Below are positions 1-64,000 of a stretch of 64,000 nt of DNA, piece by piece. The first letter of the stretch is position 1, and each line of letters opens with the position of its first letter. This DNA is from Mesostigma viride. Its lineage: Eukaryota > Streptophyta > Mesostigmatophyceae > Mesostigmatales > Mesostigmataceae. The notes beneath the pieces were generated by a model that ran no database searches, was not told the origin of the DNA, and saw nothing but the letters and a program-made list of their open reading frames with translations. The stretch is from NCBI GenBank assembly GCA_009746045.1, contig RPFO01000909.1, positions 28,773 through 92,772 on the forward strand, read 5' to 3'. The translations under genes and the position numbers were made by a program.

Positions 1-93
1 ACTGTCATGAAATCATAGCCTTGCATCCAAGTGCACGACGCAAAGCCCCGTTGTTACCATGCGACAATCTGCAACCGTCAGCAAAAAACTTAC

Positions 94-513
94 ATCCATT
101 GATCTGGCAGACCGCATGTCGAGATTCTGGGCAGGGATCCGTGTACCACTCGGCAGTCCCTTGGTCGATGTTAACGCAGGCCCCCGATTGCGAAGGCTCG
201 CTATCTCCCCAGTTGAAGTAGGTAGCCACCGAGCCATCCTGCCAACGGAAAGTGCCTGGGACAGCAGTATCTGACAGGCCAATCCAAGATTCCTCATCTT
301 CTTCGGCCGTGGAGTTCACGGCGGTGTTGACATCTGCGCTGGCGATCTTGACGAGGTGCCCTTCGTTGTTGGTGCCCTCTGGGAACCTGGAAGACCAGGA
401 CGCCGCACATTCGGTCTGTGCCGTAGCAAAGGGAACGCCTGATGTGAGCAGCCTGGTCAGGCATCCGCCGGCGCCATCTGGGTGCCAGCCATCGGGACAC
501 CCGTCGATGACCT
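94..513 (-). CDS. C-type lectin domain exon
   Basis: This exon encodes a complete C-type lectin-like fold, which in this family binds carbohydrate or protein ligands outside the cell. The reading begins VIDGCPDGWHPDGAGGC, continues with a TECAAS helix cysteine, a GHLVKIAS strand, the hallmark WIGLSD, then EPSQSG, ACVNID, EWYTDPC and AVCQ. Six cysteines fit the long-form fold. The calcium-site triplet is EPS rather than EPN or QPD, and the usual WND is WYTD, so calcium and sugar binding cannot be assumed. The 420 nt exon starts after an acceptor CTGCAG (514-519) with two codon bases and ends one base into a codon before GTAAGT (93-88). The open frame runs on past the donor for about 30 residues without similarity. 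An alternative reading starts at an upstream ATG near 628. Confidence 0.8.
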
Positions 514-3500
514 CTGCAGCCAATAGCCCACCCATACATGGTAGCACATGACGATGAGCTAGTGTGTAAAAAAGCTTACAAAAAAGGGGCACTACGAGGC
601 TGCAGAAGACTACATTATTGGGCAACACATACGCTTATCGTATCCTTTGGTGCATAGTGAGTGCTATTGAGATGCAAGGCAACCACATCATCCTGCAATG
701 TCGTTGCCATGTCATGTGCAATCATTCTCAGAGTGCTTCATAAAGCCCCAAGTCTTGGGCTCGAGCTTTAAACGGATTAAGCAATTATGTTAAGTGCCGG
801 CTGCCTGTTTTTCTTTACACGGTAAAAGAAAGGGACTGCATGCTTCACGGCATCCATTCACATCTTCACTAGTAGAAGGAGACAAGTGTTGCGCCCCCAA
901 CACAACAATTAAGTCCCTCAAACATAAGATCATTCTGGTACTGCCACGCCAAATATTGTAATGGTCATGCAGGCTGCATGCTGCATTTCCACCAAAGACT
1001 ATGCACTTTGTTCGTCCTCGTGTGTTGCTTGGCCCGGCCTGATGCAATAATTTCTTAGCTATCTGCTCATTTTATAGTTATGTTGCGGCGGGTTCAAAGG
1101 GGGCTGATCTGCCGCCTGTAGCGTAGCTCTACCGTACGTCACCTACACCATGCAAGTGAGGTGCTAATGTGTGGCAAATGTAGGACTAGAGTAGAAGGGG
1201 ACTAGCGTTCCACCGGTACTAATGCCTAGTGCAAACCATGCCCGCCCATTTGAGGGGGGTGCGGCGCCTTGATACCCTGTGCTCTGTTATGCATGTGCAC
1301 ACGTAACCTAGAGTGGTGTGGTGACCGTAGGGAGGCCATTTTGCAGCTCGCAACTTTCCAACGTGAAGAAAGATGGGCTGCCGCTATGGGGGCCGCTTTG
1401 TAGTCGCTATGGCGGTTGCGCCCAAAATAAGCTGATGCTGCCGGCCTTCTGATTCACGGGGAGGGGACCCACTGTTTTTCGAAATATTGGTGAAGGGTTT
1501 TAGCACTGGTCCTGGGGTGTTCCCCCATGGCTCTGGTGTGCGCCCGGGCTCCATTGGGAGCCAGTATTGGCTTCGATTTTGGAAGTCAGGACCGAGAGAG
1601 GGAAGGCGTTTTTGGCGCCGAGAGCCCTGAGAATAGACACCGCGAGGCGGAGATTCCTGAAGAAAGCGCTAGTTTTGCCCCAGCAGACGAGTATAGTGTC
1701 CGCCGGGAATTTCTTCCCCGTAGCGGTGCACGAGGGGCGGACAGGAGGGCGTTTTCAGACAGAGTGGGGACAAAAGAAAGCAGAGGCGTAGGAGGGTGCA
1801 CCAAGGGCAGCGGCTGCTAGCTGTGGGTCAGCTAGGCGTGCTGCACGGCGGCATGGGGAGGGCGCCAGGCACCCCGTACCCTCAATGTGCTCCGGCGAGC
1901 AGGCCCCTCCTGCCCTTGACAGTCAGGGTGGAGAGGAAAGCTGCGGTAAGCCATGGGTAGTCCGTGCGCAAGATAAATTCCTTACAAAATCCTACACGGC
2001 CTGGCAACCCTGGGAAGAAAATTTTACCCTCGCAAGGGGCGCTGGAAAGCGGCAAAGGCAAAGCGGAGCCCGCCCAAGGGCACCCGGCGTAGCGGAGACT
2101 TTGCCATTTTCCAGCGCCCCCCGCGAGGGGCGGTGTGCACGGACCTTATAGCAGTGAGGTCGGGGATGTTTGTAAGCAAAAAAAACATCATATACCATAA
2201 AGCTCGCCTCGGCTGCGGGGGGGTCAAGCGCTTGTGCGACCATGGGATGGTAACCAGGCACTTGGCCACCAGGAGGTCCGGAGCCATCATTTTCATCACA
2301 ATGGGGGGTAGAGCTAGTGGCAGTGGCTCTACTCCCGGGGAATCTCAGCGGCCTTGCCGGTGGGGCTGGTGATGGTGGTTGGGTAAGCTGGAGACGTTCC
2401 CAGGTGGCCTAAGGCAGCACTGGGATGCACCCCTCTACATAATCGGGGGAACGAATGTGGCTCCGCCCTGCGTCCGCCGGGAAGCCGTAGCAGCCACATG
2501 GGTGCGGGGGGGCATCATCACGCCAACGGAACCCCAGCATTTCAAGTGGTTGTGTTCCTACCAACAGGGCTGGAAACGGCCTGGGTGGCCATGCAGAGAT
2601 GGAGATGCGGGACAAGATTGGACCAAGGGGGCATATGCCGGGCCCCAGCATGGTGAATTGGCCTAACTTGACAGGAGCTTTTACAATGATTTTGAGGGTG
2701 TGGCTAGGCTCAACTGTGTGCCTGCACACACTTACTGTAAGAAGCTTGTTTCTCTGGTAGGAAGGCACTCCAATGGACCTTCAGCACCTGTTTTCTGAGC
2801 TATCTGCTCATTTTATAGTTATGTTGCAGCGGGCTCAAAGGGGGCCGATCTGCCGCCTGTCTAGCGTAGCTCTACCGTACATCACTTGTACGATGTGAGG
2901 TGCTTGTGCTACATATGACTAGATTAGCGGGGGGCTGTTGTTGCGCTGGTACTAGTGCCTAGGTACTGTCACCCGTGCCTGCCCTTTTGTTGTGCTCATA
3001 TGAGTGCCAAAGAGGGGGCCGCGGCGCCTTGATGCCATGTGATCTGTGATGCATGTGCACACATATCTAGGGTGGTGCGGTGAACGTAGGGAGGCCTTCT
3101 TGCAGCTCCCACCCACCCACAATCGCTGCTGTTGGGGGACAAGATTGGACCAAGAAGGGGGCATGTGCTGGGCACCAGCATGGTGACCTGGCCTAACTTG
3201 CGTACAATGTTTTTGTGGGTGTGGCAAAGCTCCACTATTCAAGCCTGCACACACTTACATATTGGAATCAACTTGTTTCTCTGGCAGGAAGGCACTCCAA
3301 TGGAGCTTGGCTTCAGCACCTATGGCCTGATAGTCCCGGTGCGATATTTCTGGCGCCTAACTATGTTGCAGTACCGTTTAAAGTGGTGCAGAGTGCGCAC
3401 ACCCCTAGTGGTGTTTGCAATAGCGACGTTCTTTCAGGCAAAACTAGACAAACATTACATAGCATGCAGAATGAAAGACAAGTGTGCGGATCTCAGAGAC

Positions 3501-6500
3501 GTGGATTTCAGGATGTCACTGCACAGCGCATGTTGTACGTTTTGCAACGTCGATGACAATATCACTGACAATGGGCATGGGGGTCCAACCTGAAATTTTC
3601 ACGTCTGCGATGAATAAATTGGAATGAACGATAGCGGCGGTGATTGTCAGGTGTTATGGGCTTCAACGGACTTTAAGGATGCGCTTACATCATTATTAAC
3701 AAAGCCTTTAAAAGTTTGATAGGACTTGGCAAGATTTCTGTCATTACATATCTGTAAGACACTCTTTAGGCTCACGGGATGTGCGTCTTATGTTTCCAAG
3801 GAAGGTTGGCCTCTCTAGCTAGCGCCGCTGGGCGCAGGACAACGCCAATTATGGTACGATCCTGTGCTCAGCATCACCTTATAATAGTTTTGCTTCCTGA
3901 AGGGCTATCAATGCAAGTTTTTGGCTTTTTTCCGTGCAGTTAGCGCCGGTCAGCATCCCAACCCGTGCCACGCATCCCCAGGTTCGATCCTGGATTAGCT
4001 TTTAGCAATTTTATCTACGTTGCATGGCTGGCACGTGCCAAAGTGTGAGCCGTGGAATGTCGGCAAGTTGCCAGGGTTTTGTTGAGCGGTTTCTGTGAAG
4101 GAATTTGTTTGATACAAGCACACAGTTTTGTGTGAGTATAATTTGACACAGCCTTCCTAGGCAGGGGCTTCGCTACAGGTGCCAGAGGCCGTCAAGCTGA
4201 ATATTATTTCTCAGCAAGCCATTGTGCTGGAAAGAAAGAAAGAAAGATGATAGTGACTGTTCTGCAGGACATACTGCGTGGGTGGCGCTGCATTCAGGTA
4301 GGGATTGCCATGATTCTGTTTGGAGCTTCTCCGACTGATTAATGGAAGTCTGAGCCTTATCTTGTGCTAACAAGGCAAGGTATCCATGGTAAGAAGGCTG
4401 GCACACAGCATGTATGAAAACCATGCTTCCTCTATCTGTCAGATTCCTAATTAGTTGGGCGTTGTGCGCAGGGCTTTCTAGGGTGCGTCTGCATGGACCT
4501 GCATGATTTTGATATGATTCAGACACTGCAAAACCTGGGATTTGCTTGAGATGAGTTGGCTATGCATATAAAGCTACCAGGATTGTTGTTGTGCAGGCAC
4601 CCCCAGGATTGGCCATGCCAAGGGAAGGCATTAATGGTGTGCCCAGCCACCTGAGTCCCTGTACACTGTTGTCCAATTGGGCACGATCTGGGTCGTCTTG
4701 GATGGACTTATGTAGTGAGTTGAAATACATACTAGAGCCTTCGTTGGCATATGGTGAGGTGGCCAACTGCCCAACGGTATATCTTCAACCTTTCGAGTCA
4801 TAACGAGCTCGAATTTGGTGACTTGTCAATAATAATGCGTAATGTTTGTTTTATCTCCCCATGCGGCCCTAAAAATGTGCTGTTGATTTGATTTATTTGT
4901 TGCAGCAAAACTTAGGGGGGTTAGGGCAAAAATCATGACGTTAATAATACTCCGTAATTCCGGGGCTCCAATTAGGTATAGGTATGTAACCTCAGTATAT
5001 GGGAATATATTTAAACATATTACTATCGGGTGCCCTAGGCGATATGCCCCTGAAATAGCCTCGTTTGTCTACTTTTGCGTAATAACACCGGTCACTGAAC
5101 GGGGTATGTACCCCCTTCTGTGGGTGGGATGGACCCCCACACGTCCTATTTACGTGCCAACATCATCCCCTGCAAGTAGCCCCAGGTCAGCTTTGCATGT
5201 TATCCCATATGTTATTGTCAGTTGGGGGGTCCTGGCATGTGGGACCCTCACCTTGATTGTTGCCAATGGCGTGTCATGCTGAGAAAATTGCGCATTTCAT
5301 GGACGCGGGGTGGTAGAACAGCCCCACAGCTCGGTTCAATCTTGTTGAGTAAAACAATGCCGTGTCTCGCGGTGCGCACTGCGACACATGCCCTTGTTCT
5401 CTCTGGTCACGTATTTGGGCCCCAAGTGAGCCCTCAATCCAGCTGACTGTCTAATTCGAGCAAACCCTGTGTTCAACATAACATGCAATGCACTTACCCG
5501 GCTTGTTGCTCATCATGCATGGGGCACAAGTATAATCACTGATTACAGATACACAGGTTGGCCACACAGGTTTTGTACAAGAATTACAGTTGGTGTTTAA
5601 TTACAGATATGGATCTGCACGGTGCCAGCAGCGATGTATTGCTACATATGATCATACACCATCAATGTGGTATGCACTAGTGAACTATTTTAAGCGCTGC
5701 ATTGGTACATGGCCAACCCTCAGAATGCATTGGTACTGAATGCCAGCTTCCTGAACGTTATACTCACCCACACAGTTCTCTTGTATGCAGATTTCGATCT
5801 CGGCAAAGCAATTGGAGCTGCTGGTGCATTGAGCTGCGCATATTAGACAATGTCAAGCGAAATAAATGGAATGGACCACAGACGCATGTAAGGTCGTGAA
5901 GTCGGCATTTGATCAGGAATCACACATGGAACAATAGGGCATAATAATTTAATCTATTTAAAAGGTTTGTTGCGTTACCCCATGACTGTATGTATGCGGC
6001 CCAGAATTATGGGAGAAGTCAAACGACATCAAACCGTCTCCCGATTATAAGCTCTTTTTTCTTTGCCATACAGTACCAACCAGCAGTACTAAAACAGCTT
6101 TTCAGCAGAAAATATAAAATGTAAATGCCAGATAATGTCACTTTACACATGTATTATGTAAGTACATTGAGAAACTTCCACAATCAGTCGAGAGATAACA
6201 TCATTTGCATGTAGTGTCCTATCAGATCCTGCAGGCACTTTAGGTGCAGCCTGCAAGTTTATCCCATGCTGTGTTACATGTAAACCCTGGAAGAGAACGT
6301 TAACAACTAGGTGTCCGGGCTGTACTAAGCCTACAAAGTCTGCGAGGGAGGCAGCTGCATTAATTTAGGCAAGTCCATGAGATAATAGATGTCAGCATGA
6401 CTCAAGTGACTTGATAGTTACTAGGACACATTCACATGCACCTTACTAACATCACATGTTGAGTGCGTGAGTGGGCGCGCGTGTGTGCGTGCGTGCGTGC

Positions 6501-9500
6501 ATACGTGCATGCGGGTGGGTGGGTGGGTGGGTGGGTGGGTGGGTGGGTGGGTGGGTGGGTGGGTGGGTGGGTGGGTGGGTGGGTGGGTGGGTGGGTGGGT
6601 GGGTGGGTGGGTGGGTGGGTGGGTGGGTGGGTGGGTGGGTGGGTGGGTGGGTGGGTGGGTGGGTGGGTGGGTGGGTGCGTGGGTGGGTGGGTGGGTGCAT
6701 AAAAAAGGGGTCTCCCTACGTGCACCATACCACTATAAATATGTACGTGTGCCAAAGTATATATTATAGCCAAATATACCTAAGTAACGCGAACGCATTC
6801 CTCATGTGAATTTGCCACCTGCGCGCGTTTGTGTTACTTAACTAATATCTCTCTGATAACAGAACATTCCAGGCACTGCACCCCCTTGTGGTACTTTTAT
6901 TATTACCACCACAAGGGGGGCACAGAGCTTGCCTTTTCTACTCTAGTTCAATGTAGCATCCGAAACATGTACATGCATGGTGTATAGGTGACATACGGTA
7001 GAGCTACGCTACAGGCGGCATATCGTCCCCCTTTGAACCCGCCGCAACGCAACTATAAGAAAGTCACGAGGAAATAGCTCGATCAGTACACAACAAAGGA
7101 GCAGCGCAGCTCCCAGTGCATGTGAGATGGTTAACAAGGCACAGGCAGCAGGGTACTGTATAGCAAGGCACCATCGCATGGGAAGGGGGCTGATAGGGCC
7201 CCACGAGGCGAGCCCGGCCCGCGAGAATTCGCATGCCCCTACTGTACTGGCAGTCACCCGAAGCAGGCCAGTGATGAATATAAACTGGGCACTAAACATG
7301 CAGTCTAATCGCAAACTGAGACTTTCGCCTACTCTGGCAGAAGGCCCGACTCTGTGAGGCCACCGGGGGCTTGGAAATATAAACAGCAAGTACGTCAGAC
7401 CCGCACGAGTCTGCTAGCAGAAGAGGGACCCACGGCCCAGTCCTGGGTAAATACATGAGCCGGTACTCTAGGTGACTGATGGCATCGGCCTTATGCATGC
7501 AAGTCACATAATGGAAACAAAAACCATGTCAACGAGCTACACGCATAATGGCAATCATGCCAGAAGTCTTGCATTGCACACACAACAAACACGGAAAACA
7601 CGGGCCAAAGTACTGTAATGTCGCCCTCGCCTGTGCTAGGAATACTGAAGCCAGTAGTAAGTGAAACTCATGGGAGGGAGGTCGAGCACGGTAACTTACG
7701 GGGGCAGGATGCAATGTTGACACCTGTGGACTCAGAGGAGAAATATAGGTTATCACCAATCCAGCTGAATGTCCCGCACATTGCACTGTTGCCGTCAACA
7801 ACACTGCGCGCAGTGCAGCATGCAAGCCCGGATGAGGAAAAAATCAGTGTTACGTAGCATATGGTGTTGATAACAGGATCATTTGAAATTCACACATACA
7901 GTGCACAAAGACTTTGTCAATCTGATGGGCACTGCCAGCAACCCTCCCTCCCTCCCTCCCTCCCTCCCTCCCTCCCTCCCTCCCTCCCTCCCTCCCTCCC
8001 TCCCTCCCTCCCTCCCTCCCTCCCTCCCTCCCTCCCTCCCTCCCTCCCTCCCTCCCTCCCTCCCTCCCTCCCTCCCTCCCTCCCTCCCTCCCTCCCTCCC
8101 TCCCAGCCAACCATTAGTGCTAGCTCGATCATATTTCTATGTAGTACCAGAAACAGAATACACGGTACATACTGCACTGCCTGCACAGAATAAGATCTGT
8201 CCTGGACTTTGTTATAATATCGCAAACTAATTGCATCAGGCCGTGTGCTAGAATCATCCTACTAGTATTATGTGTGTTGGAGGAAGATCTTCAGCCCAGC
8301 CGTTCATATATAACAAAACGGAAGCGGAGAATTCATCCACTTACTATACTACTATTGCAACTTAAACATCAAGATAGTGTAGCGCCCATGTAGCTTAGTT
8401 AGGCCACCATCATTACAGGAGCAAGAAAGTCCAAGGTAAATAGCTAGCCAAGTTGCCTGAGGGGAAATTCACGACACTGTTACTATAGGCAGTATATGCC
8501 GCACGATTGTGGCGGCGCAATGCAAAGTGTCGGATGCACTGCATATATTCATTGAGAACGATAGATTACGGAGGTGAGATGCACTGCGTATATGCACACA
8601 TGTGCATGCATATGTCCATGCAAGGGCAAGACAGTGCAGTGCACTGCGCCAAAATACTCTACCTGTACAAAGGTTCCATGTACAATGTCTGGTTTCTTTC
8701 TCTAGGGGCGCATGCACTTAAGAGCTCAACCAAGTATAATGTTCCAACACTAGGAGCCTGAAACGAAGCGGCACGGCGCGACGCCAGTACTACAAACCCT
8801 ACAAGCACGGATGGGCGATAGTCAAGGCCAAGCGGAAGTCATCATTTCACATACCACGAAACCTAGCTCTAATTTTCCATTATGAGAGCATAATTTACCA
8901 AAAGTTGGCGTAATAATCTCACAAATTAACCAAAAACATATCTCACAAAATGCAAATCTTGCGCCGACGATGCGCCGAACAACAGTACTCAGTCCACGTG
9001 CGACCATTACTTACACGCCTAGGCCAGAAATTCGCTTCGAATGCTAGCAAAAGTATGTCAGCCATAGCATGTACACATATCAGGCAAGTGGACAAAACCC
9101 TTGAAACCATGGAAGTCCGACGGGTACTGATGAGTTGTTTGCCTGGCGGCTAGCGTCATATGCACATCGTGCCAAAGAGTACTGCCAACATGTCTGAGGA
9201 AATGTCGCGAATACAGCTATTGCCAAGAGCTGTAACATGTAGATTAGCGTGAACTAGTCAAGACGCTACTGACTTAATTTCCATTGACAAAAGTCTCTTT
9301 TTATGTCACACATACATCGGATGGATAGTGATCCCCATGGTCAAAGACAGGTTTTGGTGTGAATTCCTTTTTCTTATGTGCAGCATTGAAGACTACAAAG
9401 ATGCATGAGTGCAGGATAATGTCACTTTACACATGTATTATGTATCTGGCACATGCAGAGACCAGGCGCCTGAGATCTCCAAGACTCCAACAGACCTTAA

Positions 9501-12500
9501 CATACACCCGGCCCCATTGCACAATCAGTTTTCTCTGAATTTAGTTTAATTAACGCATGCGGGAAAGATAGAGCCGCTATGCCTTGGCCTGCATGTGGAA
9601 GGCTGGCTGCGACATGGGTTAACTAATTCGATCTGTATAAGGGGTTTCATGCTCGCCTGAATTTCTCTTGGATGACCCGGTTGTTTATAAGGGTCGGTGG
9701 CTGTTAGTAAGTGGTCCGAGGAAATAGTTTTAGGTTTTATACGACTCGCTTGCAAGGATTTGTATTTGGTTGCACCGGCTGAGATTAGCTGGGGACCTGT
9801 ATGGTCGGCTGGTTGCTTGACGAATCTTTGACTGATTTGGTTTCTTTAGTGAGTCTAGATTAATTATTGTACAGTGTATTCGGACTGGCCCAAGCGGTCG
9901 ATGGGCGAGTCTTATGTTTGTCAGTCTTGAGAACCTTGTACGACTACCTGTACGGTTAACGCACTAGCCTGGGGGTGCGTGGCCACGTTGTTTGTAGTGG
10001 CATTTTCAGCACTGTTCCTGGGCCGGCGTGTGACGCATACCGGTGTTACTTAATTTCGGATGATGTCAGTTTGTGTGTCAGCGGACCATGCCTTGCAGCA
10101 TGCAGCAAGCTAGGCAGGCAATGATCCGCAATTGTTTCTTTCCAAAAGACAATGGCGGCAATGGTCGCCTGTGCAAAAATGCACATTCTACTGTAGCGCG
10201 GGTTGCATCTGTCTTGTAGCCGAGGCAGATGGTGGCACAACCGCTGAGTTGTTCGACCAAGCATAGCAGAGCTGGCCGTGCAACGGAAAGAAAATTTACC
10301 CCCATGACGTTTTCACCGGCTGCGGGTCTTTTTGACATGGGCGAAGGATGGGGCGCTACTTCAGCGGTTTGACCAGCTTCGGCGGAGCTGTACATAAATT
10401 TCTAAAACAACCCTAGTGTCACATCGCAGGCTTGCCACCTTGCGATGGTGCGTGTGACGTGACCTGGACTCTAAAGGTCACGACCCAGGTTCCTGTCAGC
10501 GACGGCCTTTTTTCATAGATTATTTCTTGTGGCGGCAGACCTGTTGTCCAGTTGCCCCTGCCGAGGAGGGGTAGTTGGAAACTACAGGAGCCGTGCGAGG
10601 GTTGCGCTCCGAAGCTAAAAATTATTCCCTATTGCGAGACTCGAGTCGGGGAGGGCATCTTAGGGAGGCGAGGCACGCCAGACCTTTGTTGTTCTTTTTC
10701 GTCTCAGCACCTGCTGCGCGGCTCAGTCTACTATGGTGTCGTAAAACCTCTTTCCTTTTTGGATCATTCCGGAATTGCGAAATGCTGGCTAATTTTGGGG
10801 AGAGGCTTGCTGTTGAGGTGGTCACTTGTGTCGCATTGTAAACAGCAGGCCCCTGCGGGGGTTAATATAGCCTAGCGCGGGCTGAGTCGCCATTTAAGAT
10901 GTTGAGAACGCTCTTTTGCGCACGGTGGTCATGAGATTAATCGGCGCAATGGGGTTGGCGCCAGGGGGGGGTAATTGGGTGGAGGCTTCTTGCTTCTGCG
11001 TGCGGATTGAGAAACCTTAAGGCCACTGTTAACTGCTGCATTTGTGGCAGGGCTCCACTTATTGTATTCAATCAAATGCTGGTCTTCTTGGGAGATTAGT
11101 GATCTTAATCGGTTTTCTCTGAATTGAGTTTAATTAACGCATGCGGGAAAGATAGGGCCACTATGCCTTGGCCTGCATGTGGAAGGCTGTCTGCGACATG
11201 GGTTGACTAATTCGATCTGTTTAAGGGGTTTCATGCTCGCCTGAATTTTCCTTGGATGACCCGGTTGTTTATAAGGGTCGGTGGATATGAATTAGTGGTC
11301 CGAGGAAATTAAGTTTAGGTTTTATACGACTTGCTTGCAAAGATTCATATTTGGTAATTGCACCGGCTGAGATTAGCTGGGGACCTGTATGGTCGGCTGG
11401 TTGCTAAAAGAATCTTGACTGATTTGGTTTCTTTAGTGAGTCCTGATTACTTATTGTATAGTGGATTCGGACTGGCCCAAGCGATCGATGGGCGAGTCTT
11501 ATGTTTGTCAGTCTTGAGAACCTTGTACGACTACCTGTACGGTTAACGCACTAGCCTGGGGGTGCGTGGCCACGTTGTTTGTAGTGGCATTTTCAGCACT
11601 GTTCAGGCCGGCGTTTGATGCATGCCTGTGTTACTTAATTTAGGATGATGTCAGCTTGTGTGTCGGCGGACCATGCCTTAAGCAAGCTAGGCTGGCAATG
11701 CAATTCTTTACCCTCCCTCCCACCCTGGAGGCCTCTTGCTTCCGCGTGCGAATTCAGAAATTTTAACCCCACTGTTAACTGCTGCATTTGAGGCAGGGCT
11801 CCACTTATGGTATTCAATCGAATGCTGGTCTTCTTGGGAGCTTTGTGACCTTAACATACAATCTTGTGATTTGTAAGCCTGACTCACAATGTTTGAAAGT
11901 TCTCCATGCTTCCCATGGAAGGTGGAACAGAGCCTTTTAGTCGATTGTTCTGAACCTCGCTGCAAGTCGTTGTAAAGTGAACACCAAGCCAGGGAAGGAC
12001 ACACAGAGTAGACGTGAAAAAGCATTAAAAATATATAATACATTCCCAAAATTTATCAGTCTACTAAGACATGGAGTTCTGTATGCTGTTGTACTCTATT
12101 TTACTAGTGGTATTGTATATTAATTGAGAATGATAAATTACGGCTCCAGGTGAGAGCCGCATGCAGAATCAGGATATCAAACAAACCTCGGAAAGAAGAA
12201 CCCTACAGTAAAGACAATAGTGAGCATCCGACACGGGCATGCAAGGATCAGGCCTGGCAGCACAAGGTACAACTGACTACAACAAAAAACTACGACATGC
12301 AGCAACACCTCTGCCGGCCCACCAGACCCCGGGGAAGTGACCTACACCACCTGAGTCGCGACAAAGTCGGCCCGGATGCTGCGGAATAACACATCAGCCA
12401 CCATGCGAGTGAGGGCAAGGGACAGGCGCTGCCACCATGCAACACGAGGACCGTGTCCGGACAGACCACGGGGCAGTCTGACCCTCCTCGAGAACGAGGC

Positions 12501-15500
12501 GGTCTTCCCGCCGCAGGCAGCACTCGTGAAAAAACTCCGCCGTCTTGTAGCCCATGGCCCCGAACTCCTCACGGACAAAGGGGATGACCCGGTGGGGCCC
12601 GTAGGAGTGGGCGGGAGAGCGGGCGGGCGGGCGGGCGGGAGGGAGGGAGGGAGGGAGGGAGGGTGGGCGGGAGGGAGTGCAAAAGAGAGGGAGGGAGGGA
12701 GGGAGGGAGGGAGGGAGGGAGGGAGGGAGGGAGGGAGGGAGGGAGGGAGGGAGGGAGGGAGGGAGGGAGGGAGGGAGGGAGGGAGGGAGGAGGGAGGGAG
12801 GGAGGGAGGGAGGGAGGGAGGGAGGGAGGGAGGGAGGGAGGGAGGGAGGGAGGGAGGAGGGAGGGAGGGAGGGAGGGAGGGAGGGAGGGAGGGAGGGAGG
12901 GAGGGAGGCGTAGAACTTAAGTGCCTACATGCCGACGCCGAGCCACACTTTGAGACCTGTGTGCTTATTGACTCTGCCATGTACATACAGTATGTTACTC
13001 GTATGTATGGCATGACATGATATGCGTCGCGCAACTTGTGTGTGCCAGGGCGCCGCCACGCATAGCTAGTACCTAGTGTCAGTGCCGAGTGGTCGTAGTC
13101 CGGAGATTTCAAGATCGACTGTCGTATTCAGTGTTTGTCTTTGCAGAAACTTAGGCGGCGAGGTTCATGTTCACGGCTACCTTTGTTGTTTTTCATTGTT
13201 TGACTGCCCGGCAGCTATGGGCGGTTTGACCTGGCAAGGGTCGGCCAGTATGGTCTTTGTAGTGAACGACACCATTTCTTTACAATATCTAAAAGGTTGA
13301 AAGAATCTAACTTTCCTCCAATATACATACTGAGCACTGGTGACTGTACGTGCAGCTAGAATCCATCCCCCAAGTTGCTGACGGTGCCGAAAAACTGGTA
13401 AAACAAAAAGTGAAGGACATGCTCAATCTATGTGATCTCTAAGGTTGTTTTCATTTTGTGCTTCATTTCTTTTGCTGGTCTCATACAGTAACCATAACAT
13501 ATATACTTCTTATGAACCTACCGCAGAGTAACGAAACCACTCAAACCTGCCATGCATGCGAGGCATTGAAGCTTTGCAAACTACACAATGCGCCTTAGCC
13601 TCCAGTCAGTAATACTACTAGTATACACATATTGCAAGCTCACAAATATAACAGCGATCTCAGAGATCCCAGCTTGGGTGAGAGTGTGCCACTCAGCCTC
13701 ATGTCATATAAGTACCTGCGAGGGGCAGGGTGGGGTGAGACAGCAGGGCATCACTGAGTGAGCAGCCACAGTGACATGCAGGCTGTCAGAAAATGCCGAC
13801 CTTGAGTCACAGCCGGGTCGGGTGCCAGAGGGATACGTATGGTACACAATTGCCCATTCCAATACCCACAACATAAAGCCAATGATGGGGTTATAGCCTT
13901 ATGGAACTTTGGTGCCCTTCGTCCTTTGGCAGAAACTCACTGAGGTGGGAATACAGGGGAACGTTCATTTGCTCCAAACGGGCCTTGATGAGACCATATT
14001 ATGATCAGACAAAAAAAATCCGTCCGAAAAATTATTAGCAGTTCTATTAACCGTGTAACTCCAGGGCAAGCAGACTCTTTATTAAAACAATGAGTGGAGC
14101 AAATACAAAAGGGGCAGGCCACATCCCGGCAGCAACCGATGCTCATGGGAACAGTTATCGCTTGTCTGAGGCTGACCTTAGCTAGGTGGGTTTGCTGTCG
14201 TCTTTCTTGCGTGTCACGCAGCCTTGGCCAGGGCGGCATTTTTTTGCCACTCAAAAGTTTGCATCAAGACAAATGACGCAAATTGGCGTTCTAATTGCCG
14301 GCGGCTTTCGTAAGTTTGCGCGGGCTATTACGTCACATAGTAGTATCACAGCACATGGCTTTTACATAAATTATGGCAAGTTTATAGCTAGATTGACCTA
14401 GGATTCGATACCACCACTCTGGGCCGGGATGTATCCAGCTCGTGGTGGGGTAGTCGAGTAAAAATGCGAAGTTTACATGGTATTCCCTACTTAAGTTAAC
14501 TCCAGATCCAATCCCAAAACTGGCCATCTACACCACTTGCACTTGCATAGAAACATGAATTGATCTCGGATTAGGCTGTAACTTTGCAGCGGTGACGAAT
14601 AACAGTTGTTCTGACCTTGTACCAAGTTCCAGGGCATTTAGAGCCCTAATTGGTGACAAATGCTAGCAACATCTAGGATTTTTTTTTTCAATGTTGAATC
14701 CAAATAATGTCATAATGCCACCAAAACTTATTGCCATCATGCCAGCACTTGACACATGGCCTCAACAAGTCATGTGCGGAAATAAAGATCATGCAGAGCC
14801 CAAAATGGTGACATCAGCCAGCATTTGTCACCATTTTTTGCTTTTTTACTCACAATTTTAACAACACGAACCACCTAAATACATAGTAGTACTACCCAAG
14901 CTAGGGCACATCAGTTAGTCTCCATGATCTGTTGTAGACAAAGTCCCAAATGCAATGTGAATACAACGGAATTAACTTTGGTGTACTGGCGAGTACTTAA
15001 CTTGTATGTACCGGCGAGTGGTTACCGCCGGCAAAATAGCTCCAGACCTATCGCCGCAGTGGCAAAAAGGTTCCGGCGCCATTTAGAGCTAGCTAAGACC
15101 TGTGTATCCTGGAGTGGACTTTCCGTGGCATGGACATGTGAAAGCATGGGCGATAGACCGGTGTACCGTAGCACAAAGGTACATTTTGGCGAATTAATTA
15201 TTTTTTTGGGTTGGGAGTCACAGATTTCGACCCCTGCAGTCCAAATAATGACCTTTCCTGGTATGTGGAGTTCAGATTCTGAGTGCCCTCATCAAGATCT
15301 ATCCATTGTGCTTCTGTAACTTGAGATTGGACCCCCTAATGTCGTACTTGGCCAGTCTTTACTTTCGATCATTATTGGCTAAGGGCCCAGCTTACATCCA
15401 TTTTTACCTGTCTTGTAGGCCGAGTATCGCTCAACTGAAAACGGACTTTCCAGTATCTAAGGCATGATCCAGAATCTTCTCAAGGAGATCTGTCATTTGC

Positions 15501-18500
15501 GCTACTCAAAATAAAAATCGAACTTGATTTTCCAGACCCAGTCTACGATGGTAGACTGGTCTATCGCCCATGCTTTCATGTGCTACCCTAGACGGGACGG
15601 GCTCACGCCCGGGCGTGAGCCCGGCCGGGCAGCCTCCAAGTTTGTCTGTGGTATGGATGGAGGCAGATGGCTTGCAAGGATAGGTGGCAAGTAGTGATGA
15701 AGGAGACCACCCCCACGTCAGTGGGAGCTCCGCGTGTAACCCAGTTTCGTGATAGACTCGGCATGGACATGTGCTACACTAGACGTGACGGGCTCACCCC
15801 CGGGCAGCCTCCTGGTTTGTCTGTAATATGGAGGCAGATGGTGCGCAAGGATAGATGGCAAGTAGTGATGAAGGAGACCACCCCCAAGTCTGTGGGGGCT
15901 GCGCGTGTGACCCAGTTTGGCATTCATAGCGATTCGGGACGTGGTGCCCACAACCCTGTAACTAGGAACTAGATAGCTAGCATCATCCATTCCATCCCAT
16001 GTTCCCCGAGTTCCCACTGAGGACTTATGCTCACGTGTGCATTAACTAATTAATTGATCCTAGAGGTCAGGGGTTCGAATCCGCACTTCCGTGAGACACG
16101 CTGGCGCCCAAGTGCGTGCTCTGAGCTGACAGCAGGCCACATGCGGGTGGCTCACAGTCGGCCCTTCACTCCCCCCCACGAGGCCAGGTCTTAGTTAGCT
16201 CTAAACAGCGCCGGAACCTTTTTGCCACCGCGGCAATCAGGTCAGGAGCTATTTAGCCGGCGGTAACCACTCGCCGATACACCCAAGTTAATTCTGGAAT
16301 TTACGTGAGTGTACCAGCGAGTGGTTACCGCCGGCTAAATAGCTCCGTCCGGACCTAATTGCCGCAGTGGCAGAAAGGTTCCGGTGCTATTTAGAGCTAA
16401 CTACATCATGTTCAATCTTTGCAGGCAACTCAAGAATGATCAGTACAGTACAAACAGTGTGCAAAACCTTGGTGCATGTGAATGCCTGAGTGGTGACCAT
16501 TGCTAGCACAAGGCATCATGTAAGGTAGACATTGCCACTATGCCACAAAGCTGTGATGTGCGGTGCATGTCCATATACAACCATACCTCTAAACTACTTG
16601 GCACATTGCGAATTGGGGAGGAAAGGCGAACAATACATGCCACATCGCTGTGTAGCACAGCCATTCGATTGCTACCAACACGCACCATGCATGATACATC
16701 ATACGTGGAACACATGTCGACCGAGAATATGCCGAGCGAACATCAAAGTGCAGCGACACCAAGGCTGGCACCTGGCACCTGGCACCTGGCACCTGGCACC
16801 TGGCACCTGGCACCTGGCACCTGGCACCTGGCACCTGGCACCTGGCATCCACTAATGCTCACGTGATATGGCATTTGCATATCCCCATGTCTCCATCTCT
16901 TGCACTTTGTGCGTACCGAGCCACCCAGGCAGTCACCCACACATGCAGCACCCTGCCCCCCCCCCCCACACACACACACAACTGCTCATACACTCGCGCG
17001 ACCGTGCACCTGTCCACCCACCCATCCACCCACCTGTCCACCCACCCAGAGACCCACCACCCAGCCAGCCGACATGCTACACCACCCTATATGACCACAT
17101 GTGCACCTAGGCACCCAGCCACCTACTAACCCATAGCCACCTTTATGCGGAACCTTGGGCACGCCATATGTCCTGTTGACTCATTCCACAGGCTGGACAG
17201 TATAGGAACTAGGTCGGTCATAGCCTAAAGAGCTAATTATCTGGCTACAAAGATATGCATTGCATGAAGCAAGAAAAAGACAGATTTCGCACACCCAGAT
17301 TCATTCACGTCAATGCCGGAAAATTAAAATAAAAAATCAAAGAAAGAAAGAACTAGCGTTTTCGGGGATATCATAACGCATAATCTGTCAGAGCTATTGT
17401 GCCGGGATTTTCGTATCCTCTCGTGACCAAGACTTTGAGACACGTACCACATAGAAATGTGTTTTTTCGCGAAAAAACTGGTGCGCTGCAAAAAAATCAT
17501 TTATCCCGTTAAATGCCCTTGTCGCAATCACAGTGCATATCATTCCAAACTTATTCCATCAATCAACCGTGATGTAAGCTTCATTTTGACACCTCGATAA
17601 GCTGCAATGATGCAAGTTTCAGAACGCTAGCTAATGCTCGACCGCCATGGGTATTTTCGTCGTTTTCAACTCAGGTGTCACGGGAAAAATCGAGATTTTG
17701 GGCGAGATTCGGACAATAATTTATGAGTCTGGCGTGGCTTGCGGTGTTGTGTATTGCTTGGTGGCTTTTTCCTCCTGTTCACCTTTGCCCGGACTTACAG
17801 ACTTTTTTTTTGCAAGCTTATAGCCCGAGGCGGGGCCCGAGATGAGTTAAGAGGTACCTTGAAATTAAATAAGAGACATGCCTCTATCCAAATATATTTT
17901 TGGACGCGAGTTTCAATTGGCGTTAACTTGTAGTATTGGACGGCAAGTCGACAACATGTCAAGCCGTTTAATTCCTTTCGACTTTTACATTTTCTCGTTG
18001 TTGTAAAAAAAGGATCATTTTTATACCCGACTTCTCCGTTAAATCTCATCGACCGGGTTTCGAAACAACCCACGAACGCCGTAGATGCAGATCCAACGGA
18101 GTAAACAACGTCACGACCGACGCGGCGCCAAATAGGTAGTCGCCTAGGTTCCTAGCTTTTCTGCGAGCCATTTTCGTGCCGCGTCGTGTACCCGTGAGAT
18201 GTACCCGTGAGATGTAACCGTGAGATGCAAAATCCGCTTGCCAGACCGGGATTCCGGGAACTCCGTCCAATACCGTCGTGCAGTACCACCAATGCACTAC
18301 CAATCTATCAATCGTACAATACTACGACTTAACGCCAACAGAAACTCGCCTCCAAAACTATATATTCATAGAGGCACGCCTCTTATTTAATTTCAAGGTA
18401 CCTCTTATTTAATCTCAGCCCCCGCAGGCCGCAGACTTGTCTTCTCCCGGTCAGGGCTAAGTTTTGCAAAAAAACAAAGTCCTAAGTCGAAACCATTTTT

Positions 18501-21500
18501 TCCTCCTGTTGCGTGAGAGAAAGATTCTCTAGAGATCTAGATAATCACTAGTACGCCATTGACAAAGAAACCTAGACAGTGGCAAGTTTATATGTCAAGG
18601 TACAGTAGCTCCTCCAAGCCAGGAAACTGGCCAAATGTTTTGCCACTGCCGATTCGGATCAGGCCGCACCCGCCTCAAAAGTCATCAGTCACGCGAACCC
18701 TATATCCTAGATACAGCCGGGCTACCCTTCCATCTCACTTTAAAGAAACTATGTCCAGAGAACCACGAACTTTATATGACGTGCTTACCGAGAATCGTAA
18801 TTGTCCTCAACTATCTCTGGCTCATGCCCACAAGCAGCCTTGAGTTGCAACATAGTAACGCCACAGAAGCCCCAATCCAGCCTAAAAAATATTTGTAGGC
18901 AGGTTGTAGGCAATACTTGGAACCGTCGCGGATGCACATCTAGGTAGGGCTACTTAAGGGTATTATTAGGGGGTGGTCTCAGTACAAGGTTCCTCTGCTC
19001 TATAGATACCCTAGCAACCCACTCACTGCGGCAAGTGTGTGATGTGACACCCTTGTAATGCATGATGGACCCGTAAACTTCTCCATGAGCTGGCCCTGGG
19101 ATCGATTCTGAAGGCACATTTTCTGCATAGGATGGCATCCCAGCACTGATACTTGTACCTCCATCAGGGACCCACTGCATGTAGCTGGTGCAAAAAAGTG
19201 TTTTTATTCTATATGTAATGTCAGACAGCTGTGCACCAGGGTACCCCGATGACTTAATTTGTCCATGGTGTTCACCCTGGTCCGGTGGTCAGATACGGTC
19301 AGACAATGTTCCTACGCTCAGTACCAATTTAGATCTGAGTCGGTGCTGACCTACAAATTTCCCGCGAAAACCTTCCCCCGCAATCTGCACAGCTGCCACA
19401 AACTCACGCCGATTGTCCACCGTGAGTTCAACTCATGGTCGACAGTCGGCATGAGGACGGATCATGGCGGTACAACGTGGTGGTGGGATATACTACTCCC
19501 ACACAAACACTTTAAGTGGAACCGTCATGCTGTGAAACACATAGTTACTTTGGTGGGACTTGGTGGGACATAGTAATTCAGTTTCAGGTGTGACGTCCTG
19601 CATGCATGGCTAGCAACCTGGTACCATCCTGTGATCACTCCACACGTCCCACCAGGGGGGGGGCATGAAAACGTGACAACAGTGATCGATATCATTTCTA
19701 TACCGGTATCTTTCAGGTATTCAGTCAGGTAAATCACATCAATAAGCTTCTTGATTCAGTTGATTGGCAGTTTGAGCTTACAGTTGCGCCAAGGCACTGA
19801 GAGATCCCAGCTGAGCCGGGATGGTGCCAGAAATCTTAGCGTAGGCAAGGTCCCTGCGATCACATGCAGTTAAAGCAGATCGATACGCGCAAGCATTGAC
19901 AACTGATGATGTTAGAAGTTAACGATAGTTGTTATTTTGCTGGGCGGCAGCGCATAAAAGTGTATAAATATGTAATTGGTTAAATCTATGACATAATATG
20001 TATAAAAGTGCCCTTTTTGATTGTTGGACATATTGCACATATGTATGTATCCATTTCTGGCCTTGCGTTGCTTTGCGTGCATCACCACAAAACATCAAAT
20101 TTATTACAATATGTGTGCTAGCTCTATACGGTGGAATAACACAGACTTGTCTACCAGATGGCAACACGGCCATCTGTATGCTAGGGTGAGCACACTATGT
20201 GAATTTGCAGGGCCAGCCCACAGCAGCTGTGCCCCTCCTCTATCCACATCTCCTTACATGGCTAACAGCCGAATATACTATATGACATGCAAAAAAGAAA
20301 ACTTAAACTACCTACAGTTAGGGGGGTACTTTCTCCCAACCCAGGTTCACCCTGGGGTTAGTTAAACCATTTCGCCCCTGACCTCCCACGCAGGGGTGAG
20401 GTCAGTTGATAGCTAAAAGACGAGAGATAAAGACAGGAAGACGTCAAAACACAACGCCACCGAAGTGGCGCCGAAAAGCCGCTGGGTCAAAACCCAGGGC
20501 CTGAGACCAGAGGGCTGACGGAATGTCCCGCCCCAGGAGGCTGCGGTTGAGGCCAATGTAGCGCGTGACTGAGAGGGCCGAGGCCCACCGGGCGCGCAGC
20601 TGAATGGCCTGAGTCCGGCAACTCGCCAGCGATTGCGTCGTGCGTCGCCCCCCCATGCCAGAGGCTGTGAAAAGAAAACATCCCCAGGATGCCCATGCGG
20701 GCCTGCACTGCCTCCCACTGCTGCCTAGCCAGGCTGTACATTACGCCCTGAAAAAGAAGTGCATTCGGGGGCTGGCCAGCCGTCAGGCGTCGCAGGAGCC
20801 ACAAAGAAAGTGGATCCCGAACGAGACATGCTGGGCCGCCCCCTGCGCAGTTTCGGGGTTGCACAACACAAGGGCACCGACCGTGGGCCCTTGCTCGAGA
20901 AGAGGGTGGCCAGGATGGGCCACATCCCGAACCCGCAGCCCTGGCGCCTCGCTAATGCAAAAATACTGCTGCATGGAAAGCAAGAATAATCAACGCTCTC
21001 AAACGCACCTGTTGAATTGAAATTAGCAACAGGGCAGTGAAAAAGCAGAGGCGCCAGGGCATAGGCGGAGGGCTGACAGCAAGGAACAAGCCGCTGCCAT
21101 CGTGCAAGCAGGCGGTCCGCCAGTACCCTGGAATGCCGAACAATGTCGGGGTAGTACAGGTGCAGACAGGTCTTGGTGTGCTGGCATAAGGTACGTCCCC
21201 GCCCACCTCGGGCATGGTAGACAGCAGAAATCCACTCACAGAAAATGGCTTCCGTGTTAGCTGGGTCGACGGGTCCAGGTGGCCAGCGCACACGCCACGT
21301 AGACAACCACTGCGCCCCGGTACGCTGGCAAGGTAGACACAGGGTTGACTGTGCCCTCCAGCAGTGCCAAGTCCCGAGGGCGTCGCGCCCCCTCAGGCCC
21401 AGGGTTGGGATGCACGTCACCGCACCGGGTCAAGTCAGGAATCCAGCCGCTGGCCTTGTCAGCTGGGTTGTGGTCGGTAGCCACCCAGACCCACTGGCTG

Positions 21501-24500
21501 TGCCTGTCACCAGCCAGCGACAGAGCCCAGTAGCGCCGATCCAGCTGGTTGAGGCGGTAGGAAGACGAACGCCCTCTGACAAACGCCTCCACACAGTACT
21601 AGAGTCCACGAGCCGGACAACCCGCTTACCTTGACACACCTTGGTCCGGCACGGCCACTCGACCCCCAGCGTCGCAGCAATCGCCTCCTTGCCGTTGATG
21701 TGTTTCCGCTGCCCCCGCCACCTGAAAGGAAGTAAGTACTTGCTTGTAATGCGCATGGGCATGCCACCGAGTACTATGCTAATCTCATTAGAAAATAATT
21801 AGACGAAAGTTACAAATATCGTCTGCATCATGCCCCAACCATGTATAGTCACTAGAGGGGGATATAATACTCATCTGAGCTGTCCTCTACTATAATGGCA
21901 GATGAGGCGGTAGTGTGGCGGCTGTCCTCAGGGCAATAACCTCCACCAGCGGACTGCTACCCTGCATTCTAGCAATAGGCCGCGGGGTCCGTGGGGAGAA
22001 AACAGGAGCATGCCCCTCAGGAATTAAGGTGCTTAATCGCAGACACCAGCCCATTTCTCCTTGTCTATCATGCGGGCGCGGAGTACAGAAAATCCCAGAA
22101 GCCCTGCATCCTCAAGCAACAGTGTCACATAGGTCCGGGTCGCGCCGCGCCGGTGCCCGGCGCGCGCAAGTTTGCCACTGGGTTGCGACGGGACAAAGGG
22201 AATCGACCTTGCCATAGGAGGAGCTGTCGACCTGGTTGGCCAATCCTAATCAAGCCCGCAGGGCCCACATCAGTATTCACCTGGTCTGTGCGGGCAAGAT
22301 GGCCGGCAAAGAGGAGGCGGCGGTGTCGGATGGTATGGGTGACAAGAGGGAGCTCGCAGTATAGAGCTCTTCCGGGGTGCGGTGCTCTTGGTAGCGGACG
22401 CCGAGGATGTGACGGGGCATTCGAGTGACAGTGCCGTCAAGCTGCTTGCTCAGCGCTTGGTCCTGAACTTCCACGCCTTGCAGCAGTAAAGGAGGATGCT
22501 GAGGACAAGGGCCTTGAACAGAATGCCGCCACCTGTAGGACAGTGCCGTACGCCCGTGGCCACCACCCAGCAGGCTGTAGTCCCCCTCCTCCATGCGCTC
22601 CAGGTTCCAGTCCTCACCACAGGTTAAAGTTGTCGTCCGCCGCCCCCGCGCTTCGCGCCGGGTTGCCAGCCAGGCACAATCAGCCCAAGGCAGGTCCCTG
22701 TATGCAGACCACCCCACCGCCTGAGCTGCTTGCGTCACTAGCGACGACCCGATCAGAAAGGGGCCCAGCCCTGGCAGCCTTTACAAAGGGGGCCAGGTCG
22801 ATCGCCGCCAGAAGCTCCTGGCGGGACCTCTCAGGGAGCCGCTAGCGGCGCCCAGGCAGGGAGGAGTTCATGGTTGCGAGCAGCCGAATGTCTCAGACCA
22901 CATGCACCGAGAGCATGGGGCGACAAAGCATGGATGCATCCACACCCGCTTCCCAAGAACAAAACTAAGTTCGCGGTAGTATATTAATCCGCGATCCAAG
23001 ATTCTATGGGTAGCAGCGATAACCGCCACCACACGCTCAAGAACACGCACCACGTCACCATCTCTTTGGTGATAGACACCCACCGCCTGCACACCAGTCT
23101 GTTCTGCCGTCGCCCGTACCATGCCTTGTCAGACTTCTGCACCAGCCCAACAGCGGCGTACGCAGCCTGAACACGATCTAGCTGCTGATTCACTCCATCT
23201 GCCGAAGCACAGTGGGTAAAACGGAGGTCATCGATCGTCACGGCATGCATATTACAAGTCCAGATCCTGCCGAGATTCGAAGCACGGCGAGGGCGCCAAG
23301 GGCGCAACAGGGTCCTCCTACAGACTAAGCCGGACAGTCTGCCCGGCCTCGTCAGCGTCCGCCACCAAAATCAGCACTGACATGTCGATGCTCAGGCCAC
23401 GACTAGCCTCCAACGGGGGCTTGGGGCCACAGTGGTACAGCACAGACTGGTGCACGCACTGCATGGGCCACAGCGACGACCAACTTGTTTCCCATTGGCC
23501 AGCACAACATCCACGGCAAGACCTTCCGACGCGGCCCACTAAGGCCCACAAGATCCGACCGCACCAGCATCCACGCACAATACCACCGCATCCAAGTGGG
23601 CAGGCGAGGTCAGTTGTATGTACTAGTAGGAATCCAAATCTGATCCTCCCCAACGCGCGTGGGCAAATCGCAAATCACGCCAAGGTGTGGTAAAAAAGCG
23701 GGCATAGGATCTGGTAGTGGCATGTTGCCACGACAGTTGTCCACAATCAGCCGAATATGGCCGTCGGGCTTTCCGACCATAAAAGTACTATTCACCATAG
23801 GCGGCTCCTCAAAAAATCCACCCGAAATTCGCCCTCTCCACACACACCGTGCAAACCTGCCCGAATCCTCCATGCTACACCCCCACGAGATCCGCATCAA
23901 CTTCTGCAAGATCCGCTCTATGTCCGCCACGTCCTGGTCGGTCGCCCCAGGTGGCAGCGCCATCCTCCTCCCCACCGCTAGCCCCACCATAACCCGCCCC
24001 TCCGCCCCCACCTGCCGGAGGGGGAACACCCCTTGTTCCCACCGCATCTGTTGATGCCATGGAGGATCCGGCTCTGCTATAGCTTCCCCCAGCTGCGCCG
24101 CTAGCACATCGACCAGGTCCTCCTCCCTATCCCAATCACTGACAAATCCCTTTCCTCCAGTGCGTCCATGACGTTCTCGGCACACCCCTTGTTGAGCTTC
24201 TTGATTCGCTCTAGCCAACCCCCCGCCCCAAGGATCTTCTGAACGTCCGCAGTGGCGGCCTGGCCTTTGGGGTGCATCCCACCTTGGCTGCTTGCTTGAG
24301 TTTCGCTATGAAATTGCGTTCTGGGGCTGTCACTGTCCTGGTCATGGTGCATGGGTTGTATTGCTTGATATGTTGCCTTGCGTTTTGTTTTTTGTAATGT
24401 GGTCACGTGAGGTTCTCAGGGAAAAGAAACAACCTGCTTCCCTAGAATGGAAGCCCGCCATTTATAGCAACCACCTGTCTGGCAGCCAACCCCTACACTG

Positions 24501-27500
24501 TACGTGGGTGGCTGGGGTACAGGTGCCAGCACAAAAAATATTTTTCTCAAAATTATTTTTTCTTTTTGCGCTTTACGGCGTTGCATTCTCCGCTCAGCAT
24601 GCAGGTTAGCCATATGAGCATTATTAAAATGAGCAAATTAAAATGAGCATTATTAGCTCACCAATTGCGGCGCAAGACGGGTTCAGCCCACTGCCCACCC
24701 GCTGACATGCACATTTGCACACAACCTAGGACAAATTATATCGTAGGGGACAAAGGCTTCCGCATGCATGCCGTATGGTTTGGAAAGAATGGACATGAAG
24801 TAACTGGCCCGCCAAACCTGAGGCCGGGTCTGACATCTCAGTGCTGGGCTGCACATCTGCCACTTTAAGTGCAGCCTACGTAATAGCATACTTCGCGAAT
24901 CGCGGATTCCGGGTCAACTTAGGCGTATCTCGCGCTGGACTGGGATCTTTCTGAGTCGCAGGTGTGGCTCGTTACAGGTGGCGCCAATCGGCAACGTACC
25001 TGGAATTTATCCAGCCTGTATATGGTCCATCACTACATCAAGCTGGCAACCTCAGCATGTACAGTATCTTTACGCAGTATGCTCCGCCATCCGCAGGTGC
25101 TTACGCCAATTGTAATGCCTACGCAAAGAGTCCCTAGGGGACGGGTCAAAAAGAGTTGGACATAAGCTGCTCGCCTGCATGGCCAACCACTGGGCCACTG
25201 AGAAACGCACTGCAGCTCGACTGTCTTGCCGAGCTCCCTCTCCTGAGTAGGCTGGCAGTCTGCATGCTCATCCTTTTCTCGCTGAGACGTTCCGTAAAGA
25301 AATCTTTACATCCGGCATGCAGAACCTGTTTGCATCCTTGAATGCCATTGTTAGGCTTTCCGGCCAGATGTCAGAGCCAGGATGTGTGTGTACGTAGTCG
25401 CAACGGGTATATGCGGGGTGTCCATGTACTGCGCTGGATACCACAGTACATGATTACAATAAGTTACTTCCTTTCTTGCTTAGATATACCGCGGTCTGTG
25501 TAAATTGGTTGACCACATGAGTGTGCTCCAGTCCTCGGCTCGTTTACCGCCTCCCATCATGCTTACTACCATGGCTGTACATGTACCACTGACCAAACGC
25601 AGCTCCAGTATGTAAACTAGCTCGTCCTCACCAAAGTGATTTTCGTTGCTAACATATTACATACTGTGCACACAACTGGTTGGCTGCTTGCATGCTGGTC
25701 AAGTCATCAGCTCTGCACCTGTGCATGCTTGATAGCAGGGGCGGAAAGCCTGCGTGACCGCACCGCACAGCGTAAATTGGATTAGGGGAAAATGTAGTGA
25801 CTGCCATCGGCCATGGGCTGCACCACAAAAAGTAGCCGAATACGGACATAAATTACTGCGGGAACTTTCGTAGGGTACTTTTGATATACCCGTAAATACT
25901 GTACAGCGGGGGGGTGCCGTTCGTAACAGCACGGTGACCTGGCAGCACAATAAAATAATATTATTTAGTAGTACAGTGTATCGGATTTCTCTGAAAATAG
26001 TTTCTTATAATGGGCGAGAACGAACGCCGCAATCGAAGTGTTCCTGACGGCGGCAAAGATTACGTGGCACGCTCTTGGGGTTCCAGTTTCGCTGGCATGG
26101 CCGGCGACTAGGGCCGTTTTTAGCGGATGATAATCAGTTTGGATTTTGTAACTGGGTGATTAGTTACGGGCAGTTTTCGTTGTTGTTCAGGCGGTTAAAA
26201 AGGTCGTATTTATAAGGCCTTTTAATTTTGTATGCTGGCCTGAAACTGCCTTTGATTGGCGACTAGTGTAGTTAAAAGTTCTGACTCGAATCATTTTGCT
26301 GACATTTTGTAGTTGCCGGTCTGACATTAGTTGTGTCAGTAAGGCTGGGATTTTTTTAGGGGCGTTGCCATGTAGCGTGTTGTGTCGTCTTTTTAGGGAC
26401 CTTGCGAGGAAGGGGAAGGTCTTTTTTCTTGCATGACGCTGGGCACGCGTTGGCCGAGGCTATGGTGATGCAAGGAATGCCGACGCCTCCCCGGCCTTGT
26501 GCCCGCTCGGGCGCAGGGCTTAATTAAATTAACAGACGGGCGGCAGCCCCTGAGCTTCCGGTTTCACGGAAGTCACAGCGGCTGCCAAGTGTCCGGACTG
26601 ATTCTCACTTTGGTACTGGGTCCGGATGGTTGGGAATCTGCGCAGGAGGTTGGGCTGCGCTAGTGCAATATTCAGATCGAATATGAAGGGGAAGATCTGC
26701 TTGTCGAAACGGAAGGGCTGGCCTGCGTGGCAGCCTTGTACCTGAGGATGCTTGCGCTTCGGGTTAAGGTTCTGTGACGTTGGCTGGCCTGCCTTGGGCT
26801 GGTTCGTACCTGGGGATGCTTGCGCTCCGGGTTGGACTAGTTGAGGTCGTGGCGATAATTTTAATAAATTTAAAAATATTTTCACTCACACCGTTGTTTG
26901 GCGCGCGGTCTCGGCGCTGGGGGTGAGGGCTGATATGCGGCCTTGATTATATGCCTAACGGTAAATCTGTTAGCATGGTAGGTGCGGGGGTGTGCCCCCT
27001 GTCAAGGACGATGCTCTCCTAAAGGGGTCGTGGCGAAATATAGTGAGAAACGAAACTTGGGGTTTCGGTAATTGCTTGATCGCTGTGTCTTCTGCTTTGT
27101 CTTCGCAACAACAACAACTCCTGTTGCCGATCAGAGGGGAGGCCTTCTTTGGGGTCGGTGGCGGGCCCTGCAAATTCGCGGAATGTGGTTACCTATAACA
27201 GTGCATCAATGCATCCACAGCTGCTGGTGTTAAAACGGGGTCCATTGCGGCAGGGCATTCTCGATGGACACGCGGTCCTGGGAGAGAGGGGAGCGGCTTT
27301 GAGTCAGCCAGGCGTGGGGGAGTTGGGGATTCGCAAACTTTGCTCGGAGAACTGCAAATGGCAGGGGACGCCATTTTGCTGTCCATTTTAAGCGACCACT
27401 TAATGTTTTCAATAAGAAGTTGGTGGAGTGGGAGCAATGGATACACGAATCGGATTTCTCTGAAAATAGTTTCTTATAATGGGCGAGAACGAACGCCGCA

Positions 27501-30500
27501 ATCGAAGTGTTCCTGACGGCGGCAAAGATTACGTGGCACGCTCTTGGGGTTCCAGTTTCGCTGGCATGGCCGGCGACTAGGGCCGTTTTTAGCGGATGAT
27601 AATCAGTTTGGATTTTGTAACTGGGTGATTAGTTACGGGCAGTTTTCGTTGTTGTTCAGGCGGTTAAAAAGGTCGTATTTATAAGGCCTTTTAATTTTGT
27701 ATGCTGGCCTGAAACTGCCTTTGATTGGCGACTAGTGTAGTTAAAAGTTCTGACTCGAATCATTTTGCTGACATTTTGTAGTTGCCGGTCTGACATTAGT
27801 TGTGTCAGTAAGGCTGGGATTTTTTTAGGGGCGTTGCCATGTAGCGTGTTGTGTCGTCTTTTTAGGGACCTTGCGAGGAAGGGGAAGGTCTTTTTTCTTG
27901 GCCACCCACCCTCCCTGTGTTTTGTTGTCTTGGGGATTCGCAAACTTTGCTCCGAGAACTGCAAATGGCAGGGGACGCCATTTTGCTGTCCATTTTAAGC
28001 GACCACTTAATGTTTTCAATAAGAAGTTGGTGGAGTGGGAGCAATGGATACACGAATTTATATTACTACTACGATTAAAAGTATATCAGTATGACACCTA
28101 CCAAGGCCCATGGCCGGGCAAGGAGGGAGACTGTCCCCTTCCGGTCGCCGGAAGCCAATAACCTACATGAATACATAAGCTACGCAGCTGTACATATAGG
28201 GCAAGAGAGCGAGCGGGGATTATCTGAGAGAGAACAACATTGATACTAGAGGGTAACAAACAATACATCTGGAGGCAGAGGAGAGGAATTCTGAGCAAGT
28301 CTGCCCAAGTTACGCGGACTTGAGAACCTCTCTCCTCTGCATATATAGTCTCTGCTTGTTCCTATTGGCGGCAGCGCCTCTTCCTTGCCCTCGCTCGGCG
28401 GTGCCCACTGTGGCTGACATGTGTTATTGCACCGCATGCGGGCCGACATTGTTGCGACCCATATGTATGCGGTCTAAATCCTTCCCCGGCCTGGTGCCAG
28501 GGCTGGCAGCGATGTTGCTGCCTGTCGTAGTTTCGAGCTGTAGTTAGTTGTACCTCGTGCTGGCTTGGTTCTTGCCGATGCCCGTGTCAGATTACATATA
28601 ATCATTTTCAGACTTAAGGGTTCTTTTCGGGGTCATCCTTAATCGCGTTGCATGCCGATTGATTTCACCTCCGTATCGAACTCTCGATGAATACATAGTA
28701 AGGCCCTACAGACATAACAGTACGGGAAATGATCCTTATACATATACAGCAGCAGCTTACCAAGTTACATACAATGATAGTAACTGTAGGTGTGTCGCTG
28801 GTGGGCCACTCATGTATATGTGAGCCATGGATGCACAGGCCTCACTGTCTACACAATGTGCCAGTCCATTTTCCGAAACCCACCTCCAATGGTGGGCCAC
28901 GAAGCATTCCACTAATCAAAATAAACACCATCGTCATGCTTGTCATCTTACAAAAAATCCAGGCTCGTCAATGATCCCAGAGAAGCTGGAAGGGTCCCGC
29001 TTACTTCGGGCAGGTCATATAAATTCCTGGATCAGGACGCCGCAGTAAAAGCAAAAACAAAGCACGGCCTTGTCAGAATGCCAGCAAGCTAGCTGCACAT
29101 CTATGCCGTCCAAAAATAAATATCTGCAATGTATCTCATCAATGAAAATTCACAATTCCCAATCATTGGCAATGTTCATGGTATGCGAGGTAAAAGCAGA
29201 AAATTACTTCAATAGGAGGCCCCACTACACAAAATACGAGAGAAAATTATTATTAGGTGACTGTCAGAGCTTAAATACTAATCATGGCTGACCTTTAAAT
29301 TAGACTTCAAGATAATTTGTAATTAGCTAAACAAATAATTAACATTATTGGTCACATGTATAGATTACATCTAGTTTGTGTGTAAGGTACACAGGTAAAC
29401 TATCACTGGCCAGCGCTGACTAGCCGACGTACTCTTTACGAGGTATGGCACAAACTGTCTCAAGATCATGTGCCCTGCTATTTACCGTAATTCCTGATTA
29501 GCCTGATTATTTCGTGATGTCCTCTCCAGTCGACAGCACTTGTCGCGCAACAGAAGTCAACATCAAGAAGTCACATGTCAATGATTTTGGACGCAGGAAC
29601 AACTAGGAATGACACTGAGTCAGCATAGGGCTACCAGTCAGATCTGGCACAGTTCGATGGGACTTCATGGGAATGGCTAGAGTGTCCATGCCAGATCTGA
29701 CCTCAGGCGCGATGCCGCTATGTGCATCCAGCGTGGTCACCAAGAAGGCGATATGTTCTGGCGTATAGTCGATTATTAAGTCGTTGGTGGACAATGCCGC
29801 ACAATGCAATAAAACACTGTACATCATCACTTGCAGTCATCAGCTAAGAAATACTGTACTGGCTCGTCGGTGAACTTCTGGCTGTTTCATCGAGTAAGAT
29901 TACCGTCAGCTAACACATGTATGTATTGCTGGGCACAAGCAGTGATTCGATTGTACAAGACAGTCACTCCTGCATATGTAACTTACAGAGACGCCAGGGA
30001 TCTTAACGATCCCAATGTCGCTGGGATAGTACCACTCACTGCTTCATTGATCTGGATGGTCCTGCGGTCATTGGGACGTGGTTGGATGGGTGGGGCCGGG
30101 CCAATACAGGGCGGGGGGTGGGGGGACGCGGGGGATACTGTAGTGTTGGGGCAAATCATCTCAGATTTACGTCATATACCCCATCAGAAAAAAACTATAC
30201 AATGGTAAGATTACATCACAGTCTATGCGACACCATACGCTGTGCCACCTCTAGCAACTACGGGATGACGCTGGCTAAGGATTATCAGCCTACCATCAAT
30301 CCCTAACTAAGCCCCCTACAGGGCTCGGCACCCAGATATATATAGTATATATCCGCCGCACCGCACCCAACACGATCCGTCACACACTCACACCACATAC
30401 TAGTAATGGTGGACAAGTTATGTAGACTCTTGCCAAGCACACGTGTCTCTGAAGGGTGACTGTAGTGCAAAAAATTGTACATAGTACAGCATTGTGCTAG

Positions 30501-33500
30501 AGTATCTGTGCACAGTATACAGCAGCTAGCAAAACTGTAGCGATTCGTACTTACACTGACATGAACTCCGCGCCCTCTTGCTTGGGCATACATACTGGGA
30601 TGACCACACACCCACCAAAAACTGGAAAACAACAGATCCAGTTCCATGGCTGCAGCCGGTCAAGGCAGTCGGGTAATTATTTACAACGGTAAGTTCCCCG
30701 GCTTTTCTGTTGTTTGAATCCTTGTGTAACAGTGAAAAGTGACATTTACGCACTCTTACATCCAGGTCGAGTTGAGTTGAGTTGAGATGAGTTGAGTTGA
30801 GTTAGAAGTTGCATTTTTGAGCTATTTGCTCATTTTATAGTTATGTTGCGGCGGGCTCAAAGGGCGCCGATCTGCCGCCTGTAGCGTAGCTCTACCGTAC
30901 GTCACCTACACCATGTAAGGTGCTTGTTGTTACATAGGACTAGAGAGAAGGGGACCGGCGTTGCGTCGGTACTAGTGCCTGCTGGCAACCGTGCCCGCCC
31001 TTGATTGAGGGGGGCGCGGCGCCTTGAGACATGTGCTTTGTTTTTCATTTTCACACCGTACTTAGAGAGTGGCGTGGTGAACGTAGGGAGGCCTTTTTGC
31101 AGCTTGCAACTTTCCAATGTGCATGAGGAAAGGTGGGCTGGCCGCTAGCGGGGCCGCTTTGCAGCCACCATGGCTGTTACACCCAATGTAAGTCGACGTT
31201 GCCAGCCTCCCCGTGATGCGGATAGGTGACCCGCTGTTTTTCGAAATATTGGTGAAGGGTTGTAGTGCTGGTCCTAGGGTGTTCCCCCATGGCGCTGGGG
31301 TGCGCAAGCCGGGCTCCAGTTGGGAGCCCGTAGTGACTTTTGAAAGTCAAGGAAGAGGGAAGGTTTTAGAGGTGGATTTTGGCGGAGAGCCCTGCGAAAG
31401 GACAGCGCGAAAAAAGGGGGGTGCACCAATGGCAGCGGCTGCCGTGGGTCGGGGGAGTCCTGTCGGCAAGGGGAGGGCGGCAGGCGCCCTGTACCCTCTT
31501 GGCGCTCTGGCGAGCAGGCCTCTACTGCCCTTGGCGATAAGGGAGAGGTGGGAAGCTGCGGAAAACCGTGGGAATTCATGCGCACTTATAAAAACTCTTT
31601 GAAAAATGCTACAGTGCCTGGCAAGCCTGGAAAATTTTTTTCCCCTCGAGGGGGGCGCTGGAAAACGGCAGTGGGGTCGGGGGTTGTTTTAAGAAAATGC
31701 ATTACATGTCATCATAAATCTCGACTCAGATGCGGCTGCGTCAAGGCGCGTTCACGACACCATGGCGATGGAGAGCCTTGGCGCTAGGAGGTCCACAGCC
31801 ATCATTATCATCACGATGGGGGGGATGTACAGCCGGTGGCAGCGGCTCTACCCTCGGGAAATCCCAGCGGCTTTGCCGGTGGGCTGGTGCTGGTGGTTGG
31901 GTGAGCTGGAGACGTTCCCAGGTGCATGGCATACAGTAAGTCCTAAAGTGGCAGCACTGGGATGCGACCCTCTAATAAGGGGAACGCACGTGGCTCCGCC
32001 CTGCGTCCGCCGGGAAACCGTAGCGGCCGCACCGGGGCGGGAAGGGGGGCATCATCATGCCAACAAGAGCCCAGCATTCCAAGTGGTTGCGTTCCTACCA
32101 CCAGGGAGCCCTGGAAACGGCCTAGGTGGCCAGAGATGGAGATGTGGGACAAGATTCGACCAAGGGGGCATGTGCTGGGCCCCAGCATGGTGAACTGGCC
32201 TAACTTGACAATGACTTGTACAATGATTTGGAGGGTGTGGCTAGGCTCAACTGTTAAAGCCTGCACACAATTATTGTAATAAACTTGTTTCTCTGGTAGG
32301 AAGGCACTCCAATGGACCTTAGCTTCAGCAGCTATTTTTCGAGCTATTTGCTCATTTTATAGTTATGTTGCGGCGGGCTCAAAGGGGGCCGATCTGCCGC
32401 CTGTAGCGAAGCTCTACCGTACGTCACCTACACCATGTAAGGTGCTTGTTGTTACATATGACTATGTAGAGAGAAGGGGACCGGCGTTGCGCCGGTACTA
32501 GTGCCTGTTGGCAACCGTGCCCGCCCTTGAGAGGGGGGCGCGAGAGGGGGGCGCGGCGCCTTGAGACATGTGCTTTGTTTTCCATTTCACACCGTACTTA
32601 GAGTGGTGTGGTGAACGTAGGGAGGCCTTTTTGCAGCTCCCACCCACCCACCCTCGCTGCTGTTGGGGACAAGATTGGACCAAGGGGGCATGTGCTGGGC
32701 ACCAGCATGGTGAACTGGCCTTAGTAACTTTTTGACAATGACTTGTGCGATGATTTGGAGGGTGTGGCTAGGCTCAACTGTTGAAGCCTGCACACACACT
32801 TATTGTAACAAACTTGTTTGTCTGGTAGGAAAGCACTCCAATGGACCTTAGCTTCAGCACCTATACATTGATTTGTGAATTATACTGGGAATGAATCTGT
32901 TCCTGAGTGTTTGATTTATCAGTGCGTGCCGAGAAGTTGTTTGGCCCAGGCTTATTGCGGACAGTGGCATGCCTACTTTGCTGACGGTTTTATTTGTGCT
33001 TCCGCTCTGACCACCATGACAGAGCCGTTGGGGGTGTTTGTGCCATCCGGGCTAAAATTTAACGTAACGTGCACGGATCGATTCTAGTGTGATAGAAGTT
33101 TGAGGTCCATGCCACGCGTCACAATTATTTGGACCGCTGCGTTGCGTCCGAGGGCTATTTACTAGCCACGCGGACCGTTGTATGTTTGCTGACAGACTTT
33201 TGCTGTGCGTACGGTGTTAGTATGAACCAGTACGGTACCTAGAGTAGTATTTTGGATTTTCTCCTGAATTTTCAGTCCATTGCATGCTTTATTGTCCAAG
33301 TCCTTGGACCTGTAATGCGTTTGGGCCTTGGCGCCCCGCCAGTGTTTTTTTTTTGTCTTTTGCCGCATGACATGGAGTGTGAGTGTACCTTTGTGCGTGC
33401 GCGCCGTGCTTCATGCACCTATTATGCTTGGTGCTGCCTTGAAGGCATGCACTTGCCGCTTTGTCCCAGTATGCTAAGCGCCGCGTCTCCTTTTTTTAGT

Positions 33501-36500
33501 CTTTGCATGGTTTTGTATTACGCCGCGCCTAACGTATGCTAACTTATGTGTTGAGCGCGGCGGCCGCTCTTTGTGGCACAATCCCTTGGATGTGTGCAGG
33601 TGGAATTTATCATGCCGGGAGGTCTCAGGTCGTAGATTTCTGTGTCGATGGGTCCACTGGTAAATCAACAGCCGCCACTGAGATCTCAGGACAAAAGCGA
33701 TGCGCATGTGCACTTTGACTTACTCTCGTGTGTTCTTCGCAGCTTAAATATGTAGAGAGCATCACGGGTTCATGCCATGGAGCCCTGTGATCAGCGGGTC
33801 TCGACACAACTGTTAATGATGCTATGGTTTAATAAAAGCATGGCTATACATATTACAATTTGTATTGGAAAGATCGTATTGATTCCTCAAATATTTACTC
33901 GGTTTGTGCAACAATTTACGCGGACAAAGGCTTTTCCTGAAGGTCCTTAAATTTGGCAGCTGGTACGTACGTTGGGAACTTCCGAGTGTTATGTCCGGAC
34001 TGACTTATATGCGGTCTGCAGGCCGCCTGTGGACCGGTTTCTGAGACGGTCCGAATTCAGTGTGTATAAGTGCAAATGTAGGTTGCATCTTTCTTAATAA
34101 CAATGCACAATGTGGGGGCGGCGACATTGAGAAGAAATCGACACCAGTCTAATGGAGTCATACTAGACAGGTGGCTGAAATGTAAGCATCGACATGTGCA
34201 AATAAATATCAGCACATATATAGGATAGTCGTTTCACTCTGCTGTAAGTAATTATATTTTTAACATATATAGGATAGTCGACACATTTATGCGGACATAT
34301 TTCCGGCATCCAAATAACTAAGTCACTAGAAATCTCGAGGTACTGAGGGCCCTGGGGGCCGTAGCAACCAAATGTAGTGCCGGAATCACAACTTCGGCAC
34401 CCTGGCAATACTGCATATTTTTGTATACGTAGACTATCAGTTTTCTCTGAACATACTTTAATTAACGCATGCCGGGAAGATAGGGCCGCTATGCCTTGGT
34501 CTGCATGTGGAAGGCTGTCTGCGACATGGGCTGACGAATTCGATTTGTGCAAAGGGTTTCATGCTCGCCTGAATTTTCCTTGGATGACCCAGTTGTTTAT
34601 AAGGGTCAGTGGCTATTAATTAGTGGTCCGAGAAAATTAATTGTAGGTTTTATGTGAAAAATGACAATGGACTGACAGGTCTTATTGCATGCAATGCTTG
34701 CTGCCTGTGCATGCTTGCCTTCGCAGGTTATCAAGCTTAGGTTGAAGAGCTGAGGTTCAAGACAGTAATGGTGTTGAGATTGGCACAAGAATGGTGGACT
34801 GGCTGTGTCCACGTTGTTTATTTCATAAGATTAGAGCTTCAGCGAGAGATACAGAACTTTCAGCGAGAGATAGAACGATGTGATTGGCTATCCCAGAATA
34901 TTCTGAGCATCATTCTGAACATCTGGTTGTGGACCAATCAGGTTGGAACAAGATCAACCTCATCCAAATGTAATCTAAAGTAATCCTAATGATATAATGT
35001 CAAAGACCCTTTCAAATGTGATCTGATGATGGAGTAAATCTGGCGTGAACATATCAGCGCCACATCTGACATGCACAGTGTACATGTCAGTCAGTCAGCT
35101 GTCCTGTCATAGATTCTCAGCTGACATGTCATAGGTCACCTGACATAAACAGATTAGTCGGCTGCCCATAAGGATCCACTTGGCATCTATAGGTATTAAT
35201 CCCTGATTACTAAAACTGGCCACAACTTTCTTGTTTGTAGGCCAAATCACACGGGGTAAAAAGCACTAGGTAAAGCACAACATCCTCTGGCTAACCAGGC
35301 AACATGCACATACACTTATGCATGCTAGGTGGGTACAAACCCCAGACATTTATAAGACTTGATTGCAAAGATTCGTATTTGGTTGCACCGGCTAAGATTA
35401 GCTGGGGACCTGTAGGGTCAGCTGGCTGCTAATGTAACGAATCTTTGACTGATTTGGTTTCTTTAGTGAGTCGTGACTAATTATTGTATAGTGGACTTGG
35501 ACCCGCCAAAGGGGACAATGGGCGAGTTTTATGTTTGTCAGTCTTGAGAACCTTGTACGACTACCTGTACGGTTAACGCACTAGCCTGGGGGTGCGTGGC
35601 CACGTTATTTGTAGTGACGTTTTCAGCACTGCTCAGGCCGGCGTGTGACGCATGCCGGTGCTACTTAACTTAGGATGATGTCAGCTTTTGTGTCGGCGGA
35701 CCATGCCTTAAGCAAGCTAGGCTGGCAATGATCCACAATTGTTTCTTTTACAATGGAGGCAATGGCCGCAGGCCTGTGCAAAATTGCACATTCTAGCGCA
35801 GGTTGCATCTGTCTTGTGGCCGAGGCAGATGGTGGCACAACCGCTAAGTTGTTCAACACAGCATGTACCAGAGTTGGCCGTGCAACCGAAGAAAATTTAA
35901 ATTTACCCCCATGTCGTTTTCCCCGGCTGCGGGTCTTGTTGACATGGGCGAAGGATGGGGCGCTACTTCGGCGGTTTGACCAGCTTCGGCGGAGCTGTTC
36001 ATAAGTTTCTAAAACAGCTCTAGTGTCACATCGCAGGCTTGCCACCTTGCGATGGTGCGTGTGACATGACCGGGACTCGATCTAAAGGTCACGACCCAGG
36101 TTCCTGTCATGCAGCGACGGCCTCTTTTCATAAATTATTTTTTGTGGCGGCAGGTCCGTTGTCCAGTTGCCCCTGCCGAGGAGGGGTAGTTGGGGACAGT
36201 CTACAGGAGTCGCGCGAGGGTTGCGCTCCGAAGCTAAAAATTATTCCCTACTGCGAGACTCAAGTCGGGGAGGGCGTCTTAGGGAGGCGAGGCAACGCCA
36301 GACCTTCGTCGTTCCTTTTCTTTTCGTCTCAGCACCTGCTGCGCCGCTCAGTCTATTATGGTGTCGTAAAACCTTTTTCCTTTTTGGATAATGCCGGCAT
36401 TGCGAAATGCTGGATTTTCTTTTGGGGCTTGCTTTTGAGGTGGTCAGCGACTTGTGTCGCATTGTGACCAGCAGGCCTGCCCCTGCGGGGATTAATATAG

Positions 36501-39500
36501 CCTAGAGCGGGCTGAGTCGCCATTTAAGATGTCGCGACACGCTCTTTCGCGCACGGTGGTCATGAGATTAATAGGCGCAATGGGGTTGGCGCCATGGGGG
36601 GGGGGGGTAATTGGGTGGAGGCTTCTTGCTTCCGCGAGCGGATTGAGAAACCTTAAGGCCACTGTTAACTGCTGCATTTGTAGCAGCCTGGCTCCACTTA
36701 TTGTATTCAATCAAATGCTGGTCTTCTTGGGAGCTTAGTGATCTGAATCGGTTTTCTCTGAATATAGTTTAATTAACGCATGCGGCAAAGATAGTGCCGC
36801 TATGCCTTGGCCTGCATGTGGAAGGCTGGACCTGCGACATGGGCTGACGAATTCGATTTGTGCAAAGGGTTTTATGCTCGCCTGAATCTTCCTTGGATCA
36901 CCCGGAGGTTGTTTATAAGGGTCGGTGGCTATTAAGTAGTGGTCCGACAAAATTAATTGTAGGTTTTATACGACTTGCTTGCAAAGATTCGTATTTGGTT
37001 GCACCGGCTGAAGTTAGCTGGGGACCTGACTGATTTGGTTTTTTGAGTCGTGATTAATTATTGTATAGTGGACTCGGACCCGCCCAAACGGTCGATGGGC
37101 AAGTTTTATGTTTGTCAGTCTTGAGAACCTTGTACGACTACCTGTACGGTCAACCCACTAGCCTCCTGGGGGGTGCGTGGCCACGTTATTTGTAGTGGCA
37201 TTTTCAGCACTGTACAGGCCGGTGTGTGAAACATGCCGGTGCTACTTAATTTAGGATGATGTCAGCTTGTGTGTCGGCGGACCATGCCTTATGTAAGCAA
37301 GCTAGGCTGGCCATGATCCGCGACGGTTCTTTTTCCTCCCTCCCACCCTGAATGCTTGATCTTGATTCCGCGTGCCGATTGAGAAACCTTAAGGCCACTG
37401 TCAACTGCTGCATTTGTGGCAGGGCTCGACTTATTGTATAAATTTCAACCAGAAAAGAAGTGCCGTAAAGGGCACGGCACCCCCTACCTAGCCCTACCAA
37501 TCTTGGCCAGAAATATGGCGGGCGGAAGCGATTATTACTGTAAGGACGCATTCCTAGTTAAATTCCCCGTGTTTACAGAAATTACTGTATTAGGACGCAT
37601 TCCTAGATAACCCCCCCCTGTTTACAGAAATTAAGTTGACCACAACATTAAGTGGGATAGCAATTAACGGGCCCATTCCAGGATTATCTAAAATCCTGAC
37701 ATCATGGCTGCCTCCAGAGTTATAATGGTTTACTAAAATTAAAAATGTAAATATCAAGAAGTCTTCAGAGTGGCAAAGATCTTCCTCTACCAATGGGCTT
37801 GGTATAATTGGCAATTTTACCCCGACTCGATCCGTTGTCCCCAGTTCTCAAATTCTCAAATTCTCGCACGTGAGCCCTCTCTTACTGACTACCTACGGAC
37901 TACTTGCGGACTGCTTGACGCGGTGTCGCCGGGCTACAAGGTCTGCAACTTGCCAAACTTGTTTCCCAACGCCGCCGCGCCCTAATCTACACTGCTTTTC
38001 GTACATGGCTTGTGTTGGGTTCATCAACGACCATAGATGCTCATCGACGGTGCAATCCAACGGCGGAGAATAAGTTCGCCACAGCACAGCGCGATGCAAC
38101 TGTCAGCTCTTTTCCACATGCAAGTACAGTGCGAGATGCATCGCTGACCGGAAATTCCGTCCAACACCGTCGTACAGTACTACCAATCAGTCGCGTCGCG
38201 TTGCGTCGCGCCGCGTCGCCCTTTTCCAGCTATATCTCTGACACTTCAACGATTTCAGTACTTTCCGTCACCCTTGACATGTTGTCGTACAACACTACAC
38301 ATTTACGCCATGTTCAAATCGAAGCTCGCTTCGGAAATATCTTGATAGAGGCATGCCTCTTATTCAAGGTACCTCTCAACTGACCCTCGGCCCCCGTCCT
38401 TTAAAAATTTCATAATTGGGAACCAGAAGCCAATTTTACCCCGACTGGGTTCAATTATCTAACAGCGGAACATGCTGCGAAAGTCGAAACACATAATAAA
38501 TTTCGTGGGACAGAGTACTGTAATTCAGTTTCAGCAGGTGTGGTGTCTAATGGGCAGCAACCTGAGTTTAATGGTACCCCCTTGATCCGGGGGATCGCTC
38601 GAACATTCCACCATGCATGAGGTGAGCCACGGGTGACGGCATTCATGTGATAACAGTGATATTACTCTGCACTGTACAGTATAGCTAATCTCGGTATCGT
38701 TCAGGTATAGCGCATCAAGGAACTTCTTGTTTGGCAGTCGAGCTTACAGTTCCACCAGAGAGCGGAGATTTCCCAGCTCAGGCGGGATGGTTCCAGAAAA
38801 GTAATTGTCGGCGAGGCGTCTGCATTGACAACGATGACGCAGACACGCGTACGTAAGCATTGACAACTGACAATGTTAGAATCTTACGATACGTTTATGG
38901 GCGCGGCAGCACATAAATGTAGCCAAACATGTGCGTACATTCAAACCAAATACATATGTACAGTACAGTACTTTAAGTGCATGATAAACTACATATGTGT
39001 ACATGACAAACTCTGTACACTATGTATACTATGTATGAGTGCCCATTTCGTTTTAACTGGACCATGGACATACATGGTGTAGAACCTACATATAATGTGT
39101 TACACTACTTGATACGTGGAAATGAATACTAACCCCTAAATGGTCTGGCTGCCGATTTTCATTAAGCACATAGAGTCCATACGTATAGCCAATGATGTCC
39201 ATTTTCCCTGGCCATTGGGTCAGCCTGACCCATGCCAGGTGATTGCATCGCACATTATGGCTTGTACTTCTGCCACTTGTGCCGGCAACTCACAAAACAT
39301 AATCGCACATTCTAGATGTCTTGATATCGACTTAGCTGACAATACTGCTGGCAAACTATATGCAAACGCATCATGTACGGTGCATCTAGTACTCCGTGTC
39401 AGACGCAATATCGAACACCAAATATCATTTGTTGGGCTGACTGCTGAGGATGGTACTGGCGGCACCTAAATCACGGAAAAGTACTGTGCCAGAAATTCCA

Positions 39501-42500
39501 ACTTCGGCACGCTACAGTATATAATTTGCTATACTGCACTAATTTCAGTGCTATAAATTGGGCGGGAAAGCTCACGGCTAGCCCTATACCTAACCTATTT
39601 AGTTATTGGCCAGCCAGCCCGGCATACTTACGTAACGGCCAATGTTTTTGCTGAAGGTTTTTAGGCCGCGGTCGCAGTGGCCTGAGCCATTAAAATCCTG
39701 CGGCCGTGGTGGCCTCGGCTGTCAAAATCCCTTGGTCGCACGCCCTTATCACAAGGACACAAGGTCACAAGCACGCCAACATGGCAACAACTGACCACCA
39801 CCCTACAGCCGGCGATGCAAGCACACCTCGGCCTCGAGGTGGGTAAAAAAAAATGCTTGCCAGGAAACTTTAGGCCGAAAATTCATGAACTATCAGCTCC
39901 GGTACGGCAAGTGTAAAATATGAAAATGCGGTACTTGGTCAACATGATAATTGACATCTTTCATTAGAATTAAGTAACGCATACTGGCAGCATGGCTACG
40001 GCAGTGCCCTTGCCATATGGCAGCTATTAGCCTACATTGCTACATTGTCACTTGCTTGAGCAAGGAAAAAAAAGGGGGAGAGTTCATGGAGTCGCCAACC
40101 ACTAAACCACATGTGCACGGTGGCATGGGTTGGCGCTACCCTCGACGACAATCTGACAGCTGGCACAAAATGACAGGTCGGCATCACATGTGGTGTCGCA
40201 TGCATAGGGTGCACATCTACAAGTGTAGAAAGTGCTGTGCAAAAGTGCAGACGCAACCTGCCAGACCTGAACCTAGTACGGCCACTCTACATAATGAACG
40301 CCACTCAAATTGCGCGCTCAGTGCCGGAATATGACCATCGGCAAGTGCTCATACACATCACTCAAAACTATATAAATTGTGATGCGGAAAGTTGGAATAG
40401 CACACGGCTAGACTACCTACTGTAGGCAAGAGGTGGGCATAACCTCTGACAGGTTTCATCAAGTTGAATAGCTTTAAGCTATAACTTTGTATCGGCCAAT
40501 TACTAATTGGCCAACACCCTTCGCAGGATGTTGGCCATTTAGTAATTGGCCGATAAAAAAGAATGGCTAACAGCTATTCAGCTGGTACAGTAGCAGTGTA
40601 TACATATGTATATATTCATTGAGAATGATAAATTAAGGAGGTGAGATTGGCATGCAACATAAGGAAAACCCCGAAAAGAAGAAGAACCCTGAAGAAATTA
40701 ATAGTAATCTGACACGGACATCCAAGGATCACGCCAGCTGCACAAGGTACAACTAACTACATCACAATACTACGACACGCAGCAACATCGCTGCCGGCCC
40801 ACCATGCAGGCCTGGGAGGGATCTAGACCGCATGGGTCGCGACAAAGTCGGCCCGGGTGCGGCGGAATAACACATTGATCAGCCACGGTGCGAGTGAGGG
40901 CGAGTGACAGGCGCTGCCGCCAATACGAGGATCGACCACGTGCGGGCAGACCACGGGGCGGTCTGACCCTCGAGGTCGACGCGGTCTTCACGGCGCTGGC
41001 AGCACTCGCGGAAAAACTCCGCTGTCTTGGGGCCCATGGCCCCAAACTCCTCAAGGACAAAGCGGATGACCCGGTGGGGCCCCACATTGCCGTAGGAGGC
41101 AAACTTGTCGCGCTCAGCCACAGCGGCACGAGCGCCGGCATCCACAGCCGCCCGGAGGATGTGGCGACCGGAGAGCGGCCGAGCCACGGAGACATCGATG
41201 AGCAGCAGGGGCCAACCCTGCCCGTCGTAGGCAAGCACGGTAATGCCGGGGCGGAGGTTGGGTGAGTACAGTAGAGGGCGGCCCCATCCGCGTCCTCGCA
41301 CTTGATGGTGGAGTGGGGAAAGACCGACCGAACCATGGCACACACCACCCGGAGGAGAGCGGTATGGAGATAGAGGAACCAGTTCTGGTTCTGCTGGCCA
41401 CCCATGCACGCGATGTAGTGCGTCCCAGTAGTATCGAGATCAAGCCCGCAGCTGCCGCAGGACGCACCTGCCGTGATGAGAGGTTGCAGGGCAAACAGCT
41501 GGTGGCGGAGAGCGATGGCGTACAGGGCCGGCACCAGCGTGAACAGAGGGCTCATGGGGAGGGCGCGCAGGAATGCGGCCCCCACGCTCCCCTCAATGGA
41601 AACGGAGTGAAGCCAAGCCTTCCCCTGATCGTTCAAGCTCGCATGCAGATCCATCCAGTCGGCACAGTGTAGTATACCCGCGTATGTCTATTGCTGTTTT
41701 CCATGAACGCAGGCAGGGAAGACACTAGGACTGACGACAGTAGACACGCCGGGCGTGCCCCGGGGCAGGCGACGGTGGACGGCCTGGGCGGAGCGGACGA
41801 GGTCGCAGGCCTGCTGGATCCCGAGGTAAGAATCCTGCACAGCCTGCACAAAGGGGAAGGGGGATGGGGTGACCAAGTCGGGAATGGCGCTGACGGCGCT
41901 GGGGACCAACCGGCGGATCTCCGCCCAGGCCTGAGCAACAGAGCGAAAAGGAAGGCGGCGGGGGCGTCGGAGGCGGGCGGCGCGGGTGAGCCCACAACCG
42001 CCCATGCGGCAGGGGAGGGTGGCCAAGCGCATGGAGTGAGCTGGCAGGCTAGGGCCAGGGAGGAGCACCTGCAAGGCGGCCTGAATGTGCTCATCGTGGC
42101 CTTCCGCGCGGCACGCCGCACCAAGTGGGGGGGAGCTCCACGGAGCCAGTGAACCACCCGCGGGTGGGCGCGAAACCAGCCAGAGGAGGAGTACTTTGGT
42201 CTGGGGGTCCTTGAGGCGCGCCCGAGTCTCGAGGACATGGGTGCGCTGTTCCACGGTGGCCCGGAGCTTTTCTTCGACGTAGTCAGGGTCACCCACAGGG
42301 ACGCCCAGGCACGAGAAACCACGCGCCCGCGCAAATGCCCCCGGGATAGCCGCAGGGAAGCCAGAGCAGTCCCCCTGGGGCGAGAAGACTGCACACTTGG
42401 GGAGGGTGAGCCGAAGGTTGATGGCCGCCATGGCCACTTCAAGGGCAGCCAGGGCGGTAACCACAGCGTCGGCCGGGCCAGGGGGCATGGATATCGTCCA

Positions 42501-45500
42501 TATAGGCGAGGAGCACGACATCCGGGTGCGCAGCGTGGACACCTTGGAGAGCCTTGTGCAGCGGGGCGGACAGGTAAAAGGGGCCGAGGGGGTCACCTTG
42601 CTGGGTTCCCGTGCGGGAGGCGATGTCGGCGAACGTCCCATCCTCCATGAGGAAGGAGAGTTGAGTGGGTTCGCCGTAGCAGGCTGCTGTCCACGCAAGA
42701 AGGTCAGGGAACGCCTCGCTGACGGCCTCAAAGATGCTAGCCTTGGTGACAGCAGTGAACGCATTGTGGCAATCCAATAATTGCTTTAGCCGGCCATTGG
42801 AGTAAGGGGCTGCCAGAAAGAACCAGATTTATTACATATAAGTGATAAGCCCACGTGAAGGCCGTAGCCAATCTGAGATCAATCTAGTCTAGCTAGGCCA
42901 CCCGACACGGGGGCTAGGACATCACACTACCAGGGCCACTTCACCTGGGCCAGTCATGAGGACCTGGACATGTCATACCCCGCACCCCCCAACCTGGCCC
43001 TCGGCAGGCTGTCGCGTGACCCCGCCTACCGTAGCTCCCCGTGTCCCCTGCCGCTACCAGCGGCTCCAGCAGCCCAGCCAGGCGGCAATACAACAGGGGG
43101 AGCTAATAGTCTCCCTGAGCAGGATGATTTATCCCCAGGCCCAGCACACATTCCCTCACCCTAACAGGTGCAGCTCGTCGAGGGTGTAGACACGCCGAGT
43201 AAAACACAACCCCACGGCCCCGCCACACAGGTGGGTCCTTACACGCCCCCCCCCTCGTGGGGAGCGGGGAAAACGCAAAGGCAGAGCGGAGCCCGCAGCC
43301 TTACCGCGGGCGTAGCGGAGCCCGCGAGGGGAAACATTTTTCGGAAACCTGTCAACCCGTAGAGGGTTTTCCACGCGAATTCCCCGCACCCAAGCTGCCG
43401 CCTTGGATTCCCCTCCGTCTGTACGCCATGCCCCGTCATCCCGTTTTTATGTTTTTGCACCATGGCAGCACCCCAACGATGTAACATAGTAGTATGTAAT
43501 CGGGTGCCCGTTAAGGCACCGGACCCTACCCTCTCGTCTGCAGCACGAGGCTCCCCCTCCTCCATGCGTCGGGTAAAATTCTGCCCTTATATACTGCATG
43601 GACACTTCCCCCAACAACTCGTCACCTCGCCCTCCCCCACACCTCCCCATCTGGCCCCCCCGGCCGGGTGTTCCTACAGTAACGGGGAGGTAATACGCCA
43701 GGCGATCTGAATTTCATGTTTCGGCAGCTTGGACAACGCAATACTGTTTTACAGTGATTCCTGCACCATCTCACGATTTTTACCACCCACGTGCACTATT
43801 CCACAGCTCCCATCGACTGTGGCCGGGCCTGCCCAACTCATCTCGTGGCAGGAGATGATGTTCCATAGTGTCGGTCGGCGCCCAAATAATGCAGTGGAAA
43901 TCGAGTCCTGTACTTCGAAAAAAAAGGGGCCCCGCCACCTTCCTCCCTCGGCGGCCAAAAATTCAAGTCACTCTGGGCCCTCCCGAATCAACGGGAAGGC
44001 TGGTAGCCATCGACTAATTTGGGCTTGTGCCGCCATGGCCAGCCACCACCGAATTTTGATGGTTGCGACAGCTGCAAAGAGGCCGGGTTGCGGTACTGCC
44101 ACAACCCTAAGTAGCCGGACCGCCCTAAGGTGGCGCGAGCCAGCCCACTGACCAAAAGGCCAGTGGTGCCGTGACGCGCGCCAGCCCACTGACCAAAAGG
44201 CCAGTGGTGCCGTGGCGCGCGCCAGCCCACTGACCAAGAGGCCGGTGGCGCCGCGCCACCCCGGGTCCACACTACCCCCCCCTCACTGCTAGTTGGGCTG
44301 TCTACTGCGGCCGCCCCTCCCCCTTTGAGTTTGCCGCAAGTCATAGATAATACGAGCGTGAGCTCACAAAATCCACCTTCAGCGCCACATGGGTCGGATG
44401 CGTCTCTGGGTAGGCCTGAACTGTGTGCACGATGATGTCGGTGCCCCCTTTGGTGGCGACGCCAAGCTAGGCCGCGACGGACTCCTCAGTATCACTCCGG
44501 TTGGGGCAGAAGTAGGCCCGAAACTCGGGGGCCTTTTGGCGACAAATGACCTTACTCACCAGCTTGCGTAGGAACTCTCCGCAAGCAATGGGACGAACGC
44601 GGCCAGCAGGCGGGGGGACGTCGTCTTTCAGGAGGGCAATGAGGCGTGCCCCAGCCAGCCAAGGGCGCGTATATATGCAGAGGAGAGAAATTCTTAAGTT
44701 TCAATGCGTTGGGCAGGCTTGAGAACCACTCAGACTCCTCTGCATATACATGACCCTTATTTTCTGAAGGGTTCTTCCTCTTTTCAAGGCCTAATTCCAT
44801 ATGTTGCTTCATATGCCGCTCTCACCAAGGTAATTTATCATTATCAATTTCAATATATATGACCCTACATGCGCGGGAAACTATCCCTATACACAGCAGC
44901 AGCTCACTAAGTCCCACCATACTGCATGCAGGTGTGTCGCTGCATGGTGGGCCACTGCTCAGGTACACATACATATGTAGGTGGGCCATGATGTGCACGT
45001 GCCTCACAATATACGATGTGCCAGTTCATTTTCCGATACTCACCTGTGACCAATGGTGGGCCATACAGCATTCCACTATCAAAATAAACACAATTGTCAT
45101 GCTAATGTAATCTTACAGGTTAACCAGGCTTGTCAATGATCCCAGAGAAGCTGGGAAGGTTCCGCTGAGCTGCATCCCATTCATATGCCTGGAAACGGGA
45201 TGCCACAAGACATTACAAGCAAAAACAATGTACGATGTACGGTGTTATGCCAGCATTACCTGCACATATATTATGCCGTCCAAAAATATGACCTAGAGCA
45301 CTTCATGATTCTAGATCATTGGATTATTTATTAAGTCCCAGTGTCCACTGCCAGTGGTATGTATTTAGTAATAATAACAAACAAATCACAATATATATTT
45401 TCATATTTTAGTATCCATTTCTGGCCTTGCCTTGCTTTGCATGCATCACCACAAAACATCAAATTTATTACAATATGTGTGCTAGCTCTATGTATACGGT

Positions 45501-48500
45501 GGAATAACACAGACATGTCTACCAGATGGCAACACGGCCATCTGTATGCTAGGGTGAGCACACTATGTGAATGTGCAGGGCCAGCCCACAGCAGCTGTGC
45601 CCCTGCTCTACCCCTTTTGCCAGGGTGGGGGGTGGGAGGCAAAAGAAACAACCTGCTTCCCTAGAATGGAAGCCCACCTTTATAGCAACCACCTCTCCAG
45701 CCAACCCCTACCTGGGTGGCTGGGGTACGGGTGCCAGCACAAAAAATATTTTTTCTAAAATTATTTTTTCTTTTGGTGCTATACGGCGTTGCATTCTCCG
45801 CTCAGCAGGTTAGTCATAGATAAAATGAGCATAGCTCACCAAATCCATTTCTGGCCTTGCCTTGCTTTGCATGCATCACCACAAAACATCAAATTTATTA
45901 CAATATGTGTGCTAGCTCTATACGGTGGAATAACACAGACATGTCTACCAGATGGCAACACGGCCATCTGTATGCTAGGGTGAGCACACTATGTGAATGT
46001 GCAGGGCCAGCCCACAGCAGCTGTGCCCCTGCTCTACCCACATCTCCTTACATGGCTAACAGCCGAAAATACGTAGGACATGCAAAAAAGAAAACTTAAA
46101 CTACCTAGCTATGGGGGTACTTTGTCCCAACCCAGGTTCACCCTCGGGTTAGTTAAACCATTTCCCCCCTGACCTCCCACACAAGGGTGAGGTCAGTTGA
46201 TAGCTAAAAGACGAGAGATAAAAACAGGAGGACGTCAAAACTCGACGCCACCGAAGTGGCGCCGGAAAGCCGCTGGGTCAAAACCCAGGGCCTGAGCCCA
46301 GAGGGCGGGTGGGATGTCGCGCCCCAGGAGGCTGCGGTGGAGGCCAATGTAGCGCGTGACCGAGAGGGCCGAAGCCCACCGGCCGCGCAGCTGGATGGCC
46401 TCCGGCGACTCGCCAGCGATGGCGTCGTGCGTCGCCCCCCCATGCCGGAGGCTGTGAAAAGAAAACATCCCTGGGATGCCATGCGGGCCTGCACAGCCTC
46501 CCACTGCTGCCTAGCCTGGCTGTACGTTAAGCCCGAAAGAGGAGTGCATCCGGGGGCTGGCCAGCCGTCAGACGTCGCAGGAGCCACAAAGAAAGTGGAT
46601 CCCGGACGAGGACGTGCTGGGCCGCCCCCTGCGCAGTTTTGGGGTTGCGCAGCACAAGGGCACCGACCATGGGCCCTGGCTCGAGAAGGGGGTGGCCGGG
46701 ATGAGCCACATCCCGAACCCGCAGCCCTAGCGCCTCGCTAATGCGTAAATACTGCTGGAAAGCAATAATAATCAACGCACTCAAATGCACCTGTCGACGT
46801 GAAACTAGCAACAGGGCAGTGAAATAGCAAAGGCGCCAGGGCATAGGCGGAGGGCTGACAGCCGGAACAAGCCGCTGCCAACCTGCTAGCAGGCGGTCCG
46901 CCAGTACCCAATTCCGAACAATGTCGGGGTAGTACAGGTGCAGACAGGCCTTGGCATGCTGGCATAAGGTACGCCCCCGCCCGCCTCTGGCATGGTAGAC
47001 AGCAGAAATCCACTCACAGAAAATGGCTTCCGCGTCAGCTGGGTCGACAGGGCCAGGTGGCGCCCACGCCACGTAGACAGCCGCCGCACGCCGGTACGCT
47101 GGCAAGGTAGACACAGGGTTGACTGTGCCCTCCAAAAGTGCCAAGTCCCGAGGGCGTCGCGCCCCCTCAGGCCCAGGGTTGGGATGCACGTCACCACACC
47201 GGGTCAAGTCAGGAATCCAAGCGCCACGCCGACTGGCCTTGTCAGCTGGGTTGTGGTCGGTAGCCACCCAGACCCAGTGGCTCTGCATGTCGCCAGCCAG
47301 TGACAGAGCGCAGTAGCGCCGAACCAGCTGGTTGAGGCGGTAGGAAGACGACCGCCCTCTGACAAACGCCCCCACCACAGCACTGGAGTCTACGAGCCGG
47401 ACGACTCGCTTACCTCGACACGCCTTGGTCCGGCACGACCACTCGACCCCCTGTGTCGCAGCAATCGCCTCCTTGACGTTGATGTGGTTAGGCTGCCCCC
47501 GCCACCGGTAGGACAGTGCCGTACGCCAGTGGCCACTATCCAGCAGGCTGTAGTCCCCCTCCTCCATGCGCTCCAGGTCCCAGTCCTCCCCAGACGTTAA
47601 AGCTGTCGTCCGCCACCCCCGCGCTTCGCGCCGGGTCGCCAGCCGGGCACAATCGGCCCCAGGCAGGTCCCTGTAGACCACCCCACCGCCGGAGCCGCTC
47701 GCATCACTTGCGACGACCCGGTCAGAAAGGGGCCGGGCCCTGGCCGCCCTCAAAAAGGGGGCCAGGTCGATCGCCGCCTGAAGCTCCTGGCGGGCCCCCG
47801 CAGGGAGGCGCCAGCGGCGCCCAGGCAGGGAGGCATTCATGGCTGCTAGCAGCCGGTACGTCTCAGACCACACCGAAAGCATGGGGCGGCACAGCAGATG
47901 CATCCACACCCACTTCCCAAGCACAGAACTAAGTTCGCGGTAGTATGTAAACCCGCGATCTAAGATTCTATGAGTAGCAGCGATAACTGCCACCACACGC
48001 TCAGGAACAGGCACCACGTCACCATCTCTTTGGTGAATGACCCCACCGCCTGCACACCAGTCTGCTCTGCTGTCGCCCGTACCACCTTGTCAGACTTCTG
48101 CACCAGCCCAACAGCGGCGTAGGCAGCCTGAACACGATCTAGCTGCTGATTCACCCCATCCACCGACGCACAGTGGGTGAAATGGAGGTCATCGATCGTC
48201 ACAGCATGCATACCTTCCAGATCCTGCCGAGATTCGAAGCACGGCGAGGGCGCCAAGGGCGCAGCAGGGTCCTCCTCCAGCCTCAGCCGGACGGTCTCCC
48301 CCGCCTCGTTGGCCTCCGCCACCAGGATCAGCGCGGACATGTTGATGCTCAGCCCACGACTAGCCTCCAACGGCGGCTTGGGGCCACAGCGGTACAACAC
48401 AGACTGATGCACACACTGGGCCACGGCGACGGCCAGCTTGTTGCCCATTGGCCAGCACAACATCCACGGCCACACCTTCCGACGAGCCCCACTCAGGCCC

Positions 48501-51500
48501 ACCAGATCCGACCACACCGGCATCCACGCACAGTACCGCCGCATCCAAACTGGCAGGCGGAGTCTGTTGTAGTACGAATCCAAATCTGATACGCCCCCAA
48601 AAACATCCTCCCCAGCGCGCGTGGGCAAATCGCAAATCACGCCAAGGTGTGGTAAAAAAGCGGGCATAGGATCTGGTAGTGGCATGTTGCCACGCCGGTT
48701 GTCCACAATCAGCCGTATACGGCCGTCGGGCTTTCCGACCCCAAAAGTACCGTTCACCATAGGCGGCTCCTCCTCAAAAAATCCACCCAAAATCCCCCTC
48801 TCCACACACACCGTGCAAACCCGCGCGAACTCCTCCATGCTACACCCCCGCGAGATCCGCATCGACTTCTGCAAGATCCGCTCTGCTGGGCTCAGCGTCC
48901 GTACCATCCTACTCTCATCATTCAAAATTGCTCCCCAAGAGGGGGGTAGTAAGTTCAGCACATCCACTTGGCCACCTTCCCCCGGACCAGGCAAGCCAAG
49001 CGTGCGGCCACTAACGGTTCGTAAGGGGCTCCTTCAGCATATTCACCCCCATCCACTACAGATCCTGCCATTGCCGCTACGGAACCACCGTTCCGGCGGA
49101 CAAAGGACCTGCAAGCATCATCGATCCCATCTAGGGCCGCCTGCTGCAGAGGCCCGGGCACACGGGCTGAATCTACAGCAGGCGGGTCTCGCCCCCCCCC
49201 CCCATCCAGTTTAACGCCCTAACCGTCTGACAGGCTAGTGTGCGAGCATTAAAAGCCCGACTCATCCTATCGCGCCTACGGCCTGAGCGTACCTGCTGCC
49301 ACCAGTCACGAGGTGGCAGGGGTGCTGGAAGAGGTAGTGGAAGAAGGCACCGCTCCCTCACTTGTTGTTGTTGGACGGGCCGCCCTGCCCCTTCTTGCCG
49401 GGACCCTGCTCCAGCTTGTGCTGCAGCTTCCCCATGCTCATCGCCGCCCGCACCGCCGGAGACGCCAGCATTGCTCCACCCTCCTGGAATGGCAGCATTG
49501 CCGACGGAGTCCCCTTCCAACCCGTCGACCCCACATCCACCAGCTGGCATGCCGTGATCAGCTTTGCCAGGTACTCGGCTGCTGCCAGCTCCAGAATTAC
49601 TTCGGAGCGTGGCGTGGCCCAGTAGCCAAATTCTGTCACCATCGTGTCCAGAATTCCTGCCATCTGCAGGAGCAGCATCCTCCTCTCCCCGCTGGCTGAG
49701 CTGCCGTGCATCGTCAGCATTAACGATGCACGGATGACTTCCCCCCCACGCTCTCTGCGTAGTCCAGCATCCCGGCAGCACCGCCTCCAGCATGTTGCTC
49801 ACCAGGACCGGCACTGCATGCCCGCTCAGCGCCACCCCCTTCGTGCGCGCCAGCCTGCCAGCAGTCGCCGCTGCGGCTGGGCTTGCAGTTGCTGGAGTCT
49901 TTGCCTGGTCCAGCAGCTTCGACATGGCCGATATCAGGTCGCCAATATCTCCGCCAGTGCGGGCGTTGCCCGGCGGGATGGAAGCCCTCCCGCTGGCGTT
50001 GCATAGCCCGTCTCGGTCCCCAGCAGCCGACCTATGTTCGGTCTAGGTCCGCCACATCCTGGTCGATCGCCCCAGGGCGCCATCCTCCTCGCCAGCGCCC
50101 GGTCCACCATGCCCCGCCCCTCCGCTTCCACCTGCCGAAGGGGGAACACCCCCAGCTCCCACCCACCTGCTGACACTGGTGGATCCGGCTCTGCAATAGC
50201 CTCCCCCAGTTGCGCTGCTAGCACATCGGCCAGGGCCTCCTCCCCATCCCAGTCGCTGACAAACCCCCTTTTCTCCAACACGTCCATGACGTTCTTGGCA
50301 CGCCCCGGATTGAGCTTCTGGATCCGCTCTAGCCAATGCCCCTCCCCTAGGATCTTCTGGACCGCAGTTGCGGCCTCCTTTGGGGTGCATCCTTCCCTGG
50401 CTTCTTGCTTGAGCTTTGCTATGAAATTTCGCTCTGGGGCTGTCACTGAGGTCATGGTGGGTTATAATGCTTGATGTGTTATATTGCGTTTTGTTTTTTG
50501 TGATGTGGTCACTTGAGGTTCTCAGGCAAAAGAAACAACCTGCTTCCCTAGAATGGAAGCCCACCTTTATAGCAACCACCTCTCCAGCCAACCCCTACCT
50601 GGGTGGCTGGGGTACGGGTGCCAGCACAAAAAATATTTTTTCTAAAATTATTTTTTCTTTTGGTGCTATACGGCGTTGCATTCTCCGCTCAGCAGGTTAG
50701 TCATAGATAAAATGAGCATAGCTCACCAAATTAAACCCTAGAGATGTGCCCGTTTGCCAGCCATTTAATGTTGACTGGCCAATCTTCTGTAAACGGGGGT
50801 ATTAATTAATTAGGAATGCGTCCTTAATAATCGCTCTCGCCCACCGTATTTCTGGCCAATGATACTATTAGGGCTGAGGGCTGCTCAAGGGCTTGCCGTG
50901 TTCTTTCCGACGGTACTTTCCTTAGTATGTGTACAGGCACAAAGAATCAAAGATATTAGGTGCCCAAATTAGGATTAATTTTGGCACTACCTAATTGTGG
51001 TTGGTACGGCTTGTAGGGCCTGAGTACAGTATCTCGTGACATTCCTATTGTATGTAGCGCCAGGCAATCTGTTGGCGCCGAATATTCGCATCATTGTCTA
51101 TGTAGTGATCAATTGTTGTGGTGGCCACTGACGATGCCACTGTTGTTCAAGTCGAGAAACTTTTAAGTTGTTAAGTTAACACGTGCAGAAGTACTGTAAT
51201 GTGTGCAGCCGAGTCACGTTGGACATTTGTCAGGGATATCAACCCTCTTATAGCACAATTCGCCGATGATGATTTGTTCATTATTTGGTCGTTGGTAGCC
51301 AAGGCCTACAGACCTTTTTCGATTTAATAGACTAGATCATTACAATTCGTACGTTTGGACAACAAAAGTAACAAAATTCAAACTGTGGCATTTAGTTTGG
51401 CGTCGCGCCGCGCTGGTCGTTGATGTTCGCCATGAGGGCAATTTTTACTTGCCATGCGTATGTGGTCATTCGACATGCAAAACGTCGCTGGTTAAGTTAA

Positions 51501-52620
51501 CCAAGGAGCTAAGCTAGACCTCAGGCTGGGTGGGCATGCGGATGCATGTGGAAATGTGCGTGTGATGATCTGACAGTCAAACGGAGCGCCGTCACATCCT
51601 ACGGCTGTCATTGACAGTGAAGTTGTGCTACCGAGGTGGCATGACTATCCGGTGGCCGGGAGTTACCGGCACGGACGCCTAGTTAGGCGGGCATTCAGTG
51701 CTGGTGCCCAGTTGCCAGTTGGCACATCAGTTAGGTACCATTGCATTACCGAACGAGGCAACATACGTTTCCGTTGAAAATTCAAGTACTACGGGTGGCG
51801 CGCAAATTTCAGTGCATACGCCGAGCATATGGACTGATCCAGGACCGGATCGACCATTGAAGCCGACGGGCCCAAATCTGCCAAAATCTTTCACTTCACG
51901 AGTCACTACAGGATCTGTACGGCAAATGTGGGCCGACTTCCTGATTCCATGGACAAAGCATAGAACATTTTTTCTGCAAGACGACATGCTTTTAGACCAA
52001 CCTCGGAGCTATATACTGGTCGTGGCCGTGTTCGATGGCATGGAAGCTCTTGCTGTCGTTCAAACAGCGCTGTCAAGTCTGTTGGTTTTTAATTTTGACA
52101 GGACTCGCCCAGCATGTTTCCGCGTATTTCCTCCAGGAGTTATAACAGCTGTAATAACACTTGTGGAATGCGGTAGGGGAGGTCGGGCTAAAGGAAAACT
52201 TTCTATCGTTGTCATGCCACCATTCATGCTCCGTGTTTACATGCACGACAGTGTAAGACCCCTTCAAGAGACGTTTCTGCGATCATATACCGATTATTAG
52301 TTAAGCCACCGGTAGCACGGTAGAGAAATTTCACGCGCTTCTTGGGACGCCTACAAATAGGCTCAATGACGGCTACTGGGCAAACGAGTTACTATCTCGC
52401 CCCGACTAATCTATGAAACGTAAGTGTGCCGCCTTTCCTGTGCGCAAGTGTGGGGATCTCGGCGGGTCATTCGTTGTCACGTTTACGAAGCGTCTATCCA
52501 TGTGTTCCATGGAAAATGCAGTGTGCCTGGCATACGCAATGTGCTCAGATGCATGGGTGTGTTCGGCATTGGTCTCGGCCGCAGGTTGTCAGGCCCTGGG
52601 TCGCGATGCACAAAGCACGG

Positions 52621-52656
<36 letters not shown>

Positions 52657-55600
52657 ACTCTTTGTGTCCGTAGCCAGTGTTGCCGCTTTAGTTCTGATGT
52701 ATGACTTGCATCGCAGCACTTTGATATCAACACGGCTCACGTTACCAGATTACTAGCAACACTGGTAATAGATGTTGCGAACTGCATTAGCATACAAATT
52801 ATATTACAAATGCAAATAATCTGTATATAATAGTAATAATACAGTCATTCAAATGATGTCAGCATGAGCTGAAAATTTGGTGCTGTAAAATTCCCACCCT
52901 CTAGCACTCGGCAATATATTATTTGGACCTCTTGCACGAGAATCTGATTTTAAAGTGATTTTTTGCTTTAAAAAAGACGTATTTGGGGTGAAAATTTATA
53001 AGTGTACCGAAACGTGCTTATTTCCAAGGTGGTGCAAATTGGCTGGAATTACACTGTACTAGAAAGGGTGGGGATTTTATGGGAATGCATGGCAATGGTC
53101 ACAATGTGTTTGCCCATTGTCAGGACTGGGGAAAATATGCTAAATATAGCGTCTTTTCTATTTTTACCATATAACGGCCACAGGGTGGGAGACAGGGGGG
53201 TACTACCCCCCCCAAGTGGTTGATTTTTTTTTTATATAATATTTATGGTCCCCAATCATCACTGGATTTTTATCACATGCTTAGGCATGGCTTCTAGTTC
53301 AAAGTGCACTACGGGTATGTCTGGTCCCCTTGAAAAAAATGGAAGATCTATTTCCTCCAATATACCTTGGTAAACGCAACAAGTTTTGACGCACGTACGG
53401 AGAAAGAAACTAGCACTACTAGATATCATGAATGTCGAGATCTCGAACCACGATCCCCCCTTCATTGTCACATCAATCACTACACTGGTATCTTATCTTA
53501 GTAATGTCTGTTGGTTTATTTGTGGGAACATAGGCCCCCCACCATGCATACAGGTACTGTAGCTTAGACAATCAACTAGTTAACAAAAGCATGCGATAGA
53601 TAGCAGCTGCCACGAGTCGGATATGTACTGCAGTCGTATATATACCTTGAAAAGACAATAACAAGCAAACAGCAATTTGTAGCAAATACAACAAACATGA
53701 AGAAGCAACGACAGGCAGACAACAGCGCTACATGTAGTACCGCCCCCCGGAGGGCCCTGGGTACATCTAAACCGCCTTGAGCAGGGCCGCAATAAAATCG
53801 GGCTCCATGGGTGGAAATGCAGTTTACATGCAAGCTCTGCTTGGCGTGTACGAAACTGACATCAGCATCTGTCAAACTACTATAAGGGCTTACAAAGATG
53901 TAAGGGCCGTTAAGCTCCCAACGTCACTTGAAAGAAAGCCCCCTGTTAACAGTCCGCTACTTTCTCTGCAAGACGAGGCACGAAGTGACGCCAAGATTGG
54001 CAATTTGCAGCCAGTCCAACCAGTATGTGTGAATTACCCACATGAGAGCTAGTTAGTCATCAAGGGCAATCATGTATGTACAAGGGGCAGGCTGCATCAC
54101 TATTAATTAACTGGGTGCAGGCTGCATCACTATTAATTGCGGCATTAATTAATCAAGTAATATACACGTGACTGCGTCATTTCAATTGCGGCATGTCTAC
54201 CTATTTCTAAGCCCTAGAATATTCATGTCTTGATTTCTAGCTTATCGCCATGTGAGATACGTCATTTGTAGTGGTAAACGTGAAATGCAGCTTGGATCCA
54301 GCATGAAACGTTTATGGTATGGAATGTATAAATTGTTAGTGCAGACTATGAGTTACGTCAAGCTCTCATATATTGTGATGCGAATTGTCAGAGTCACGTG
54401 ATGTGCAAGATATTAAGTGACAAGGTTCCTGAGTGTCGTCATGTGTGTACTGTACCAAGTCCAATATTTTATCATTCGAATATCAGTCATACTTTAGTGC
54501 TGGCACATGGCACCGGTCTATCAGATTTTAGGTTACTGCCTGTGCAGTTATACGGTGGACTTATCCATAACACTTAGAGCATGCAGCCCATGCAAGCACA
54601 ATTGGTGATTTAACGTAACCAACTGTCCAGGATATGATTACATGCGTAATCTACCACACAATATTGATATGGATTATCTGCCACTGGCTCACAGTTGTGG
54701 CAGAAATCTAGTGCCATACCTGTGCTACTGTGGATAATTCATAAATAGTGCTATTGTGTATATATACCATCAGTGAGTTCAGCCTACCTTGGCTGATGGC
54801 TTGACGCACTTCTTTCATTCTTTCTCAGCATCTAACCTACTCCAGGTCCAATGCTTAATATATTTTCAGAATCCATTTCAGGCAAAAGAAACAACCTGCT
54901 TCCCTAGAATGGAAGACCACCATTTATAGCAACCACCTGTCCAGCCAACCCCTACCTGGGTGGCTGGGGTACAGGTGCAAGCACAAAAAATATTCTTTGA
55001 AAATTATTTTTTCTCTTTGTGCTTTACGGCGTTGCATTCTCCGCTCAGCAGGTTGGTCATATATAAAATGAGCATACAGTAGCTCACCAAATCCATTTCT
55101 GGCCTTCCTTTGCTAATTGCATGCATCACCACAAAACATCAAATTTATTACAATATGTGCGCTAGCTCTATTATACGGTGGAATAACACAGACATGTCTA
55201 CCAGATGGCAACACGGCCATCTGTATGCTAGGGTGAGCACACTATGTGAATTTGCAGGGCCAACCTAGCAGCTGTGCCCCTGCTCTAACCACATCTCCTT
55301 ACATGGCTATCAGCCCAATATACTATCTATGACATGCAAGAAAGAAAACCTTCTACCTACAGTAGGGGGGACTCTTTGTCCCGACCCAGGTTCACCCTCG
55401 GGTTAGTTATGTAAACCATTTTCCCCCTGACCTCCCTCGCAAGGGTACATAAGGTCACTAGATAGCTAAAAGACCAGAGATGAAATTTGGAAGACGTCAA
55501 AACTCGACGCCACCGAAGTGGCGCCGAGAAGCCGCTGGGTCAAAACCCAGGGCCTGAGCCCACAGGGCTGGCGGAATGTCCCGCCCCGGGAGGCTGCGGT

Positions 55601-58600
55601 GGAGGCCAATGTAGCGCGTGACTGAGAAGGCCGAAGCCCACCGGGCGCGCAGCTGAATGGCCTCTGGCGACTTGCCAGCGATGGCGTCGTGCGTCGCCCC
55701 CCCCATGTCGGGAGCTGTGAAAAGTAAACATCCCCAGGATGCCCATGCGGGCCTGCACTGCCTCCCACTACTGCTAGCCTCGCTGTACGTTACGTACGCC
55801 CCGAAAAAGAAGTGCATCCGGGGGCTGGCCAGCCGTCAGGCCCGTCGCAGGAGCCACAAAGAAAGTGGACGAGACATGTTGGGCCACCCCCTGCGCAGTT
55901 TCGGGGTTGCGCAGCTCAAGGGCACCGTCCGTGGGCCCTGGCTCGAGAAGGGGGGGGGGGCCAGGATGGGCCACATCCCGAGCCCGCAGCCCTAGCGCCT
56001 TGCTAATGCGTAATTACTGCTGGAAAGCAAGAATAATCAACGCCCTCAAATGCACCTGTCGACCTGAAACTAGCAACAGGGCAGTAAAATAGCAAAGGCG
56101 CACGGGCATTGGCGGTCGAGGGCTGACAGCCGGAACAAGCCGCTGCCAACCTGCTAGCAGGCGGTCCGCCAGTACCCCATTCCGAACAATGTCGGGGTAC
56201 ATAGTACAGGTGCAGACAGGCCTTGGCGTGCAGTGGCATAAGGTACGCCCCCCCCCCCTCTGGAATGGTAGACAGCAGAATCCACTCGCAGATAATGGCT
56301 TCCGCGTCAGCTGGGTCGATAGGGCCAGGTGGTGAGCACTCACGCCACGTACAAATCCGAATCTGATACGCCCCCCAAAACATCCTCCCCAGCGCGCGTG
56401 GGCAAATCGCAAATCACGCCAAGGTGTGGTAAAAAAGCGGGCATAGGATCTGGTAGTGGCATGTTGCCACGACGGTTGTCCACAATCAGCCGTATACGGC
56501 CGTCGGGCTTTCCGACCCCAAAAGTACCGTTCACCATACATGTAGGCGGCTCCTCAAAATATCCACCCAGCATCCCCCTCTCCACACACACCGTGCAAAC
56601 CCGCGCGAACTCCTCCATGCTACACCCCCGCGAGATCCGCATCGACTTCTGCGAGATCCGCTCTGCTGGGCTCTGAGCGTCCGTACCATCTTACATGAAC
56701 TCTCATCATTCAAAATTGCTCCCCAAGAGGTGGGTAGTAAGTTCAGCACATCCACTTGGCCACCTTCCCCCGGACCAGGCAAGGCCAAGCGTGCGGCTAC
56801 TAACAGTAGGTAAGGGGCTCCTTAAGCATATTCACCCCCATCCACTACAGATCCTGCCATTGCCGCTACGGAACCACCGTTCCGGCGGACAAAGGAACTG
56901 CAAGCATCATCGATCCCATCTAGGGCCGCCTGCTGCAGAGGCCCGGGCACACGGGCTGAATCTACAGCAGGCGGGTCTCGCCCCCACCCTCCATCCAGTT
57001 TAACGCCCTAACTGCTTGACAGGCTAGTGTGCGAGCTTTAAAAGCCAGACTCATCATATCGTGCCTACAGCCTAAGCGTACCTGCTGCCACCAGCCACGA
57101 GCTGGAAGCAGCGCTGGAAGAGGCAGCGGAAGGAGGTACCGCTCCCTCACTTGTTGTTGTTGGACGGGCCGCCCTGCCCCTTCTTGCCAGGACCCTGGTC
57201 CAGCTTGTGTTGCAGCTTCCCCATGCTCATCGCGGCCCGGACCGCCGGAGACGCCCACATTGCCCCACCCTCCTGGAATGGCAGCATGCCGACGGAGTGC
57301 CCTTCCAGCCCGTTGACCCCACATCCACCGGCTGACATGCCGTGACCAACTTCGCCAGGTACACACTCGTCTGCTCCAAGCTCCAGAATCACTTCGTCCG
57401 GAGCGTGGCGTTGCCCGGTAGCCGAATTCCGTGACCATCGTGTCCAGGATGCCAGCCATCCGCAGGATCAGCATGCGCCTCTCCCCGCTGGCTGTGCTGC
57501 CCCCCTGCATCGTCAGCATTATCGAGGCACGGATGGACTTCCCCCCCTGACGCTCTCCGCGTAGTCCAGCATCCCCGGCAGCACCGCCACCAGCATGTTG
57601 CTCAGCACGACCGGCACTGCATGCCCGCTAGGCGCCACAGCTCTCCCTTCGTGCGCGCCAGCCTTCCAGCAGTCGTCGCCGCCGCTGGGCTTGCAACTGC
57701 TGGAGTCTTTGCCTGGTCTGGACAGCAGCTTCGACATAGCCGCTATCAGGACGCCAATATCTCCGCCAGTGAGGGCGATGCCCGGCCGGGTTGGAAGCCC
57801 TCCAGCTGGGGTTGCATACATAGCCCGTCTCGGTCCCCAGCAGCCGCGACCTATGTTTCGGTCTATGTAGGTCCGCCGCATCTCTGTCGGGTGTGCACAC
57901 CTGGGCCGCCATCCTCCTCCCCACCGCCAGCCCAACCATGCCCCGCCCCTCCGCCCCCACCTGCCGGAAGGGGAATGTACCCCTTGTTCCCACCGCACCC
58001 GTTGACGCAACGGGATCCAGCTCTGCAATAGCCTCCCCCAGCTGCGCTGCTAGCACATCGAGACCAGGTCCTCGATCCTCCCCATCCCAATCGCTAACAA
58101 ACCCCCTTTCCTCCAATGCGTCCATGACGTTCTTGGCACGCCCCTTGTTGAGCTTCTTGATTCGCTCTAGCCGACCCCCCTCCCCTAGGATCTTCTGAAC
58201 CGCAGTGGCAGCCTCCTTTGGGGTGCATCCCTCCATGGCTGCTTGCTTGAGTTTCACTATATGAAATTCCGTTCCGGGGCTGTCAGTGTCGAGGTCATGG
58301 TGGGTTATAATGCTTGATGTGTTGCCTTGCGTTTTGGTTTTTGTGATGTGGTCACGTGAGGTTCTCAGGCAAAAGAAACAACCTGCTTCCCTACATAGAA
58401 TGGAAGCCCACCTTTTATACAGTAGCAACCACCTGTCCAGCCAACCCCTATTTGGGTGGCTAGGTTACAGGTGCCAGCACAAAAATATTTTTTTCTGAAA
58501 ATTATTTGGGACCATACATGTAAGCGTCAGCCATAACTCATGGCTAGGACATTATGTAGGCATATTCAAACGTAGGTTGTGCACATCTTCCTTAACAATG

Positions 58601-61413
58601 CTCAATGTGGCGGCGGTGATCAATAGCAATTGTCAGATCTACAACATCATCATCTAGATGTCGCCGCAATTCCATCAACCAATTATTAAGGTACGTCCGC
58701 TGGGTCATTTCGTAACAGGATGGCCTGCAATCTTTTGCACTATGCGTGACGACATTGGTAGACCTAGTAGGCGAGCCGGCACTCAAGGACAGCTCAGCAT
58801 ACATATGTAGCGCCGGACAGCACTTAGTTGGACAAGTAATATCCGTCAGCATAAATGCAACATGCCTAGTCGAGTCATCAAACGGCCTCAGTGAAAATAG
58901 AGTACATATGTAGGCGCATTAATATAAATACCACTACGCCTCTCCTTGCATGGACGGCCAATTTGTACATAATCACGACTTTGGGCGCACATGGGCTTAA
59001 ATCAAAATTTATAGCCCAAACAATATGTATATGTACATACAGATTGTACAAGACCTGTTGACTGTAAAATTACCAACCACAATTTCTTGCCAATTGACCC
59101 CAGCTGGGGCCGGTCCGAGTCCAAATTATACAGAATCTACATAATAGATAGTAATTAATCACGACTTACCAAAACTCTCCGACATTCAGATTGGTCAGGC
59201 ATGCAACTGGGTCATCCGATCCACAGGTCCCTTTAACATCATACATATGTATATAGCCGGTGCACAGTTAACAACCAATTACGAATCTTGGTAAGCAAGA
59301 CGTAGAAAGAAACAATGGCGGATCATAGCCAGCCTAGCTTGCTTAATGCATGGTCCCCGGACACACAAACTGGCATCATCCTAAATTAAGTAACACCGGC
59401 ATGCGTCACACGCCGGCCTGAACAGACAGTGCTGAAAACGCCACTAGAAACAACGTGGCCACGCACCCCAAGGCTACTGCGTTAACCGTACACGTAATTG
59501 TACAAGGTTCTCAAGACTGACAACATGAAACTCACCCATCGACCCCTTGGGCCGGTCCGAATCCACTATACAATAATTAATCACGACTCACTAAAAAACC
59601 AATTTAATCAGTCAAAGATTCGTTATAAAACCAGCCAACCCTACAGGTCCCCAGCTGATCTCAGCCGGTGCAACCAAATATGTACGAATCTTTGCAAGCA
59701 AGTCGTACGTATAAAACCTACAACTAATTTCCTCGGACCACTATGTAATTAATAGCCACCGACCTTTATAAACAACCGGGGCATCCAAGAGAGATTCCGG
59801 CAGGCGAGCATGAAACCCTTTGTACAGATCGAATTAGTCAGCCCATGTCGCAGACAGCCTTCCACATGCAGGCCAAGGCATAGCCGCCCTAACTTTCCCG
59901 CATGCGTTAAGTTAAACTATATTCAGAGAAAAGGAATTCTATTACTTAGTTTTCCGGACCATGCACCTATATAACAACAGCCGCCGACCATTAATACAAC
60001 CGGGTTCCCGGTCCTTCAAAGAAAATTTGGCGCTCAGCTTGGAACCCTTTGGAAAATCAAGTCAACCCATGTCGTAGACAGCCCTCCACATATGCCCTCC
60101 ACATATGTATCACCGCAGGCCAAGCCATAGAGGCCCTATCAATCGATCCGCATGCGTTATAATTAATCTATACATATATACTTCCAGACAGTGACGTGAA
60201 GTATGTAAACACGTATCATTACATGCTATGAGCCTCATGTCTGCCTTAGACATAACATTCATGATGTCACATCAGTCATCACATTATTAGATGGAACCGA
60301 TGTCATCATGATGATGATGACACACATGCCAGCCAAGCATTGACCTTGAAGCTAACACATATGGTGCACATCACACCAAGGTACAGTCAGTGCCACTTTT
60401 CATGCAAGCAAGTGCTGCCACAAGTGATCCATGTACTACATTATATGTACCCAACCGTGAGTGAATGACTCAGCCTAAAGCAAGCAATACAGCTGCGATG
60501 TAGTATTAGCGATGAATGGCAATAGCAATAGCGATGAATGGCACTAGCAATAGCGATGAATGGCAATAGCAATAGCGATGAATGGCATATATAAACTGCC
60601 GGGTGTAGAACTTCGAGCCCGTTTCAAGAACTATGTACACAATTCTCAAAACCGACTACATAATTCTCAGCTCATGAATAATTAAATCAGCAACTATCTA
60701 AGCCAGCTGAAAATATATTGTGGGCATGTGCGAGGCATGTGGGACATTCCTAACAAACCCGGCCTTAGGCCTAATACCTCCGCTTACAACATTATGGCAA
60801 CTGAAATACTAAAAACGTAAGGAAGCAGTCAATTGGCACACACTGGGTTAAATTCAACCCTTGACACTGTCCATACCTTGCTTGTGAACGCAAGCGTCCT
60901 CGTTTGCAAATTGCAAGCCTCACAATTGTTTAACCTCGATCGCGTGACAGCCATGTATTGAGACGACACCAGCATTGATCAATCGAATAATTGTCACGGC
61001 TTTATATTCTCGAATTTTCAGGAAGGCGTGGTGGCCTGATTGAATGCCGGAGGCTGGCAGCTCCTCTTAAAAACATTGAGTAGCTCAGAGCTACGTACAT
61101 GTACATACACTGAAGTGTCGACATAGTTTTGTCAATGCATCTACATATGCATGTAGTACATACAGTCAGCGAATGCATTCGTCACGTGAGAAATATATTT
61201 GTGGACAGCATGGCATACGCACCGCTCGAGGTCACTTACATGCTTGTAACGCGGCCAGCTGCGTTCGAGAAAACGTAAGCAAAAGTTGTGATGGGATTCT
61301 CGACGGACCAAGAGCTCAGTGCAGGAGGGTCACCGAGCCCAGCCTTGAGGGCGAGCAGGTGCTCTTTGTCATCTGCTGGGTTCGGCCATCCATGGCCAAG
61401 AGGGACAACAGCC
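94..61413 (-). CDS. LRR - C-type lectin protein gene, >61 kb, nine exons recognised (partial)
   Basis: Joined exons, in transcript order: 61413-61240, 45188-45117, 38819-38748, 30061-29987, 29026-28952, 19853-19782, 13715-13644, 7803-7700, 513-94. All are on the minus strand and all have AG acceptors. Seven donors are GTAAGT, GTAAGA or GTAAGC-type; the 13.6 kb exon uses GTGAGC. The N-terminal LRR exon and all six LRR exons end in phase 2 and start with one base completing a codon. The cap exon starts with one base and ends in phase 1, and the lectin exon starts with two bases, so the frame is continuous. The product would be LRR N-cap, plant-type LRRs of the SGTIP kind, C-cap, then C-type lectin domain: plausibly a secreted or cell-surface recognition protein (inference). 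The signal-peptide exon and 3' end are missing. It could also be two neighbouring paralogues, and further LRR exons may have been overlooked. Confidence 0.65.
514..1055. other. Intron-like spacer
   Basis: The stretch between the lectin exon acceptor and the first SDR-C element. The open frame of the lectin exon extends upstream to an ATG near 628 with a hydrophobic start (VVFCSLVVPLFCKLF), which could be a fortuitous signal-like sequence. Nothing else is recognisable. Confidence 0.4.
1056..3322 (+). mobile_element. SDR-C copy I, non-coding split-direct-repeat element
   Basis: The layout is A1 (1056-1349), internal (1350-2609), B1 (2610-2795), A2 (2796-3107), C-rich joiner (3108-3136), B2 (3137-3322). 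A starts with GAGCTATCTGCTC-like sequence then CATTTTATAGTTATG and carries CTGCCGCCTGTAGCGTAGC. B starts GGGACAAGATTGGACC and ends near CACTCCAATGG and CTTCAGCACCT. A1-internal-B1-A2-B2 is the split-direct-repeat arrangement of PAT and Kangaroo YR retrotransposons, but no RT or recombinase is visible, so it is probably mobilised in trans. The internal region shares a GCGGAGCCCGC...GTAGCGGAG tract with the element inside the LINE. Short overlapping open frames here look like chance. Confidence 0.65.
3323..6511. other. Intronic stretch, no gene recognised
   Basis: AT-richer sequence with scattered short open frames on both strands (for example 4935-5282 plus and 4173-4526 minus), none with a recognisable domain. 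A tRNA B-box-like GGTTCGATCC lies near 3974 without a matching A box or cloverleaf. TA-flanked motifs such as TACATA and TACTGTA are frequent. Confidence 0.4.
6512..6698 (+). repeat. (GGGT)n tetranucleotide array
   Basis: About 45 nearly perfect GGGT units, preceded by a short GTGC/GTGT tract. All six frames read through as THPP or GGWV repeats, which is low-complexity translation and not protein. The G-rich strand could form stacked G-quadruplexes. Confidence 0.97.
6965..7070 (-). mobile_element. SDR-C A-repeat fragment
   Basis: On the minus strand this matches part of the A repeat of the SDR-C elements: TTGCGGCGGGTTCAAAGGGG, then CTGTAGCGTAGCTCTACCGTA and a CACCATG end. There is no B repeat nearby, so it is a truncated remnant in opposite orientation to the full copies. 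Confidence 0.6.
7700..7803 (-). CDS. Predicted LRR C-terminal cap exon
   Basis: A 104 nt exon between a GCGCAG acceptor and a GTAAGT donor. The translation begins VVDGNSAMCGTF, continues SWIGDNLYFSSE and ends NIASCP. A GN..CG motif followed by a second cysteine resembles the capping segment after plant-type LRRs. It starts with one base, matching the phase 2 end of the LRR exon at 13644, and ends one base into a codon, matching the two-base start of the lectin exon. Phase agreement on both sides is the main support; sequence similarity alone is weak. Confidence 0.5.
7943..8104 (+). repeat. (CCCT)n tetranucleotide array
   Basis: About 40 perfect CCCT units (GGGA on the other strand). The long open frames here (PSLPP or GREGG repeats) come from the array and are not genes. 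Confidence 0.97.
8540..8590 (-). mobile_element. LINE 3'-end remnant
   Basis: The sequence CATTGAGAACGATAGATTAC followed by GGAGGTGAGAT matches the 3' terminus of the LINE copies near 12120 and 40613. Only about 40 bp are shared, so this is a severely 5'-truncated insertion or a decayed copy. Confidence 0.5.
8591..9525. other. Intronic stretch, no gene recognised
   Basis: No domain is visible. A minus-strand GTAAGT donor motif at 9013-9008 follows a short open frame but has no supporting homology. A block near 9417-9436 resembles a block near 6136. Confidence 0.35.
9526..11853 (+). mobile_element. SDR-B copy I, non-coding split-direct-repeat element
   Basis: The layout is A1 (9526-10140), internal (10141-10979), B1 (10980-11106), A2 (11107-11708), joiner TACCCTCCCTCCCACCC (11709-11725), B2 (11726-11853). 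A opens with TTTTCTCTGAAT.TAGTTTAATTAA and holds GGACCTGTATGGTCGGCTGG; B ends TTCAATCAAATGCTGGTC then TTCTTGGGAG. A2 plus B2 looks like a short copy of the element lacking the internal region. No ORF with a recognisable domain is present, so mobility would depend on an autonomous YR element such as those at 20, 45 and 55 kb. Confidence 0.7.
12119..12609 (-). mobile_element. 5'-truncated LINE copy (3' end only)
   Basis: Matches the 3' part of the LINE at 40.6 kb. The minus-strand frame encodes the C-terminus, with LSLALTR, VADVLFRS and ADFVATQVV followed by a stop near 12347, then the shared 3' UTR ending TTATCATTCTCAAT. The 5' truncation point lies against the (GGGA)n array at about 12609. 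Confidence 0.75.
12604..12908 (+). repeat. (GGGC/GGGA)n array
   Basis: Tetranucleotide array starting with GGGC units, then mostly GGGA with two single-base slips (near 12789 and 12858). It abuts the 5' end of the truncated LINE. The 214 and 256 residue open frames crossing it combine LINE C-terminus with repeat translation and are not a gene. Confidence 0.95.
12909..13643. other. Intronic stretch, no gene recognised
   Basis: Unique-looking sequence between the array and the LRR exon; no domain or repeat family recognised. Confidence 0.35.
13644..13715 (-). CDS. LRR exon L1 (72 nt)
   Basis: One 24-residue plant-type leucine-rich repeat, containing DMRLSGTLSPKLGSLRSLLY. The acceptor is CGCAG directly upstream (13716-13720) and the donor is GTGAGC (13643-13638). 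The first base completes a codon and the last two bases begin one, so the exon is symmetric, as are the other five. The exact 72 nt length between splice sites, with the LRR frame intact, is strong internal evidence. It is the last LRR before the predicted cap exon. Confidence 0.7.
13716..14980. other. Intronic stretch, no gene recognised
   Basis: Several short open frames (13937-14254 minus, 14186-14401 plus) lack recognisable domains. AT-rich; nothing further seen. Confidence 0.35.
14985..15098 (+). repeat. Single arm of foldback element
   Basis: Contains GCGAGTGGTTACCGCCGGC, a GCCGCAGTGGCAAAAAGGTT block and TTTAGAGCTAGCT, matching the right arm of the foldback element at 16191-16403. The left arm is absent or lost. 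Confidence 0.65.
15132..15583. repeat. Inverted-repeat element, about 450 bp
   Basis: Arms at 15132-15172 and 15542-15583 are inverted copies (ATGTGAAAGCATGGGCGATA versus its complement). The interior has no ORF. This is MITE-like in layout; target duplication was not resolved. Confidence 0.5.
15577..15930 (+). repeat. Two tandem units of about 190 and 163 bp
   Basis: Both units start CATGTGCTAC.CTAGACG and contain GGCAAGTAGTGATGAAGGAG. Unit 1 holds a 26 bp perfect palindrome (15598-15623) missing from unit 2. A GGATGG versus GG difference also separates them. The ORF spanning both is a by-product. Confidence 0.7.
16191..16403. repeat. Foldback (hairpin) element
   Basis: Two arms of about 90 bp in inverted orientation, ending TTAGTTAGCTCTAAA and TTTAGAGCTAACTA, with a short central spacer. 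Typical of a foldback MITE with no coding capacity. A single arm occurs at 14985-15098. Confidence 0.8.
16768..16849 (+). repeat. (TGGCACC)n heptanucleotide array
   Basis: About twelve perfect 7 bp units, followed about 120 bp later by C-rich, CA and ACCC tracts (16950-17060). The open frames across it are repeat translation. Confidence 0.95.
17061..17790. other. Intronic stretch, no gene recognised
   Basis: ACCC-rich start, then AT-rich sequence with no recognisable gene or repeat. Confidence 0.35.
17791..18489. mobile_element. TIR element (MITE-like), about 700 bp
   Basis: Imperfect terminal inverted repeats: TTTTTTTTGCAAGCTTATAG and GAGGTACCTTGAAATTAAAT then AAGAGACATGCCTC on the left, with their complements at 18362-18489. 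The interior has no transposase. A related right half lies at 38015-38400, also just left of an LRR exon, so the element may predate duplication of that gene block. Confidence 0.6.
18490..19781. other. Intronic stretch with one doubtful exon
   Basis: No repeat family seen apart from similarity of about 19565-19781 to 38518-38747, the flank of LRR exon L5. The doubtful exon at 19027-19174 is listed separately. Confidence 0.4.
19027..19174 (-). CDS. Possible exon of unknown function
   Basis: A 148 nt interval between an ATGCAG acceptor and a GTGAGT donor, open in two frames (one reads WVPDGGTSISAGMPSYAENV, the other starts GSLMEVQVSVLGC). The second fits a phase 2 start but ends in phase 0. 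No domain is recognised and it breaks the phase pattern of the neighbouring LRR exons, so it may be alternative or chance. Confidence 0.2.
19782..19853 (-). CDS. LRR exon L2 (72 nt)
   Basis: One LRR reading DLAYAKISGTIPAQLGSLSA then LAQL, between a TCGCAG acceptor and a GTAAGC donor. Symmetric phase. The exon and its flanks (about 19565-19950) resemble those of L5 at 38748, with the same CAGCT.AG.CGGGATGGT pattern on the plus strand, so the two are tandem duplicates. Confidence 0.75.
20049..24664 (-). mobile_element. YR retrotransposon copy 1 (decayed)
   Basis: Starts on the minus strand with an A repeat (about 24664-24418), followed by gag-like, RT, RNase H and recombinase remnants, and one B repeat (about 20250-20049). 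The second A-B pair present in the 45 kb copy is missing. There are many frameshifts relative to the 45 kb copy, and several small indels are TA-type (TACACTGTA at 24494, TATGTA at 23627). The element lies in an intron of the LRR-lectin gene. Confidence 0.85.
20413..24355 (-). pseudogene. gag-RT-RNase H-YR coding region of copy 1, broken
   Basis: Fragments follow the order gag-like (24355-23900), RT (with VGKPDGHIRLIVDNCRGN and the catalytic VTIDDLRFTHC), RNase H (NPADKAS box), a CGDVHPNPGP motif at 21395-21424, then the tyrosine recombinase ending near HFGGV. The recombinase HxxR box reads HSLWHGGATH: the catalytic arginine is replaced by tryptophan. With several frame changes this cannot make an active protein. 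Confidence 0.85.
24665..25978. other. Intronic stretch, no gene recognised
   Basis: Short open frames only (24962-25165 plus, 25649-25950 minus), without domains. No repeat family recognised. Confidence 0.35.
25979..28056 (+). mobile_element. SDR-D, recent split-direct-repeat element
   Basis: The layout is A1 (25979-26431), internal (26432-27325), B1 (27326-27447), A2 (27448-27900), joiner starting GCCACCCACCCTCCCTG (27901-27931), B2 (27932-28056). A1 and A2, 453 bp each, look identical by eye; B1 and B2 differ at about one position. A opens TCGGATTTCTCTGAAAATAG, close to the SDR-B start. There is no coding domain, so it is probably non-autonomous and recently inserted. Confidence 0.8.
28057..28951. 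other. Intronic stretch with duplicated flank of LRR exon
   Basis: Includes a hairpin repeat (28272-28347). From about 28680 the sequence is similar to 44850-45116 (GTGTGTCGCTGGTGGGCCAC and TGTGCCAGT.CATTTTCCGA blocks), the flank of LRR exon L6. Confidence 0.5.
28272..28347. repeat. Palindromic hairpin repeat (copy 1)
   Basis: Inverted arms GGCAGAGGAGAGGAATTCTG and the complementary CCTCTCTCCTCTGCATATAT. A related hairpin is at 44669-44751. Confidence 0.6.
28952..29026 (-). CDS. LRR exon L3 (75 nt)
   Basis: One 25-residue LRR ending SGTLPASLGSLTSLDFL, between an ATCCAG acceptor and a GTAAGA donor, with the same symmetric phase as the others. About 450 bp of surrounding intron match those of L6 at 45117, so exon and flanks were duplicated together. 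Confidence 0.72.
29027..29986. other. Short intron between L3 and L4
   Basis: At about 960 bp this is the shortest intron recognised. It holds a 75-residue minus-strand open frame (29603-29830) of ordinary composition and unknown function. Confidence 0.4.
29987..30061 (-). CDS. LRR exon L4 (75 nt)
   Basis: One LRR containing AVSGTIPATLGSLRSLASL, between a CCGCAG acceptor and a GTAAGT donor, with one base at the start and two at the end. It shares LGSLRSL with L1, consistent with L6-L5-L4 and L3-L2-L1 being duplicated blocks. Confidence 0.72.
30062..30818. other. Intronic stretch
   Basis: A GTAAGT motif on the minus strand near 30556 follows an interval open in several frames (30557-30650) after a CTGCAG acceptor; no domain recognised. 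A (GTTGA)n array lies at about 30769-30803. Confidence 0.35.
30819..32864 (+). mobile_element. SDR-C copy II, non-coding split-direct-repeat element
   Basis: The layout is A1 (30819-31104), internal (31105-32144), B1 (32145-32340), A2 (32341-32638), joiner CCCACCCACCCACCC region (32639-32664), B2 (32665-32864). It is homologous to copy I at 1056-3322 in the same orientation. Between A1 and A2 of this single copy a TA at 30941 became TATGTA at 32463, a footprint-like change after insertion. No protein domain is visible; the open frames are not conserved between the copies. Confidence 0.7.
32865..34436. other. Intronic stretch, no gene recognised
   Basis: Short open frames (32875-33087, 33252-33542 plus) without recognisable domains. 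Near 34100 a block resembles one near 58600. A direct repeat ATATATAGGATAGTCG occurs at about 34216 and 34265. Confidence 0.35.
34437..37446 (+). mobile_element. SDR-B copy II, interrupted
   Basis: The layout is A1 in two pieces (34437-34655 and 35353-35760), internal (35761-36613), B1 (36614-36745), A2 (36746-37333), joiner CCTCCCTCCCACCC (37334-37349), B2 (37350-37446, end truncated). About 700 bp of unrelated sequence (34656-35352) sits inside A1 next to a TA; no inverted repeats were seen at its ends. Differences from copy I include several TA-type and other 4 bp insertions. Confidence 0.7.
37447..38747. other. Intronic stretch with TIR-element remnant
   Basis: Positions 38015-38400 resemble the right half of the TIR element at 17791-18489, ending ATAGAGGCATGCCTCTTATT and AAGGTACCTCT. 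An ATTTTACCCCGACT block occurs at about 37813 and 38434. Confidence 0.5.
38748..38819 (-). CDS. LRR exon L5 (72 nt)
   Basis: The clearest LRR of the set: RLADNYFSGTIPPELGNLRS then LVEL, an almost perfect plant-type repeat (N-x-F-S-G-x-I-P). The acceptor is ATGCAG and the donor GTAAGC, with symmetric phase. The flanks on both sides are similar to those of L2. Confidence 0.8.
38820..40611. other. Intronic stretch, no gene recognised
   Basis: An open frame on each strand at 39140-39469 has ordinary composition but no known domain. AATTGGCC inverted blocks lie at about 40495-40555. Nothing else seen. Confidence 0.35.
40803..42778 (-). pseudogene. LINE reverse transcriptase and endonuclease-like ORF, frameshifted
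   Basis: RT core with TGTQQGDPLGP and AYMDDIH, thumb region, a cysteine-histidine knuckle (CGSCGLDLDTTGTHYIAC), then RPGITVLAY, LLLIDVSVARP and AERDKFASYG, resembling the PD-(D/E)XK-like nuclease tail of some LINEs. Frame breaks: one base near 42487, a 5 bp TACTGTA-type insertion at 41267-41273, and a 4 bp insertion at 40875-40880. Without the last insertion the C-terminus would match the paralogue near 12347. Not functional as it stands. Confidence 0.85.
42776..44369 (-). mobile_element. SDR-C-related insertion inside LINE
   Basis: A 1594 bp insert flanked by AATCC at 42771-42775 and 44370-44374. Read on the minus strand it begins GTGAGCTCACGCTC then ATTATCTATGACTTGCGGC, like the A start of SDR-C and the YR elements. 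It ends CTCCAATGGCCGGCTAAAGC, like the SDR-C B end. No second A-B pair is seen. It contains a minisatellite of about 42 bp (44133-44258). Confidence 0.7.
44133..44258 (+). repeat. About 42 bp minisatellite, three units
   Basis: Three near-identical units with GCCAGCCCACTGACCAAAAG and GCCAGTGGTGCCGTG. Located inside the insertion in the LINE. Confidence 0.9.
44370..44664 (-). pseudogene. LINE RT N-terminal fragment
   Basis: Reads LIALLKDDVPPPAGRVRPIA then CGEFLRKLVSKV, the finger region of LINE RTs, followed by LGVATKGGTDIIVH and THVALKVD, the start of motif A. About 33 extra bases with a stop separate the two blocks near 44475. It is the upstream half of the LINE interrupted at 42776-44369. 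Confidence 0.75.
44669..44751. repeat. Palindromic hairpin repeat (copy 2)
   Basis: Arms TATATATGCAGAGGAGAG and CTCCTCTGCATATAC around a GGGCAGGCTTGAGAACC centre; related to 28272-28347. It directly abuts the 5'-truncated end of the LINE. Confidence 0.6.
44752..45116. other. Duplicated flank of LRR exon L6
   Basis: From about 44850 the sequence is similar to 28680-28951. Differences include TGCATG at 44941-44946 where the other copy has TG. Confidence 0.55.
45117..45188 (-). CDS. LRR exon L6 (72 nt)
   Basis: One LRR containing MQLSGTFPASLGSLTSLVNL, between a TTCCAG acceptor and a GTAAGA donor, symmetric phase. Paralogue of L3. The nearest recognised exon upstream is the N-terminal LRR exon 16 kb away, so LRR exons in between may have been missed. 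Confidence 0.75.
46235..48017 (-). CDS. RNase H - 2A-like - tyrosine recombinase part of the pol region (frameshifted)
   Basis: RNase H: VVASDASGSGGGVVY, INVKEAIA, RLVDSSAVVGAF and DHNPADKASR supply the D-E-D-D acidic residues. CGDVHPNPGP follows at 47198-47169. The tyrosine recombinase follows with YLRISEALGLRVRDV (box I Arg), HSLRHGGATHD (H-x-x-R), then GRWASALSVTRYIG (Tyr), ending HFGGVEF. Two frame changes, near 46530 and 46480, break the recombinase relative to copy 1. The first lies at a TTAAGC where copy 3 carries a TACGTA. Function: reverse-transcript processing and circle integration in the YR class. Confidence 0.85.
47960..48994 (-). CDS. Reverse transcriptase domain
   Basis: The 344-residue frame contains NGTFGVGKPDGRIRLIVDNR, motif A SDLDSYYNRL, motif B-like CWPMGNKLAVAVAQ and motif C HAVTIDDLHFTHC (TIDD instead of YxDD). 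This matches RTs of DIRS/PAT-like elements. It overlaps the RNase H frame, and a frame change is needed near 48017 to continue. The upstream segment 49161-48955 (PLQQAALDGIDDACR) probably also belongs to the polyprotein. Confidence 0.8.
   Translation of the reverse strand: MPGPGEGGQVDVLNLLPPSWGAILNDESRMVRTLSPAERILQKSMRISRGCSMEEFARVCTVCVERGILGGFFEEEPPMVNGTFGVGKPDGRIRLIVDNRRGNMPLPDPMPAFLPHLGVICDLPTRAGEDVFGGVSDLDSYYNRLRLPVWMRRYCAWMPVWSDLVGLSGARRKVWPWMLCWPMGNKLAVAVAQCVHQSVLYRCGPKPPLEASRGLSINMSALILVAEANEAGETVRLRLEEDPAAPLAPSPCFESRQDLEGMHAVTIDDLHFTHCASVDGVNQQLDRVQAAYAAVGLVQKSDKVVRATAEQTGVQAVGSFTKEMVTWCLFLSVWWQLSLLLIES
49358..50455 (-). pseudogene. gag-like ORF, frameshifted
   Basis: Starts MTSVTAPERNFIAKLKQEA after the A1 repeat and reads CTPKEAATAVQKILG and NVMDVLEKRGFVSDW, then in other frames LLDQAKTPATAS, VLPG|MLDYAESVGG and MLTMHGSSASGERRM, and ends GKKGQGGPSNNNK. 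The position before RT, the lack of enzyme motifs and the basic tail suggest a nucleocapsid-like protein; no zinc knuckle is seen. Copies 1 and 3 carry the same order with other frame breaks. Confidence 0.65.
51698..52300 (+). CDS. Hypothetical 200-residue ORF
   Basis: An uninterrupted frame from ATG to TAG with ordinary residue composition and no low-complexity bias: WADFLIPWTKHRTFFLQDDM, then YILVVAVFDGMEALAVVQTA. It overlaps no recognised repeat. No known domain, signal peptide or clear membrane segment. It could be an exon, a captured fragment or chance, and is opposite in strand to the host gene. Confidence 0.3.
   Translation: MLVPSCQLAHQLGTIALPNEATYVSVENSSTTGGAQISVHTPSIWTDPGPDRPLKPTGPNLPKSFTSRVTTGSVRQMWADFLIPWTKHRTFFLQDDMLLDQPRSYILVVAVFDGMEALAVVQTALSSLLVFNFDRTRPACFRVFPPGVITAVITLVECGRGGRAKGKLSIVVMPPFMLRVYMHDSVRPLQETFLRSYTDY
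53777..54052 (+). CDS. Hypothetical 91-residue ORF
   Basis: Frame starting MSRAAIKSGSMGGNAVYMQA and ending VCVNYPHES. Balanced composition outside any repeat family, no domain recognised. Low confidence. Confidence 0.2.
   Translation: MSRAAIKSGSMGGNAVYMQALLGVYETDISICQTTIRAYKDVRAVKLPTSLERKPPVNSPLLSLQDEARSDAKIGNLQPVQPVCVNYPHES
54870..58507 (-). mobile_element. YR retrotransposon copy 3, internally deleted
   Basis: A2 (about 55088-54880) is preceded on its left by only about ten bases of B2. B1 and the recombinase region (55089-56340) follow. A junction at about 56347 then jumps to the RT N-terminal part, so RNase H, most of RT and the 2A-like motif (about 1.5 kb) are missing. gag-like sequence runs to about 58300 and A1 is truncated at 58507. 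Relative to copy 2 it carries many footprint-like insertions. Confidence 0.85.
55497..58300 (-). pseudogene. gag, RT and YR remnants of copy 3
   Basis: The recombinase part keeps GRDIPPALWAQALGFDPA and RARWASAFSVTRYIG, but the H-x-x-R box is frameshifted (FHSSRHGG in one frame, THDAIAG in another). The RT part keeps NGTFGVGKPDGRIRLIVDNR. gag-like fragments end GGPSNNNK. Not functional. Confidence 0.85.
58508..59239. other. Intronic stretch
   Basis: An 86-residue minus-strand frame (58592-58852) with spaced cysteines (ITCPTKCCPALHMYAE) and no known domain. Its end (RRHIEHC) resembles a block near 34110. From about 59100 it shows weak similarity to the SDR-B A repeat. Confidence 0.35.
59240..59940 (-). 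mobile_element. SDR-B A-repeat fragments, reverse orientation
   Basis: On the minus strand the stretch matches SDR-B A from the TTCTCTGAATATAGTTTAA start through GGTGCAACC and CTTGAGAACC to the GCTTGCTTA end, with a partly duplicated piece at 59240-59330. Relative to SDR-B it carries TATGTA at 59679, TACGTA at 59706 and TATGTA at 59752. Confidence 0.7.
59941..60175 (-). mobile_element. Divergent SDR-B A-repeat start
   Basis: A second, more diverged copy of the first 230 bp of the A repeat (AACCGGGTTCCCGGTCC, CCCATGTCGTAGACAGCC, CCGCATGCGTTATAATTAA), next to the fragment above. Confidence 0.5.
60509..60586 (+). repeat. About 24 bp tandem repeat
   Basis: Units of GCGATGAATGGCAATAGCAA plus ATA, about three and a half copies. 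Confidence 0.9.
61240..61413 (-). CDS. LRR N-terminal domain exon
   Basis: A 174 nt exon between a CTCCAG acceptor after a pyrimidine tract and a GTAAGT donor. The reading contains NPADDKEHLLALKAGLGDPP then ALSSWSVENP and AAGRVTSM, the layout of the plant LRR N-terminal domain (D..ALLALK..L.DP..LSSW...GRVT.L). The usual C-x-W-x-G-V-x-C cysteines are not visible, a deviation. It starts with one base, so a signal-peptide exon should lie upstream; none was found. It ends in phase 2, matching every LRR exon. Confidence 0.7.
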
Positions 61414-63469
61414 CTGGAGTTGGGTTAGAAAGATTTCAACATACTTACATATTAGTAGAGGCGGAAAAACATGCTTCATTTATAATTAATATTCATAATT
61501 TCATATTGATATCACAAAATACCACGGCTGCAGCCCCAGAGGCAGTGTACCTAACCCAGCTCAAGATTAACTACATTGTAGTAGTGTACATACATGTAGT
61601 GTACATACATGTAGTGTACTACATGTAGTGTACATACATGTAGTGTACTACATGTAGTACATACTTAAATATATTAGACGTTTTCTTGGATTTTTCCCCA
61701 TTGGCATGTCCGATTGCTTTCTGGGGACAGGACATACAGTACCAGTGTATCTAACGGGCACTTTTCTGGGCCCCATACCTTAGCATGTGGCAAACAGCCT
61801 CCCTAAAAATTGGAGCTCATTAGAACTGACAACAATTAACGTGTAAGTTATATGGTTTGGCAGTTGGCCACCCAGTGTGCAGACGCTAAGGAACTTAGGC
61901 AATAGTGAGTATTAAGGCCCACTAACTAACACTTCGTATGCCATCCAAAAGGCTCCACACCATGCCAATTATTTGACCACAACGCACAAGGACGTGGCTG
62001 GGCACATCATGTGCCCTGGCCTTACCTCGGCACGGGCAACCTTATGTGGGTGTGTACAGCAACAAGGCAGGTAGCTAGAATGCCTAGCCAACACTTCTAA
62101 AGCATATTTAAGGTTTATGGTGTGAGCATCATACCAATTCAAACGCACCCTCAATGTAGAAAGCCATATCCACTATTAATTGCCCAACCATGCAAGGTTT
62201 ACTAAAAACAGTCTGTCGGTCTGACAGGACTTTATCGGAGAAAGCATAAGTATCATACATACATACTGCTTCAAGCCATTGAAGGGTTCTTACCATGGTT
62301 ACCTTGCCTTGCTTGCATATGATAATAGGTCTCTCCCATTTTAGTGGGAGAAAGGCCAATAAGACAACAATAACCCGAGGGCCTCAGTACCTACGTGCAG
62401 TTCCAACCATGCAGTACTTATGGGCCCCTCAGAACAACCACTGCCACCTTTCTTTCCAGAGCAACTGTTTGCGAAGAAACAACCTCGAGTTTGTGAGCCT
62501 CTAACCACAATGAAGCCGCTGCTAAGAAAGGCTGCGTCAATATTCATATAAAACTGAGTGATGTTAATAGCAAACTTCTTCCAAGATACCGCTCAACAAT
62601 TCCCTGACAGCTTGTCGAGATGCCACGGCTCACGCTTTGACACGTCCCAGCCATGCAACATGGATAAAAACACTGAAAGGTGCCAGGAATCCGGCGATGC
62701 AATTAGCATGGAATGGCATGCTACCTGGCGCTAATTGCACGGAAAGTTTAGCCAAAAACTTGCGTTGTAACCCTTTTAAGGAAGCGAAACATTAATGAGG
62801 CGACGCTGAGCACACGATGGTATACCATTAACGGCATTGGACATCCTTCGCACAGCGGCGCAAGAAAGAACTGAACCTTCCGTGGAATACATATTAGGAC
62901 GCGCATCCCGCGAGCCTGGAGAGTGTCTTACCCATAATGACGGAAATCTTGCCGAAACCCAACAAAAATTTTAAATGTTAACCAATAACAATTTAATAAA
63001 ACGCATCCTTGACAATAATTGAAGCGCACTAAACCAGACAACAATCACGGCCGCCATGCAGCGTGCTTGCAATCTCATGTATTCCTCTCGACAAAAATTT
63101 CAGATTGGACCCCCGTGGCGATCAGGTAATCAATAAAATCATCGACACTGCAAAACGCACAAACTCCGCCATGAAGTCAAATCATTAAGAAATTGTTTAA
63201 AAATTCAGATTCGCATTCAGATTCGCACGATTTCTCTGCATTCCGTGAGCTATCTTTGTCTACTTTGCCTGAAAGCACGTCGCCATGGCCAGCTCCGGTA
63301 GAGGTGCGCGCACCGTGCACCACTTTTTCACGGTACGGACGGACCTACCGCCAATTTTTTCAGCACCATAAAATTCGTGCTGGGACCGTCACCTTAAGCT
63401 CGATGCGAAACGCATTAGTTTTGCAAGTTGCGCAAGTTCCATAAGTAATGTGTTTCGCATTATTTAACT
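61414..63469. other. Upstream intron or 5' region
   Basis: No convincing first exon. GTAAGA (62293-62288) and GTAAGG (near 62027) motifs on the minus strand follow short open frames, but phase or composition does not fit a signal-peptide exon. The ORF at 63193-63444 plus has no known domain. Confidence 0.35.
61578..61668 (+). repeat. TACATGTAGTG tandem array
   Basis: Units TACATGTAGTG with or without a leading TACA, so spacing alternates; almost every unit is itself the palindrome TACATGTA. Confidence 0.85.
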
Positions 63470-64000
63470 GAGGGAGGGTGGGAGGAAGGGAGGGAGGGGG
63501 GAAGGAAGGAGGGAGGGGGGGGGAGGGAGGGAGGGAGGGAGGGAGGGAGGGAGGGAGGGAGGGAGGGAGGGAGGGAGGGAGGGAGGGAGGGAGGGAGGGG
63601 GGAGGGAGGGAGGGAGGGAGGGAGGGAGGGAGGGAGGGAGGGAGGGAGGGAGGGAGGAGGGAGGGAGGGAGGGAGGGAGGGAGGAGGGAGGGAGGGAGGG
63701 AGGGAGGGAGGAGGGAGGGGAGGGAGGGAGGGAGGGAGGGAGGGAGGGAGGAGAGGGAGGGAGGGAGGGAGGGAGGGAGGGAGGGAGGGAGGGAGGGAGG
63801 GAGGGAGGGGGAGGGAGGGAGGGAGGGAGGGAGGGAGGGAGGGGGAGGGAGGGAGGAGGGAGGGGAGGAGGAGGGAGGGGAGGGAGGGAGGGAGGGAGGG
63901 AGGGAGGGAGGGAGGGGGAGGAGGGAGGGAGGGAGGAGGGAGGGAGGGAGGGGGGAGGGAGGGAGGGAGGGAGGGAGGGAGGGAGGGGAGGGAGGAGGGA
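63470..64000 (+). repeat. (GGGA)n array running off the window
   Basis: More than 500 bp of GGGA units with frequent one-base slips (GGA, GGGGA). It continues to the last base, so its full length is unknown; assembly of such arrays is error-prone. Confidence 0.97.

Follow-up and report, generated by a model that had tools for sequence, protein, structure and literature searches.

Short insertions at the dinucleotide TA in part of the Mesostigma viride genome look like footprints left by the excision of IS630/Tc1/mariner-type cut-and-paste elements, a reading to which we give a probability of about 0.8. The DNA analyzed (the window) is a stretch of 64,000 nucleotides at the right end of contig C1628 (92,772 bases), in an assembly of 440 Mb in 2243 contigs. 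The insertions are gains of sequence specific for TA, they carry a small set of spacers in both orientations, one of them appears to be very recent, and their density differs between regions. Excision of Tc1 leaves CA or TG between two TAs. We infer the following cleavage chemistry, repair route, and element identity, including the ends of the element. The element, bounded by 5'-CA(G)...(C)TG-3', would insert at TA, thereby duplicating it. On excision, the cuts would fall exactly at the 3' ends and 2 or 3 nucleotides inside the 5' ends, and because of this inset each flank would keep a 3' overhang of CA or CAG. End joining that retained one overhang would give TA-CA-TA, TA-TG-TA, TA-CAG-TA, or TA-CTG-TA, and joining that retained both would give TA-CATG-TA or TA-CACTG-TA. 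The duplicated TA would stay a target, giving nested scars.

The predicted words were in marked excess throughout the window. The strand balance was 55:51 for the 6-mers TACATA and TATGTA, compared to 13.3 and 12.5 expected from an order-1 model, and 21:15 for the 7-mers TACAGTA and TACTGTA, compared to 2.9 and 2.7 expected from the same model. After masking of the main tandem arrays and pooling of the strands, TACATA/TATGTA was the most over-represented 6-mer relative to an order-2 model (102 versus 32.8). TACAGTA/TACTGTA, under the same masking and model order, ranked fifth among 7-mers (36 versus 7.6), below AAAGAAA, the C run, ATATGTA (in which the 6-mer is embedded), and TAATTAA. The excess was found in DNA that is single-copy within the window (TACATA, 66 versus 20.0 expected; TACAGTA, 28 versus 4.1) and in copied DNA (35 versus 7.7 and 8 versus 1.8, respectively). 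It was present in all 16 of the 4-kb bins, ranging from 1.5- to 10.5-fold, with a peak at 56001-60000 (21 versus 2.0). Among longer forms, TACATATGTA occurred 6 times in the window (0.1 expected, order-1 model) and TACATGTA 11 times (0.9 expected), five of the 11 being inside a tandem array at 61581-61658. This array is a minisatellite of TACATG/TAGTGTAC units, with the five TACATGTA in 78 bp, and may have grown from scar words. The double 3-nt scar expected under the excision model, TACAGCTGTA, was absent from the window, and the flanks of TACATA and TACAGTA showed no conserved remnant, only mild base preferences. CTGACA/TGTCAG was also over-represented across the window (76 versus 40.9, order-2 model), in part within repeat copies. 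Long tetranucleotide arrays (GGGT, CCCT, GGGA, GAGG) lie at 6513-6697, 7942-8104, 12609-12908, and 63470-64000, the last at the contig end.

The same forms were over-represented among small indels. We took indels from those of the window's 66 self-alignments (E of 1e-10 or better) that had at least 75% identity, and determined expectations from 200,000 random deletions drawn in the same stretches. There were 225 unique clean indels, with 73, 33, 25, 55, 15, 4, 4, and 5 of lengths 1 to 8, respectively. A first-pass annotation of this DNA had staked its reading on TA-xx-TA forms being commoner than other 4- to 5-bp insertions, and the comparison gave a large excess: TA-[CA or TG]-TA made up 12 of the 55 4-bp indels (0.24 expected; P = 2e-17), and TA-[CAG or CTG]-TA made up 4 of the 15 5-bp indels (0.02 expected; P = 9e-9). 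All TA-X-TA forms together accounted for 15/55 of the 4-bp indels (0.87 expected) and 4/15 of the 5-bp indels. The spacers in the 25 TA-X-TA indels were CA (7), TG (5), CAG (2), CTG (2), CG (2), and none (2), with one each of CATG, CACTG, TGTAC, GG, and T. Eighteen of the 25 are in the set predicted from the overhangs (CA, TG, CAG, CTG, CATG, CACTG, CAGTG, CAGCTG). The other seven (CG twice, none twice, GG, T, and TGTAC) are outside it and count against the excision model. The proposal that these are footprints of the Tc1 and Sleeping Beauty type is therefore borne out by the TA-specific insertions and by the expected spacers (18/25), and is weakened by the seven that misfit, by the absent double 3-nt scar, by the failure to find a convincing source element or transposase in the window DNA searched, and by the lack of excess in the rest of the genome sample (both described below).

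The 4-bp events were insertions rather than deletions. In alignments of three or four copies (leaving out rep2b, which overlaps rep2), there were 19 single-copy 4-bp insertions, seven of them TA-CA/TG-TA, versus two single-copy 4-bp deletions. Based on this polarity, we conclude that the events are gains, and deletion in the other copies is ruled out as their origin.

All 19 words named in the first-pass annotation were found in the window, 17 exactly where it had placed them and two shifted by 10 (23627 is 23617, and 59752 is 59742). For 16 of the 19, as had been claimed, the TA at the aligned position of another copy was empty or near-empty, and three were unconfirmed: the alignment gap was 1 base only at 2436, it was 16 bases at 31932, and 41267 had no homologous copy within the window. 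The sites below are given without strand. TATGTA faced an empty TA at 32463-32468 (1/3 alignments), 37290-37295 (3/4), 55408-55413 (2/2 aligned copies), 57864-57869 (in copy B, described below), 59679-59684 (3/4), and 59742-59747 (3/4, with TT in the fourth), and at 45489-45494 it was the sole difference between two repeats, 45413-45613 and 45843-46039. TACATA faced an empty TA at 56198-56203 (2/2 copies) and 58392-58397 (4/4 alignments), and an empty TA or TAC at 3256-3261 (2/3 alignments). At 55446-55451, TACATA was a 4-bp insertion at a site that is TG in both other copies, and at 57817-57822 it was an insertion relative to copy B that would also fit a tandem duplication of CATA. Of the 7-mers, TACTGTA at 10189-10195 and at 37536-37542 faced an empty TA in 35349-37439 and in 50785-50859, respectively. 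TACAGTA at 55075-55081 faced an empty TA in 2/2 aligned copies, and at 58418-58424 the site was empty in 4/4 alignments, one reading ATA. Three sites had longer insertions: TATGTACTA at 23617-23625, a 7-bp insertion at TA; TACACTGTA at 24494-24502, with CA and CTG remnants and an empty TA in 3/4 alignments; and TACATGTA at 56537-56544, with both remnants (CA and TG) and two alignments, of which one showed an empty TA and the other a partial gap.

Repeat copies within the window provided estimates of the rate and age of the scars. Three copies of a retroelement, which we take to be DIRS-like from its motifs, are on the minus strand: copy A at 20038-24615, used as a comparator, copy B at 45402-50731, and the scar-rich copy C at 54878-58507. 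A Pfam search with the retroelement gave no match. The three-way alignment contained seven TA scars on 3 x 73 TAs (3.2%), counting 55446, which faces TG in the other copies; the scar at 56537 was only partly placed by MAFFT. Single-copy substitutions in these segments numbered 238 (3.8% of 3 x 2061 columns). The scars were uneven among the copies (six in C, one in A, none in B), while the substitutions were even (79, 85, and 74). A 1241-bp part of copy B was present at 99-100% identity in at least 40 places genome-wide, its own included (40 of 717 candidates scored), and this DIRS-like family appears to have been active very recently. The repeats 45413-45613 and 45843-46039, both part of copy B, had no mismatches and one 4-bp gap, due to TATG inserted at TA. 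The insertion at 45489 thus seems to be a very recent event, and because the repeat pair gained TATG without any substitution, TG was present at the birth of this scar.

The same TA could be hit more than once. One TA had a TG spacer in copy B (45489) and a 3-bp insertion in copy C (55172). In a locus on contig C1 (L002), TACGTATGTACATA stands at a TA for which three copies in the window have CTATTGCA or CTATAGCA, with 5 bases only beyond the scar in L002, and another TA there reads TACATACATGTA in comparison to copy B. A scar can be re-hit because each scar carries two TAs. Judging from their sequences, the six TACATATGTA in the window and the L002 reads appear to be nested scars.

The 4-bp insertions included more than one class, and the assumption that every one is a TA scar did not survive. 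The second class has the form NN-revcomp(NN)-NN (CA-TG-CA, TG-CA-TG, GA-TC-GA, AA-TT-AA, CT-AG-CT), is not specific for TA, and was widespread, including in the sampled stretches L009-L028. It made up 12/59 of the 4-bp indels in the window, 17/66 in the rest of the sample, and 0/6 in the other scar-rich loci. The corresponding controls were 0, 0, and 0 for a reversed spacer and 0, 1, and 0 for a complemented spacer. An example is TGCATG versus TG at 20970-20975 (2/2 alignments), and other sites in window alignments are at 2590, 12436, 22901, 23460, 24348, 24598, and 36108. No element was seen behind these insertions. They could arise from an element that makes a 2-bp TSD and leaves hairpin-sealed flanks, if the hairpins were opened two bases off the tip. 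If genome-wide, the class would represent a separate insertion signature, one to which we can put no name. The second class was equally common in and out of the window, and comparable numbers of 4-bp events were therefore sampled in both.

The TA scars were regional and not genome-wide in the DNA sampled. Outside the window, we sampled six long contigs that bear matches to the 14-mer TACATATGTACATA, taking twenty 10-kb stretches that start at round coordinates. Seventeen of these stretches (148 kb after tandem masking) contained 58 scar words versus 53.9 expected, from 0- to 2.1-fold each, compared to 2.7- to 5.4-fold per 10 kb in the window. Without masking, the 20-stretch sample had 65 TACATA versus 51.4 expected (31 of them in one tandem-array locus) and 22 TACAGTA versus 11.6. 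One region of contig C1 (14.3 Mb), at 420-460 kb, was also rich (L001, 6.5-fold; L002, 8.8-fold; L032, 7.1-fold). L001-L008, L030, and L031 are biased upward because they contain the scar-like 14-mer TACATATGTACATA. L032 was picked between two TACATATGTA sites and not selected by its own words, of which it had 11 versus 1.6 expected. Elsewhere on C1, the ratios were 1.8-fold at 100 kb (L009), 1.2-fold at 300 kb (L010), and 1.4-fold at 600 kb (L034). The stretch adjoining the window (L029) was at 1.8-fold, a stretch on the same small contig as L008 (L033) was ordinary (3 versus 2.3), and the control stretch L037 (1 versus 0.3) was mostly masked tandem repeat and little informative.

Indels followed the same pattern. 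TA scars were 21/135 of the pooled 2- to 8-bp indels in the window, 3/14 in L001, L002, L008, and L032, and 2/207 in the rest, in groups that were set after the word ratios had been seen and with variant gap placements that may count twice. By a looser rule that included all lengths, the fractions were 18/269 in the window, 1/433 in L009-L028, and 1/268 in L001-L008 plus L029-L031. The term "pervasive" in the first-pass annotation thus fits the window's contig and one C1 region, and does not extend to the genome sample, with its 58 versus 53.9 words and 2/207 scar indels. Genome-wide abundance was also rejected by direct counts: there were 721 TACATATGTA in 440 Mb versus 579 for the reversed word, and 15 TACATATGTACATA versus 15 for its reverse. 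The density of TACATATGTA was 1.6 per Mb in the genome, whereas the 6 sites of the window amount to 94 per Mb. On C1, TACATATGTA was clustered, with 12/31 gaps below 25 kb (mean of 1.7 and maximum of 8 in 20,000 random sets). However, two stretches inside clusters were ordinary (L035, 2 versus 3.7; L036, 3 versus 2.9) while L032 was rich, so clustering alone is no island marker and was discarded as an island map.

Could the scar-rich regions be merely older or less constrained, with one low scar rate everywhere? The few scars in the rest of the sample (2/207 indels) and its unmasked TACAGTA count (22 versus 11.6) would agree with this. Yet the second class of insertions was found at 17/66 outside and 12/59 in the window, against TA scars at 2/207 and 21/135. 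Because comparable numbers of 4-bp events were sampled, age alone fails to explain the missing TA scars elsewhere, and we think this explanation unlikely.

Few traces of a source element were found near the scars. The first-pass annotation had stated that almost no full copies remain, and indeed the window contained no convincing TA-flanked CAG...CTG element. It had no TA-flanked 14-nt repeat pair starting with CAG, and one weak 12-nt TA-flanked CAG pair (2 mismatches; 18712-20738) that extends into retroelement copy A. The sampled loci outside the window had two CAG pairs, both inside larger palindromes (L020 and L025). A TA-flanked palindrome at 16192-16403 was rejected as the source, as its ends read GTTAGCTCTAAA and not CAG. 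TA-flanked palindromic repeats with GTTAGCTCTAAA ends form a family, with a second member at 15009-15095 and related palindromes in L006, L025, and L032. No Pfam transposase was found in the 18 scanned of 58 listed window ORFs, and no transposase motif was found in the window by regular expression. At 5-628 there is a C-type lectin domain (PF00059, E 7e-17), the best solved relatives of which by sequence are C-type-lectin receptors, e.g., lymphocyte antigen 75 and mannose receptors. Searches of viral and prokaryotic collections found no relatives, and Rfam and tRNA scans were empty.

The genome as a whole is not poor in transposase genes, contrary to what had been supposed. There were at least 96 matches to PF13358 (DDE_3) genome-wide, 95 of them marked over the cut-off, and many were in open frames 500 to 1388 residues long. 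Many also fell into equal-score sets and therefore likely represent multi-copy families. The classic Tc1 transposase is far shorter than the 1388-residue frames. None of the DDE_3 matches listed was on the window's contig, the best-scoring copy (L038, 2.5 kb) had no TA-flanked 12-nt terminal repeat, and the family was present in 3/14 control genomes too. We regard it as a candidate source.

A TA-specific nuclease, either domesticated or acting in programmed elimination, might instead make staggered breaks at TA to which repair adds CA/TG or CAG/CTG, no element ever having been there. Such a nuclease would account for the lack of a convincing CAG-ended element near the scars and for TAs that were hit repeatedly (45489 in copy B and 55172 in copy C, and the nested scars in L002). 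We nevertheless consider it quite improbable: one would not expect repair filler to consist largely of CA, TG, CAG, CTG, and sums of these, which are the remnants expected of Tc1-type ends.

It is very unlikely that replication slippage (microsatellite growth) or CpG deamination of inserted TACG produced the words. TACATA is no tandem duplication of its empty TA, and the excess holds against models that preserve the CA/TG frequency, even though there is a mild CpG depletion (0.72) and CA/TG is elevated. Two TA-CG-TA insertions are present and 57817 would fit a tandem duplication, but tandem duplications were 5/55 of the 4-bp indels only, and 45413-45613 / 45843-46039 gained TATG with zero substitutions. 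On these last two grounds, we rejected slippage and CpG decay as the chief origin of the words. An assembly or sequencing artefact is scarcely credible: although the window sits at one end of a small contig (92,772 bases), words and nested scars are also rich on the 14.3-Mb contig C1 at 420-460 kb (L001, L002, L032), and neither the choice of TA nor the small spacer set would be expected.

Excision footprints of IS630/Tc1/mariner-type elements are thus the reading we favor. In a broader interpretation, which we offer tentatively and at less than even odds, insertion and excision of TA elements in parts of the genome would be a mutation process of the order of base substitution (3.2% of TAs versus 3.8% of bases), rewriting the same TA repeatedly, confined to islands, perhaps via local hopping. 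It would be accompanied by genome-wide NN-revcomp(NN)-NN insertion, as if by 2-nt palindromic additions from opened hairpin ends. Excision scars mark past element positions even where no element survives, so that a scar-dense region in one assembly is enough to read how often a TA-targeting element moves, which targets it chooses, and how its excision sites are repaired. Scar density bears on the share of small indels due to transposon excision, and the uneven distribution provides a direct test of local hopping or compartment-specific activity.

The available parts of the open-access literature (most subscription papers being outside its scope) contained no report of scar-dense regions without elements. 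In ISY100, of the IS630/Tc1/mariner family, cleavage falls exactly at the 3' ends and two nucleotides within the 5' ends (PMC2170065). ISY100 and Tc1/Tc3 of C. elegans resemble the window scars in the TA target and the 2-nt cut inside the 5' ends (PMC2170065), whereas the window scars are dense and regional and their element is one that we infer. A pogo-type element leaves 0-4 bp on excision (PMC9976928). The rice DNA-transposon excision landscape likewise scored excisions by genome comparison, and Mariner elements there target TA. In contrast to the window, with its scars without elements, the rice study had numerous elements and compared two species (PMC4423477). The Ectocarpus mobilome has 11,912 Mariner-Tc1 copies and DIRS elements, and local hopping was proposed for regional enrichment; the words "footprint" and "excision" have 0 occurrences in its main text (PMC12477816). 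The footprints of Sleeping Beauty are TACAGTA/TACTGTA, words identical to those in the window (PMC4378557), although a review gives TAG(T/A)CTA instead (PMC2874221). This form is a minority in the window (4/15 of the 5-bp indels), and more than 300,000 sites in the mouse genome (PMC4378557) compare with 36 in the 64-kb window. Footprints of this kind are themselves well known, and their density, nesting, and uneven distribution here are a variant worth following.
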